From assembly GCA_002729235.1 (NCBI GenBank), contig PBTY01000019.1:24948-75957 (forward strand): a stretch of DNA of 51,010 bases, read 5' to 3'. Below the pieces are notes generated by a model. The model saw only the letters and a program-made list of their open reading frames with translations. It searched no databases and was not told the DNA's origin. Of this stretch, positions 1-51,010 are shown one piece after another; within the stretch, counting starts at the first letter, position 1, and every line of letters begins with the position of its first letter. The stretch is from Rickettsiales bacterium (GTDB taxonomy: Bacteria > Bacteroidota > Bacteroidia > Cytophagales > Cyclobacteriaceae). A program made the position numbers and the translations under genes.

Positions 1-389
1 ACTGGATTTTGTAATGGTTCATCAAACGTTTGCTGGATAAAATGCTGAGCAAGTTTTCCATTAAAACCCACATACATTTCGGTCCAGCCTTGCTCCGGTG
101 TTGGCTTGTATCGATGTTTCATGCCTGGTTGGATGAGCATCAGTGATCCGGGTTTTAGCTGATATTCTATACCGTTTGTTTCAAGAATGCCATTTCCCTC
201 TGTGATGAAATTCAATTGAAACTCATCTAATATTCTTCCATTTTCCCAGTCAAAATAATAACCAGATGGGTGATCTGTTGAAGGGTATGCAGTGTATTGG
301 TGAGATTGATACTTTCCGGCAACAGTCAGATAGATGCCCCACTGTCGATCAGCGGGACCAGAGTTTAGATACTTAGCAAAATCTTTCAT
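1..389 (-). CDS. AraC-family transcriptional regulator, N-terminal part (truncated by window edge)
   Basis: The minus strand reads open from an ATG at 389 to the window edge, giving about 129 residues without a stop. The peptide has the look of the cupin-like effector-binding domain of AraC/RhaS-type regulators: a GYYFDWENGR segment, then LDEFQLNFITEGNG, then KPGSLMLIQPGMKHRY, which is the usual beta-barrel with a PG turn and an H-x-Y. The DNA-binding HTH pair would lie beyond the left edge and is not visible. An in-frame stop lies upstream and no other ATG falls in between, which fixes the start. The gene is divergent from the rhamnose operon with 104 bp between them, so a role as its sugar-responsive activator is the natural inference. 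The ligand is not shown by the sequence. Confidence 0.8.
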   Translation of the reverse strand, partial: MKDFAKYLNSGPADRQWGIYLTVAGKYQSHQYTAYPSTDHPSGYYFDWENGRILDEFQLNFITEGNGILETNGIEYQLKPGSLMLIQPGMKHRYKPTPEQGWTEMYVGFNGKLAQHFIQQTFDEPLQNP

Positions 390-396
390 ATCAAAA

Positions 397-425
397 AGTG
401 CAAATGGTATGTCACTTAGTGCAAA
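397..425. promoter_or_regulatory. Candidate AraC-type operator: AGTGCAAA direct repeat, 21 bp apart
   Basis: The 8-mer AGTGCAAA occurs at 397-404 and again at 418-425, so the two copies are 21 bp (two helical turns) apart in the same orientation. AraC-family proteins commonly bind direct half-sites with this spacing. The site lies just upstream of the regulator start at 389 and before the operon start at 494. Assignment to the regulator is an inference. Confidence 0.45.
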
Positions 426-493
426 ATATTAGAAAATGATAAATATAAATTCGTTTTGATGAAAATAATTAAATATCAAAATCAATAAACGAT

Positions 494-2617
494 ATGAGTT
501 TTTCGATTTCTAAAGAGGTGAAAAAAGAAGATTTTAAATATGTTGACTACTTGTGGGATCATGCCAAAGCTGAAAGTCTGGGTGATGACCAGGTAGCACT
601 ATTCTTATATAGGTCAAATATCCTGGGTGCTGATCTACGGGTTACCAACTATGGTGGTGGTAATACATCTTGTAAAACCATAGAGAAAGATCCACTTACC
701 TCCGAAGAGGTAGAAGTCATGTGGGTGAAAGGTTCCGGTGGAGATATTGGTACTTTAAAAAGAGACGGAATTGCAGGGCTTTATGTAGATAAATTACGTG
801 ACCTGAAAAAGGCATACAAAGGGATTGAGTTTGAAGATGAAATTGTGCCTCTTTACTACCACTGTTTGTATGATCTGGACAGTAGGGCACCATCCATAGA
901 TACACCGCTACATGGGTTGCTTCCATTCAAGCATATTGATCATTTGCATCCAGATGCCTTGATCGCTGTGGCAGCAGCAAAAGACAGTGAAGCGATCACT
1001 AAAGAAATCTGGGGTGATACTATGGGATGGGTACCCTGGCAGAGACCTGGTTTTGATCTTGGGTTACAACTGGAAAAATGCTTGAACGAAAATCCGGGGA
1101 TTAGAGGAATCGTCCTGGGGAGTCACGGAGTATTTACCTGGGGTGATACCAGCTATGAATGTTATGTAAATAGTTTAGAAGTCATTGAGGCAGCCTCCAG
1201 ATACATTGAAGAAAGAGAAGGTAAAGATGCTCCTGTATTCGGTGGAACGAAAATGGAAAGTATAGCACCTGATGCCAGAAAAGAACAAGCTTCTTTACTG
1301 GCTCCAGTGTTAAGAGGACTTTGCTCAAGTTACAGTAAGATGATCGGTCATTTCACGGATGATGAACGAGTTCTTCAGTTCGTCAATAGCAATGACCTTG
1401 AGAAGTTAGCTCCATTGGGAACGTCTTGTCCTGATCACTTTCTTAGAACCAAGATACAGCCGTTGGTATTGTCGTTGGCACCTGATGCTGACCTTACTGA
1501 TCCTCTTGCTATCAAGGAACAGATTATCCCTGCATTTGAACAATACAGAAAAGAGTATGCGGAGTACTATGAAACATGCAAAAGGGATAATAGTCCAGCA
1601 ATGCGTGACCCTAACCCGGTAGTAATTCTTTATCCAGGTGTCGGCATGTTCACTTTTGCTAAGAACAAGCAGACTGCCAGAGTTGCTTCTGAATTTTACA
1701 TCAATGCCATCAATGTGATGCGTGGAGCGGAAGCGATTTCTGAGTATACCTCACTGCCTCGTCAAGAAGCTTTTGATATTGAGTACTGGTTATTAGAGGA
1801 AGACAAGCTGAAGCGAATGCCTCCTGAAAAGCCATTGTCACGTCGAGTAGCTATCATCACTGGAGCAGGCGGAGGTATAGGAAAAGCCATTGCTGACAAG
1901 CTTGCAGCAGAGGGTGCTAATGTTGTGATCACTGACATTGACGAGTCGAGAGCAAAAGAAGCGTTCGATACATATAAGCGAGATATCGCTGGTTATGCAG
2001 TCTGCGATGTGACCAATGAAGAGTCGGTTGAGAAAGCTTTTAAGGCGGCATGTTTTAAGTTTGGTGGTGTAGACATCATTGTTCACTCTGCTGGTTTAGC
2101 TATTTCAAAACCACTTGCCGAGACAACTCAGAAAGACTGGGATTTGCTTCAGGAAGTATTAGTAGGAGGTCAGTTCAAAATGGCCAAAACTGGTACAGCC
2201 ATTATGAGAACTCAAGGCTTTGGTGGTGATATAGTAAACATCGCCAGTAAGAATGGATTAGTTGCCGGTAAGAACAACGTGGCATATGGTACCGCGAAAG
2301 CTGCACAGCAACATATGACCAGGCTACTTGCGGCAGAGCTGGGACCAGAGAAAATTAGAGTGAATACAGTCAACCCGGATGGAGTAATCATCGGAAGTAA
2401 AATCTGGGAAGGCAAGTGGGCAGAAGGAAGAGCCAAAGCCTATGGCATTACCGTAGAGGAACTTCCTGCATTTTATGCCAAACGAAACCTGATGAATGAG
2501 ATCATCCGTCCAGAGGATATTGCTAATGGAGTATTTGCTGTGGTTGCTATTTTGGATAAGTCTACTGGTAATATCATCAATGTGGATGGTGGTATGGCTG
2601 AAGCTTTTGTAAGATAA
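494..2617 (+). CDS. rhaEW: Bifunctional rhamnulose-1-phosphate aldolase / L-lactaldehyde dehydrogenase (RhaEW type)
   Basis: A 707-residue fusion protein. Residues about 30-400 are a class II aldolase/adducin domain with GGGNTS at 54-59 (phosphate-binding loop) and metal ligands H150 and H152 in HLHPDA, plus H211 in GSHGVF. Residues about 445-707 are a short-chain dehydrogenase with the NAD-binding TGAGGGIG at 456-463, NIAS with S585, and the catalytic Y598-x3-K602. This arrangement is that of the bacterial rhamnose enzymes that split L-rhamnulose-1-phosphate into DHAP and L-lactaldehyde and oxidise the latter to L-lactate. It is the first gene of the operon and is followed after 7 bp by the isomerase. 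All key residues of both domains are present, so both activities are likely. The substrate assignment rests on the family and on the adjacent isomerase and kinase. Confidence 0.92.
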   Translation: MSFSISKEVKKEDFKYVDYLWDHAKAESLGDDQVALFLYRSNILGADLRVTNYGGGNTSCKTIEKDPLTSEEVEVMWVKGSGGDIGTLKRDGIAGLYVDKLRDLKKAYKGIEFEDEIVPLYYHCLYDLDSRAPSIDTPLHGLLPFKHIDHLHPDALIAVAAAKDSEAITKEIWGDTMGWVPWQRPGFDLGLQLEKCLNENPGIRGIVLGSHGVFTWGDTSYECYVNSLEVIEAASRYIEEREGKDAPVFGGTKMESIAPDARKEQASLLAPVLRGLCSSYSKMIGHFTDDERVLQFVNSNDLEKLAPLGTSCPDHFLRTKIQPLVLSLAPDADLTDPLAIKEQIIPAFEQYRKEYAEYYETCKRDNSPAMRDPNPVVILYPGVGMFTFAKNKQTARVASEFYINAINVMRGAEAISEYTSLPRQEAFDIEYWLLEEDKLKRMPPEKPLSRRVAIITGAGGGIGKAIADKLAAEGANVVITDIDESRAKEAFDTYKRDIAGYAVCDVTNEESVEKAFKAACFKFGGVDIIVHSAGLAISKPLAETTQKDWDLLQEVLVGGQFKMAKTGTAIMRTQGFGGDIVNIASKNGLVAGKNNVAYGTAKAAQQHMTRLLAAELGPEKIRVNTVNPDGVIIGSKIWEGKWAEGRAKAYGITVEELPAFYAKRNLMNEIIRPEDIANGVFAVVAILDKSTGNIINVDGGMAEAFVR

Positions 2618-2624
2618 TATAGCC

Positions 2625-3908
2625 ATGGTTATTGATAAGCAACAAATACACGATACAAACAGCTCAATAGCGGATGACCATCAGGCAAGTTTTGAGGTGT
2701 TGCAGAATAGACTTGAGAAGGAAGGTGTCAACACTGAAGAAGTTGTTGAAAAGCTCAAAGAGTTTCAGGTAGCTATTCCTAGTTGGGCATTGGGAGCAGG
2801 AGGTACTCGATTCGGTCGCTTCTCCATGGGAGGAGAACCCGGTACTCTTGAAGAAAAAATCGATGATGTGGGAGTTATTCACGCATTGACTCATACTGCT
2901 GGGGCCATTAGTCTTCATATTCCGTGGGATATTCCTTCTGATTATAAGGCTATTAAAGAAAAAGCTTCAGCGGCAGGTTTGGTCTTTGATGCGGTAAACT
3001 CAAATACCTTTCAGGATCAAAAAGGACAAATGAACTCCTATAAATATGGCTCCTTGAGCAACGAAAGTCAGTTCTCAAGAGAGCAAGCGATTGCACACAA
3101 TATTGATGTCGTTAAGATAGGAGAACAACTTGGGAGTAAAGCACTCACCGTCTGGTTAGCAGATGGTGCGTCTTTCCCTGGTCAAAACAACTTCCGAAAA
3201 GCCTTCCAGAGAACTCAGGAGTCGTTAAGTGAAATCTATACCCATATGCCAAATGATTGGAATATGCTGGTGGAGTACAAGCCTTATGAGCCCAATTTCT
3301 ATTCCACTGTGATTCAAGATTGGGGCACTTCTCTGATGCTCGCTGAAGGTTGTGGTGATCGTGCACATACGTTGGTGGACCTTGGACATCATTTGCCAAA
3401 TACCAATATCGAGCAAATTGTGGCAACACTGATGATGCGCGGTAGATTGGGAGGCTTTCACTTCAATGATAGCAAATACGGAGACGATGATCTCACTTGT
3501 GGAAGTATCAAACCCTATCAGCTCTTTTTGATTTTCAACGAGCTTGTATATGGTATGAATAATAATGAGGCTAATAATCCACCATTAGCCTGGATGATCG
3601 ATGCAAGTCATAATTTGAAGGATCCTCTGGAAGACCTTATTCAATCACTGGAAGCCATTCAATTAGCATATGCTCAGGCATTGTTGGTAGATCATCAGCT
3701 GCTGGCAGAGGCTCAGGCAAATCATGATGTAACGTTGGCTCAGGAGATTCTTCAGAATGCCTACCGAACTGACGTGAGACCATTGATTGCAGAATCTAGA
3801 AAATTGGCTGGTGCTGCTATTGATCCAGTGAAAGCCTATCGGGCCTTAGGGGTTCGTGAAAGCTTAATTGAAGATAGAGGAGTCAATGTACTAGCTACAG
3901 GATTGTAA
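2625..3908 (+). CDS. rhaI: L-rhamnose isomerase, RhaI type
   Basis: A 427-residue TIM-barrel sugar isomerase that would convert L-rhamnose to L-rhamnulose in the cytoplasm. The sequence follows the RhaI (Pseudomonas/Bacillus-type) family rather than the E. coli RhaA form: an N-terminal SWALGAGGTRFGRF segment, HIPWDIP, and the metal-site strands with E in VEYKPYEP, the H in VDLGHHLPNTN, and D in FHFNDSKYGDDD. The start at 2625 is the first ATG after the rhaEW stop, 7 bp away. Its stop (3906-3908) overlaps the kinase ATG by one base, so translation is probably coupled. Nothing looks truncated. Confidence 0.93.
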   Translation: MVIDKQQIHDTNSSIADDHQASFEVLQNRLEKEGVNTEEVVEKLKEFQVAIPSWALGAGGTRFGRFSMGGEPGTLEEKIDDVGVIHALTHTAGAISLHIPWDIPSDYKAIKEKASAAGLVFDAVNSNTFQDQKGQMNSYKYGSLSNESQFSREQAIAHNIDVVKIGEQLGSKALTVWLADGASFPGQNNFRKAFQRTQESLSEIYTHMPNDWNMLVEYKPYEPNFYSTVIQDWGTSLMLAEGCGDRAHTLVDLGHHLPNTNIEQIVATLMMRGRLGGFHFNDSKYGDDDLTCGSIKPYQLFLIFNELVYGMNNNEANNPPLAWMIDASHNLKDPLEDLIQSLEAIQLAYAQALLVDHQLLAEAQANHDVTLAQEILQNAYRTDVRPLIAESRKLAGAAIDPVKAYRALGVRESLIEDRGVNVLATGL

Positions 3909-5275
3909 TGATGGAGGTGACAGCAATATTCGATATAGGTAAGACTAACAAGAAATTCTTTCTTTTAGATTCATCCTTAAAAGAAGTATACAGGGAATAC
4001 ATTCGCTTTGACGAAACTGTTGATGATGATGGATATCCATGTGAAGACTTGAATAGTCTGGTCGCCTGGATGAAAAATATCTACAAGCAAATTTCTAATG
4101 ATCCACAGTATACGGTACAAAGTCTCAACTTTTCAACCTATGGAGCCTCATTGGTGCATGTGGATAGTCTAGGTCAACCTGTTGCCCCCTTTTACAATTA
4201 TCTAAAACCATTACCAGAGGAGATTAAAAGCAAATTTCTGAATAAACATGGAGGGCAGGAAAGTTTTGAATTAACGACTTCCAGCCCTTTCATGGGCATG
4301 CTGAATTCTGGTTTGCAACTTTACTATTTAAAGTATTTCAAACCCGATTTATTTGCTCGAATCAAATGTTCCATGCATTTTCCTCAGTATTTAAGCTCGT
4401 TGTTTAGTGGAGAATGCGTTACTGATTATACAAGCCTTGGTTGTCATACGGGGCTTTGGGACATGGCGAACAACAGGTATGCAAAATGGGTCACTGATGA
4501 GAAGTTGGAGCAGCTACTTTGTCCTATTGTGCCTTCAGATACCCATTATATTAAAGATGGTGTTCGAATAGGTGTGGGAATCCATGATAGCTCGTCGGCC
4601 TTGATACCATATTACAATGCCAATCAGGAGCCTTTTACATTAATTTCAACAGGTACCTGGAGTATCTGCATGAATCTGTACAACAATACGGGTCTGACAT
4701 CCTCGGAGTTGGAGGCTGATTGCTTAAACTTTCTGAACCCTAAAGGTCTTTCAGTGAAGGCATCCAGGCTTTTTCTTGGTAAACACTTGAGCAATACCGC
4801 CAAGCTGTTATCAGATCACTATGGTGTGGATTATCAATCTTATAAATCCTTAAAAAAACCGCAAGATTTTACTTCAAAGCGGGTAGGATCAAGGCAGTTG
4901 ATGTTTGACCATTCTGAAATTAATCCTGAGCGATTTGGGTTTAGAAACAATGCTGCACCAGACTTTGATCAATTTGAAGGGTATGAGGATGCAATGAGTC
5001 AGTTCTTTGATGAAATCACTGATCTACAAATTGCTTCTCTTAAGTTGGCTATCGGTGAATCAGAGATGGAAAATATCTACGTGGATGGAGGATTTAGTTC
5101 GAGCGAGATTTTTATTCGCTTTTTAGCTGACAAGCTACCTGCTTATAAAGTTTATTCTTCTTCTTTTCCTTTAGGCTCAGCCTTAGGAGCAGCCGTAGCT
5201 GTCAATCATCGGAATCTTCCTGATGGATTTCTAGAAAAAGTTTATGCTGTCAAATTAACACCTGCCCTCGTATGA
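3908..5275 (+). CDS. rhaB: FGGY-family carbohydrate kinase, probable rhamnulokinase
   Basis: A 455-residue FGGY kinase. The N-terminal phosphate loop reads FDIGKTNKKFF (residues about 8-18). The catalytic-base region is GVGIHDSSSALIPY, with the aspartate after the conserved GxH. The ATP-site segment ISTGTWSICMNL lies in the middle and YVDGGFSSSEIF near the C-terminus. The family phosphorylates ketoses at O1; with the isomerase directly upstream the substrate is most simply L-rhamnulose. The start overlaps the rhaI stop by one base, and a second ATG follows at 3911. The stop overlaps the next gene's start by four bases (ATGA). A rare 6-deoxyketose kinase such as fuculokinase cannot be excluded by sequence alone. 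Confidence 0.88.
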   Translation: MMEVTAIFDIGKTNKKFFLLDSSLKEVYREYIRFDETVDDDGYPCEDLNSLVAWMKNIYKQISNDPQYTVQSLNFSTYGASLVHVDSLGQPVAPFYNYLKPLPEEIKSKFLNKHGGQESFELTTSSPFMGMLNSGLQLYYLKYFKPDLFARIKCSMHFPQYLSSLFSGECVTDYTSLGCHTGLWDMANNRYAKWVTDEKLEQLLCPIVPSDTHYIKDGVRIGVGIHDSSSALIPYYNANQEPFTLISTGTWSICMNLYNNTGLTSSELEADCLNFLNPKGLSVKASRLFLGKHLSNTAKLLSDHYGVDYQSYKSLKKPQDFTSKRVGSRQLMFDHSEINPERFGFRNNAAPDFDQFEGYEDAMSQFFDEITDLQIASLKLAIGESEMENIYVDGGFSSSEIFIRFLADKLPAYKVYSSSFPLGSALGAAVAVNHRNLPDGFLEKVYAVKLTPALV

Positions 5276-6555
5276 ATCTCGAATTATTACATCCAAGAAA
5301 TCGCATTGCCATGATCATGGAATTGATCTATAAGAATGGCATGACCACAACTTCTGGAGGCAACATATCCATCAAAGATGAAGATGGAAATATATGGGTG
5401 ACCCCAGGAGCAATAGATAAAGGGAATCTTACTCCAAAAGATATTGTATGTGTGAAGAAGGATGGTTCAATTGAAGGTATCCACAAACCATCTTCTGAGT
5501 TTCCTTTTCACAAAGCTATCTATGATCTGAGACCCGATCTAAATGCCGTAATTCATGCCCATCCTCCAGCGTTGGTGTCCTTTAGTATTGTCAGACAAAT
5601 TCCTGATACGAATATCATTCCTCAGACTAAAAAGTTTTGTGGTCCTGTAGGCTATGCACCATATAAGTTACCAGGTAGTGAAGAGTTGGGGAAGAGCATA
5701 TCAGCCATTTTCGATAAAGGGTATAACTCTGTGATCATGGAAAACCATGGTACTGTAGTGGGGGGATCCAATCTGTTTAGAGCCTTCCAACGATTTGAGA
5801 CCTTGGAGTTTTGTGCCAGGTCGATCATCAATTCTCAAAAGTTAGGTGGATTTAAGTCACTAGGAGAGGAACAGATTGCAGCTTTTGAGAATCAGGAAGT
5901 AGAGCTGCCAGAAGCTGAGGAAACGGTTTATACCACTGATGAGAAGGAGATCCGAAACGAGATCTATTCTTATGTGAAAAGAGCATGCCAGCAAAATCTC
6001 ATGATAAGTAGTCATGGGACGGTTTCTATGCGCTGGAGAGGAAATGACTTCTTGATCACACCTACCAGTCTTAATAGACGGTTTATTGGTCACACGGACA
6101 TCGTGCAGATCAAAAATGGGACTAGAGAAAAAGGGAAATATCCAAGCAAGGCGGTTAAGCTACATCAGGATATTTATGAGCATAACCCTGAGATTAACTG
6201 CATAATAAATACCCAACCAGCCAATGTGATGGCTTTTGGAATATCTCATCAACTTTTCCAGACACGCACAATTCCCGAGAGTTACATTTTACTCAAAGAC
6301 ATTCCTTTCATTGACTTTGGAGACCACCTAAATGGTAACCTCACAGTGCCGAAGGTTATTTCCGTAGAGACTCCAATTGCAATCATTAAAAACGACAGTG
6401 TCCTGGTAACAGGTAAAACTATGTTGGAGACTTTTGATCGTCTGGAGGTTGCTGAATTTAGCGCTCAATCTTTGATTGAAAGCACAGTTCTAGGGGATCT
6501 GGTGGCCATTGGTCAACCAGAGATTGATGATTTGGTTGAAAAATTTCTGAAATAA
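5272..6555 (+). CDS. Tandem class II aldolase/adducin-domain protein with degenerate second domain
   Basis: A 427-residue protein made of two class II aldolase/adducin domains. Domain 1 (about 1-205) keeps the fuculose-phosphate-aldolase-like active site: TTTSGGNIS at 25-33, the acid E76 in SSEFPFH, metal ligands H95 and H97 in HAHPPA, and H159 in ENHGTV. Domain 2 (about 225-427) has the fold-defining segments SHGTVSMR and ITPTS, but the matching positions are NTQPAN at 313-318 instead of HxHP, PSKAVKLH instead of an SSE motif, and IKNDSV instead of ENHGT. It therefore appears catalytically dead. The gene is the fourth of the rhamnose operon, with a 4-bp overlap upstream and a directly abutting gene downstream. 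The rhamnulose-1-phosphate cleavage seems covered by the first gene, so the substrate of this one is unknown; a second 6-deoxy sugar phosphate is possible. Confidence 0.85.
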   Translation: MNLELLHPRNRIAMIMELIYKNGMTTTSGGNISIKDEDGNIWVTPGAIDKGNLTPKDIVCVKKDGSIEGIHKPSSEFPFHKAIYDLRPDLNAVIHAHPPALVSFSIVRQIPDTNIIPQTKKFCGPVGYAPYKLPGSEELGKSISAIFDKGYNSVIMENHGTVVGGSNLFRAFQRFETLEFCARSIINSQKLGGFKSLGEEQIAAFENQEVELPEAEETVYTTDEKEIRNEIYSYVKRACQQNLMISSHGTVSMRWRGNDFLITPTSLNRRFIGHTDIVQIKNGTREKGKYPSKAVKLHQDIYEHNPEINCIINTQPANVMAFGISHQLFQTRTIPESYILLKDIPFIDFGDHLNGNLTVPKVISVETPIAIIKNDSVLVTGKTMLETFDRLEVAEFSAQSLIESTVLGDLVAIGQPEIDDLVEKFLK

Positions 6556-7704
6556 ATGAAAGAATATATTAACCCGAAATACGCAGAAATAGAGCTTCTT
6601 CGACAAAGAGCAAAAAGGAAAATCCCACCTTTTGCTTATGAATACCTCGATGGAGGCTGCAACTCTGAAATTAGTATTAGACGGAATACTAATGAGATTA
6701 GACAGCTCTTATTGAAACCATATTATCTCAAAAATTATACTACTCCAGATCTGAGTGTTGAGCTGTTCGGCAAGCGATATGACTTACCTTTTGGGATTTC
6801 TCCAGTAGGACTACAGGGCATGATGTGGCCAGGGGCGTCTGAGATTTTGGCTAAAGCTGCGGGAGATTATAATATACCTTATATACTAAGTACTGTCGGC
6901 ACGGCAAGTATCGAAGAGATTGGTGATCTGGCGCAAGGTAATGCCTGGTTTCAGCTATATAATCCAAAAGAAGAGAGCCTGAGAAATGATCTGCTAAAAC
7001 GTGCTGAGGTTGCAGGATATCCGGTATTGGTGATTCTGGCGGATGTGCCCACGTTTGGTTACAGATCAAAAGAGATTAGAAATGGTCTGGCAATACCTCC
7101 GAAAATGACTTTGAGAAACATCTCTCAGATTATGACCAGGCCACATTGGGCACTAAGTACTTTGGCGCATGGAGTTCCTGAGTTCAAGACACTAAAACCT
7201 TACATCCCTAGAGGACTCAGCCTGAAGCATCTTGGCTTGTTTATGGACAAGACTTTTGATGGTCGGTTGAGTGAAGAAAAAGTGAAAGAACTACGCGATA
7301 AGTGGAAAGGAAAATTGGTCATAAAGGGACTGGAAAATGAAGAAGATGTTGAGAAAGTGATCTCCATTGGTTTGGATGGTGTAATAGTTTCCAATCACGG
7401 TGGTCGACAGCTGGACAATGGAAGATCGACTATCAAATCTATGCCCCCGATAGTAGATAAGTTTCGTGATCAAATCACTGTGATGATGGATAGTGGAGTT
7501 CGAACAGGACCGGACATTGCGTGTACACTTGCTTCAGGAGCAGAATTCGCCTTTTTAGGTCGGTCTTTTATGTATGGAGTATCAGCACTTGGGAAGAAGG
7601 GAGGGGATCACACTGTTTCAATTTTAAGAAAACAACTCACACAAGTACTTAATCAACTGTGCTGTCCAAATGTCAGCACTCTAAAAGAACATTTAACTAG
7701 TTAA
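6556..7704 (+). CDS. lldD: FMN-dependent alpha-hydroxy acid dehydrogenase, probable L-lactate dehydrogenase
   Basis: A 382-residue TIM-barrel flavoprotein of the glycolate oxidase/L-lactate dehydrogenase family. Seen in order: AYEYLDGG near residue 27-34, the FMN-contact QLYNP with Y135, a DVPTFGYRSKEIRNG segment carrying R170, the catalytic SNHGGRQLD with H281 and R284, and the FMN phosphate-binding DSGVRTGPD followed by GAEFAFLGRSF. All residues needed for hydride transfer from a 2-hydroxyacid are present. The first enzyme of the operon should yield L-lactate, so oxidation to pyruvate is a coherent final step. The ATG follows the previous stop with no gap. The electron acceptor (quinone or oxygen) cannot be told from the sequence. 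Confidence 0.87.
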   Translation: MKEYINPKYAEIELLRQRAKRKIPPFAYEYLDGGCNSEISIRRNTNEIRQLLLKPYYLKNYTTPDLSVELFGKRYDLPFGISPVGLQGMMWPGASEILAKAAGDYNIPYILSTVGTASIEEIGDLAQGNAWFQLYNPKEESLRNDLLKRAEVAGYPVLVILADVPTFGYRSKEIRNGLAIPPKMTLRNISQIMTRPHWALSTLAHGVPEFKTLKPYIPRGLSLKHLGLFMDKTFDGRLSEEKVKELRDKWKGKLVIKGLENEEDVEKVISIGLDGVIVSNHGGRQLDNGRSTIKSMPPIVDKFRDQITVMMDSGVRTGPDIACTLASGAEFAFLGRSFMYGVSALGKKGGDHTVSILRKQLTQVLNQLCCPNVSTLKEHLTS

Positions 7705-7724
7705 CCTTAACCTACCCAATATTG

Positions 7725-9113
7725 ATGAGCGATCAGGCAGAAAATAATAGCAACGAATTTGAAAGAACACCAGTCCCAACATCCAGTCTGAAAGGATGGA
7801 GGAGTTTTCTGGGCATGTATGCAGGAGAACATGCTGCTGGCACGGAGTTCGTTATTGGTCCACTATTCCTCACAGCTGGTGTCAGTGCATTTGATCTAAT
7901 CATTGGCTTACTTGTTGGAAATTTGCTAGCAGTTCTTTCATGGAGATTCCTCACAGCGGAGATAGCAGTCAAGCATCGACTGACGCTTTACTATCAACTG
8001 GAGAAGATCTGTGGCCGCAAGTTGGTATCTGTTTATAACGTAGCCAATGGAGTGCTATTCTGTTTCCTGGCAGGTTCTATGGTGACTGTGTCAGCTACTG
8101 CAGTTGGTATTCCCTTTGACATGGAAATGCCAAAATTGACCGACACCATGCCAAATGGGATAACCTGGGTGGTGATTGTGATAGCAATTGGTGCTGTTAT
8201 CTCGGTGATAGCAGCCAGAGGTTATGACACAGTGAGTAAAGCTGCTAATGTCATGTCTCCTTTTATCGTGTTGGCATTTGTTGCTTGTGGTTTTGTTGCC
8301 ATCAATCAACTTGGCGTGACAAGTTTTTCAGACTTTTGGAATATCTGGGGAGAAGGTTCCGATCCTTTTCCTGGTCAGATTAAGTACACATTTTGGCATG
8401 TAGCACTATGGTCCTGGTTTGCCAATGGCGCGATGCATATTGGGATGTCTGATTTGTCTGTTTTTCGGTTTGCCAAATCGGTTAAGGCTGGCTGGACCAC
8501 AGCCGCAGGAATGTACGTAGGGCATTATATGGCATGGATAGCTGCAGCATTACTTTATGCGGTTTATTTACGCACACCGGAAGCTCAGACACTCCTGGCT
8601 GAGGGCATGGCTCCATCTGTCGCTCCGGGTCCTCTCGCATACAATGCGATTGGAGTCTTTGGTATCATTGCAGTGATCATAGCCGGGTGGACCACCGCCA
8701 ATCCAACAATCTATAGAGCGGGTCTGGCTTTTCAGTCAATCATACCCGGTGCATCTAGATTTTGGGTGACCATTCTGGCTGGTGCAGTGGCTACAATTGC
8801 AGGTCTTTTTCCTGCCTTTGCTATGAAGCTTCTAGACTTTGTAGCTCTCTATGGATACATACTTGCACCAATGGGAGCGATTGTGGTTTTTGATCATTTC
8901 TTTAATCTCCGAGAAAAGCTTGGTGACTATAAAAGTGATTCGCTTAATTGGAAGGTCTTATTGGCCTGGGTAATTCCACCGGCAGCCTTCTATTTTGTAT
9001 CGGTATTTTTTGGTGTATTTCTTTCATTTTTAACCCTTCCTGCATGGATTTTAAGTGGATTACTCTATTTGATATTTGTTAACGGTAGAAGGTCTGATGA
9101 GATATTTTCATAA
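7725..9113 (+). CDS. NCS1-family (purine/cytosine permease-like) transporter
   Basis: A 462-residue integral membrane protein with about 12 hydrophobic segments. The N-terminal region (SLKGWRSFLGMYAGEHAAGTE through FLTAEIAVKHRLT) and the central helix with ANPTIYRAGLAFQ resemble nucleobase:cation symporter-1 permeases of the cytosine permease branch. The ATG at 7725 is preferred; a TTG at 7722 adds only one residue. It sits 20 bp after the lactate dehydrogenase gene in the same orientation and is the only transporter of the rhamnose operon. Uptake of L-rhamnose or an exchange of a pathway product is therefore inferred from position. No canonical RhaT or ABC system is present in the window. 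Family call is good; the substrate is unknown. Confidence 0.8.
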   Translation: MSDQAENNSNEFERTPVPTSSLKGWRSFLGMYAGEHAAGTEFVIGPLFLTAGVSAFDLIIGLLVGNLLAVLSWRFLTAEIAVKHRLTLYYQLEKICGRKLVSVYNVANGVLFCFLAGSMVTVSATAVGIPFDMEMPKLTDTMPNGITWVVIVIAIGAVISVIAARGYDTVSKAANVMSPFIVLAFVACGFVAINQLGVTSFSDFWNIWGEGSDPFPGQIKYTFWHVALWSWFANGAMHIGMSDLSVFRFAKSVKAGWTTAAGMYVGHYMAWIAAALLYAVYLRTPEAQTLLAEGMAPSVAPGPLAYNAIGVFGIIAVIIAGWTTANPTIYRAGLAFQSIIPGASRFWVTILAGAVATIAGLFPAFAMKLLDFVALYGYILAPMGAIVVFDHFFNLREKLGDYKSDSLNWKVLLAWVIPPAAFYFVSVFFGVFLSFLTLPAWILSGLLYLIFVNGRRSDEIFS

Positions 9114-9133
9114 TAATGCTTTAATAATTTTGA

Positions 9134-9163
9134 AATTCATTTTATCTGGTCATTTAATGAATT
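9134..9163. repeat. Small inverted repeat after the rhamnose operon
   Basis: AATTCATT (9134-9141) and AATGAATT (9156-9163) are perfectly complementary, with a 14-nt spacer, 20 bp after the permease stop. It is AT-rich without a T-tract, so it is a weak terminator at best and could equally be an operator before the sigma factor gene. Confidence 0.3.
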
Positions 9164-9203
9164 CTTATTTGATAATTTGTTAAAATTGGTCCATCCTAAT
9201 CGA

Positions 9204-9785
9204 ATGAGTGATTTACAGCCCATATTGAACGTGTCAGTGAGTGAAGAGGAACTCTGGTCCAAAGTACAACAAGGAGATAAAGATGCTTTTGGTGAAGTTT
9301 ACAAAGCCTTTTTTACTGACTTATACAAATATGGAATGACTATTGAGCCTGATGAGGTGATCGTTGGTGATGCTATTCAAGAGCTGTTCGTAGATATATG
9401 GATGTATCGAAAGAACTTGAACGATATTCAGCATCTCAAATATTATTTACTGAAGTCGCTGCGTTCCAAAATCTACAGGATGATCAAGAAATCCAAGAAA
9501 GCACATCATTCAGAACAGCAATATGCCCAGTTTGAGATCCAGTTTATGGCATCTCAAGAAGAGGTTATCATTGAAAAGGATCGTAAAAAATCAGATGATA
9601 GACAGGTTGTTAACTTAATTAATAAGCTCCCTCAGCAGCAAAGAGAGGCCATCATGCTTATTTTTTTTGAAGGTAAAACCTATGAGGAAACATCCTCGAT
9701 AATGTCTAAGAGTATTCAGGCTATTTATACCTTGGTATCTAGAGGTGTAGCGTCACTAAAAAAGGAGTTTCGCAAGAAACATTAA
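9204..9785 (+). CDS. ECF RNA polymerase sigma factor (FecI/Bacteroidetes PUL type)
   Basis: A 193-residue sigma-70 protein of the extracytoplasmic-function class. Region 2 runs from about residue 25 (DAFGEVYKAFFTDLYKYG) through AIQELFVDIW to SLRSKIYRMIKKSKK. Region 4 is INKLPQQQREAIMLIFFEG followed by the HTH KTYEETSSIMSKSIQAIYTLVSRG. The ATG at 9204 gives the usual N-terminus; an in-frame TTG at 9177 would add nine residues. A FecR-type anti-sigma factor and an STN-containing SusC follow, the standard trans-envelope signalling cassette by which a bound glycan activates its own utilisation locus. The likely targets are the promoters of the PUL downstream. Confidence 0.9.
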   Translation: MSDLQPILNVSVSEEELWSKVQQGDKDAFGEVYKAFFTDLYKYGMTIEPDEVIVGDAIQELFVDIWMYRKNLNDIQHLKYYLLKSLRSKIYRMIKKSKKAHHSEQQYAQFEIQFMASQEEVIIEKDRKKSDDRQVVNLINKLPQQQREAIMLIFFEGKTYEETSSIMSKSIQAIYTLVSRGVASLKKEFRKKH

Positions 9786-9822
9786 TTGAATTATTTTCAT
9801 TAAATGCTTGCTTTCATTGAAA

Positions 9823-9901
9823 ATTGAACCAGACTTTTGATTGATTTACTATTTATTCTGTAAAAGAGATAAAAAAACAGAGAAATAGTGAAAGGTTCAA
9901 T
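9823..9901. repeat. Inverted repeat ATTGAACC/GGTTCAAT in the sigma-FecR gap
   Basis: The 152-bp gap between the sigma factor and FecR genes holds ATTGAACC at 9823-9830 and its perfect complement GGTTCAAT at 9894-9901. The 9-mer ATTAAATGC also occurs twice as a direct repeat (9799-9807 and 9902-9910). No gene or clear terminator is seen in the gap. A regulatory element for the anti-sigma/SusC transcript is possible but unproven. Confidence 0.3.
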
Positions 9902-9937
9902 ATTAAATGCGCTCTGTATAGTAAAAGCGATAATAGT

Positions 9938-11008
9938 TTGAACCAAAAATTCCATAGCGTAGATGAGTTAGTTCTGAATGCCGAGTTCAGAAACTGGGTG
10001 ATGGATCCTGATTCTCATTCCAATTTGTATTGGGAAAAGTATTTAGCAGAACATTCGGATCAGGCTGATATGGTAAAAGAGGCTATGGAATTGGTGAAGG
10101 GTATGGCAACCATTGATTATAAACCTTCACCTGCTTATCAAAATCAAATCTGGGAAAGAGTAAGTCAACAAATTGAGGGGCTCGAAATCGAAGAATCAAA
10201 AGTAATTCCGATTAGTCAGAAGGCGGTTATTGGAAAATATGAAAGCCCTCAATCAACGAGTAAACGATGGATCTATAAAATAGCAGCAGCGGTAGCACTG
10301 CTAGTGTCAATTAGTTTTTTGATCGATAATTTAGAACCAATAGGTGGTGTTGCCGAGCCTACGATCGTGACAAAAGAGAGTGCTAGAGGACACAAAACAA
10401 GATTTACGCTCCCTGATGGAACAAGTGTAATAATGAATTCGGAAAGTACTTTGACTTATGATCAATCATTTAATGAGAACGAGCGCAAAGTCACTTTGAC
10501 TGGAGAAGCTTTTTTTGATGTAGTTAAGAATCCCAATAAACCATTTATAGTCGAAACAGACCAAATAGATGTGACGGTATTGGGTACATCATTTAATGTA
10601 AAGACCTATCGCGACGAAGCGACAATAGATGTAGCCGTCAAATCGGGACATGTAATGGTGAACACAAAAGATCAGAAACAGCAGGTGAGTTTATTGCCTG
10701 ATTACATGAGTACGTTTCATATCAATTCTTCCGAGTTGAAAATGCATGAAATCATTAATAGCAATGAAGTTTTCGGATGGACCGATCGAAATCTCGAGTT
10801 TGATGATACTCCGTTTAATGAAGTAACACGCACCTTGTCCAGGTGGTACAATGTTGACTTTGTACTGGATGAAAAACTGAATGCCGAAGAAAAGATTACT
10901 GCAAAATGTGGTAATGCGACTTTAAGACAGGTTTTAGAAAGCCTGTCACATACTTATGAATTCAACTATGAAATACATGATAATAGCATTTTTATAGAAC
11001 CCAAATAG
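9938..11008 (+). CDS. FecR-family anti-sigma factor
   Basis: A 356-residue inner-membrane protein. Residues 1-100 form the cytoplasmic sigma-binding part, one transmembrane helix follows (WIYKIAAAVALLVSISFLI, about 110-128), then a periplasmic FecR domain (LPDGTSVIMNSESTLTY through LTGEAFFDV and VLGTSFNVKTY) and a C-terminal DUF4974/STN-like domain (FNEVTRTLSRWYNVDF). The start is a TTG at 9938; no ATG or GTG start was found upstream in frame before the N-terminal domain, and the next ATG lies 20 codons in and would remove part of the sigma-binding region. The protein should hold the upstream sigma factor until the SusC plug signals ligand. Confidence 0.88.
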   Translation: MNQKFHSVDELVLNAEFRNWVMDPDSHSNLYWEKYLAEHSDQADMVKEAMELVKGMATIDYKPSPAYQNQIWERVSQQIEGLEIEESKVIPISQKAVIGKYESPQSTSKRWIYKIAAAVALLVSISFLIDNLEPIGGVAEPTIVTKESARGHKTRFTLPDGTSVIMNSESTLTYDQSFNENERKVTLTGEAFFDVVKNPNKPFIVETDQIDVTVLGTSFNVKTYRDEATIDVAVKSGHVMVNTKDQKQQVSLLPDYMSTFHINSSELKMHEIINSNEVFGWTDRNLEFDDTPFNEVTRTLSRWYNVDFVLDEKLNAEEKITAKCGNATLRQVLESLSHTYEFNYEIHDNSIFIEPK

Positions 11009-11098
11009 TTTAAAAAAGAAAAGCCAAGTCTGCTTCTGGGGGGAAGGAACTCAGCTTTTCGAAATATCAAGTTTCAGTAAACCAAAACCTGACTCATT

Positions 11099-14000
11099 AT
11101 GAATGTAAAGTTACACGAATTACTTATTCGCATGTCAAAACTGACTATTTATGCGATGGTTTTTTGCTATTCGCTCACCATGGCGTTTGGCTCTAAATCA
11201 GAAGCTCAAACAAAGCTTCTGAATGAAATCAGTGTTGAGCTTGGACACACGGATGATAAGCTTATTGATGTCATTCGAGAAGTTGAGGCCAACACAGACT
11301 TCACGTTTATGTACGTGAAAAGGACAATGGCGGATAAGAAAGTTTCCATTTCTGCTGGAATATGGGATCTCTATGATCTCATGTATGAAATATCATCACA
11401 GGCCAAAGTATCGGTGAGAAGAGTCAATGATATCATTTCACTCAAGACTCTTGAAACATCCAATGGTACTGTCACCGATATAGATGGTAATTTCAAATTA
11501 GAAGTTAATTCTGAAGATGCTATTCTCGTAGTATCCTTCGTTGGCTACCAGAGTTTAGAAATTTCTGTGAATGGCCGAAGTAGCATTGAAGTGTTGATGA
11601 CCCCCGATCTTGAAAGTCTTGATGAAGTTGTCATTGTTGCGTATGGAGAACAGAGCAAGCAAAAAGTAACAGGATCAATTCAGAAAGTAGATGCAGAAGA
11701 ACTTCAGGAGATACCGGTGGCTCAAGTAACTCAGAAATTGCAAGGAAAGCTTGCTGGTGTTCAAATTTTGCAAAATACGGGTACTCCAGGCTCTGGAATG
11801 TCAGTGAGAGTGAGAGGACAGGCTTCTATTTCTGCAGGTAGTGATCCATTATACGTGGTTGATGGATTTCCGATTACTGGCAATATCAGTAATATGAATC
11901 CAGATGAAATAGAAAGCATTACAATTTTGAAAGATGCATCCGCTACTTCACTTTATGGATCGAGAGCGGCAAACGGTGTAGTTCTGGTGACCACTAAAAG
12001 AGCAAAAGGAAGAGAAAACCAAATCAGCTTTAGTTCTTACTATGGAATTCAACAAATTCCTGAGAGTGGTAAACCTGACATGATGAATGCGACAGAGTTT
12101 GCACAATTCAAAAAGGAAATTTTTGAAGAGAACAATAGAGATGTTCCAGAAGCATATCAGAATCCTGAGCAATATGGTGAAGGGACCAATTGGTTTGATT
12201 TATTGACTAGAAATGCCCCAATTCAAAACTATAGTCTGTCAATTAAGGGAAGTAGAGATAAATTCAATACCTCTATTGTCGGAGGGTACTTCAAACAGGA
12301 AGGAGTTTTGCTCAATTCTGAATTTGAACGAATTTCTCTGAGAGCCAATATGGATTATGAAGTCAACGACAATATCCGTGTTGGACTGAACCTTGCTCCA
12401 ACTTTTACCAATAGTAAGTCACCACAAACTGATGGAGTATGGTATGAAACGGGAGGTATACTTCAGGGAGCACTTTTGACCAACCCTATCTACGACTATA
12501 AAAATGAAGATGGTACGATACCTTACGGATTGCCGAATTGGGATAATGAATTTTTTGTGAATGGCGTGGTGCCAATGCCAAACTGGTGGCACCAAGTTCA
12601 AGCAGTAAAAAACACCTCTAAGAATATGGGAGTACTTTCCAATATCTTCCTGGAGGCAGATTTATTGCCCGGTTTAACGTATAAACTGATGGCAGGTGTG
12701 GATGTTGGAAATTCAGTAAGCGACTATTTTAGTCCTTCCACAGCTGGTGGAGTTTTTAACCCAGGTAATCCTGATGATCCCAATAGAATTTCGGGTTCAC
12801 ATAGTAATAGTTTTGGATACTCATGGATGCTGGAGAATACACTAAAGTATGGCAGGTCGATCGGTAAACATGATTTTGATGTGCTGGCAGGCTATACTGC
12901 ACAGGCAGCACGTGGTGAATCTGGAGTATTGAGTGGTTCTGGTTTTCCTGATAACAGAATACAAACGTTAAACGCAGCAACAACGATCACTGGATCTACG
13001 GATATTCAAGAATGGAGTTTGGCTTCGGTGGTTGGTCGCATCAACTACAGTTTTGATAATAAGTACGTTCTTTCTGCTGCTATAAGAGCGGATGGTTCTT
13101 CCAAGTTTGGGGCTCAGAACCGATGGGGTAGTTTTCCTTCTATTTCTGCAGGATGGGTAGTTTCTGAGGAGTCATTTATGCAAAGTATCCCTCTTGTGTC
13201 ATTCTTAAAACTTCGAGGAAGTGTAGGTGTGACAGGTAACAACAACGTTGGAAATTATACGCAATACGCTTCTGTGGTTTCTACCAACAACCCATTCAAT
13301 AATGTGCTTTATGGAGGTAAGAGTCTTGCGGGTTTGAATAATGAAGAACTAGGTTGGGAACGGACTACTCAGACAGATATTGGACTGGAAGTAGGTGTGT
13401 TGAATGATCGGATTGCTTTGAGTTACGATTATTACAACAAGCTGACAACAGACCTTCTGTATACTGTTGAGATACCAATTTCTTCAGGATTCTACAATTT
13501 CGCTACCAATATTGGAGACTTCCAATTCTGGGGACATGAGTTTGCTTTGAATACCAAAAACTTTGTGGGTCCATTTACCTGGAATACTAACTTCAATATC
13601 TCTTTCAATAGAAATGAAGCCTTGAAGTTAGGTACTGATGATGCACCAGTAAGAGGTGAGTTTACGATTACTGAAGTGGGCAAGCCACTTGGACAACTGT
13701 ATGGCTTACAGACTGATGGTGTGTTTGAAGATCAGGCTGCTTATGATGCAGGTCCGACTCATTCCAATTCTGGAGTAGGTACGATCAGATTTGTAGATCA
13801 GGACGATGATGGAGTAGTGAATAATGACGAGCGTGATTACACATATTTGGGTAATACCAGTCCTAAATTCATCTATGGTTTTACCAATTCATTTGCATAC
13901 AAAAACTTTGATCTTACAATAGTGGCTCAAGGTGGTTATGGCAATAAAATAGTTAATGTCGTTGAGCGATTCACAGGAAATCTGGATGGAGCATTCAATG

Positions 14001-14359
14001 TTAATAGAGGTGTGCTGAATCGATGGAAGTCTGAAAGTGATCCAGGTGATGGTAGATATGGAACTACACGTGCAGGAACTACAGGACCCGAAAGAGATTG
14101 GTTTAATGACAAATGGATATATGATGCATCCTATTTGACAATCAAAAACATCACACTTGGATACAACTTGCCTACTCAAAATATGAAAGCTATTCAGGCA
14201 TTAAGAGTATACGCGAGTATTCAACAGGCTTTGGTGTTTACCCAATATCCGGGTGCCAATCCTGAGGTTTCAGCAGCTGGAGGGTTGTTCTCCGGAGCAG
14301 ATAGAACTACCTATCCTGTTCCTAGAACTTATTCTTTGGGCTTCAATCTTACTCTTTAA
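11099..14359 (+). CDS. SusC/RagA-type TonB-dependent outer membrane transporter with STN domain and shortened regulatory-like domain
   Basis: A 1086-residue outer membrane transporter. An N-terminal signal sequence (about 1-37) precedes a secretin/TonB short N-terminal (STN) domain (about 42-115), the module that contacts FecR in signalling transporters. The carboxypeptidase-regulatory-like beta-sandwich that normally follows is only represented by its second half (GTVTDIDGNFKLEV, residues about 123-136, to about 170). The TonB box/plug region begins at LDEVVIVAYG (174-183), with the plug motif VRVRGQASISAGSDPLYVVDG after it, and a 22-strand-type barrel to the C-terminus ending YSLGFNLTL. It would import oligosaccharides captured by the SusD partner encoded 30 bp downstream. 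STN plus sigma/FecR upstream indicates auto-regulation by the imported glycan. Confidence 0.95.
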   Translation: MNVKLHELLIRMSKLTIYAMVFCYSLTMAFGSKSEAQTKLLNEISVELGHTDDKLIDVIREVEANTDFTFMYVKRTMADKKVSISAGIWDLYDLMYEISSQAKVSVRRVNDIISLKTLETSNGTVTDIDGNFKLEVNSEDAILVVSFVGYQSLEISVNGRSSIEVLMTPDLESLDEVVIVAYGEQSKQKVTGSIQKVDAEELQEIPVAQVTQKLQGKLAGVQILQNTGTPGSGMSVRVRGQASISAGSDPLYVVDGFPITGNISNMNPDEIESITILKDASATSLYGSRAANGVVLVTTKRAKGRENQISFSSYYGIQQIPESGKPDMMNATEFAQFKKEIFEENNRDVPEAYQNPEQYGEGTNWFDLLTRNAPIQNYSLSIKGSRDKFNTSIVGGYFKQEGVLLNSEFERISLRANMDYEVNDNIRVGLNLAPTFTNSKSPQTDGVWYETGGILQGALLTNPIYDYKNEDGTIPYGLPNWDNEFFVNGVVPMPNWWHQVQAVKNTSKNMGVLSNIFLEADLLPGLTYKLMAGVDVGNSVSDYFSPSTAGGVFNPGNPDDPNRISGSHSNSFGYSWMLENTLKYGRSIGKHDFDVLAGYTAQAARGESGVLSGSGFPDNRIQTLNAATTITGSTDIQEWSLASVVGRINYSFDNKYVLSAAIRADGSSKFGAQNRWGSFPSISAGWVVSEESFMQSIPLVSFLKLRGSVGVTGNNNVGNYTQYASVVSTNNPFNNVLYGGKSLAGLNNEELGWERTTQTDIGLEVGVLNDRIALSYDYYNKLTTDLLYTVEIPISSGFYNFATNIGDFQFWGHEFALNTKNFVGPFTWNTNFNISFNRNEALKLGTDDAPVRGEFTITEVGKPLGQLYGLQTDGVFEDQAAYDAGPTHSNSGVGTIRFVDQDDDGVVNNDERDYTYLGNTSPKFIYGFTNSFAYKNFDLTIVAQGGYGNKIVNVVERFTGNLDGAFNVNRGVLNRWKSESDPGDGRYGTTRAGTTGPERDWFNDKWIYDASYLTIKNITLGYNLPTQNMKAIQALRVYASIQQALVFTQYPGANPEVSAAGGLFSGADRTTYPVPRTYSLGFNLTL

Positions 14360-14389
14360 TTCAGTCACAACATTAAAAAGGAAAATATC

Positions 14390-15904
14390 ATGAAATTAAG
14401 AATATTAACTGTATTGATGTTGGGCGCAGTTGTACTGACATCATGTGAAGACGATTTTTTAAGTAAAATTCCTGAAACGGTAGTTTCTGCTGAAGATTTT
14501 TACATCACGGAAGATGATTATCTCCAGGCTACTGTAGGTATGTACGTACCACTTAGAAACCTGTACGGAATCGGGCTTGCAGACTATGGAGCCTGGACTA
14601 TGGGTGAAATGAGATCTGATAATACTTGTTTTTATTATAACAACTCGAATCGTGGATTTGCGGGGATCGAATACATAGATCAGTTCATTGATGACGCCAA
14701 TGGTGGAGGAGTGAGTACGAAGTATGATAATGACTTTATCCTTATTGGTAGAGCAAACCAGATATTGAGTAGAATAGACGAAGCTGATTTTGATGAGACA
14801 GCCAGGAACAACTACAAAGGTCAGGCTTTATTCATTCGTGCTTTTGCGTACTTTGATTTGATCCAATATTTCGGAGCTGTGCCTTTGGTGCTTGACCCAC
14901 CTACCTCTTATGATGATACGGCGAGTCCAAGAGTAGCAGTAGATGATATTTACACTCAGATCATTTCTGATTTGGAGTTGGCAGCTACTTTACTTCCGGA
15001 TAAAGCTTCCCAAAGTGCAGGGTTTGTAGCAAATGGAGCAGCATATACCTTGCTTGGAAATATCCACCTGGTTTTAGAAAATTGGGCTGAAGCTGAAGCG
15101 GCTTTACTACAAGTGACAGGATATTCTCTTCAGGATGACTATGCGGCTATTTTCTATCCATCCAATAAGAACAACTCTGAGTCAATCTTCGAAGTGCAGT
15201 ACTGGGAAGATCAGAGTGCAGGAGTGGCTAGTAGTTTTGCTTACAACTTTGTGCCGGCTCTTAGCAATATTGGTGTGGTGTCTGGTTTCCCATCAGGAGT
15301 ATCCAATGGATCTGGAGGTTGGAACATACCAACACCTGATATGCTGAATGCTTACGAATCTGGAGATTTGAGATTCAATGCTTCTATCAGTTTTCTTACT
15401 GCCGAGCAATATACAGACGTGCCTTATATCAGCAAGTTTGTACATGGATCTACGATTTCTCCAAATACCAATGAGAACTGGCCTGTTTACCGTTATGCTG
15501 AAGTCCTTTTGATGATCGCTGAGGCTAAAAATGAACAAGGAAAAGCTGATGCGTTAACCTATCTGAACATGGTACACGCCCACAGCAGAACGGGACTTTC
15601 TCCGATTGCTGGAGGTTCTCAAAGTGAGTTGAGAGATTTGATTATGCAGGAGCGCAGAGTGGAGCTTGCTTTCGAAAACAAAAGATGGACTGACCTTGTG
15701 AGAACCGGACAGGCACTCGAAGTGATGAATGCACACGGTGATCAGATTAAGGCAGACCCACAGGCATACTACTATCCAGAAGGTGTTTCACTTCCTTCCG
15801 GAGCTTACGAAGTGACTAGCAATGATTTGCTTTTCCCGATACCACAAAGAGAGATTCGTGTGAATCCTGCAATTAGTCAGGATGATCAGAATCCTGGTTA
15901 CTAA
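14390..15904 (+). CDS. SusD/RagB-family outer membrane glycan-binding lipoprotein
   Basis: A 504-residue SusD-type protein that forms the lid over the SusC barrel and binds the glycan outside the cell. The N-terminus is a lipoprotein signal (LTSC with C19, followed by EDDFL as an outer-surface export-like acidic stretch). The TPR-bearing alpha-helical body is recognisable from YKGQALFIRAFAYFDLIQYFG, and the C-terminal part carries YRYAEVLLMIAEAKNE and the family signature ELAFENKRWTDLVRTG before FPIPQREI. It lies 30 bp after SusC and is followed by a strong terminator, so SusC and SusD can form a transcript of their own. Confidence 0.95.
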   Translation: MKLRILTVLMLGAVVLTSCEDDFLSKIPETVVSAEDFYITEDDYLQATVGMYVPLRNLYGIGLADYGAWTMGEMRSDNTCFYYNNSNRGFAGIEYIDQFIDDANGGGVSTKYDNDFILIGRANQILSRIDEADFDETARNNYKGQALFIRAFAYFDLIQYFGAVPLVLDPPTSYDDTASPRVAVDDIYTQIISDLELAATLLPDKASQSAGFVANGAAYTLLGNIHLVLENWAEAEAALLQVTGYSLQDDYAAIFYPSNKNNSESIFEVQYWEDQSAGVASSFAYNFVPALSNIGVVSGFPSGVSNGSGGWNIPTPDMLNAYESGDLRFNASISFLTAEQYTDVPYISKFVHGSTISPNTNENWPVYRYAEVLLMIAEAKNEQGKADALTYLNMVHAHSRTGLSPIAGGSQSELRDLIMQERRVELAFENKRWTDLVRTGQALEVMNAHGDQIKADPQAYYYPEGVSLPSGAYEVTSNDLLFPIPQREIRVNPAISQDDQNPGY

Positions 15905-15924
15905 AGATTACTTCTTCATACAAT

Positions 15925-15960
15925 AAACGGCTGGGATCCATTGGATTCCGGCCCGTTTTT
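15925..15960 (+). terminator. Rho-independent terminator after susD
   Basis: AAACGGCTGGGATCCA pairs imperfectly with TTGGATTCCGGCCCGTT to form a GC-rich stem followed directly by a T5 tract. It stands between the SusD stop and the GH3 start, so the glycosidase genes may be read by partial read-through or from their own promoter. Confidence 0.8.
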
Positions 15961-15979
15961 CATCTTTGAAATTCCTGTA

Positions 15980-18304
15980 ATGTTACAGATTGGATACAGA
16001 TATTTACTAGTGCTCATCATGTTGAGCGCCGGATCGGCCTTTGCCCAAAAAGTGAACCTCAATACGGATAAGCTTATAAAAAAACTTACGATTGAGGAAA
16101 AAGAAAGAATTGTGATAGGATCAGAAATGGAGATCCCATGGTCTGAAGGCGGCGCTACCGGAGTAGGTGAAGTTGGTGGAGATGTGCCTGGAGCTGCTGG
16201 CAAGAGTTTGAAAAATGACCGACTTGGTTTGCCTATAGTAATCCTGGCCGATGGACCTGCTGGGGTGCGTATCAATCCACTTAGACCGGGGCAACCCAAT
16301 AAGACATTTTATGCTACGGCTTTTCCTGTGGCAACCATGTTGGCGTCATCATTCAATACAGAGCTTATGGACGAAGTAGGCCAGGCTTTTGGTCATGAAG
16401 CCAAAGAATACGGTGTGGATATTTTGCTGGCTCCAGCCCTCAATATTCATAGAAATCCGCTCGGTGGAAGGAATTTTGAATACTATTCTGAAGACCCGTT
16501 ACTATCAGGGAAGATGGCTTCAGCTTTCACGCAAGGAGTACAATCCTATGGTGTTGGCGTTTCTATCAAGCACTTTGCGGCCAACAATCAGGAGACCAAT
16601 CGTGCCAGAGTGAATGCTTTGGTTACCGAGCGTGCGCTAAGAGAGATTTATTTAAGAGGTTTTGAAATAGCCATTAAAGAATCCAAACCATGGACGGTCA
16701 TGTCAGCCTACAACAAGGTGAATAATGAATACGCTTCGCAAAGTAAAGAATTGCTCATTACGATTTTACGCGATGAGTGGGGCTTTGATGGTTTCGTGAT
16801 GACTGACTGGTTCGCTGGCGAAAGCATCGTGAAGCAGCTGCAGGCGCGCAATGATCTGATCATGCCAGGCATACCTGCTCACAAAGGGATGATTCAAAAA
16901 GCTATTGAGAACGGAGAAATGACAGAGGAAGAGCTGAATCAAAACGTTCGTGCTATCCTGAATATTTACCAGAAAACACCAGCTTTTCTCGGTTACCAAC
17001 CGACCGGTTCTCCGGATCTGGGTAACAGTAAATCCATTGCCCTCAGAGCAGCAGAAAAAGGCATGGTCCTCTTGAAAAATAATGAACAAACCTTGCCTTT
17101 GAAGTCTGATGCCGAAGTAGCTCTTTTTGGTTTGGCATCATATGAAACCATTGCCGGAGGCACAGGCAGTGGCAATGTGAACAAAGCATACAGCATTTCT
17201 ATCATCGAAGGTTTGGAAAATGAAGGTGTTGCTGTTTCCAAAGAATTGGAAAAAGTTTACAGAGCATATGTACAAGCAGAAAAAGATAAGCGTCCACCAA
17301 AAACATGGTCATTTGGACCGGATGAAATCTTACCGGAAAAAGTCTGGACAAAAGAAGCATTGGATAGCATAGCTGGTAAATCATCTATTGGCATATTTAC
17401 GCTCAATCGTACATCTGGTGAGTTTTATGACCGTAAGCAGGGGTACGATTATTATCTCAGCAAAGAAGAGTCTGATTTGATCAAAAGGTTGTCTGAAGCT
17501 TACCATGCTCAGAGCAAGAAATTTGTCGTGATCCTCAATATTGGAGGAGTGATAGAGACTGCTTCATGGAAAGATCAGACAGATGCCATCTTGCTGATGT
17601 GGCAAGCAGGCCAGGAAGGCGGAAATGCTGTGGCTAAAGTGCTGAAAGGTGCTGTAAATCCTTCAGGAAAACTACCAATGACATTTCCTGTGCAATACAT
17701 GGATCATTATTCTTCTAAGAATTTTCCGGGGAGAGAGTTGGAGGATAACCCTTATCCAAGTCCTTTCAATGCTGTCAAATCAGAAGTGATTTACGAGGAG
17801 GGTATTTATGTGGGATACCGCTATTTCGATTCTTTCGATGTGCCTGTTTCCTTTCCATTCGGATTTGGACTTTCCTACACGGACTTTGAGTTTTCTGATT
17901 TGGAAACTTCAATGAGTGAGGATGGTACTTTACAGGTTTCATGCAAAATCACTAATACAGGAAAAGAAGCAGGCAAAGAAGTAGTACAACTGTACATTGG
18001 TTCGCCTCAGACTTCTTTGGACAAGCCTGATCATGAACTGCGTGCCTTTGTCAAGAGCAAATTGCTGGCACCGGATGAATCACTAGAGATTTCTTTCACA
18101 TTGACAGCCAAAGACTATGCGTCTTTTGATACTGATCAGACGGCATGGGTACTCAATAGTGGTGTTTACACTATATCAGTTGGTAATGCCATTAATCAGT
18201 TGCCATTGACCAGGGAAGTGAAGTTAGAAAAAGAAGTTTTGGTGCTTGAGACGACTCAAAGCATGCTTCCTGGTAGAGAAATAGATGTTTTACAACAAAA
18301 GTGA
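15980..18304 (+). CDS. Glycoside hydrolase family 3 (beta-glucosidase-like), secreted
   Basis: A 774-residue GH3 enzyme with signal peptide (LLVLIMLSAGSAFAQ). The (beta/alpha)8 domain has ADGPAGVR, the ligand loop NIHRNPLGGRNFEYYSEDP, the SIKHFAANNQE segment with the conserved KHF, and the nucleophile D276 in VMTDWFAG. The second alpha/beta domain covers about 370-620 and a fibronectin III-like domain closes the protein (EAGKEVVQLYIG region). The ATG at 15980 is preferred because it gives a proper signal peptide; a TTG at 15941 would place the start inside the terminator hairpin. GH3 members of this form usually release terminal beta-linked glucose from the non-reducing end. The next gene starts at its stop, indicating coupling. 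Confidence 0.9.
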   Translation: MLQIGYRYLLVLIMLSAGSAFAQKVNLNTDKLIKKLTIEEKERIVIGSEMEIPWSEGGATGVGEVGGDVPGAAGKSLKNDRLGLPIVILADGPAGVRINPLRPGQPNKTFYATAFPVATMLASSFNTELMDEVGQAFGHEAKEYGVDILLAPALNIHRNPLGGRNFEYYSEDPLLSGKMASAFTQGVQSYGVGVSIKHFAANNQETNRARVNALVTERALREIYLRGFEIAIKESKPWTVMSAYNKVNNEYASQSKELLITILRDEWGFDGFVMTDWFAGESIVKQLQARNDLIMPGIPAHKGMIQKAIENGEMTEEELNQNVRAILNIYQKTPAFLGYQPTGSPDLGNSKSIALRAAEKGMVLLKNNEQTLPLKSDAEVALFGLASYETIAGGTGSGNVNKAYSISIIEGLENEGVAVSKELEKVYRAYVQAEKDKRPPKTWSFGPDEILPEKVWTKEALDSIAGKSSIGIFTLNRTSGEFYDRKQGYDYYLSKEESDLIKRLSEAYHAQSKKFVVILNIGGVIETASWKDQTDAILLMWQAGQEGGNAVAKVLKGAVNPSGKLPMTFPVQYMDHYSSKNFPGRELEDNPYPSPFNAVKSEVIYEEGIYVGYRYFDSFDVPVSFPFGFGLSYTDFEFSDLETSMSEDGTLQVSCKITNTGKEAGKEVVQLYIGSPQTSLDKPDHELRAFVKSKLLAPDESLEISFTLTAKDYASFDTDQTAWVLNSGVYTISVGNAINQLPLTREVKLEKEVLVLETTQSMLPGREIDVLQQK

Positions 18305-18309
18305 GTTTT

Positions 18310-20553
18310 ATGAACAGATGGATAAAGATATTATTTACTACTGGAGTTTTAGGATTTGCTTTTAACGTTTCGGCACAATTTACTGAGGCTGATTTTCTAA
18401 AAGCCGAAGGAACAGTTCTCAAAAATCAGATTGGAGATACGATCAATCTGAGAGGAACAAATCTTGGTTCATGGCTCAGTCTGGAATACTGGATGATGCC
18501 ATTGGGCAAAGGTGCAATCAGTCGTGAAGGATGGGCTGCCACCGCCTCATCTACCGTGGAGGGTAGTGATATTCAATCTGCCTTAGATCGAGATCTGAGT
18601 ACAGGTTGGACAAGCGCAGAAAATCAAAATGGAGAGCAATATTTCCTTGTTGATATGCAGCAAGATCGCATCTTCAATCGGGTATCTTTTGAGGCTGGTG
18701 ATTTTGAAGATAATTATGTTAGGGACTATACGATTGAGGTTTCTTCCAATCTTTCTTACTGGCAAACAGCATCTACAGGCACTGCTAGTTCAGGTAGCAC
18801 TTTTGTACAACTACCAAATATTTACAATGCACGATATATACGCATTACCGCTAATTCGTCAGTGGATTTTCCATGGTCAATAGCTGAGTTTAATGTATTT
18901 ATGGAAGATGATTATCATATCAGAAATGCACTTTATGACAGATTTGGAGTGTATCGTGCTGATACCATTTTGGATCACTTTCAGGATGCCTGGATACAGG
19001 TGTCTGATCTGGATCGCATCAAAGAAATGGGGATGAACATGGTGCGTGTGCCTTTTTACTGGATGGAGATCATGAACAATGATGGTACCATGAAAGAGCA
19101 CGGTTTTAAGCAGCTCGACTGGGTAATAGAAGAGTGTACTGAAAGGGAGCTTTATGTGATCCTGGATTTGCATGGCGGGCCTGGAGGCTGGAATGGATTT
19201 ATTACCAGTGGGCAAGCGCAAACCAACGAAATCTATACCAATACCGAATATCAGCAAATGGCTAAAGATCTTTGGGCAGCAGTTTCTGAGAGGTACTTCG
19301 GTAACCCTACCATAGCGATGTATGACTTGATGAATGAGCCTCTCAGTCCTAATCAGACTCTTTATCCGATTCACGCTTTGTACGACACACTCTATCAAGT
19401 AGTACGTGCAGTAGATCCTGATCATGTGATCTCTATCGGTGCTTTTCCGAATTTCAGCTTTGTGGTTGGGCCGGAGTACTATGGTTGGGAAAATGTGCTA
19501 TATCAGGCGCACCATTACAACGAAGATAAAACCAACTATGCTTCACAAAGTGGTTTTATTGATTGGGCTCTGAGAGATATGGCGAGTTATCAGCACAACT
19601 GGAATGTACCTGTACTGGCAGGGGAATTTAATTTTTGGTCTTTTACAGACTTGTGGGAAAAATACCTGGCTGGAGCCAATGACCTGAACATTTCCTGGAG
19701 TAACTGGGCCTATAAAAACAGACGTACAGATCAGCCAGTAGAAAACTGGGGATATTATGATAATAATTCTGGAGCTGCTCCTGATTTACTCTATGGTACT
19801 GCAGAGGAAATTGTAGAAACATGGAGCCAATTCACCACCGAAACTTTTCGTGAAAATACTCAGCTTATCAGTGCAGTCACTGCACATACTGAGACGGCCA
19901 TTAGTAAACCTACAGTAGGGAAATTCATTCGGATGAAAGCCTATAATGGGAATTATTTGAGCTATAGTGCCACCGATCAGCAATTGACGATTTCCAGTAG
20001 TCAGCCGGGTGCCAGAGCATGGTTTCAATTGGTGGACGCCGGAGATGGATTGGTAGCACTTAAAACACTGGATGATCAATATGTAAGTGTACAAACAGAT
20101 GGAAACTCAATGACTGCTAATAGTAGTGTGATAGGTGAAGCGGAGCAATTTACTTTCATCAATCTGGGTAATGGAAGAATGGCTCTCGAGGGAATGCAGG
20201 ACTTCTTCGTATCTGCAGAAAATGGCAGTCTTCCAGTTGCATGTAACCGTACTTACATCGACGGATATGAGATTTTTGAGTGGGAAGAGGTATCGAACCT
20301 GGTGCTTGGTTTTGAGAAGAATGAAATGGTGATATTTTATCCTAATCCTGCTACCAACAAAATTACTATTTCGGCAGATTGTACAGATTCTACTTTACAC
20401 ATCATAGACCAGTCGGGAAGAACTGTTGCAGAGTATACTCATGTGCTCAAAGGACAAACCATAGACTTAGAAGGTGTCTCGTCAGGGATCTATTTCCTAC
20501 GCCTGAAGGATGGGAAAATGATTCAAATAGATAAGCTAATCATTCAAAAATAG
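18310..20553 (+). CDS. GH5 exo-beta-1,3-glucanase-like enzyme with inserted discoidin domain, fascin-like repeats and T9SS sorting domain
   Basis: A 747-residue secreted enzyme. After the signal peptide, the first barrel strand reads RGTNLGSWLSLEYWM, close to the start of fungal exo-beta-1,3-glucanases. A 140-residue F5/8 type C (discoidin)-like domain is then inserted (about 75-200: ALDRDLSTGW, YTIEVSSN, YIRITANSS, SIAEFNVFM). The barrel resumes with MGMNMVRVPFYWMEIM, the acid/base E343 in LMNEPLS and the nucleophile E439 in LAGEFNFW. The C-terminal third holds fascin/beta-trefoil-like repeats (for example NGNYLSYSA and DDQYVSVQ) and ends in a type A sorting domain (FYPNPATNKI, YFLRLKDG). 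The ATG at 18310 is chosen; a GTG at 18301 overlaps the GH3 stop. It is about 60 percent similar by eye to the enzyme at 21591. Confidence 0.87.
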   Translation: MNRWIKILFTTGVLGFAFNVSAQFTEADFLKAEGTVLKNQIGDTINLRGTNLGSWLSLEYWMMPLGKGAISREGWAATASSTVEGSDIQSALDRDLSTGWTSAENQNGEQYFLVDMQQDRIFNRVSFEAGDFEDNYVRDYTIEVSSNLSYWQTASTGTASSGSTFVQLPNIYNARYIRITANSSVDFPWSIAEFNVFMEDDYHIRNALYDRFGVYRADTILDHFQDAWIQVSDLDRIKEMGMNMVRVPFYWMEIMNNDGTMKEHGFKQLDWVIEECTERELYVILDLHGGPGGWNGFITSGQAQTNEIYTNTEYQQMAKDLWAAVSERYFGNPTIAMYDLMNEPLSPNQTLYPIHALYDTLYQVVRAVDPDHVISIGAFPNFSFVVGPEYYGWENVLYQAHHYNEDKTNYASQSGFIDWALRDMASYQHNWNVPVLAGEFNFWSFTDLWEKYLAGANDLNISWSNWAYKNRRTDQPVENWGYYDNNSGAAPDLLYGTAEEIVETWSQFTTETFRENTQLISAVTAHTETAISKPTVGKFIRMKAYNGNYLSYSATDQQLTISSSQPGARAWFQLVDAGDGLVALKTLDDQYVSVQTDGNSMTANSSVIGEAEQFTFINLGNGRMALEGMQDFFVSAENGSLPVACNRTYIDGYEIFEWEEVSNLVLGFEKNEMVIFYPNPATNKITISADCTDSTLHIIDQSGRTVAEYTHVLKGQTIDLEGVSSGIYFLRLKDGKMIQIDKLIIQK

Positions 20554-20645
20554 GGACAAAATAATGATCTGTAGTAACAGGAATCAGCTATTGGATTAAT
20601 TCAATATAGTTATATGTAATAATAATTTACCAAACAACAACGACA

Positions 20646-21470
20646 ATGAAAAAATCAAACCTAATGATGATTGCCACTTTGATGCTATTCATATTTGCAT
20701 CATGTGGAGAAGATGAAACAGCACCAGTTCCGGTAGCCGAATTCTCTTATGAAGTGGACTCCGAAAACCCACTTATGGTAAGTTTTACCAATACGTCGCA
20801 AGATGCAGAAACCTACAGTTGGGATTTCGGTGATGGAAATACAAGTGAAGAAATGAGTCCTAGTCATACCTATGGCGATGAAGGGACCTATTCAGTGAAA
20901 CTAACAGCAAGTGGTGCAGGTGGATCTAACGAATTTACATCTGAACTAAGTCTAGTTATTCCTGAAGTATTTGGGTTACAAGCAGGTGATATGTCAGATG
21001 ATTCATTCTGGACAGTTATATCACATAATGCAAACAGTACCGGTATTTTGACCATTGAAGAAGGAGTGGCTACCTGGAGTGCAACTGCTGATAATGCCTG
21101 GGGAAATGAAGCTCACATGGGCATGTATCAGGCCATCAATTTGGAAGCAGGGACCTACAGTACAGATCTAAACATAACTCTAAATGGTGTGAGTGAAATT
21201 TGGTTTGAAGTGTACATTGGTCCAAATGAGCCGGTTTCTGAGGCCGATTACAATGCTGATAATGGCGCTACCCAGATGATAGCACATAGTGCCTGGGATT
21301 GTGCAAACAACAATACTTACAGCGGTTCACTAGCCGATGTGAACTGTGCTGGCGATAACACATTCACTGTTTCAGCTACAGGTACATACTATTACCTAAT
21401 CCGCTCTGGTGGTATCAATTTTGGTGAAGGAGGCATTGTAGTAGATGACGTGGTGCTTAATAAAGAATAG
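20646..21470 (+). CDS. PKD-domain lipoprotein, probable surface glycan-binding protein
   Basis: A 274-residue lipoprotein with a signal ending IFASCGEDE (lipobox Cys20). Residues about 30-105 are a PKD domain (SWDFGDGNTSEE, HTYGDEGTYSVKL). The remaining 160 residues form a beta-rich, carbohydrate-binding-module-like domain that I cannot name. No catalytic motif is visible. Its place between two GH5 genes of the PUL fits a surface glycan-binding protein that holds the polysaccharide near SusD and the hydrolases. A very strong hairpin follows 7 bp after the stop. Confidence 0.75.
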   Translation: MKKSNLMMIATLMLFIFASCGEDETAPVPVAEFSYEVDSENPLMVSFTNTSQDAETYSWDFGDGNTSEEMSPSHTYGDEGTYSVKLTASGAGGSNEFTSELSLVIPEVFGLQAGDMSDDSFWTVISHNANSTGILTIEEGVATWSATADNAWGNEAHMGMYQAINLEAGTYSTDLNITLNGVSEIWFEVYIGPNEPVSEADYNADNGATQMIAHSAWDCANNNTYSGSLADVNCAGDNTFTVSATGTYYYLIRSGGINFGEGGIVVDDVVLNKE

Positions 21471-21477
21471 TAAATAC

Positions 21478-21520
21478 GAACAAATCAGTGAAGCTAAAAC
21501 GGAGCTTCACTGATTTGTTC
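21478..21520 (+). terminator. Perfect 18-bp hairpin after the PKD lipoprotein gene
   Basis: GAACAAATCAGTGAAGCT (21478-21495) and its exact complement (21503-21520) flank a 7-nt loop AAAACGG. Only a short AATTT follows, so it may be a leaky terminator or an RNA-stabilising 3' hairpin inside the PUL. Confidence 0.7.
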
Positions 21521-21590
21521 AATTTCATGTGATAGAACGATCAGGTGTATGATAGAATTTGTGTAATGCTTTTACCCTAAAACCCTAAAA

Positions 21591-23864
21591 ATGATGAAAG
21601 GAAGTATTACTAAAATGTTAATGACAGTGTTGATGAGCTTCATGGTGATATTAGGCCATGGACAGATGACATCAGCAGATTTTTTGAAAGCAAATGGAAC
21701 CGTACTGAGAAACAACAGTGGACTTGGTGATACGATCAACTTACGAGGAACCAATCTTGGAGCCTGGCTCAGTATGGAATATTGGATGGGACCGGTTGGT
21801 AAAGGTTCATTGGACAGAAGTAAATGGAAGGCCTATGCTTACAATTCATGGAGCGGAACCAATGTCCAAGATGTATTTGATAGAGACCTCACTACTCGAT
21901 GGGCGAATGGCGAGGCGCAAATTCCTGATAGTTCGCAGTGGTTCATTGTGGATATGACAGAAAATGTGCTATTTAATAGAGTTTCATTTGAGGCCGCAGA
22001 TTTTACTGGAGATTATGCCCATGAATATGTCATAGAAGTTTCTGAAGATAGTGTGGAATGGGAAATTGTCGCAGCAGATTCTGTTACGGAACAGGATGTA
22101 TTCGTTCAGCTATCCAATATTTATAATAAACGATTTGTGAAGATCACTCAAACAGGTACTGCGAATAGTAACTTCTGGTCCATCGCTGAATTTAATCTGT
22201 ACATGGAAGATGATTTCAGAGTTAGAAATTCATTGACTTTACGCTTTGGTGAAGATGGGATGGATTCCTTGCTCAATTATTTTCAGGAAGCCTGGATCAC
22301 TGAAGCAGACCTTGATACCATCAAAGCCATGGGGATGAACATGGTTCGTGTGCCTTTTTACTGGATGGAGATTATGTACAATGATGGCACAATTAAGCCA
22401 CATGGTTTTGATCAGTTGGATTGGGTAATTTCCGAATGTTCTAATCGTGACATGTATGTGATTCTGGATCTACATGGAGCCCCAGGAGGTCTCAATGGAT
22501 TCATTACTAGCGGTCAGGCAGTGACGAATGACCTTTGGACAGATGCTACCTCACAGCAAATGACAATTGATATCTGGAAAGCTTTGGCCAACCGGTATAA
22601 AAACAATCCAGCTGTGGCCGGATATGACTTGATGAATGAGCCACTCAGCTCGGATCAGACAAATTATCCCATTCATGGATTCTATGACGTATTGTATGAT
22701 GAAGTAAGAGCGATAGATCCGGATCATTTGATCATTATTGGTGCATTTCCAGGTTTTGGTTTTGTGACTTCTCCTGAAGAATACGGCTGGACTAATGTGA
22801 TGTATCAGGTGCATCATTACAATGAGGATAAAACCAACTGGGCTTCTCAAAATGGGTTTATAGAGGCGGTGCATAGAGACATTGCTACGCATATGTATAG
22901 ATGGAATGTCCCTGTATATGCCGGTGAGTTTAATTTTTGGGATTTCCCTGACTTGTGGGAAAAGTACATTTCTGGCCTTAATCATCTCAATGTTTCCTGG
23001 TCTAACTGGGCATATAAAGTAATGAGAGTAGATCAGCCAAAGGAAAACTGGGGGTATTATGATAGCATACCATTGGCTATTCCTGATATTCATTATGATT
23101 CGTTTGATAGCATTGCCTACAAGTGGAGTCAGTTTACTACTAGCAATGCACGTGAAAATGTGGAGTTGAAAAGTATAGTGAGAGCTCTAACTGAAGATCC
23201 TGTGCAGACTCTACCAATAGGTCAGACGGTATGGCTACAAGGGAGCAACCTGAAATATGTCAGCTCAGAAGGCAATACCAATCCAATGACATGCACGCGT
23301 GATAGCTATGATGGCTGGGAGCTTTTCGAAATCGTTGATGCCGGAGATGGAAAAGTGGCTCTTTTGGGATCGAATAATTACTATGTCAATTCACAAAATG
23401 GTGAGAACTCCATGATGTGTAACACTACTGCCATTGGTGAGTGGGAGAAGTTTTCTTTTGTGCAGTTTACAGATAATCAGATAGCTCTTTATGGAAATAA
23501 TGAGCGATTTGTGAGCTCAGAAGATGGACTTCAAGCTATGAACTGTAACCGTGAGTCTATTGGTGGGTGGGAAGTTTTTAACTGGGGGAATTCATCTACC
23601 AGTTCCAGAGTAGCTCACGATATTGCAGCACTAAATGGTGTAGAAATATTGGTTTACCCAAATCCTGCAACGGATAAGGTTTTAATCAATACTGATATGG
23701 AATCTTACACCATAGAGCTCATCGATATCAACGGTAGATTGCTACTTAGAGAATATGGAAAAGAAAATGAAAAAGTGAACGTGTCAGGATTCTCAAAAGG
23801 AATGTATTTCCTTAGATTGAGTAATCCAAAAGACAATTTCACAACTAGAATAATCATAGAATAG
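21591..23864 (+). CDS. GH5 exo-beta-1,3-glucanase-like enzyme, second paralogue with discoidin insertion, fascin-like repeats and T9SS sorting domain
   Basis: A 757-residue paralogue of the enzyme at 18310. The same order is seen: signal peptide, RGTNLGAWLSMEYWM, an inserted discoidin-like domain (DVFDRDLTTRWANGE through WSIAEFNLYM), the barrel with MGMNMVRVPFYWMEIM, acid/base E350 in LMNEPLS and nucleophile E446 in YAGEFNFW. The C-terminal part has three clear fascin-like repeats, each with an N-x-x-Y/F-V-S/N core (NLKYVSSEG, NNYYVNSQN, NERFVSSED), then a T9SS type A domain (VYPNPATDKV, GMYFLRLSNP). The glycine loop differs (HGAPGGLNG against HGGPGGWNG in the first copy), which might tune the subsites. 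The duplication with retained catalytic residues suggests two complementary specificities on one polymer. Confidence 0.87.
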   Translation: MMKGSITKMLMTVLMSFMVILGHGQMTSADFLKANGTVLRNNSGLGDTINLRGTNLGAWLSMEYWMGPVGKGSLDRSKWKAYAYNSWSGTNVQDVFDRDLTTRWANGEAQIPDSSQWFIVDMTENVLFNRVSFEAADFTGDYAHEYVIEVSEDSVEWEIVAADSVTEQDVFVQLSNIYNKRFVKITQTGTANSNFWSIAEFNLYMEDDFRVRNSLTLRFGEDGMDSLLNYFQEAWITEADLDTIKAMGMNMVRVPFYWMEIMYNDGTIKPHGFDQLDWVISECSNRDMYVILDLHGAPGGLNGFITSGQAVTNDLWTDATSQQMTIDIWKALANRYKNNPAVAGYDLMNEPLSSDQTNYPIHGFYDVLYDEVRAIDPDHLIIIGAFPGFGFVTSPEEYGWTNVMYQVHHYNEDKTNWASQNGFIEAVHRDIATHMYRWNVPVYAGEFNFWDFPDLWEKYISGLNHLNVSWSNWAYKVMRVDQPKENWGYYDSIPLAIPDIHYDSFDSIAYKWSQFTTSNARENVELKSIVRALTEDPVQTLPIGQTVWLQGSNLKYVSSEGNTNPMTCTRDSYDGWELFEIVDAGDGKVALLGSNNYYVNSQNGENSMMCNTTAIGEWEKFSFVQFTDNQIALYGNNERFVSSEDGLQAMNCNRESIGGWEVFNWGNSSTSSRVAHDIAALNGVEILVYPNPATDKVLINTDMESYTIELIDINGRLLLREYGKENEKVNVSGFSKGMYFLRLSNPKDNFTTRIIIE

Positions 23865-23877
23865 AAAATAAAGTAAG

Positions 23878-26800
23878 ATGTTTAAGCAACTCATTCCTTT
23901 CTTGACATTATGGATGCTGATGGCATGTAGTTCCAGTCAGTTTTCCATCCATCAGTTAAATGTAGAATACCAAACAGCACCCATTGGGCTTGATGAATCT
24001 GTTCCTAGGTTTAGCTGGCAGATGCAGGCCAATTTAGCTCAGAGAGGTTTGAAACAATCAGCATATCAGATCACCGTGATGGATGAAGCTGGTGAGTTGG
24101 TTTGGGATTCAAAAAAAATAGCATCGGATGAGTCCTTAAACATCTACTATCAAGGTAAAAAGCTGAACCCTGAGGCACGATATGTCTGGACAGTCACCGT
24201 GTGGGACAATGCGGGAAATGAACAAAATGCCGTTTCTAGTTTTGAAACGGGTATTATGAATCCAAGTCCTGACCTTGAAGGCTGGGATGGAGCTCAGTGG
24301 ATCGGTGGTACGGCTGATGATTTGGTACTCAACTCACAAGCGCTTACTGTATGGAAAGGAAGCTATGAAGTGAAACTCGATGAGGAAAGTAAATCCACAA
24401 AGGCTGGCTTCGTTTTCGGAGCGAATGACTTGAGACTGAAAAACCAATACCTCAATATTCTGGGAGTCGAGACAGGACATAATGAAAGCTACCTCGCTTT
24501 TGAGTTCGATATTTCTAGCCTATCTACAGCAAAAGCAAGACTTAATGTTTATCGCGTAGGATATACGCCAACAGATAGTAAAGGCAAGCCGATTTTCTCT
24601 TATGAAATACCTAAAGCACTGGTCAGTACAGCCAATCAATATGACTGGCACGAGGTGTCTTACGCCATGAATTTTGGGAAGTGTCAGGTTTACTTCGATG
24701 GCCAGTTGATCAATGAAAATCCCAATCTACCACCTTGGGTAGATGTGAAGGGCGATTCTTTCAATCCATTGGGTGATAACGGCGGTGACTTGATTGTTTA
24801 TCCAATTTTAGGTGATATTGGATTTAAAATGGAAGCTGGACAAAAAGCGGCTTTCAGAGAAATCATTATACGTGATTATAGGCAGCCTTCAAATTCTCTT
24901 TTTCAGCAAAATCTTAATGAACCATTCGCGGGTATTTTTGGCGAAAAAGAATCAATTCAATTCACTAACGGAACTTATGAGTTAGGAAGTGATCAATCAG
25001 TTTTAGTGACAGCTAATCCAAGCAGAAATGCTGTTCCAATGCTGCGAAGTGAGTTTTCGATTTCGAAAAAACCAACTAAAGCACGTTTGTATGTTACAGC
25101 TAGAGGTATTTATGAAATGTACCTCAATGGCCAGCGTGTTGGTGAGGATTATTTCAATCCAGGGCTTACCCAGTATAACAAGACACAGATGTACCAGACC
25201 TATGATGTAACTGACCAGATACAATCAGGAGAAAACGCGATTGGCACGATGCTCAGTGAAGGCTGGTGGAGTGGCAATATTACGTATCGTGGATACAACT
25301 GGAATTACTTTGGCGATCGTCAGTCTGTGCTAGCAAAGCTTGTACTCACTTATGATGATGGTTCTACTGAAACAGTAGTAACTAACCCAAAAACCTGGAA
25401 ACACAACAATGATGGTCCGATCCGATACAGTAGCTTTTTTCAGGGAGAGCTCTATGATGCCAGAAAAGAGTCTGCCATTGATGGTTGGGCGACCATCAGT
25501 TTTGATGATACTAGCTGGAAACCTGCGGTAGAAGTGCCATTGGATAAAACCACAGCATTTATCACGGATGATTTCAATTATGATGATCAGCAGTTAATTG
25601 GTCAGATTGGCGAAAATGCCGGAATCGTAAAAACACTCACGGCTCAGTCGGTAGAGGAAGTTCGTCCGGGAGTTTTTGTTTATGACATGGGGCAAAACAT
25701 GGTAGGCGTACCACAAATCAATATTAGCGGAAGCGAAGGAGATACCATCACCATGCGATACGCAGAGGTGAAATATCCTGATTTGCCAGAGCATGAAGGC
25801 TATGTAGGCATGATCATGATGGAGAATATTCGTGGGGCGCGAGCTACAGATCGTTGGATTTTGAGTGGAGGTGAAGACTTGATTCAGCCAAGATTTACTT
25901 TTCATGGCTATCGATTCATAGAGATTACGGGCGTAGAGAATGCACTCCCTGTTTCTTCAGTAAAAGGTCTTATAATCAGCAGTATCGATGAGTTGGCATC
26001 TTCTTATTTGACTTCCAATTCGCTTGTCAACAAGCTTTGGGAAAACATTACCTGGTCTTTTCGTGCCAATTTCCTGTCTATTCCTACAGATACACCAGCT
26101 AGAAATGAGCGTATGGGTTGGAATGGTGACATCAATGTATTTTCTAAAACAGCTACATTTCTCGGGCATGTAGAACCATTTCTAAGAAGGCATTTACTTG
26201 CCAATCGAGAATTGCAGGAAGCCAATGGCCGATTCCCAGATATTGCGCCAATCGGTACAGGTTTCGGAGGAGCACTTTGGGGAAGTGCTGCGGTGATCAT
26301 TCCCTGGGAAATGTATGAGCAGTACAATGATCTGCGAGTTTTGGAAGAACACTATGATGCCATGAAAGCTTATGTGGATTTTCTCAAAACCAGAGAAAAT
26401 GAAGAAGGAATTATCCATGAAGGACCACTTGGTGATTGGCTGAGTCCGGAAGGTTACAAAAATGATAATTCACTCATCTGGACGGCTTATCAGATACGGG
26501 ATCTGGAGATTGTATACCGAAGTGCTGAGCTACTCGGAAAGACTGAAGATGCTGCGAAATATAAACAGCAGTATGAAGAGCGCAAGGCATTTTTCAATGA
26601 GACTTATGTCAATGAACAAGGTCAGACAGTGTTTTCTAGCTATGATGGAGGCACATGGGCATCTATGCCTGCAGAAGGCTATACCACAAGTGAAGGGAAG
26701 CTGATTGATTCTCAGGTTTCTTATGCTGTGCCATTGGTTTTTAATGTGTTTGATGAAGAAAACAGATCAAAAGTAGAAGTTCAATTTTCGAAGACTATTA

Positions 26801-27438
26801 ACAGAGAAAATATGGATAATCTGAGTCAGATGCGTCCGGCCAATACACTCATGACGGGTTTCATTGGTACGGCAGCAATCAATCCTGCTTTGTCAGAAAG
26901 TGGTCGCAGTGATCTGGCTTATTCGGTTCTTCAGCAGACTGCTTATCCATCCTGGTTGTACTCTGTGGAAAATGGTGCTACCACCATCTGGGAGCGCCTC
27001 AATTCATACACTGTAGAGAAAGGCTTTGATGGTAATAATAGTATGAATTCTTTCAACCATTATTCCTTTGGAGCGGTTGGTTCCTGGATGTACAATTACT
27101 CTTTGGGTATCCAAAGAAATGAACCGGGATTCAAATCATTTATCCTACAGCCTACTCCAGACCCAACTGGTCAGATGACTTGGGCCAAAGGCTACTATGA
27201 CAGCATGTATGGTCGTATAGAAAGTGAATGGAAAGTAGAAGAAGGAAAGACTACTTACAAATTTACAGTGCCAGCAAATACCGTCGCGGAGCTAAAACTA
27301 ATAATTCCCGATGGGACCCGAATTACCGAATCAAGCAAGCAAGCTGAAAAATCCGAAGGTGTTCGATATTTGGGGGAGGAATCTGGAAGAACCATTTACG
27401 AACTGCAATCAGGAATCTATGAATTTGTGGTGATGTAA
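23878..27438 (+). CDS. GH78 alpha-L-rhamnosidase lipoprotein
   Basis: A 1186-residue lipoprotein (lipobox LMACSSS, C17) of the multi-domain alpha-L-rhamnosidase family. N-terminal beta-sandwich domains include LNVEYQTAPIGLDESVPRFSW and VTVWDNAGNE. A large extra sandwich of about 200 residues (roughly 140-350, WKGSYEVKL through FREIIIRDY) precedes the rhamnosidase N domain (ARGIYEMYLNGQRVGEDYFNPG). The (alpha/alpha)6 barrel has DTPARNERMGWNGD, with E744 and D751 spaced seven residues apart as in characterised members, and E1039 in TTIWERLNSY, matching the general-base glutamate. It would remove terminal alpha-L-rhamnose, which links this PUL to the rhamnose operon 15 kb upstream. It follows the second GH5 gene by 13 bp and is the last gene of the PUL. 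Confidence 0.92.
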   Translation: MFKQLIPFLTLWMLMACSSSQFSIHQLNVEYQTAPIGLDESVPRFSWQMQANLAQRGLKQSAYQITVMDEAGELVWDSKKIASDESLNIYYQGKKLNPEARYVWTVTVWDNAGNEQNAVSSFETGIMNPSPDLEGWDGAQWIGGTADDLVLNSQALTVWKGSYEVKLDEESKSTKAGFVFGANDLRLKNQYLNILGVETGHNESYLAFEFDISSLSTAKARLNVYRVGYTPTDSKGKPIFSYEIPKALVSTANQYDWHEVSYAMNFGKCQVYFDGQLINENPNLPPWVDVKGDSFNPLGDNGGDLIVYPILGDIGFKMEAGQKAAFREIIIRDYRQPSNSLFQQNLNEPFAGIFGEKESIQFTNGTYELGSDQSVLVTANPSRNAVPMLRSEFSISKKPTKARLYVTARGIYEMYLNGQRVGEDYFNPGLTQYNKTQMYQTYDVTDQIQSGENAIGTMLSEGWWSGNITYRGYNWNYFGDRQSVLAKLVLTYDDGSTETVVTNPKTWKHNNDGPIRYSSFFQGELYDARKESAIDGWATISFDDTSWKPAVEVPLDKTTAFITDDFNYDDQQLIGQIGENAGIVKTLTAQSVEEVRPGVFVYDMGQNMVGVPQINISGSEGDTITMRYAEVKYPDLPEHEGYVGMIMMENIRGARATDRWILSGGEDLIQPRFTFHGYRFIEITGVENALPVSSVKGLIISSIDELASSYLTSNSLVNKLWENITWSFRANFLSIPTDTPARNERMGWNGDINVFSKTATFLGHVEPFLRRHLLANRELQEANGRFPDIAPIGTGFGGALWGSAAVIIPWEMYEQYNDLRVLEEHYDAMKAYVDFLKTRENEEGIIHEGPLGDWLSPEGYKNDNSLIWTAYQIRDLEIVYRSAELLGKTEDAAKYKQQYEERKAFFNETYVNEQGQTVFSSYDGGTWASMPAEGYTTSEGKLIDSQVSYAVPLVFNVFDEENRSKVEVQFSKTINRENMDNLSQMRPANTLMTGFIGTAAINPALSESGRSDLAYSVLQQTAYPSWLYSVENGATTIWERLNSYTVEKGFDGNNSMNSFNHYSFGAVGSWMYNYSLGIQRNEPGFKSFILQPTPDPTGQMTWAKGYYDSMYGRIESEWKVEEGKTTYKFTVPANTVAELKLIIPDGTRITESSKQAEKSEGVRYLGEESGRTIYELQSGIYEFVVM

Positions 27439-27554
27439 ATAGGTCATTAAGAAACATATTAAACAAACTCCTACTTCTAAATCATTTGGTGATGAGAATG
27501 TAAATTGGAGTTGTTAGAAATTAAATGAATTAGAACACTTCTTTATACTTTCAG

Positions 27555-27587
27555 AAAGCCACCGAACTTGAGCCGTGTGGTTTTTTT
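27555..27587 (+). terminator. Rho-independent terminator ending the PUL
   Basis: AAAGCCAC (27555-27562) pairs with GTGGTTTT (27577-27584, one G-T pair) and runs into a T7 tract. It lies at the converging 3' ends of the rhamnosidase gene and the minus-strand SDR gene, whose stop is at 27591. Confidence 0.7.
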
Positions 27588-27590
27588 ATG

Positions 27591-28403
27591 CTATCTATGA
27601 TCCTTAAACTTACCCATTTGTTTCACAATAAAATGAACAGCACGTTTTGGACTGATTCGATAGAATTTATCAAGAAACCCTGCATCTTTTCCGACCATTA
27701 CCCGGAACTTGTTTTGTTCGATTGCTCGAATCATCATGGTTGCAGCCTTGTCAGCCGGCATTGCCATTTGATTGGCTTTACTGTCTTTTTGCGCAGCTTC
27801 TGCTGTAGGTGAGGTTACTCCAGAGTTAGAGGTGATGTTGGTGTTGACTGCTCCAGGGTGAATGACGGTTACATGCACATTAGTATCTTTCAATTCACAA
27901 TAAAGTCCCTCCGTGAGTAATTTAACAGCGGCTTTGGACGCTCCGTAAAACGTTTGGCCAGGGAATGGGATAAAACCACCCATACTAGAAACATTGGCAA
28001 TACAAGCTTCTGGTCGTTGAAGTAGGTGAGGAAGGAAGGCTTTACACATATACAGTGTTCCATAGAAATTGATATTCATCACACGCTCTATCTCATCATA
28101 GTCCAGATCGTTCACATCCATAAAAGGTTGGATGATGCCAGCATTGTTGATGATTCCATCTACCTTGCCGTGGACTTGAATAACTTGTTCGGGAAATGCT
28201 TCAACCGCAGGCCGATTAGCAACATTCAATAGGTGGGTAGAAATACCGTTTTTACCTGCTAGATTAGCAGTTTCTGACAAGCCTTTTTCATTGATGTCGG
28301 CAATGGCGACTTTAGCTCCCTTTTTCACCAGTTGGATAGCTAATTCGCGGCCCATGCCGCTGCCACCACCTGTTACTACGATGACTTTATCCTTGAGTTC
28401 CAT
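27591..28403 (-). CDS. Short-chain dehydrogenase/reductase (SDR) family oxidoreductase
   Basis: A 270-residue classical SDR. The cofactor loop is TGGGSGMG (11-18), followed by D36 at the end of beta-2 (VAIADIN), which favours NAD over NADP. NNAG stands at 86-89, the serine pair NVSS at 137-140 and the catalytic Y153-x3-K157. The C-terminal 50 residues are basic (RISPKRAVHFIVKQMGKFKDHR), as in a group of SDRs often called lipid or hydroxysteroid dehydrogenase-like. The substrate is not evident. It points towards the end of the PUL and is separated by 108 bp from the sulfatase gene, so it may be unrelated to glycan use. Confidence 0.85.
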   Translation of the reverse strand: MELKDKVIVVTGGGSGMGRELAIQLVKKGAKVAIADINEKGLSETANLAGKNGISTHLLNVANRPAVEAFPEQVIQVHGKVDGIINNAGIIQPFMDVNDLDYDEIERVMNINFYGTLYMCKAFLPHLLQRPEACIANVSSMGGFIPFPGQTFYGASKAAVKLLTEGLYCELKDTNVHVTVIHPGAVNTNITSNSGVTSPTAEAAQKDSKANQMAMPADKAATMMIRAIEQNKFRVMVGKDAGFLDKFYRISPKRAVHFIVKQMGKFKDHR

Positions 28404-28511
28404 ACTGTTATTAAACGAGTCCGGTCGATAAAATGATCCGTCAAATCAATGGAAAAGGAGGATGGAACAAATTGATTTTGATCAATTAAAAGTGGAGGTT
28501 GCTAAGGTAAT

Positions 28512-29936
28512 TTACTCCTCGATAATCGCTGCAAGGTTGTCTGGTAATGAATCCGTTAAATCGTTTTTATGTGCAATCGTCAGGTCTGTTAGTTGCTTCA
28601 CAATATGTTGATTGGAATCAGCGAGATTGTATAGTTCAGAGATGTCCGTGTTTACATTGTAAAGCTCTGGATACTCTAATGGTTCCGTCTTGTTCCAATA
28701 AATCACCGGTTCTGCTATCTGGAAGTGAAGTTTCCAGTCTCCTGAGCGGACTGCATACAAATCCGCATTGGTGGACCAGTAATAGAAATCATTCCGAGGA
28801 CTCTCAGGCGCAATGCCTTTTAAAACTGGAGATAAATCATAGCCATCCATTTTACGGTCATTTGGAAGTTCTGTATCAGTCAATGAGGCCACTGTGTTAA
28901 TCAGGTCCAAAGTAGAGCCCATTTCATTGACAACTCCGGGTTTGACCAATCCAGGGCTCCAGAAAACTGTAGGAACACGTTGTCCGCCTTCAAAGGTAGT
29001 GCCTTTACCACCTCTCAACGGACCAGAAGAACCCCCATGTGACTTGAATAGCAACCATGGGCCATTGTCGGAGGTGAAAACCACTAATGTTTGTTCGTCG
29101 ATTTGAAGATCTTTCAAGCTTTTGATGATTTCACCAACACTCCAGTCAATTTCTTCCACCACATCTCCATACAAACCCCGTTTGCTATTACCCACTCGAT
29201 CAGGATGAGCGAATAATGGAATGTGGGGTAAGCTGTGAGCTAGATAAAGGAAAAAAGGTTTGTCCTTATTCTGTTGAATGAATTCAATGGCTTTCTCCGT
29301 ATAGCGTTTGGTAATCGTGTTCTGATTCGCAGGTCTTTCGATGATGGTTTCATTCTCCATTAGTGGCACATCATACGATTGGTAATCTGATAAGAAGTTG
29401 GGGTCTTCTAGTTGTTTGTTTCGTTCATTCCAGTCACCAGTAAACTTCATGTCATTGGAATAGGGAATGCCATAATAGTAATCAAACCCTTGATTGGTAG
29501 GCAGGAACTCGGGAAGATGTCCCAGATGCCATTTTCCAATGGTGGCAGTGGTATACTCTTTTTGTTTCAGCACTTCTGCAATGGTGATTTCGGAGGGAGG
29601 CAGTCCTTTTGCGGAATTTGGAAATAATACACTCCTCTTATGTGAGGTCATTCCATTTCGAATTGGATATCTACCTGTCAGTAGTGCTGCACGACTTGGT
29701 GTACATACAGGGGAGGCCACGTAAAACTCCGTCCATTTCTGCCCTTCAACAGCGAGTTGATCCAGGTTTGGTGTCTTGATCGTTGGGTTTCCAAAGCTGC
29801 CTAAATCACCATAACCCATGTCATCAGCGAAAATGATGATAACGTTTAAAGGTTTGTCTGATTTCAGTTGATCAGCACACGAAGTGATTAACAGACTTGA
29901 TAAAAGGCCTGCAATGACTATCCAATTCCATTTCAT
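28512..29936 (-). CDS. Sulfatase (family S1) lipoprotein, arylsulfatase / N-acetylgalactosamine-sulfatase-like
   Basis: A 474-residue type I sulfatase with a lipoprotein signal (LLITSCAD, C20). The metal ligands D38-D39 lie in FADDMGYGD, and the formylglycine precursor is C78 within CTPSRAALLTGRY (78-90), a complete C-x-P-S-R signature, so the enzyme would need a formylglycine-generating maturase not seen here. GKWHLGH and VFTSDNGPW with the later active-site residues are also present. The closest family look is that of arylsulfatase A and GalNAc-6-sulfatase-type members, but the exact S1 subfamily cannot be set by eye. With GH109, GH36 and AgaS genes nearby, a sulfated GalNAc-containing glycan is a reasonable substrate inference. 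Confidence 0.88.
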   Translation of the reverse strand: MKWNWIVIAGLLSSLLITSCADQLKSDKPLNVIIIFADDMGYGDLGSFGNPTIKTPNLDQLAVEGQKWTEFYVASPVCTPSRAALLTGRYPIRNGMTSHKRSVLFPNSAKGLPPSEITIAEVLKQKEYTTATIGKWHLGHLPEFLPTNQGFDYYYGIPYSNDMKFTGDWNERNKQLEDPNFLSDYQSYDVPLMENETIIERPANQNTITKRYTEKAIEFIQQNKDKPFFLYLAHSLPHIPLFAHPDRVGNSKRGLYGDVVEEIDWSVGEIIKSLKDLQIDEQTLVVFTSDNGPWLLFKSHGGSSGPLRGGKGTTFEGGQRVPTVFWSPGLVKPGVVNEMGSTLDLINTVASLTDTELPNDRKMDGYDLSPVLKGIAPESPRNDFYYWSTNADLYAVRSGDWKLHFQIAEPVIYWNKTEPLEYPELYNVNTDISELYNLADSNQHIVKQLTDLTIAHKNDLTDSLPDNLAAIIEE

Positions 29937-30004
29937 AGGTTAATGTTTGTAGATCAAGTTAGGAGAGAACCAGTCTATTTCAAAATCTGCAACCTTGTAG
30001 ATTA

Positions 30005-30781
30005 TTAGTTGCTTCGTTCTGTCTCACCAGATTGAGCAGCATTTTGCCAATAGGTTAGATCGAATTGACTCTCTCGTACTTTCTCTTCTTTGTTGTCCAG
30101 TCTTCCGAAGAAATTCATGCCTGTCAAAACCTCCAGCTCATCAATGGTCACCACAGCATCCCAAAGAGATGGTAAGTCTACTGCATCATGTTTTAGCACA
30201 AAGGCGATGGCTTGTTTCTTATCTGGAGATAAGAATGCTTTGTAAAAATAACCCGGTACTACAATGGCGGCATTATCACCGATAACATCCAGGTTGTCTT
30301 TGAAAATGGGTCCAGAAACGGAGTACAATTCATCCAATCCGTAGGCAATGTCCATTTCTAATTCTTCTAAATTGTACCAGTCTCCACCAGTACGATTAAA
30401 ATTGGCTCCGATTTGAGGGCTTATGTTTGACATTCGGAAAGACTCTTCATAGGATTGCTCAGAACGTTTATTGAATTCAGCTCGTGATAAATGTCCTCTA
30501 TCATAACCGGTATTGGTATAATCGTCATGAGTGGCAGAACCCGTGCTGATGTTGTCATCAGTGATGAATCTCGATACACGATCTCGACCATCTAGTGCTA
30601 GTTCTGATTGGGTTAGGTAATAGGCAACCCAGAGTGGCTGTTCATGAGCTTCTGAGTAATTCAAGGTAAATTCTGAATATGCTTCAATTTCACCTGTCAA
30701 CCCAACTGGACTGTGATCAAAGTCTTGTGAATATGCTTTGAAAACAACGAATAAGAGGAAAGGTAGGAGGAGCTTTTTCAT
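30005..30781 (-). CDS. Secreted DNA/RNA non-specific endonuclease (NucA/beta-beta-alpha-metal type)
   Basis: A 258-residue nuclease with a signal peptide (LLPFLLFVVFKAYSQ). The active-site signature DRGH is at 94-97 (H97 the general base), followed by SNISPQIGANFNR with the metal-binding Asn (about 129) and E139 in WYNLEE. This is the Serratia/NucA-type fold that degrades DNA and RNA with one divalent ion. The gene lies 68 bp downstream of the sulfatase start side and 52 bp from the PfkB kinase end, in the same orientation. A role in nutrient scavenging outside the cytoplasm is the usual one; no immunity gene is seen, consistent with export. Confidence 0.88.
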   Translation of the reverse strand: MKKLLLPFLLFVVFKAYSQDFDHSPVGLTGEIEAYSEFTLNYSEAHEQPLWVAYYLTQSELALDGRDRVSRFITDDNISTGSATHDDYTNTGYDRGHLSRAEFNKRSEQSYEESFRMSNISPQIGANFNRTGGDWYNLEELEMDIAYGLDELYSVSGPIFKDNLDVIGDNAAIVVPGYFYKAFLSPDKKQAIAFVLKHDAVDLPSLWDAVVTIDELEVLTGMNFFGRLDNKEEKVRESQFDLTYWQNAAQSGETERSN

Positions 30782-30833
30782 TCTTTTTTATTTAAAAGTC
30801 CGAAAAATACCGTTTTATGTCAAGGAGTTTCGT

Positions 30834-31751
30834 TTAAACAGTTGTTAATTTTTCGGAAAGCATTAGAACATCCTTTTTATAAAGCATTCCCAGGTCCTCT
30901 CGCAAGCAATTGGCTGCGCCGCATGCTGCACCTAGATTGGCAACCGATTGCAAGTCAAGTGATTGAGTTAGCCCAGCAACTACCCCTGCAGTTAAGCAGT
31001 CACCTGAACCAATAGTGCTGATCACGTGATCTATTTTGGCTAAACTGTGGTATTCCTGATCCTTGGTAAGAAGAGATAATCCCTTTGATCCGTCAGTAAT
31101 TGCTGCGATTTCACAGCTAGCGAGAATCCTGGATTTTGCCTCATCAAATTCACATCCATAGAAATCGGTAATTTCTTTTCGGTTGAGGTGAACCGCAGTA
31201 GGGCCGACTTTCAGCGCATTGCTTAGCTGAGCCCCAGTACAATCCAGCATGGTTGGTTTGTTGACTTGCTTACAACTTTCAATTATCGTTGCATTTCCAT
31301 CTTGTGGAGCGCCTTTTGGCCAGGAGCCCGATAAGGCTACATAATCAACATCAGCAAGTATCGATTCTATGGAAAATAAAAGCGCATTGAAATCCTGGTT
31401 TGTAATGCTTGGTCCGGTGCCTAGAATCTCCGTATCGTCAAATGTGTCGTTGGATTTGAAGGTATAACAACTTCGAGTCCATTCTTCCAGTTCTGGTCCA
31501 ATGAATTGTATGGATGGATAGTATTGATTGCAGGATTTTTTGATCCATTGACCAGTTTCTCCACCCCAGAATCCGGCTATGGTAACTTGAAAATCTAACT
31601 CCGTTAATGCCATCCCAACATGAAGACCTTTTCCTCCCGGGTAGCGTTTTTCTTCTGTTATTCGGTTTGGTATGCCCATCCCAAACGTTTCAATATAGGC
31701 ATAGATGTCTACTGCCGGGTTCGGGCATACCACTAAAATATGATGAGACAT
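30834..31751 (-). CDS. PfkB-family kinase, tagatose-6-phosphate kinase / 1-phosphofructokinase-like
   Basis: A 305-residue ribokinase-fold enzyme. The N-terminus VVCPNPAVDIYAYI and PGGKGLHVGMAL (38-49) are typical of the LacC/FruK branch that phosphorylates sugar phosphates at O1. The anion-hole and base motif is GSGD at 248-251 (D251), here with S in place of the usual A. The start is 3 bp after the symporter stop, so the two are co-transcribed. In this window the galactosamine-6-phosphate isomerase and bisphosphate aldolase lie about 13 kb away, and this kinase would supply the missing tagatose-6-phosphate to tagatose-1,6-bisphosphate step. Fructose-1-phosphate as substrate cannot be excluded. 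Confidence 0.82.
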   Translation of the reverse strand: MSHHILVVCPNPAVDIYAYIETFGMGIPNRITEEKRYPGGKGLHVGMALTELDFQVTIAGFWGGETGQWIKKSCNQYYPSIQFIGPELEEWTRSCYTFKSNDTFDDTEILGTGPSITNQDFNALLFSIESILADVDYVALSGSWPKGAPQDGNATIIESCKQVNKPTMLDCTGAQLSNALKVGPTAVHLNRKEITDFYGCEFDEAKSRILASCEIAAITDGSKGLSLLTKDQEYHSLAKIDHVISTIGSGDCLTAGVVAGLTQSLDLQSVANLGAACGAANCLREDLGMLYKKDVLMLSEKLTTV

Positions 31752-31754
31752 GAC

Positions 31755-33536
31755 TTAGCTGAGTTTAGGCCAAAGTTTAGTGAGTACCACTACAGATATT
31801 GCTGACAGAACCATCAAAATGGATGCATTCAGAATCTCACCGTAGATGAATAAACCAGTGCCCATCAGGAACGAGTAAATACCCACTGTCCCAGCAATCA
31901 TACACAAGATGCCCACAGGTACCTTCCAGGTATCGGTTTTGGCAGTTAATTCGTATCCTTCTGATTTTGCCTGAGCAATGATCGATTTCCATCCAGGTCC
32001 ACCAGGATTTACCTTATTGATAAAGTTGACCATGGTTTCCATGTTGGTAGGAGTGGTCACAAAGCTGACAATGATCCAGATTACTGTGGTTATTCCAACA
32101 CCGATTACGAGTTGCATCCAATCTGCCAATGGAGCAAAGCCAAGAGATTCATGAATCAATCCAAAATAGATGGCAATGGCAAAGCTGACGATCATGGCTG
32201 AGAGCTCACTAGCCGCATTCACACGCCACCAGAACCATCTCAAAATAAAGATCAATCCTGTTCCTGCACCGATTTGCAATAAGATTTGAAATGCTCCTAA
32301 AGCATTGTCTAGAAGCAAAGCAAAAATCATCGTTAGGATCATTAGAACTACCGTGATGATTCTTCCAACATTGAGCATTTCTTTCTGAGTAGCATCAGGT
32401 TTAGCGAATCGCTTATAAAAGTCATTGACTATATAAGATGCTCCCCAGTTTAAATGTGTAGAAATAGTAGACATATAAGCTGCTATCAATGAAGTGACAA
32501 CTATACCTAGTAATCCTGATGGTATAAAGGTCAACATGGCAGGATAGCCCAAATCGTGATTGATAATGCTTTCGGAGTTGGGGAATGCTGTTCTGAAACT
32601 ATCCAAATCTGGGAACACGACTAGTGAACACAATGCTACAATAATCCACGGCCATGGTCTTAAAGCGTAATGAGCTGCATTGAAGAATAAAACCGCTTTG
32701 ATGGAATGATCTTCATTCTTAGCAGCAAACATCCTCTGAGCAATGTAACCACCACCTCCAGGCTCTGCTCCTGGGTACCATACTGACCACCATTGAACTA
32801 AGAGTGGAATCAGGAAGATCATGATAAAGATCTCTGGATCATTGGGTGAAGGGAACAGGTCTAGTTTGTCTGCTACATTTTCATGAGCTAATAAATTACT
32901 TAGTCCACCCACTTTTGGATGTTGCAAGGCTACGAAAGCAGCGATGAAGGCTCCACCTATAGAAAGGAAGAACTGTAAGAAGTCAGTAATCAATACTCCT
33001 TTCAATCCTCCAAGCGAGCTGTAGATTACGGTAATGGTTCCGGCAATCAATACCGTTTGCAACGGAGTAAGTCCGAGTAAAACACCTCCTATTTTAATGG
33101 CTGCCAGAGATACGGTTGCCATGATCATTACATTAAATAAGAGACCAAGGTAAATGGCTCTAAATCCTCTTAAGAAGCGGGCGATCTTTCCGCTATATCT
33201 TAATTCGTAAAATTCCACATCGGTGACTACACCTGATTTCTTCCAAAGACGTGCGTATACAAATACGGTTAGCATACCAGTTAAAAGGAATGCCCACCAG
33301 GCCCAGTTTCCAGAGACACCATTTTGACGAACTATGTCGGTAACAAGGTTCGGCGTATCAGTTGAGAATGTAGTTGCAACCATAGAAACTCCCAATAACC
33401 ACCATGGCATTTTACCACTTGCTGTGAAGTAATCGTCAGCGTCTTTATTACCTGATTTGGCAGTCCAAATTCCGATACCTAGTGAAATGATGAAGAAACC
33501 GATCACAAACGACCAGTCAAGTGCACTCAAAACCAT
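31755..33536 (-). CDS. Sodium:solute symporter (SSS family), probable sugar transporter
   Basis: A 593-residue membrane protein with about 14 hydrophobic helices and the SSS-family layout. Recognisable segments are DDYFTASGKMPWWLLGVSMVATTFSTDTP (read in pieces, first two helices, with the Na2-site-like S/T), YSSLGGLKGVLITDFLQF, and the mid-protein YMSTISTHLNWGASYIVND. The family includes sodium/glucose and sodium/sialic-acid carriers. It starts the two-gene transcript with the PfkB kinase and is divergent from the GH109 gene. Import of free GalNAc or galactosamine is inferred from context; no PTS components are present in the window. Confidence 0.85.
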   Translation of the reverse strand: MVLSALDWSFVIGFFIISLGIGIWTAKSGNKDADDYFTASGKMPWWLLGVSMVATTFSTDTPNLVTDIVRQNGVSGNWAWWAFLLTGMLTVFVYARLWKKSGVVTDVEFYELRYSGKIARFLRGFRAIYLGLLFNVMIMATVSLAAIKIGGVLLGLTPLQTVLIAGTITVIYSSLGGLKGVLITDFLQFFLSIGGAFIAAFVALQHPKVGGLSNLLAHENVADKLDLFPSPNDPEIFIMIFLIPLLVQWWSVWYPGAEPGGGGYIAQRMFAAKNEDHSIKAVLFFNAAHYALRPWPWIIVALCSLVVFPDLDSFRTAFPNSESIINHDLGYPAMLTFIPSGLLGIVVTSLIAAYMSTISTHLNWGASYIVNDFYKRFAKPDATQKEMLNVGRIITVVLMILTMIFALLLDNALGAFQILLQIGAGTGLIFILRWFWWRVNAASELSAMIVSFAIAIYFGLIHESLGFAPLADWMQLVIGVGITTVIWIIVSFVTTPTNMETMVNFINKVNPGGPGWKSIIAQAKSEGYELTAKTDTWKVPVGILCMIAGTVGIYSFLMGTGLFIYGEILNASILMVLSAISVVVLTKLWPKLS

Positions 33537-33586
33537 ATTAATAACTTTACGAAAGAAAAATTAAGCTTAAATATAGAATAAACATT

Positions 33587-33598
33587 CGAAACGTTTGC
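33587..33598. promoter_or_regulatory. LacI-family-like palindromic operator candidate
   Basis: CGAAACGTTTGC contains the perfect 8-bp palindrome AAACGTTT with a central CG, the hallmark of LacI/PurR/CcpA-type operators. It lies 50 bp upstream of the symporter start in the divergent region with GH109. No LacI-family gene is in the window. Confidence 0.4.
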
Positions 33599-33615
33599 TT
33601 TAAGGAAATAAAAAG

Positions 33616-33631
33616 TTTCTTTTCCTTATTA
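33616..33631. promoter_or_regulatory. TTTC-N-TTT repeat, candidate DeoR/AgaR-like site
   Basis: TTTCTTTTCCTTATTA in the symporter-GH109 gap resembles the spaced TTTC/TTT pattern of sites bound by the GalNAc repressor AgaR in enterobacteria. Similar strings occur at 35186-35198 and 47274-47288. The region is AT-rich, so the match could be chance. Confidence 0.25.
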
Positions 33632-33697
33632 TTTAATAAAAACCTGCTATATTGAGTCTGATTTTTATTGATTCCCAAGTTATACTAATAAAATAAT

Positions 33698-35053
33698 ATG
33701 GACAGAAGAGATTTTGTATGGAAAACGGCAGCAGGAGCAACGCTTGCTATGATGAGCCCATCATTCTCATTTGGTATTGGCAAAACCGAGGATAAAATTC
33801 GTCTTGGTTTTATCGGAGTAGGTGCTAGAGGTACCGGTCAATTGGGGTTAACCCTGAGACGTAAAGATATTATTGTCACAGCTGTTTGTGATGTGGATCC
33901 TGAACGTTTGGCTAATGCATCCAAAATGGTGCAAGATGCGGGTATGAAAAAACCGGCTACATTCGGATCGGGTCCATATGCCTATCAGGATCTTTTAAAA
34001 AGAGAAGATGTAGATGCAGTAATTATCTCTACCCCTTGGATCTGGCACACACCGATGGCTATTGATGCTATGGAAGCCAAAAAGGCTGTGGGGTTGGAGG
34101 TAGCTGGTGCTTTTGATATTCAGGAGTGTTGGGCATTAGTAGATGCCTATGAAAAGACGGGGACACCTTTTATGATCCTGGAGAATGTGGCTTATCGCAG
34201 AGATGTAATGGCTGTGTTGAATATGGTACGACAAGATCTTTTTGGAGAAGTAATCCATTTACAGGGAGGGTATCAGCATGACTTACGTCATGTGAAGTTT
34301 AATAATGGAAAGCAACTATATGGTGGTGGAGTAGAGTTTGGGGACAAAGCCTACAGTGAGGCTAAATGGAGAACCGGCCACTCGGTGCATCGAAATGGTG
34401 ATTTGTATCCAACCCATGGTTTAGGGCCGGTATCCAACTATATCAATAACAATCGAGGCAATCGATTTGTGTATTTGACGTCTACTGCTTCTAAATCAAG
34501 AGGACTGCATGAGTATATCGTTAATCATCCACAAGGAGGGGAGAGTCACCCGAACGCTGATGTGGAGTTTAAGTTAGGAGATATCGTAACTACAGTTATT
34601 AAGTGTGCCCAGGGAGAGTCTATTGTGCTGACACATGATACCAATCTGCCTAGACCTTATTCACTTGGCTTTAGAGTACAAGGGACTAAAGGAGTGTGGA
34701 TGGATGTGAATGATGGCATACACATAGAAGGTAAGAGTCCTGAGCATGAGTGGGAAAATGATGCAGAATACATGAAAAAATACGACCACCCACTTTGGAA
34801 AAAATACGAAGCAGATACTGAAGGAGCAGGCCATGGAGGTATGGACTTCTTCGTGATCCATGCATTTGTCGAAGCATTGAAGCGTAACGAACCAATGCCA
34901 ATGGATGTATATGATGCAGTCTCATGGGCAGCGGTTACCTGTTTATCCGAACAGTCTATAGCTGATGGAAGCGAGCCTGTGCAGTTCCCAGACTTCACAA
35001 GAGGTAAGTGGATGACTAGAAAACCGATTTTTGGTTTTGACGATAGATATTGA
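33698..35053 (+). CDS. GH109 family alpha-N-acetylgalactosaminidase-like, Tat-exported
   Basis: A 451-residue Gfo/Idh/MocA-fold protein. The N-terminus MDRRDFVWKTAAGATLAM is a Tat signal, as is usual for GH109, so folding with bound NAD before export is expected. The Rossmann loop is GFIGVGARGTG (37-47). The GH109 signature follows: GGYQHDLRH (190-198), KWRTGHSVHRNGDLYPTHGLGPV in pieces with Y237 and H240, NNNRGNRF, and the C-terminal GAGHGGMDFFVIHAF. The family hydrolyses alpha-linked GalNAc by an NAD-dependent redox-elimination mechanism. It is divergent from the symporter and separated from the next plus-strand gene by a terminator. Other GH109-fold members have different substrates, so the sugar assignment leans on the nearby AgaS operon. 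Confidence 0.85.
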   Translation: MDRRDFVWKTAAGATLAMMSPSFSFGIGKTEDKIRLGFIGVGARGTGQLGLTLRRKDIIVTAVCDVDPERLANASKMVQDAGMKKPATFGSGPYAYQDLLKREDVDAVIISTPWIWHTPMAIDAMEAKKAVGLEVAGAFDIQECWALVDAYEKTGTPFMILENVAYRRDVMAVLNMVRQDLFGEVIHLQGGYQHDLRHVKFNNGKQLYGGGVEFGDKAYSEAKWRTGHSVHRNGDLYPTHGLGPVSNYINNNRGNRFVYLTSTASKSRGLHEYIVNHPQGGESHPNADVEFKLGDIVTTVIKCAQGESIVLTHDTNLPRPYSLGFRVQGTKGVWMDVNDGIHIEGKSPEHEWENDAEYMKKYDHPLWKKYEADTEGAGHGGMDFFVIHAFVEALKRNEPMPMDVYDAVSWAAVTCLSEQSIADGSEPVQFPDFTRGKWMTRKPIFGFDDRY

Positions 35054-35077
35054 TTGAAAGTTAGTTCATAAGTAGAG

Positions 35078-35105
35078 GCCCGGGCGTTATGTCTGGGCTT
35101 TTTTT
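35078..35105 (+). terminator. Rho-independent terminator after GH109 gene
   Basis: GCCCGGGC (35078-35085), loop GTTAT, GTCTGGGC (35091-35098, two G-T pairs) and a T7 tract, 25 bp after the stop codon. Confidence 0.85.
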
Positions 35106-35185
35106 ATGCCTTCCAATGAAAGTAGGGGTGTATAACATGATCTAAAAATAAAAAGAAAGTAAACGAAAGAATAAATAAAATATTA

Positions 35186-35224
35186 TTTCTTTCTTTTGAT
35201 TGTTTAAAATAATTTATACTTTCG
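35186..35224 (+). promoter_or_regulatory. Candidate Bacteroidetes promoter with TTTC repeats for the beta-helix gene
   Basis: TTTTG (35194-35198) and TACTTTCG (35217-35224, one mismatch to TAnnTTTG) are 18 bp apart and resemble the -33/-7 elements of Bacteroidetes promoters, 30 bp upstream of the ATG at 35254. The -33 element is embedded in TTTCTTTCTTTTG (35186-35198), which is also a candidate repressor site. The preceding GAAAGAATAA (near 35167) is nearly the inverse of TTATTTCTTTC, forming an imperfect inverted repeat. Confidence 0.4.
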
Positions 35225-35253
35225 AATAATTGTTTTTATTTAAACCAAACGCT

Positions 35254-38250
35254 ATGAAAATGAAAACTCTACTTTCGTTAACTTTTTTATGTGGTTTACT
35301 TACGCTATCGACCACATTGTTTGCTCAGCGTCTTACTACGCTATATGTAGACGCTAACTACACGGGTGGTTCCTCCAACGGAACTGCTTCTGCGCCTTTT
35401 ACAACTATTCGTGCTGCGCTTGATCATCGTGGAAATACCATGGGTCTGGCAGAGATGGAATCTGATGAAAGAATTCTCGTAAAAGCAGGGACTTACATTC
35501 CTGACTCCACTACCATGATATTTTTGACTTCAACAAATGGAGGAAAAGAAAATTACTGGTTTACATTGGAGGCTGAGGACAGTGTTTACCTGAGAGGTGA
35601 TAGTTTGTATCACAAGAAATTTGCTTCCCTTATTGCTGTCACTGCTGGTGCCGTAAATGTTCGAGTGAAAGGTTTTAAGTTGCTCCACATGCGCAATAAT
35701 CAAAGCCTTGCTGGTTATGTGAATGGAGTCTATGTGAAAGACGGTAAGTTTGGAATTCAGGTGGCCAACACGGCTAAGAATGTGGAGATCGTGGATAATG
35801 AGATTTATGATTTTTCCTGGACAAACAATGTAGACCCAATGAAAGGTCGTACTTCTTTCACAAGTGCGGAAATTGACACCTTAAAGTCTGCAGATCCCGG
35901 AGATAATTCAGGTGCGATTAATGTAGTGGGTACTGACACCATTCCAATTACAGGTCTGGTAATCAAGAATAACTATGTGCATCATGTGATTCCAGGATGG
36001 ACTGAAGGTATTCAGGTAAATGGTAATGTTGATGGATTTGAGATCAGCAATAACATTGTAGAGGAGGTTCAAAATATTGGAATAGTTGCGGCGGGTCATT
36101 ACAACTGGGTGACTGAAATTGATGGGGCAACGGTCGCGGCTGCTGACAACTACGCTAGAAATGGAGTTATTAGAGATAACAAAGTAATGAGTTGTCGTTC
36201 GCCTATTGCCGCTGCTGCGGGAATCTATTGTGATGGTTCTTACAACGTGCTTATTGAGAACAATGAATCATCGGATGGACAAGTTGGATTCTCTATCGGA
36301 AATGAGAATAGTAACGTAAGCTCTGGTGGACATACCGTAAGAAACAATATAGCTTATGATAATGCCTGGACTGGTATCATTGCTGGTGTTCCATATGCAG
36401 CATCTGGTAGCACGATTGATTCTGTTACCATTACAGGAAATACCGTATTCAGAAATGGAGGAGTTACGGATACCTACCTAGGTAATATGGGGGCTTCAGA
36501 ATTCATTGTTTTGAAGCAGATAAAGAATCTGACAATAGAGAATAATATCTTCTATGCTGCAAATCACGATAAGTTAGTAACATTTGCTTTGCCTTTTGAT
36601 TCAACATCCTTCATCAACACAATATCATTTGATTACAATATCTATTATACTAATTCAACAGCTTCTCCTGCATTAGGAGTTTTTGACTGGTCTCAGTTAG
36701 GTACTGGCTACGACTATTATGGTACGTTTGCCTGGTATCGAGTTAATCGAACGAATCAAGACGCTAATTCGTCGTTTTCTGATCCTGTATTTGAAAGCAC
36801 GACTTCTGGAAGTGTAGATCTTCGTTTGCAATCAACTTCTGCAGCTATCGATGCGGGGAATCCTTCTTATTCTGTAAGTACTGGAGAAACGGATTTCTTT
36901 GGCAATGACCGAATAGCTAATAGTGTGATTGATGCGGGGGCATTTGAGTCAAGCTCTGCAGCAGCTGGTGATGAGGCTGCTACCATTGATGGTATCAAGA
37001 GCAGTACAGAAAACTATGTCACGTTACAAACTGGGGTATCTGGATTGTTCAGCAGCATCTACGCTTATGAAGACAATCACTTTGTGTATGTCTATGCAGA
37101 GTATTCTGGTACTATGCCTGAATATTCGGTATTTGTAAATACCAATTCAGCAACGGGTTACCAGGAAGTGTGGACAGATAAGGCTGATTATTATGTAGAT
37201 GGAGCCCAGGATTTATTCAATTACTATACCGGTTCGGGTTCGTGGCCATTCGATCCTGATAATTCAGTGATGACCGTGAAGTTTATTAAAACCGATTCAA
37301 CGGTAGAAGGTCGTATACCTAAGTATGCTCTAGGAATTGGTGAGACTGGAACGATCGGATTGGGAATTGAGGGTTATAACTCTAGTTGGACGAGTATTGG
37401 CTCTATACCGGTTCAGGATGATCCAATGGTGTACCTGACTCTTGATGGTGGTTCAGAGGCGGGAAGCTTATCAATTGATGGTATTAAGAGTCCGGTTGAA
37501 GGATATACTGCCCTGGTAACAGGAGTTACGGGTAATGCTTTCAGTAGTGTTTACGGTTTTGTGGATGCAGAATACATCTATGTGTATGCGGATATTGCTA
37601 ATGATAGCTTGAGAGAATACGATGTTTATATCAATACGAACAGCTCTACTGGTGAGCAATATTTCTGGACAGATAAATCCAATTACTATATTGATGGTAA
37701 CTACAATCAGTTGAGTGAATACACAGGCTCCGGTAGCTGGCCATTTGTTGAATCATCTAATTCAACTGGTATTGAATTCGTTATGACTCCTTCAGCAATT
37801 GAAGGAAAGATTTTGAAGTCTTTGATCGGTGTTGGAAGTTCAGGAACTATTGGTTTGGGGATCGAGGGGCATACGAAGGCTTGGGGTTCAAGTCTTGGAG
37901 GAGCACCATCAAATGGTAATAGTATGGTATATCTATCTCTAGCTTATTCTGGATCTAGGGCTGCAGGAGCTGGATTGGAAGAATCCTCATTACCAGCAGA
38001 ACCTACATTCATGATGTATCCGAATCCGGTTTCTGAAAACCTGAACATTGTTCATGAAATGAAAGATTCAGGCCCAATGAAAGTTAGCGTAATTGGCCTG
38101 GATGGGAGGCTTTACTTCCAAAAAGAACTGGAATTGGAATCAGGAGCTTATCAGCATCAAATACCTGTGCATAATTTACCAAAAGGAATTGTACTAGTTC
38201 AAGTTCAAACCAAAGAAGAAACAATCACTCAGAAGGTGATTATAAGATAA
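35254..38250 (+). CDS. Secreted right-handed beta-helix protein with two tandem CBM9-like domains and T9SS sorting domain
   Basis: A 998-residue secreted protein; the ATG at 35254 gives a clean signal peptide (LTFLCGLLTLSTTLFAQ), whereas an upstream TTG at 35230 would not. Residues about 27-560 are a parallel beta-helix of the pectate-lyase/PbH1 kind, opening YVDANYTGG and carrying repeated N-N-x-I/V rungs (VEIVDNEIYD, LVIKNNYVHH, FEISNNIVEE, LTIENNIFY) and ending DAGAFES. Two repeats of about 150 residues follow (starting about 577 and 739), each opening IDGIKS and containing a Y-x-x-V/Y-Y-A strand, F/Y-x-NTNS-x-TG and YTGSGSWPF; they resemble carbohydrate-binding DOMON/CBM9 folds. The end is a type A sorting domain (MYPNPVSENL). 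A lyase or hydrolase acting on the GalNAc-containing glycan is possible, but no known catalytic motif is recognised. Confidence 0.8.
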   Translation: MKMKTLLSLTFLCGLLTLSTTLFAQRLTTLYVDANYTGGSSNGTASAPFTTIRAALDHRGNTMGLAEMESDERILVKAGTYIPDSTTMIFLTSTNGGKENYWFTLEAEDSVYLRGDSLYHKKFASLIAVTAGAVNVRVKGFKLLHMRNNQSLAGYVNGVYVKDGKFGIQVANTAKNVEIVDNEIYDFSWTNNVDPMKGRTSFTSAEIDTLKSADPGDNSGAINVVGTDTIPITGLVIKNNYVHHVIPGWTEGIQVNGNVDGFEISNNIVEEVQNIGIVAAGHYNWVTEIDGATVAAADNYARNGVIRDNKVMSCRSPIAAAAGIYCDGSYNVLIENNESSDGQVGFSIGNENSNVSSGGHTVRNNIAYDNAWTGIIAGVPYAASGSTIDSVTITGNTVFRNGGVTDTYLGNMGASEFIVLKQIKNLTIENNIFYAANHDKLVTFALPFDSTSFINTISFDYNIYYTNSTASPALGVFDWSQLGTGYDYYGTFAWYRVNRTNQDANSSFSDPVFESTTSGSVDLRLQSTSAAIDAGNPSYSVSTGETDFFGNDRIANSVIDAGAFESSSAAAGDEAATIDGIKSSTENYVTLQTGVSGLFSSIYAYEDNHFVYVYAEYSGTMPEYSVFVNTNSATGYQEVWTDKADYYVDGAQDLFNYYTGSGSWPFDPDNSVMTVKFIKTDSTVEGRIPKYALGIGETGTIGLGIEGYNSSWTSIGSIPVQDDPMVYLTLDGGSEAGSLSIDGIKSPVEGYTALVTGVTGNAFSSVYGFVDAEYIYVYADIANDSLREYDVYINTNSSTGEQYFWTDKSNYYIDGNYNQLSEYTGSGSWPFVESSNSTGIEFVMTPSAIEGKILKSLIGVGSSGTIGLGIEGHTKAWGSSLGGAPSNGNSMVYLSLAYSGSRAAGAGLEESSLPAEPTFMMYPNPVSENLNIVHEMKDSGPMKVSVIGLDGRLYFQKELELESGAYQHQIPVHNLPKGIVLVQVQTKEETITQKVIIR

Positions 38251-38290
38251 TGTGTTGGCGCACAGTGTTCAATTGTTTTTAAAGTAAAGG

Positions 38291-38323
38291 CCACCCTGAC
38301 AAAATCGTCAGGGTGGTTTTTTT
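38291..38323 (+). terminator. Strong Rho-independent terminator after the beta-helix gene
   Basis: CCACCCTGAC (38291-38300), loop AAAATC, GTCAGGGTGG (38307-38316) and T7: a perfect 10-bp stem, 40 bp after the stop. Confidence 0.93.
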
Positions 38324-38358
38324 ATGATTAGGTAGTCGATACGTGAAATCCTTGCGCA

Positions 38359-38375
38359 CTAAGCATCATGCTTAG
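38359..38375. repeat. Short palindrome CTAAGCAT-C-ATGCTTAG
   Basis: A perfect 8-bp inverted repeat around a single C lies in the 265-bp gap before the outer membrane protein gene. The gap otherwise shows only the upstream terminator and AT-rich sequence leading to the ATG at 38516. The palindrome could be an operator. Confidence 0.3.
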
Positions 38376-38515
38376 ATGAATTCTGCGTGATACCCCTGGT
38401 TGGCTTTCGTATCTGTTTTGTGGCCCTTACGTGTTTTTTTGAATTAAGTATTTCTCTCTCGTTTTCAGAGGGTTATCGTGGCAACTTTGTCTTGTCGCTA
38501 AAACACAAAGAAACC

Positions 38516-38992
38516 ATGAAAACTATATTTACAACATTCGCATTAGTAGCATTGACCACAGTAGTATTCGGTCAGGATATATCATTAAATAGTTACGTTG
38601 AGCAAACAGAAGTAGGACCTAAAGTAGGAACTTCTGTTGGTTACTATGGCAAATCGGGAATTGAGGTAGGAGGATTTTACCAGAAAGCAGTAGAAGGTAC
38701 TGCGCCGGAAGGAGCCTCTCCATGGAATTACGAGAAAGAGTTTTACGGAGCATACTTCACATATCCGGTAGTTTCAGGATACTTGTTTGATCTTGGCTTT
38801 AATGTAAGAACTGGGGTTAGCAACGATGAGAACTTTGTAATAACACCTAGCATTTTAACAAGCATTTCACCGATCCAACAAATCAAAATCGGAGCTGGAT
38901 TAGGAGTTCGTGCGATGAGGCCTACAATACAAGGAAGCATTACTATTCGCTTGAACTCAGGAAACAAAGGGGTTTTCCTGGCATCAAAATAA
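38516..38992 (+). CDS. Small secreted / outer-membrane beta-barrel-like protein, unknown function
   Basis: A 158-residue protein with a signal peptide (MKTIFTTFALVALTTVVFGQ). The mature part has alternating polar/hydrophobic strands (VGTSVGYYGKSGIEVGGFYQ, AYFTYPVVSGYLFDLGFNVRTG, IKIGAGLGVRAM, GSITIRLNSG) and could form an 8-strand barrel of the type seen in small Bacteroidetes outer membrane proteins. The ATG at 38516 is chosen because the reading frame upstream lacks signal-peptide character. It is followed by the SiaC-like gene after 27 bp, so the two may be co-transcribed. I do not recognise a specific family. Confidence 0.65.
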   Translation: MKTIFTTFALVALTTVVFGQDISLNSYVEQTEVGPKVGTSVGYYGKSGIEVGGFYQKAVEGTAPEGASPWNYEKEFYGAYFTYPVVSGYLFDLGFNVRTGVSNDENFVITPSILTSISPIQQIKIGAGLGVRAMRPTIQGSITIRLNSGNKGVFLASK

Positions 38993-39019
38993 TTGGTAGA
39001 ACTATAAAAACACAAGACA

Positions 39020-39433
39020 ATGATAAGTGCAATAAACTATTCAATCAATCCAGCCATTGTATCACTACTTGCTGATCAGTTTATTGAACCCACTCTTAAT
39101 ACTCCATATGTGAAATATGAAAAGAGAAGCAACTACCTGGTGATCAAAGGAACTTCTACAAGAGACAATATGGATCACTTTTATGACAGAGTGATGGGAG
39201 AATTTAAAAGAAATATCAAGAGCAAGAATACAGGTGTGCTGCACCTGAACTTCAAGACATTCAATACCTCTACTGCTAAGGTACTATTTGATCTTTTCAG
39301 ATACCTGAGAGATGCACAGTATGCGGGACAAAGAGTAGCTATACAATGGGATGTTTATGACTCAGAACCAGAGATGGTGGATACCGCCAGGGATTTCGCA
39401 GAGTTATTCGATTTGAAAATCAAGATTAAGTAA
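39020..39433 (+). CDS. SiaC-family regulatory phosphoprotein (DUF1987)
   Basis: A 137-residue protein of the SiaC/DUF1987 family. Seen are the N-terminal NTPYVKYEKRSNYLVIKGTSTRDN segment, then VLHLNFKTFNTSTAKVLFDLFRYL, in which T83-S84-T85 of NTST occupy the position phosphorylated in characterised SiaC proteins, and the closing DSEPEMVDTARDFAEL. SiaC acts in a partner-switch with the SiaB kinase and SiaA phosphatase, and in Pseudomonas controls a diguanylate cyclase. Neither partner is encoded in the window, so this is an orphan copy. It lies 27 bp downstream of the small outer-membrane-type gene. The function here is open; surface growth or aggregation control is only an analogy. Confidence 0.8.
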   Translation: MISAINYSINPAIVSLLADQFIEPTLNTPYVKYEKRSNYLVIKGTSTRDNMDHFYDRVMGEFKRNIKSKNTGVLHLNFKTFNTSTAKVLFDLFRYLRDAQYAGQRVAIQWDVYDSEPEMVDTARDFAELFDLKIKIK

Positions 39434-39437
39434 GTGT

Positions 39438-39596
39438 TTACCCTGATTATTCAATAGAATATTTAAAATAAAGTAAAATATTCTAATTGAATAATGTCGA
39501 AATAATTCATATTTCTAGAATTATTTGTCAGGGTAACTCTGACAAAGCAAAGCTTTCGTCAGCCCTTTGGGCAAATTATTCTATAACGAATAATTT
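39438..39596. repeat. Cluster of nested and consecutive inverted repeats
   Basis: TTACCCTGA (39438-39446) is the exact complement of TCAGGGTAA (39528-39536) and encloses ATTATTCAATAGAATATT (39446-39463) against AATATTCTAATTGAATAAT (39477-39495), complementary with one bulge. Three more hairpins follow in series: CTGAC...GTCAG (39539-39562), GCCC-TTT-GGGC (39562-39572) and AAATTATTC...GAATAATTT (39573-39596). No gene is seen in this 223-bp gap. A structured RNA, a small non-autonomous inverted-repeat element or stacked terminators are the options. Confidence 0.6.
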
Positions 39597-39625
39597 GGGT
39601 TAATATAGTTTCATGGTGATACGGT

Positions 39626-39653
39626 CAGCCACTTTTGTGGCTGGCTGTTTTTT
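39626..39653 (+). terminator. Terminator between SiaC-like and NodB-like genes
   Basis: CAGCCAC (39626-39632), loop TTTT, GTGGCTG (39637-39643), then GCTG and a T6 tract. It faces plus-strand transcripts; the minus-strand gene ends at 39657. Confidence 0.75.
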
Positions 39654-39656
39654 ATT

Positions 39657-41111
39657 TCAATACTTGATTTTAATCGAACCGATTTCACCTTGCATGTCAT
39701 GTGCAATCAAGCGGATAATAATTCGGTCTCCTTCTTGTGACCAACCCTTAATGGTGATTCCTGGATTATTAGATTCCAATTCAGACGGCTCGCTTTTGGT
39801 CAAGACTGTTAGTTTTTGATCACCATACCAACATAAATCGATCTTTGTTTCCTCTTCCTTATGGGATATTTCCAAAATATTGGAAGTTGTATCATGCCAT
39901 ACGGTATCAGAAATCATATCACTTCCCAGCTCATATTTTAAGAAATACTTTTTCTGAAGAAGCGGAGGTAGGTATAAAAACCCATATCCTTGATCTTCAT
40001 AATATGCTGCTATTGGCTTGTTGTTCAGAGATGCACTTGTTACGTGTTGATTTACGTTGATCTTGATTTTAAGAACCAGGTTGGAAGGAAAATGTCCATT
40101 GTAGACTTTGTCTGGCATTGCCGTGTTATCCAGTTCTAATCCTTCGTCAGTCTGAGTTACCTTGGTGTATTTGTTATACAACCATTGTGAGTGCATTTGA
40201 GCTGTGTTTTTTGCACAGTAGCGATCCTCACTTGATTGTACATCCTGATAGTATTGTGTCCATTTGGAAGTGATCTCTTCCTGGCTCTCTTCCGCATTGA
40301 AGAGGAGGTTTGGCCAATGTGTTTCGATATAATCTGTTGGTTGCTCTTCTAAAGGAGTGTCTGGTAGTTTACCTGGTGCCGACCAAAGATTGCCATAGTT
40401 GTAACGGTTCATTACGTGAACGGAGTGATCAAAGCCACCACCATTTTCCTCCTGAGGTGGATTGCATTCTGGTATTTTGGTAAAATCTGTATTTGCAAAT
40501 CGAACGCCAAATTCACCGAGAACAGATCCAAGACTATAAGTGCCATCCGGGTTCCAATAATAGCTGTAAGCGCATGGTACGAAGCTTTCCGGGAAGGAAT
40601 GACCATTCTCCATAGTGATGCCATACTGATTCATGATTCGAATGAAGCATTTCACGTGATTGCGAATTTCCTCTTCCGGCCATGGGTGATCATCTACAGT
40701 GTTGTACCACTCGGCCCGTCTGCGTTTGCCCTCTTCCGGCCAAAACTCATGCCCAACACCATGTAAGCCAAACTCAAGGTGGCTGCTAACACCTTTCACG
40801 TATTCCATCATTTCCACTTGCAGATCTGAGATGTTTTCTGTGTTGTCCCAGTTCTCACGCATGAAAGTGGTTGTTGGGAAATCTCCAAGGAAATTTTCTC
40901 GGTCCATTTCTCCAAGAATGAATAAACCCTGAAGACGCACACCAGCTCTCTTCGCCAGATCAACTACAGCCTTGTAATCGTCCAGGGTCATGTTTCTACT
41001 CAAACCGGTTCTATATGGACCATAGCCTTCTTGGCCATCATCGTGTCCTTTCATCCAGCCCAGGTCATCGATGGCAATGGCAAATGGTCTTGGGAATATG
41101 ATTTTGTTCAT
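39657..41111 (-). CDS. Putative polysaccharide-deacetylase-like (NodB-like) protein, cytoplasmic
   Basis: A 484-residue protein that I do not recognise as a named family. The first strand FAIAIDDLGW has an Asp pair (D15, D16) and a later segment GLHGVGHEFW has H117-x3-H121, together resembling the metal triad of NodB-homology deacetylases (motif D-D plus H-x3-H). The segment between (YKAVVDLAKRAGVRLQGLF) fits an alpha/beta barrel. The C-terminal 180 residues are beta-rich and may be an accessory sandwich. No signal peptide is seen, so it is probably cytoplasmic. It is the last gene of the AgaS operon, 17 bp after the GH36-like gene. A role in removing the N-acetyl group of GalNAc or a related oligosaccharide is suggested by context; other hydrolase activities are possible. 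Confidence 0.55.
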   Translation of the reverse strand: MNKIIFPRPFAIAIDDLGWMKGHDDGQEGYGPYRTGLSRNMTLDDYKAVVDLAKRAGVRLQGLFILGEMDRENFLGDFPTTTFMRENWDNTENISDLQVEMMEYVKGVSSHLEFGLHGVGHEFWPEEGKRRRAEWYNTVDDHPWPEEEIRNHVKCFIRIMNQYGITMENGHSFPESFVPCAYSYYWNPDGTYSLGSVLGEFGVRFANTDFTKIPECNPPQEENGGGFDHSVHVMNRYNYGNLWSAPGKLPDTPLEEQPTDYIETHWPNLLFNAEESQEEITSKWTQYYQDVQSSEDRYCAKNTAQMHSQWLYNKYTKVTQTDEGLELDNTAMPDKVYNGHFPSNLVLKIKINVNQHVTSASLNNKPIAAYYEDQGYGFLYLPPLLQKKYFLKYELGSDMISDTVWHDTTSNILEISHKEEETKIDLCWYGDQKLTVLTKSEPSELESNNPGITIKGWSQEGDRIIIRLIAHDMQGEIGSIKIKY

Positions 41112-41128
41112 GTTAATCAGTTAGTATT

Positions 41129-43192
41129 TTACCTCTTGGGATAAACTTCAATTAGCAAAGCGTCTTGAAAACTTACCTTCATTCGATTTTTAGACTTGCT
41201 TACTTCTCCGATGATCACGTCATTGACATAATCTCTTACAATATAACTCTCGTCCTGTAATCCGCGTAATTCTATTTCTTGATCCCACATCTCTGCATAA
41301 AAAGAATAATGTAAGGTGTCACCTTTTAGGATAACGTGAGTTTCTGGAAGGTCATACCCGATATCATAAAGATCTCCCAGGTAGCTCTCTTTGGATAACA
41401 TTTTCTCATTGTAAAGTCCGAACCATTTTTTCCAAACCAGTTCGTCTTCGGCGGTCAATGCGGGAATAGCTTCATCAGATACTTCATTGGCTTTTGGCCA
41501 AACGAATTTAGTGCCCAGAACTGCGCCAACACCGAAGGAGCTTGCAAAATCATTTCCGTTATCACTCAATTCCACATGGTCACCATAGTACGCGGTATTG
41601 GGAATCAATGCTTTGTATGTTTTTCCTTTGTGGCGAATTTGCCAGGACGATAAAGGGTCAGAAGAAACGGCCTGATTCATGAAAGGCATATTGAAGAAAC
41701 TCATGCAGGTGCCACATGGACAGTTTTCTACTACAGCATGTGGTTTAATTTTGAGTGCTTCGTCATAGATTAGTTGAAAGAATTCCGGAAGTCTCTCAGG
41801 TGCTTCATTTGGATTCTCTAAACCACTTTCCGGATTGTGATCTGGAGCTACTGCATTCATGTGCTGGCCATCCAATTTTAAGCCATCAAATCCCCAGTCA
41901 TTCATGAATAGGTTCACTACGTCCTTAGTATGTTCTTTGGTGGCAGAGTTAGTCGGACTCAGGTAATAGGAATCCCACCAGGTGATGTATTGTGGTGACC
42001 AGTCCTCGAGATAAAGTCTTGCCTCTGGATGTTCTCTCAAAATTTTACTTCCGGGATCGGCTGCCAATGGGGCCCACCAAAGTTTGGCTTTTAGTCCTGC
42101 TTGGTGAATCTGGCCAACGAATTCCTTCATCTGTTGGTCACCATTAGGGAATTTAACAGAATTCACCTGCCAGTCACCCTCAGCGATTTGGTAGCCATCA
42201 TCCAATACAGCCCATTTGATACCAAACTCCTTCACTTTTGGCAGAGTGCCTAGCACTTCATTTAGATTGAACTTTCTACCATATCCCCAGGCACACCAGA
42301 TAGATTCAAATGCTGCCGGTTCTGAATCAGGCAACTTAATACCTTGATTTTGCATGAATCCAGAATAGTTGCTCAATCCATTGTAATAATCTCCCTGGTG
42401 AATGCCCACAAATGTTGGTAAGGCGTTGATCGTTTCTCCAGGTTTTAGATAAAACGGATATTGAGAATCTTGTTGAATGCTGATGTCAATGTTCTCGGTA
42501 TATTTCTTTAATTCAGTCGGCAATGAAATGAGTTTAGGAGTCATGGCCGTATGGCCAATAATAATCCCACCATCAGGTCTCCAAATATCCACTACAGGAA
42601 TGCCTCCACCATAATCAGAGTTGTTCATTCCCATGTAATTTTTTTGATAATATCCTTCTTCTATTGGCTTGATCCAGTCAGCTCGTGCACTGCTCGAACT
42701 TCCTTGAAACGCCCAGAATGGCGGGTTGTTGCCTTGATTTAGTATCTGATAGTTATTGGTTTTTAATTCCTTCACCAATACATCTTTTTGAGAGCCGTTG
42801 GTGAACGATGTATTGAAGAAAAGCATGTCTGGAACTGAAGTATATTGGATGATTTCGATTCGCTTTTCTATTCCTGTGAGTTCATTAATGCCTTTGAACG
42901 TGTATTTTGTTCCTTTTCCAATTTCATCTTCCAAAGGTTCGTTTACATTGGAAACCAGGTTAAATGATTGGATTGATTGATCTCCGATCAGGTACTCTGT
43001 GGCTGATAGCTCTGTGAGTTGTTTGGTCTGATCATTTAACGAATTGACTGATGTGAACAAATTATCAGCAACGACAAGCTCAAGATCTCCACTCTGAATG
43101 GTCGCAACGATATTGACATTAAGTGGTGATGTACAACTCAATGAAAAAAGCATCAAAAAGCATTCAATCCAATATTTTTTGAGCATTCTCAT
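41129..43192 (-). CDS. GH36-like glycosidase lipoprotein (alpha-galactosidase / alpha-galactosaminidase-like)
   Basis: A 687-residue lipoprotein (LFSLSC, C20) of clan GH-D. An N-terminal beta-supersandwich (to about 290) precedes the barrel: SIWCAWGYGRKF, KWAVLDDGYQ with the Asp pair at 331-332, LKAKLWWAPL, the nucleophile D441 in GLKLDGQH, and the acid/base D512 in VSSDPLSSW. Between them, where GH36 alpha-galactosidases have ENC-SGG-type residues, this protein has ENCPCGTCMSFF (489-500), which suggests a different pocket. The first ATG at 43192 overlaps the preceding gene by 29 bp (a second ATG at 43186 is possible). Within an AgaS operon the likely target is alpha-linked GalNAc or galactosamine, but this is inferred from neighbours, not seen. 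Confidence 0.8.
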   Translation of the reverse strand: MRMLKKYWIECFLMLFSLSCTSPLNVNIVATIQSGDLELVVADNLFTSVNSLNDQTKQLTELSATEYLIGDQSIQSFNLVSNVNEPLEDEIGKGTKYTFKGINELTGIEKRIEIIQYTSVPDMLFFNTSFTNGSQKDVLVKELKTNNYQILNQGNNPPFWAFQGSSSSARADWIKPIEEGYYQKNYMGMNNSDYGGGIPVVDIWRPDGGIIIGHTAMTPKLISLPTELKKYTENIDISIQQDSQYPFYLKPGETINALPTFVGIHQGDYYNGLSNYSGFMQNQGIKLPDSEPAAFESIWCAWGYGRKFNLNEVLGTLPKVKEFGIKWAVLDDGYQIAEGDWQVNSVKFPNGDQQMKEFVGQIHQAGLKAKLWWAPLAADPGSKILREHPEARLYLEDWSPQYITWWDSYYLSPTNSATKEHTKDVVNLFMNDWGFDGLKLDGQHMNAVAPDHNPESGLENPNEAPERLPEFFQLIYDEALKIKPHAVVENCPCGTCMSFFNMPFMNQAVSSDPLSSWQIRHKGKTYKALIPNTAYYGDHVELSDNGNDFASSFGVGAVLGTKFVWPKANEVSDEAIPALTAEDELVWKKWFGLYNEKMLSKESYLGDLYDIGYDLPETHVILKGDTLHYSFYAEMWDQEIELRGLQDESYIVRDYVNDVIIGEVSKSKNRMKVSFQDALLIEVYPKR

Positions 43193-44234
43193 AATATAGT
43201 TTCTTTAACGTTTCATCATTGAGTCCAAACCCATGAAGTGGCCAATGATAATTGAAATAATCCTGCTGGTAGAAGTGTTCGTCTTGTGTTTCTAGAATAC
43301 GAAACACTATCTCATACATGGTCTTTTGATCACCCATGTCTGTTCCGAAAAGCAATCGATCGCTATACTTTTCATAAAATGTCTGCATATAGCGAGGAAT
43401 GGGAGCTGTCTCACCAAATCGCGCAGAGATATCTGCATAGAGGTTTGAATACTTATCCAATAGATCTCCAAGTATAGATAAGTCATAGCTGCAGTTGGCG
43501 AAATGACATGCAATGAACGTTGTATGAGGGTTTTGCTTAACAGCATTTTCTAATGAAATGATTAATTCCTTGTGATTGAGAGTTTCTGGATCAGATAAAT
43601 CAACTTTCCATTTATATCCGTTCATTAACCCATCATTTGTGGAGTCTTGTTCATTGTACATCCACATAGGTTCAGCTACATGAATATTTATTGGCATGTT
43701 TAATTCCCCACATTTCGCTAGCAAGGGCTGTAGTTTAAGATCGTCGATGTGCATGCCTGGAGCAGGGGATGGAAGTGAATACATGAGTCCTTGGCCTTTG
43801 TCGCCGAGCTCACCGACACCTTTTGCTCCAACCTTGTGACATCTAATTAGCTCTTTGATGGCTCGTTTACTCCAATCATCTTTTTGATAATTGGTGAAAT
43901 CAAAGCCGCACCAAACATCAAAGCGATTATCATATTGACTATAAACCTGATAGAGACTGTCGAACAATGGGCCTGTTGCGTACGTCAGAATGATTGTTTT
44001 TTCTACATTGAATTGATCCATGGTTTGTACCCAAAGTTCCAGATCTTTTGACGTAGTAGGGTAGGCATGCGAATGCATGTCTATAACAGGATAGCGTGCT
44101 TTGGTAATCTCGGTTTTTGGAATGTTGTAGATGGATTTCGGTCTGTAATTTGCTAATAAAATACTATCTGGAGTTTGAGCCAACGTGGTGAAGCTCATTC
44201 CAGATAGTATCCCGATTATCCATCTCCAACTCAT
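43164..44234 (-). CDS. Exported amidohydrolase-2 family metal-dependent hydrolase
   Basis: A 356-residue protein with a signal peptide (WIIGILSGMSFTTLAQ). It has the amidohydrolase superfamily metal pattern: HSH in DMHSHAYP, a VGELGD strand, H in NIHVAEP, H in IACHFAN and D in LFGTDMG. This is the PF04909-like branch, whose members are hydrolases, lactonases and decarboxylases, not the branch of the NagA/AgaA sugar-phosphate deacetylases. It overlaps the aldolase stop by four bases and the GH36-like start by about 29, so it is firmly in the operon. An exported hydrolase that trims an acyl or lactone group from the glycan is possible; the substrate is unknown. Confidence 0.78.
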   Translation of the reverse strand: MSWRWIIGILSGMSFTTLAQTPDSILLANYRPKSIYNIPKTEITKARYPVIDMHSHAYPTTSKDLELWVQTMDQFNVEKTIILTYATGPLFDSLYQVYSQYDNRFDVWCGFDFTNYQKDDWSKRAIKELIRCHKVGAKGVGELGDKGQGLMYSLPSPAPGMHIDDLKLQPLLAKCGELNMPINIHVAEPMWMYNEQDSTNDGLMNGYKWKVDLSDPETLNHKELIISLENAVKQNPHTTFIACHFANCSYDLSILGDLLDKYSNLYADISARFGETAPIPRYMQTFYEKYSDRLLFGTDMGDQKTMYEIVFRILETQDEHFYQQDYFNYHWPLHGFGLNDETLKKLYYENAQKILD

Positions 44235-45049
44235 TGGAAATTGATCATTCTTAGTTTTTCAGTAACCAATCCTTGTGCTTCACCTGTGGCTTGAGGGAAT
44301 ACTTTTCTCAAATCAATCTCATCATTGTCTGCTAGCACAGCTTGCAGCTTTTTCATGAAGATGTTTTTGATTTCAGTTGCCAGATTGACTTTAGTGATAC
44401 CTCTTCGAATGGATTCCTGAACCTGATCGTGAGGAATTCCTGAACTACCATGAAGGACCAATGCAGCGGTTGTAGCCTCATTGATTTCAGAAATTAGATC
44501 TAGTTGTAACTCTGGTGTTTTGGTGTAAAATCCATGAGCTGATCCAACAGCTACCGCTAACGCATCAATACCAGTTGCTTCAACAAATCTCTTAGCTTCA
44601 TCAGGTTGAGTGTAAACCATTGCTTGCTCCTGGCCAAGTTTTGCTACATAACCCAATTCTGCCTCTACATTAGCATCAAACTGTTCGGCATACTTGACAA
44701 TCTCACTAGTGATTTTCACATTTTCTTCAAATGGCTTCTCACTTGCATCAATCATAACTGAGTCGAATCCGGCATCTAAGCATTTTTTTACGAGGTTTAC
44801 ATCACTGCCATGGTCCATGTGTAGCCAAGCTTGAACACCAAACTGAGCTATTGCTGCTTTGGCCATTTTGCTTGCTATTTCAACACCCATATAGTTCAGT
44901 GAACTTTCGGATAATTGAAGAATAAGTGCTGAATTCTCGGCCTTAGCAGCACCTAAAACAGCTGCTAAAGTTTCAAAATTGTAAAAATTAGTGGCTAAAA
45001 GAGCCTTGCCCTCTTTTTTGTTGAGGGTTAGTTTTTCTTGTAGTTTCAT
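44231..45049 (-). CDS. Class II ketose-bisphosphate aldolase, tagatose-1,6-bisphosphate aldolase-like
   Basis: A 272-residue class II aldolase close to the GatY/KbaY and FbaA small-subunit type. The zinc ligands and acid are present: D79-H80 in HMDHG, E131 in VEAELG, H172 in GSAHG and H200 in VLHGSSG, and a phosphate-binding VNLATEIK. In the AgaS operon the substrate is most simply tagatose-1,6-bisphosphate, giving DHAP and glyceraldehyde-3-phosphate; fructose-1,6-bisphosphate is the alternative. No GatZ/KbaZ-type subunit is present in the window. It starts 8 bp after the kinase stop. Confidence 0.87.
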   Translation of the reverse strand: MKLQEKLTLNKKEGKALLATNFYNFETLAAVLGAAKAENSALILQLSESSLNYMGVEIASKMAKAAIAQFGVQAWLHMDHGSDVNLVKKCLDAGFDSVMIDASEKPFEENVKITSEIVKYAEQFDANVEAELGYVAKLGQEQAMVYTQPDEAKRFVEATGIDALAVAVGSAHGFYTKTPELQLDLISEINEATTAALVLHGSSGIPHDQVQESIRRGITKVNLATEIKNIFMKKLQAVLADNDEIDLRKVFPQATGEAQGLVTEKLRMINFQ

Positions 45050-45057
45050 GATTGGTA

Positions 45058-45996
45058 TTAGATATCGTAAGCGAATCGCTTTTGGGCGATTTCTTTGATT
45101 TTTTCTATGCTTTCAAATGCTGTAGTACCGCCAGCTTCCGTAGTATTGATGGCTCCGGTTAGGTTGCCAAATTTCAAACACTCATCCAAAGGAAGGTTTT
45201 GAATATACTTGAAGATAAATCCTGCATCAAAGCTGTCACCAGCTCCAATCGCATCAATAGCTTCACTGTTTAAGAAGGCTGGTTGTCTCTCAATATTGCC
45301 ATTTCTGAATAGTGCCGCCCCATTGGTTCCATCCTTCACTACAATTACATTGGCAAACGCTTTTAATGCGTTGATGCCATCTTTCACAGATTTGGTTCTG
45401 GTTAGGTGAAGCAGTTCCGTTCTGTTAGGCATGAATACATCTACATAGGGTAGAAGTGCCTCAAGATCAATATTCCATTGTTCCGATGGGTCCCATTGAG
45501 GATCCATTGATGTGGTCAATCCAAATTCTTTCGCTCTTTTGAAAAGATCTTTCAAGCCACCTTTCAATGCAGGTTGCATAAAAATGCTGCTGACATGCAA
45601 GTGTTTTGCCTCAGTAAGAATATCGTCACGAACTTCTTTGGCACTTAAATGATCCATTGCTCCTGGATAGGTCACATTGGCTCGATCCATGTCATAGTTC
45701 ATCACAATGGTTGAACCCGTTTGGTATTCTTTAGACCGAATAATGAAGTCGGTTTCAACACCTTTGTTTTTCAAAGAAGTTTCGATGAGATCGGCAAACT
45801 GGTCATTTCCGATTTTTCCAAGGAAAGCAACTTTAGCACCCAATGAAGACAGGTTGCTTGCAAAGATTGCAGAACTGCTACCCAAAGTCACCGTCATTTG
45901 TTTGGCAAGGATCTCTTTTCCCACTTCAGGAAATCCATCAATGTGATTCAGAATGATGTCTACATTCAATTCACCTACAACCAATACGTCGTGCAT
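45058..45996 (-). CDS. PfkB-family sugar kinase, candidate galactosamine/GalNAc kinase
   Basis: A 312-residue ribokinase-fold protein. The N-terminal VVGELNVDIILN and GSSSAIFASNLSSLG region resembles ribokinase-type kinases of free sugars, unlike the LacC-like paralogue at 30834. The catalytic motif GAGDSFDAG has D254. It lies between AgaS and the aldolase with gaps of 6 and 8 bp. A non-PTS galactosamine pathway needs a kinase to make the 6-phosphate before AgaS, and this gene is placed for that step, but PfkB enzymes in this role are not well established; enterobacterial routes use PTS or a ROK-type kinase. The sugar is therefore an inference. Confidence 0.8.
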   Translation of the reverse strand: MHDVLVVGELNVDIILNHIDGFPEVGKEILAKQMTVTLGSSSAIFASNLSSLGAKVAFLGKIGNDQFADLIETSLKNKGVETDFIIRSKEYQTGSTIVMNYDMDRANVTYPGAMDHLSAKEVRDDILTEAKHLHVSSIFMQPALKGGLKDLFKRAKEFGLTTSMDPQWDPSEQWNIDLEALLPYVDVFMPNRTELLHLTRTKSVKDGINALKAFANVIVVKDGTNGAALFRNGNIERQPAFLNSEAIDAIGAGDSFDAGFIFKYIQNLPLDECLKFGNLTGAINTTEAGGTTAFESIEKIKEIAQKRFAYDI

Positions 45997-46002
45997 AGCT
46001 AC

Positions 46003-47166
46003 TTATTTCTTTAAAGGTAAATCGTAAATATTAACACCCTGAACAACCCTCGAGATTGCTCCACTAGAGGAAGGAGCATCAGGTTGTAAGTCTTCGCTGA
46101 GAGATTTGAAGAAACCTAGAAGTTGACCAGGAATAATGGATGGAAGCGTTAGAAAATCTTCATCCAATGTCTTGCCATTATCACTAAAGCGAATTTCATA
46201 ATCCACATCCAAATCAAAGTCTAAACGCTCAGCTATAGCAACCTGGGCTAAGGCTTTTTTACCTTTTTCCATGGCGAAAATCAGGTCGTGCTCATATTGA
46301 CTAACGTATGATTCATTGGACATCAGGTAAACGATCAGTGTTTCTTCATCAACTACAGCTTTAGGCCCATGTCTGAAACCAAGGAATGATTCGTCTTTGC
46401 AGATGATCTCGCCATCTGTTAATTCCTGCAACTTTAAATGAGATTCTGTCGCTGTTCCTAATAAAGGGCCAGATCCAAGAAAGACAGCTCTTTTGAAAGG
46501 TAGCGCAGCAATTTCTTTAATAGTTGCCAAATATTTTGTCAGGACTTCTGTTCCATACTCAGAAGCCAACGTGACTTGGTTTTGTAACTCAGCGACTTCA
46601 TGAAGTCTGGAAACCAAAAGACCTGTCAATAGCATGCCTGAGTAGCTGCTCGTCATTGCCAGGCTTTTATCATTTGTTTCCTTGGGTAAGGTGAAAATAT
46701 ACTTTTCACCTGGTGTATCATATTTCGCTAAATCCCCTTCAGGGTTACAGGTAATGATTAAATGATAGCATTTCTTACTGATTTGATCTGCAAGTACTAC
46801 TGCAGCTTTACTTTCCGGACTGTTACCGGATCGTGCAAAAGAGACTAACAAGACCGACTGATCTTTTGAAAAGTAATCGTAAGGATGCGAAACTAAATTG
46901 GTAGTCGGGATGGCACTCGTACAAGTATACCCAGCTCTATTGAAGGTGCCTACTAAAGACTCTCCAATGTATGCACTTGTTCCAGCTCCAGTTAAAATGA
47001 TTTTATGAAACTCAGATCCATTCAAAAAGGCTTGAATTTCTTCCTTTTTCTCATTTACGCTTTCCCAAATTTTTTGCCAAACAGCTGGTTGTTGGGCGAT
47101 TTCTCTAGCGGTATGAATCGCGCCTAAAGACTCAAGGGTTTTGCTGTCTATATCTAAAAAATGCAT
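46003..47166 (-). CDS. agaS: AgaS-type D-galactosamine-6-phosphate deaminase/isomerase (SIS domains)
   Basis: A 387-residue protein with two SIS domains. SIS-1 has the loop ILTGAGTSAYIGES (57-70), and LVSFARSGNSPES (108-119). SIS-2 has LGSGPLLGTATESHLKLQELT, followed by the AgaS-typical FLGFRHGPKAVV and the C-terminal PDAPSSSGAISRVVQGVNIY. This order and these strings are characteristic of AgaS rather than of GlmS, and the family converts galactosamine-6-phosphate to tagatose-6-phosphate with release of ammonia. It is the first gene of the operon and is divergent from the DeoR-family regulator. Confidence 0.9.
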   Translation of the reverse strand: MHFLDIDSKTLESLGAIHTAREIAQQPAVWQKIWESVNEKKEEIQAFLNGSEFHKIILTGAGTSAYIGESLVGTFNRAGYTCTSAIPTTNLVSHPYDYFSKDQSVLLVSFARSGNSPESKAAVVLADQISKKCYHLIITCNPEGDLAKYDTPGEKYIFTLPKETNDKSLAMTSSYSGMLLTGLLVSRLHEVAELQNQVTLASEYGTEVLTKYLATIKEIAALPFKRAVFLGSGPLLGTATESHLKLQELTDGEIICKDESFLGFRHGPKAVVDEETLIVYLMSNESYVSQYEHDLIFAMEKGKKALAQVAIAERLDFDLDVDYEIRFSDNGKTLDEDFLTLPSIIPGQLLGFFKSLSEDLQPDAPSSSGAISRVVQGVNIYDLPLKK

Positions 47167-47230
47167 GTATCTATGTTTCTTATGTAAGCTTATTTAAATC
47201 TGATAATTCAAATATAAAAACAATCATTAA

Positions 47231-47290
47231 ACTTTCAAATACTTTCATATTAAGTTTTTTAACTTATGAATAGTTTCATTTTAACTTAAT
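47231..47290. promoter_or_regulatory. Candidate operators in the agaS-regulator divergent region
   Basis: ACTTTCA is repeated at 47231-47237 and 47241-47247 (10-bp step). TAAGTT-TTTT-AACTTA (47251-47266) is a perfect 6-bp inverted repeat, and AACTTA recurs at 47283-47288. TTTCATTTTAACTTA starts at 47274. The repeats sit between the two divergent starts, where autoregulation by the DeoR-type protein is expected. Confidence 0.4.
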
Positions 47291-47341
47291 CTTGTTTTAG
47301 AAAACTAATATTCTCTATCTTGCTTAAAATGACATTAGGAT

Positions 47342-48124
47342 ATGCCTGTAAATAGCCGAACATCCACTGTAAGCCGAAGAAATGAAATCTTAACCTCTAT
47401 TAATACGGATGGTCAGGTTTATGTAGACGAGTTAAGTGCAAGATTTGGTGTAAGCGAAGTAACAATACGCAATGATCTGGACCAATTGGAGCAAAAAAAT
47501 CTATTAATTAGAGCTCGCGGTGGTGCTATGAAAATAGAAGGAAGAGTAGGAGTGGACTATAATCTTTCTGAAAAAGACAAGCTTAACTATCAGGAAAAAG
47601 TAAGGATAGGAAAGGCCGCCTCCAAACTAATTAAGAGTTCGGAAATTGTTTTAATTGATTCTGGCACTACTACCGTAGAGATGGTGAAGAATCTAGACAA
47701 CATTGAAGATCTTACGGTAATTACCAACGCGTTAAATATTGCTACGGTGTTAATCAATAATCCAAATGTCAGTTTGACAATCCCAGGAGGTTATTTACGT
47801 AAAAACTCACAGTCACTTGTAGGTCCGATGGCCGAAAGAGGGCTTAAGAACTTTTATGTGGACAAGGCATTTTTGGGAGTAGATGGATTTGATACCAAAA
47901 CTGGGCTATACACTCCGAATATAGAGGAGGCTCATTTGAATGAGCTAATGATAGAAATAGCAAATGAAGTGATCTTGCTTGCAGATAGTAGCAAGTTCAA
48001 AAAGAAGAGTTTTGCATTCATTTGTAATATCGACAAGATAGATGTCGTGGTTACCGATGATAAAATCGACGCTGATGATCACAAAAGACTGGAAGATGCG
48101 GGAGTAAAAGTGATCATTGCTTGA
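47342..48124 (+). CDS. agaR: DeoR-family transcriptional regulator (AgaR/GlpR type)
   Basis: A 260-residue DeoR-family protein. The N-terminal winged helix (about 14-62) reads VYVDELSARFGVSEVTIRNDLDQLEQKNLLIRARGG in pieces and has the family signature with R43-N44-D45. The effector-binding ISOCOT-like domain begins with IDSGTTTVEM and continues to VTDDKI. The family senses sugar phosphates and mostly represses. The divergent AgaS operon makes the galactosamine pathway its likely target, hence the symbol, which is a contextual assignment. Its last 11 bases overlap the end of the convergent DUF4874 gene. Confidence 0.87.
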   Translation: MPVNSRTSTVSRRNEILTSINTDGQVYVDELSARFGVSEVTIRNDLDQLEQKNLLIRARGGAMKIEGRVGVDYNLSEKDKLNYQEKVRIGKAASKLIKSSEIVLIDSGTTTVEMVKNLDNIEDLTVITNALNIATVLINNPNVSLTIPGGYLRKNSQSLVGPMAERGLKNFYVDKAFLGVDGFDTKTGLYTPNIEEAHLNELMIEIANEVILLADSSKFKKKSFAFICNIDKIDVVVTDDKIDADDHKRLEDAGVKVIIA

Positions 48125-50771
48125 TCACTTTTACTTCAATTATGTTTTGGTCTTCTATTAATTGAATCAGATACATGCCTTTGGAAAGGTCACTAATATC
48201 AATCCTGTTATTGTCCGATTGTTTCTTTCGAAGCACACCACTCAAATCATATATATTGATCGATTTATAAGTCTTATTGGTATGAATCGTGTTGCTTGTT
48301 GGATTAGGATAAATAAGTGTTTCTTCAAGATTAGTGCTTAATATCAATCCGGTAGATTCACTGATCGATTCTGAATAATCCGATTTTCCAATCTCATTGA
48401 TAGCGGCTATTTTGTAATAATAAGTTGTTTGATTGGTAAGGTTTTCATCACGAATAAGAGTGGTAGTTGCGTCCACTTCCAACAAGAATTCGAAGTTTAC
48501 GTCATCCTCTGATCTGACTAATTCATACCCGGTGCAATTTTCACACCTAGACCAGGAAACCACCAATCTTGTTTCAGGAAGATTGGTAGACTTTACTACT
48601 TGAAAGTTTTCGGGCAAACTGGCAGGTAGTGTTCGGTAAAGAGTTGGTTTAGAGTCCCGATTTGTTAAGATAATTTCGTTGTTAATCTGAACATACGTTG
48701 GTATTGTCTGATTGTCATTCAAGTTACTGAGTAAGTCATAGTCAAAGTTCAATTCCATGCTTTCACCATTACCAAAGCTTATATCAGCATCGACCTTAGA
48801 CCAGATCGATTCGGTGAATTCATAAAGGCTGCCATCAATTAGTGCATAGTCAAAACCTACGAAAAGATCCGATTCATTATTACCTGTTTCGATGTTGTTG
48901 TCCGTGTCTAAATAAATAGCGTACTGAGTGATGGTTCCGTTCAATAATAAATTTAGGTTTTGCGAATCAAAGTATGCGCTCAACGTGATTGGGTTTTCAT
49001 TGCTTATTGCAGTCACTAGAGGTGGGATTGATAGCCAGTCAGATGAATTTCCATCGGCATTAATAACAGGGTGGCTGTCAGTGTTAGAGATGGTGATTTC
49101 ATCAGAATAATTACTCTGTGCTCCTCCGTTGGATAACTGATAACGATAGGTATAGGTGGTATTAGCTTCAACATTCGTATCAATGAAGTAATCCTGGTTT
49201 CCAGGAATAGATGCAATAATTTCATAACCATTTCCATCATTTCTTTCAATGATTCTTTGATAAGCTTCAGGCTGTCTACCCCAGTAAACGGCAATGTCAT
49301 TAATACCACCACCGCCATATATGATATCCGCTCCAGGAATTGTAAGGGTTTCGGTTGAGTTGGAGCCAATGAAATATTGTGAACCCATATAGTCCGTAAC
49401 GTCATTGGTCGGGCTAATATTGATATCAGATAGCAATAGGTTATAACCTAGCTCACTATCCCATACCGACTCATTAGCCATTTGGATAGAATAGGCCGGG
49501 TTATTGGTTAGTGACTGGTAGGTGTCTGTTATTTGAAGATAAAGACTGTAATTACCTTCGACAACATTGGCCGGCAGACCCATTTCTAAGTTTAAAGATT
49601 GAATTTCACCTAAAGTCCATAGGCGAATGTCTTCTTCGATGGAATAGAAATATTCATCAGCTGTTTCCTGGTTTTTGAGGATAATTCTTAGGTCTTTAGG
49701 GTTGTATGGATTGGCAAAACCAACGTTTTGTACGTTTAGATTAAAGGAGAAGGTCCCTTCGGGCTTACTAACTGTAGAGAAATCACCAGAAACAAGTTCA
49801 TAACGGTAGCCCAGTCTGGTTTCAACCTCATTAAAGCATCCCTGATTTTTCCATTCGTTAAGTACCTGTGTATTGTAATCGATGTTTAAATAGGACCAAT
49901 GAAATCGTTCCAATTCAGATAAACTGTTGTCACAATCAGAATAAGGTGAAGCAAGGTTGCAGGTCTCGCCACCCATTGGGGTGTAAAGCGTTTCCTTGGC
50001 CAGGTAAGGTTTTTCAATGTCTGGGTTGACATACGTACCATAGTCACTGGAGGACGCTACAAAGCAATCATTATGGTGGCCGATTCTGCTGGAATATTGA
50101 TCAACAAATGCATTCTGTGCTGAGAGTGCCTCTTGCGAATCAAATATGGTCATTTTATACCCTGGAGTTCTTATTTGGACCATTCGGTCGGAGGGGAGGG
50201 CGTCCAGTAAGCTGAAGACCAATTGTCGACGGTTTTCCCAGTCCTCATCATCCACCTGGCCTGGGCTATTGGCGAAATGATCAGTGTAGTACCACTCACC
50301 CCAGGCACCTACAAAGCCAGCTTGAACCACTTCAATAACATCGGCATTTTCTTTGAAAATTGAGCTTAATTGGTCTATGTGCATTTGTACTACCTCAGGT
50401 GTAGCATCATTATAAGGTGCTGTAGATGATGTTGTGTACGCAAATCGAACAATACATTTGATTCCGGCAGCTCTAATCGCCGCAAAATCAGATCGCATAT
50501 TGGATAAATACTCTGAGGAAATTGGAGTTTCCCGAAATTTCTCAAGATAAAATACTCTAAGAATCTGAGTAATCTGCTCTTCAGTTCTGTAGTTGGTTAA
50601 TGTGGTTGCGGAGAGCTGAGAATAGTCTCCTGAGTGAGTTTCCGTATGGTGGTAAAGACCTCTTTCTGGATTAGCAATAATTTCAGTGTGACTAGTGTAG
50701 GTGATGGATTGCCCTATTACTGCTTGGGTGCTAACAATTATTATGGCTATTAGGCTATTAAAAGCTTTCAT
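48114..50771 (-). CDS. T9SS-exported DUF4874/DUF4832 protein with CBM-like and fibronectin III domains
   Basis: An 885-residue secreted protein. After a signal peptide (AIIIVSTQAVIGQ) the N-terminal domain opens NPERGLYHHTET and contains ILRVFYLEKFRE, IKCIVRFAY, VVQAGFVGAWGEWYYT, a TIM-barrel-like strand series with conserved E and H residues typical of DUF4874, followed by a DUF4832 part (SDYGTYV, YNTQVLNEWKNQGC). A beta-sandwich like CBM9 follows (DGNSSDWLSIPP, YAIYLDTDNN), then a fibronectin type III segment (YKIAAINEIG), and a T9SS type A sorting domain (IYPNPTSNTI, KGMYLIQL). The barrel fold suggests a glycoside hydrolase of unproven specificity. Transcription runs against the regulator and the two genes overlap by 11 bp. 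Confidence 0.78.
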   Translation of the reverse strand: MKAFNSLIAIIIVSTQAVIGQSITYTSHTEIIANPERGLYHHTETHSGDYSQLSATTLTNYRTEEQITQILRVFYLEKFRETPISSEYLSNMRSDFAAIRAAGIKCIVRFAYTTSSTAPYNDATPEVVQMHIDQLSSIFKENADVIEVVQAGFVGAWGEWYYTDHFANSPGQVDDEDWENRRQLVFSLLDALPSDRMVQIRTPGYKMTIFDSQEALSAQNAFVDQYSSRIGHHNDCFVASSSDYGTYVNPDIEKPYLAKETLYTPMGGETCNLASPYSDCDNSLSELERFHWSYLNIDYNTQVLNEWKNQGCFNEVETRLGYRYELVSGDFSTVSKPEGTFSFNLNVQNVGFANPYNPKDLRIILKNQETADEYFYSIEEDIRLWTLGEIQSLNLEMGLPANVVEGNYSLYLQITDTYQSLTNNPAYSIQMANESVWDSELGYNLLLSDINISPTNDVTDYMGSQYFIGSNSTETLTIPGADIIYGGGGINDIAVYWGRQPEAYQRIIERNDGNGYEIIASIPGNQDYFIDTNVEANTTYTYRYQLSNGGAQSNYSDEITISNTDSHPVINADGNSSDWLSIPPLVTAISNENPITLSAYFDSQNLNLLLNGTITQYAIYLDTDNNIETGNNESDLFVGFDYALIDGSLYEFTESIWSKVDADISFGNGESMELNFDYDLLSNLNDNQTIPTYVQINNEIILTNRDSKPTLYRTLPASLPENFQVVKSTNLPETRLVVSWSRCENCTGYELVRSEDDVNFEFLLEVDATTTLIRDENLTNQTTYYYKIAAINEIGKSDYSESISESTGLILSTNLEETLIYPNPTSNTIHTNKTYKSINIYDLSGVLRKKQSDNNRIDISDLSKGMYLIQLIEDQNIIEVKVIKQ

Positions 50772-50802
50772 ATGATCTAACTGAATAACTGGGTTGGCTT
50801 AT

Positions 50803-50838
50803 AAAAATAATGTCATGGAATTCCATGACATTATTTTT
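50803..50838. terminator. Perfect 36-bp palindrome, bidirectional terminator-like
   Basis: The 18 bases from 50803 (AAAAATAATGTCATGGAA) are exactly complementary to the 18 from 50821. The hairpin has A-tract and T-tract flanks on either strand. It lies 25 bp from the stop of the truncated minus-strand gene and so likely ends its transcript. Confidence 0.8.
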
Positions 50839-50863
50839 CTGATAAATTGATGGTTGCTTATGC

Positions 50864-51010
50864 TTATTTCAAAGTGTATTGAAGTGCTGCGCTAGTTTCT
50901 TCTCCATAAGTTCCAGGAGCGTTACCTAACCATGACCAGTCTGTAGTTCCACCATCTGGAGCATCTACGTCAACTATGAAGAACGTGATTGCTTCTGAAG
51001 GTATTGCATA
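50864..51010 (-). CDS. C-terminal end of an unidentified protein (truncated by window edge)
   Basis: The minus strand is open from the right edge to a TAA at 50864-50866, giving 48 residues that read FFIVDVDAPDGGTTDWSW and end SAALQYTLK. The composition is beta-rich and lacks a T9SS domain. It could be the end of a surface lipoprotein (for example a glycan-binding protein of the same locus), but nothing in the 48 residues identifies a family. It is transcribed towards the DUF4874 gene and ends before a strong palindrome. Confidence 0.55.
   Translation of the reverse strand, partial: YAIPSEAITFFIVDVDAPDGGTTDWSWLGNAPGTYGEETSAALQYTLK

Follow-up and report, generated by a model that had tools for sequence, protein, structure and literature searches.

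Introduction

The aga/gam system of Escherichia coli comprises AgaS, KbaYZ, AgaR, the AgaPTS and GamPTS transporters and AgaA. In the GalNAc pathway of Shewanella, which is described with the AgaP permease, the AgaK kinase, AgaAII and AgaS, a permease and a kinase replace the PTS (PMC2996990, PMC12118421). The GalNAc pathways of human gut genomes, for which AgaS serves as the signature gene, are described with PTS or ABC importers and AgaA, and the word AgaK is absent from the main text of that study (PMC5583593). The GalNAc route outlined in a review consists of phosphorylation on import by the PTS or by AgaK, followed by deacetylation by AgaA/NagA. The enzymes FpGalNAcDeAc and FpGalNase of Flavonifractor plautii deacetylate and then cleave off galactosamine (GalN); residues C513 and D532 are specific to FpGalNase and their alanine mutants are nearly inactive.

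Here we describe a locus in a 51,010-nt stretch of contig PBTY01000019.1 (the whole stretch is referred to as the window and all coordinates refer to it). The locus resembles the E. coli system in its AgaS, aldolase, AgaR and operator motif. Unlike E. coli, the genome carrying it has no Aga-type EIID, no NagA/AgaA above the family cut-off and no KbaZ, and two PfkB kinases and a symporter are found in place of the PTS. A kinase and a permease would stand in for the PTS as in Shewanella; however, the kinase is here a PfkB protein and the importer belongs to the SSS family, which differs from the Shewanella pathway as described. The choice of kinase would be less new if AgaK itself were a PfkB protein. 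AgaS is held in common with the gut pathways, and a GH36 protein of the FpGalNase type with F. plautii, although the GH36 gene of the window sits in an operon with GalN catabolism and the deacetylase role is assigned to proteins other than FpGalNAcDeAc. Among the titles listed in literature searches, no description of such a pathway was found, and we regard it as a variant of the known Aga pathway.

Results

Organization of the two operons

The open reading frames reported in a preliminary description of this DNA were all confirmed in position and strand (Table 1), including the LacC-type kinase and SSS symporter genes, which are divergent from the GH109 gene. AgaS, the ribokinase-type PfkB kinase (RK) and the aldolase do lie together in one operon. 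However, this operon continues past the aldolase, where the description had stopped, into the amidohydrolase, GH36 and 484-aa genes on the same strand; neighbouring genes are no more than 17 bp apart or overlap. These three genes had been omitted; their presence suggests that the phosphorylated sugar is galactosamine and not GalNAc. The two operons, previously described as 12 kb apart, are closer: 10.7 kb separate the symporter from the aldolase, and 6.1 kb separate it from the final gene of the agaS operon. Secreted proteins, namely the 1006-aa protein (its start is possibly at 35254, as judged by eye) and a DUF4832 protein, belong to the neighbourhood of the pathway.

Table 1. Genes and predicted AgaR operators annotated in the window.
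Feature	Position	Strand	Evidence
LacC-type PfkB kinase, proposed tagatose-6-phosphate kinase	30834..31751	-	PDB 2jgv (tagatose-6-P kinase), E 1.9e-30
SSS sodium:solute symporter, proposed GalN/GalNAc importer	31755..33536	-	PF00474, 112 bits
Predicted operator, directly upstream of symporter-LacC operon	33540..33561	-	16.9 bits, rank 3
Second predicted operator, symporter/GH109 divergent promoter	33577..33598	+	11.6 bits, rank 7
GH109 glycosidase	33698..35053	+	PF21252, 296 bits
Predicted operator, between GH109 and 1006-aa gene	35154..35175	-	20.3 bits, rank 1
Further predicted operator, GH109/1006-aa region	35213		12.0 bits
1006-aa secreted protein with Por sorting tail	35230..38250	+	PF18962, sole Pfam match
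Further predicted operator, within 5' end of 1006-aa ORF	35266		14.8 bits
484-aa protein, second candidate deacetylase	39657..41111	-	Weak CE4 likeness by fold
GH36 lipoprotein, FpGalNase type, proposed alpha-D-galactosaminidase	41129..43192	-	PDB 9awt
Secreted Amidohydro_2 protein, candidate amino-sugar deacetylase	43164..44234	-	PF04909, 51.5 bits
Class II ketose-bisphosphate aldolase, proposed tagatose-1,6-bisphosphate aldolase	44231..45049	-	TIGR00167
RK, ribokinase-type PfkB, proposed D-galactosamine (or GalNAc) 6-kinase	45058..45996	-	PF00294, 177 bits
agaS, galactosamine-6-phosphate deaminase/isomerase family (SIS)	46003..47166	-	TIGR02815, 360.4 bits
Predicted operator, agaR/agaS intergenic	47226..47247	+	15.0 bits, rank 4 in window
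agaR, DeoR-family repressor, divergent from agaS	47342..48124	+	NF040755

AgaS, aldolase and the two PfkB kinases

The best model for AgaS is TIGR02815, with a score below the curated cut-off of 529.2 bits. Its best PDB matches are putative tagatose-6-P ketose/aldose isomerases (3odp, E 1e-80) and it shares 38% identity with E. coli AgaS across 373 aa. The aldolase scores 233.1 bits, above the cut-off of 215.6, and shares 37% identity with E. coli KbaY over 236 aa, while AgaR is likewise above its cut-off (277.3 against 260 bits) and is 41% identical to its E. coli counterpart. The GH109 protein belongs to an alpha-N-acetylgalactosaminidase family.

Ribokinase is the nearest NCBIfam model to RK (TIGR02152, 128.8 bits, under the cut-off of 299.65), and the tagatose kinase model NF049991 also scores under its cut-off (105.5 against 420 bits). 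At the position of the GGKGA sequence in the aligned ribokinase 11bl, RK reads GSSSA, and it falls in a clade of 28 RKs with support of 100/98 in the tree. In E. coli it is closest to YdjH (26% identity), YihV (24%) and RbsK (26%), the first two ranking highest by E-value. As members of the YdjH/YdjI and YihV/YihT pairs, these two are like RK in being PfkB proteins of the ribokinase side, each encoded near an aldolase gene, which ydjH adjoins. However, both lie outside the RK clade, their clusters are without AgaS, and they are labelled kinases of ketoses, not amino sugars.

The term LacC-type denotes likeness only: the kinase has a tagatose-6-P kinase as its best PDB match, but scores 117.2 bits with the lacC model TIGR01231 (cut-off 409.55) and 176.9 bits with the 1-phosphofructokinase model TIGR03828, both being under cut-off. 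In the tree it belongs to a clade of 18 members, supported at 100/100 and adjacent to FruK, and the LacC-type kinases group with FruK and PfkB, both of which are phosphosugar kinases.

Distribution in the phylum

A total of 395 genomes of the phylum Bacteroidota were surveyed, with AgaS (A1) and RK (A2) called at E <= 1e-60. Both were found in the identical twenty genomes, spanning ten genera. An Aga-type PTS EIID (PF03613) was found in none of the twenty, the genome of the window included, in a search with E. coli, B. subtilis and L. lactis as positive controls; the idea of an Aga PTS in the window's own genome was rejected.

Loci were compared in two sets, the named RK loci (the best 80 of 138) and 19 sampled loci. 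Among the best 80, AgaS occurs in 66, the aldolase in 67 and AgaR in 51, and RK adjoins the aldolase in most. A LacC-type kinase is present in addition to RK in 13 of these 80 and in 7 of the 19 sampled loci, and was never observed in one locus with a GatZ-type gene (0/80 and 0/19). At the genome level, LacC-type kinases (at least 296 bits) are present in nine of the twenty AgaS genomes and GatZ (above 100 bits) in nine others; the two gene types replace each other. PF08013 (KbaZ/GatZ) is absent from the window's own genome and present in 11 of the twenty. Genomes G531 and G342 have AgaS and RK with neither a LacC-type kinase nor GatZ, so a gene for the second kinase step is missing in some cases. 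Both clusters of the window are joined as one locus in a relative of the same family (L029); the LacC-type kinase and the symporter of the window are 40% and 59% identical to the kinase and symporter of that locus, respectively.

Predicted AgaR operators

An operator model of 22 bp, trained on 44 loci from other genomes only, was run over the 18 intergenic regions of at least 30 bp in the window. Three of them scored at least 15 bits (agaR/agaS, symporter/GH109 and GH109/1006-aa gene), the next best region reaching 7.7. Column-permuted models had top-8 sites in both operon promoters in 3 of 1000 cases and in all three regions in none of 1000. Within a 15-kb stretch of E. coli, the six best sites of the model are all upstream of kbaZ and agaS. 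Because sites occur in the promoters of both operons and the model recovers these E. coli regions, the two operons form one predicted regulon, which from sequence would be under a single AgaR switch. The 1006-aa protein is a predicted member as well, on account of the predicted operators upstream.

Several observations count against this prediction. A strong operator-like site (19.0 bits) is located within agaS. At the lower threshold of 11.5 bits, seven positions were found in the window compared to six in about 111 kb of other DNA from the same genome. In relatives, sites of at least 12 bits are not enriched directly upstream of GH109 (1/29) or SSS genes (2/12) relative to other ORFs (41/518). 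The GH109 and SSS genes of relatives lie mostly within the locus.

Candidate deacetylases and the GH36 protein

With TIGR00221, the highest score for a NagA/AgaA deacetylase in the window's own genome is 29 bits, under the family cut-off of 225.65, so the earlier claim that every step is supplied is not supported as worded for GalNAc. The same model is over cut-off in two of the twenty AgaS genomes. A diverged NagA/AgaA may be present among twelve other Amidohydro_1 matches in the genome.

The Amidohydro_2 protein has a signal peptide by eye, and D52, H54, H56, H185, H244 and D299 are invariant in alignment A3. Its predicted model (pLDDT 88.9) has decarboxylases, hydratases, C-C hydrolases and uncharacterised amidohydrolases among the fold matches listed, none of them named a sugar deacetylase. 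At E <= 1e-60 this group (Amid2) was detected in 84 of the 395 genomes, comprising 19 of the 20 that have AgaS and 65 of the 375 that lack it. With the threshold raised to about 310 bits, a value chosen after inspecting the list, it occurs in 19/20 against 5/375. Amid2 was rejected as an exclusively aga-linked gene, as it also stands alone in genomes that lack AgaS. In the 20-kb surroundings of the five cases without AgaS at the higher threshold (L172-L176), no profile match to AgaS, RK, aldolase or GH36 appears, and L173 has a weak GH109 match of 77 bits. The 484-aa protein has no Pfam family over cut-off, no PDB sequence match and no signal peptide by eye. Its fold matches include the CE4 deacetylases 3rxz, 4nyy and 6h8l (E 3e-3 to 3e-2), the top-ranked match being aminopeptidase N (E 9e-4, TM 0.12).

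The GH36 protein, with a lipobox by eye, matches FpGalNase (PDB 9awt) at E 1.5e-68 over residues 68-682, nearly its full length, whereas the next other enzyme is at E 3e-12. With residue positions mapped by hand from the alignment, the equivalent of C513 is Cys in all 47 rows and that of D532 is Asp in 46, the remaining row being incomplete there; this count replaced a stricter motif pattern that gave 16/47 and 23/47. Full-length similarity, the nucleophile Asp, C513 and D532 are all found and place the protein in the FpGalNase type, with a glycine at the position of FpGalNase Y464.

Discussion

We consider it likely that both operons constitute one AgaR-controlled, PTS-free pathway for galactosamine and, once deacetylated, GalNAc. 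Gene content, conservation, co-occurrence and operator-like sites are the observations behind it; the substrates of all the proteins, and whether deacetylation or phosphorylation comes first, we infer. The idea of a PTS-free pathway divided over two operons had been put forward before, and is supported by the co-occurrence, the fused locus L029, the LacC/GatZ exchange, the lack of EIID in the twenty genomes and the predicted operators. Outside the cell, GH109 would release GalNAc and the GH36 lipoprotein would free GalN from alpha-linked residues that are already deacetylated. The sugar would be taken up by the SSS symporter and phosphorylated at O6 by RK. AgaS would convert GalN-6-P to tagatose-6-P by deamination and isomerisation, and the LacC-type kinase would then form tagatose-1,6-bisphosphate for cleavage by the class II aldolase. 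With no NagA/AgaA over the family cut-off, deacetylation would be carried out by the amidohydrolase, the 484-aa protein or both.

A dedicated kinase of the PfkB family, and not the usual sugar-import machinery, probably carries out the first phosphorylation, and we propose RK as a galactosamine 6-kinase. That RK is the first kinase, as in the preliminary description, we likewise infer. RK could instead phosphorylate tagatose-6-phosphate at the ketose C1, with an unlinked kinase acting on the amino sugar and LacC-type or GatZ proteins being auxiliary. This would agree with YdjH and YihV as its best E. coli relatives, with its position next to the aldolase gene and with G531 and G342, but it appears unlikely: some loci also carry a LacC-type kinase that groups with FruK and PfkB, which leaves RK with the first step, and the invariance of RK in all twenty AgaS genomes (LacC-type and GatZ being in nine each) makes it the better candidate for the step that has no other supplier in PTS-free cells. 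A more specific form of our reading, in which RK is a dedicated PfkB D-galactosamine 6-kinase and GalNAc is deacetylated before phosphorylation, is put forward tentatively, at roughly half the confidence of the pathway as a whole. The secreted amidohydrolase would then act outside the cell, allowing GalN to be released by the GH36 galactosaminidase, or a cytosolic form of the same amidohydrolase would act inside in GH109/symporter loci.

We find it quite improbable that the LacC-symporter-GH109 cluster lies nearby by chance and works independently, for instance with a 1-phosphofructokinase; the higher score of TIGR03828 would fit such a system, but homologues of all three genes lie inside the aga locus of L029 and predicted AgaR operators occupy the shared symporter/GH109 promoter. 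Least probable of all is a pathway for a different amino sugar, or one for a unit of a GalN-rich polymer instead of the monosaccharide GalN/GalNAc. The presence of both GH109 and a GalNase-type GH36, and of secreted proteins of undefined substrate (1006 aa and DUF4832), could be read in this way, yet AgaS, an AgaR that scores over its cut-off, the operator motif common to this locus and the E. coli aga cluster, and the two glycosidases themselves indicate GalN/GalNAc.

The locus is a concrete and conserved candidate for a PTS-free form of the GalNAc route in Bacteroidota, and it offers a specific candidate kinase, a predicted regulon and two candidate deacetylases. Its GH36 group is related to the enzyme used in A-to-O blood conversion. 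The mutual replacement of GatZ-type and LacC-type genes also provides a natural test of whether GatZ/KbaZ takes part in the tagatose-6-P kinase step. If deacetylation does precede phosphorylation, the Amidohydro_2 and 484-aa groups would be new amino-sugar deacetylases that replace NagA/AgaA.

Gene content of the window

The genome carrying the window comprises 6.55 Mb in 116 contigs, the window being C20:24948-75957. The genes and coordinates of the preliminary description, which had proposed a split, non-PTS GalN/GalNAc pathway over two operons with two PfkB kinases, were borne out by the window ORFs. Its aga operon was incomplete, as three genes (amidohydrolase, GH36 and 484-aa protein) had been overlooked. 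The agaR gene is divergent from agaS.

Annotated genes and predicted AgaR sites of the window
Feature	Position	Strand	Remarks
agaS	46003-47166	-	first gene of aga operon
RK (ribokinase-type PfkB kinase)	45058-45996	-	aga operon
Class II aldolase	44231-45049	-	aga operon
Secreted Amidohydro_2 protein	43164-44234	-	aga operon
GH36 lipoprotein	41129-43192	-	aga operon
484-aa protein	39657-41111	-	aga operon; no family over cut-off
Symporter	31755-33536	-	second cluster, paired with LacC-type gene
LacC-type PfkB kinase	30834-31751	-	second cluster, paired with symporter
GH109	33698-35053	+	divergent from symporter/LacC-type pair
DUF4874/DUF4832 protein	48114-50771	-	Por tail; adjoins agaR
Apparent L-rhamnose catabolic run	494-9113	+	named by eye
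Sigma/anti-sigma/SusCD run	9177-15904	+	named by eye
GH3, GH5 and GH78-type proteins	after SusCD run, up to 27438	+	family profile matches
Predicted AgaR site	35154		20.3 bits, best in window
AgaR-operator-like site	46878-46899	-	19.0 bits, second best in window; inside agaS
Predicted AgaR site	33540		16.9 bits
Predicted AgaR site	47226		15.0 bits
Predicted AgaR site	35266		14.8 bits; 5' end of 1006-aa ORF
Predicted AgaR site	35213		12.0 bits
Predicted AgaR site	33577		11.6 bits

A second LacC-type kinase gene, truncated at the contig end and accompanied by a nuclease-like gene, was found on contig C111 of the same genome. This segment (L033, 2-1509) shares 73% DNA identity with window positions 30033-31523 and is either a paralogue or derived from a contaminating relative (genome contamination 4.64%).

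Conservation of AgaS and RK

Profiles built from four AgaS sequences (A1) and three RK sequences (A2) were searched against a common set of 395 genomes from the phylum (E <= 1e-60). Co-occurrence in related genomes, which had been proposed as a check, was found: AgaS and RK occur in the same 20 genomes (10 of 171 genera), although independent events are fewer than these counts suggest because 12 of the 20 belong to a single family (f87). G342 also has both genes, although they are on separate contigs. The Aga-type PTS component EIID-AGA was found in none of the 20 AgaS genomes.

A scan of genome contigs with A2 gave 138 relatives; the 80 with the best scores were retained, and their gene content was assessed with profiles at >100 bits. 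These 80 RK loci contain aldolase (67), AgaS (66), AgaR (51), GH36 (45), GatZ-type (KbaZ/GatZ, PF08013) genes (36), secreted amidohydrolase (30), LacC-type kinase (13), cytosolic amidohydrolase (13), the 484-aa type (12), GH109 (11) and SSS (3); because 25 are shorter than 15 kb, absences are partly a truncation artefact, and AgaS is present in 50 of the 55 left after these are dropped. The DUF4832 type occurs in 15 of the same 80; the window protein is a possible glycosidase for a GalN-rich polymer. All 80 are labelled as Bacteroidota or related, except L069 (labelled Methanosarcina) and L108 (labelled Bifidobacterium breve), which carry Bacteroidota-like aga operons and are probably misbinned contigs.

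Nineteen AgaS loci from 19 other sampled genomes, sharing one genome or more with the RK loci (L027 and L081), contain RK (18), AgaR (17), cytosolic amidohydrolase (16), aldolase (15), GH109 (13, each with cytosolic amidohydrolase), SSS (9), LacC-type (7), GatZ-type (7), neither of these two (5) and GH36 (3). In L180 (G426) and L145 (G508) the aga locus is surrounded by repeated GH109 and amidohydrolase genes, a pattern that looks like amplification of the pair.

The two kinases

A phylogeny of 57 PfkB proteins placed the 28 RKs in a single clade on the ribokinase side (support 100/98), its neighbours being poorly supported (87/37); several single rows are long branches, and long-branch joins were flagged by the tree tool. 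Eighteen LacC-type proteins form another clade beside FruK and PfkB (100/100). RK failed to reach the cut-off in any of the 22 NCBIfam models listed. Since there are two kinases and two phosphorylations, and the phosphosugar-type (LacC-type) kinase is plausibly second, we infer that RK takes the first step.

LacC-type and GatZ-type genes never share a locus, either in the best 80 of 138 RK loci or in the 19 sampled AgaS loci. Within those 80, 10 of 13 LacC-type genes immediately precede RK on the same strand (the other three are elsewhere in the locus), as do 31 of 36 GatZ-type genes, with four further GatZ-type genes ~1 kb upstream and one elsewhere; in the sampled AgaS loci, 7/7 LacC-type and 4/7 GatZ-type genes lie between agaS and RK. 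Among the 20 AgaS genomes, profile searches found LacC-type at >=296 bits in nine, GatZ at >100 bits in nine others and neither in G342 and G531; two LacC-type genomes (G435, G634) have additional weak GatZ matches (38 and 35 bits), and four GatZ genomes have lower LacC-type scores (119-143 bits). According to a recent review (PMC12118421), AgaZ (KbaZ) has been put forward as a tagatose-6-P kinase, which the swap fits without proving. Two GatZ types were apparent by PF08013, scoring 103-118 bits (G426, G508, G479, G626, G500, G504; loci L144-L149) and 584-611 bits (G351, G581, G658; L134). The gene order is RK, AgaS, GatZ in L147-L149.

Released sugar and order of steps

The best PDB matches of the window GH36 are structures of the Flavonifractor plautii galactosaminidase (FpGalNase), one deposited as alpha-galactosidase; other enzymes matched far more weakly. 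According to the paper on this enzyme (PMC11762096), Y464, C513 and D532 set it apart from alpha-galactosidase, and the C513A and D532A mutants are nearly inactive. In our alignment of 47 GH36 rows (near-duplicates included; positions mapped by hand through the FpGalNase alignment), Cys occupies the C513 position in all rows and Asp the D532 position in 46, the remaining row being cut off there, whereas at the Y464 position 46 rows have Gly and the other has Ser. With a galactosaminidase in the operon, free GalN would be expected. No NagA/AgaA over the family cut-off was found in the window's own genome by profile search; two of the 20 AgaS genomes have one, with G321 slightly below (223.6 bits) and G508 at 178 bits. 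The operon galactosaminidase, a candidate by sequence, could explain this absence.

An amidohydrolase matching profile A3 (E <= 1e-15) is present in 19 of the 20 AgaS genomes, with D52, H54, H56, H185, H244 and D299 invariant across 41 sequences. Judged by eye, those beside GH36 have signal peptides and most beside GH109 start near the metal motif, with secreted-looking exceptions in L042, L044, L076, L145 and L146. The amidohydrolase, a candidate deacetylase, has a confident predicted model whose fold matches are decarboxylases, hydratases and C-C hydrolases. The 484-aa protein, a second candidate, has DD and HxxxH motifs and its predicted fold weakly resembles CE4 deacetylases, while the top-ranked match is aminopeptidase N (TM-score 0.12). 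If the secreted amidohydrolase works ahead of import, its substrate cannot be phosphorylated; free GalNAc would in that case fall to the homologous cytosolic form, and GalN to RK. This deacetylate-first order is tentative and, in our judgement, somewhat doubtful.

Predicted AgaR regulon

A 22-bp operator model (consensus ATTTAACTTTCGTTTCCTTTCg) was trained on 44 divergent agaR-agaS intergenic regions (48 loci minus the window, one duplicate and two <60 bp). Three of the 18 window intergenic regions of >=30 bp score >=15 bits, the next best reaching 7.7. Of 1000 column-permuted models, three had top-8 sites in the agaR/agaS as well as the symporter/GH109 region, but no permuted model had them in all three regions. 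The window (51 kb) holds five sites at >=14.5 bits against two positions in non-randomly chosen control stretches of its own genome (115,415 bases as listed, ~111 kb without overlaps), and seven against six at >=11.5 bits; simulated windows average 0.45 and 1.75 sites respectively. The site inside agaS is either a chance match or an intragenic operator. In a 15-kb stretch of E. coli K-12, the six best sites comprise four in the agaR/kbaZ interval and two upstream of agaS. Counting against a regulon, operators in relatives are not enriched directly upstream of GH109 (1/29) or SSS (2/12) compared with other ORFs (41/518).

The two clusters as a probable single system

In L029, from the window's own family, AgaS, LacC-type, RK, aldolase, amidohydrolase, GH109 and AgaR occur in a single run, with a symporter 59% identical to that of the window located beyond a SusC/SusD-like pair (named by eye). 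AgaS, LacC-type, RK, SSS and GH109 all lie within 20 kb in both L136 and L138, and G321 represents another split, with its LacC-type gene ~16 kb and secreted amidohydrolase ~17 kb from agaS. Therefore, both window clusters are parts of a single system in relatives. As a unit, the proposed PTS-free pathway with its two clusters and two kinases has good support, but full coverage of its steps would require the three operon genes absent from the preliminary description. We infer the substrates of the pathway enzymes, and the window pathway would be a variation on the known aga pathways.
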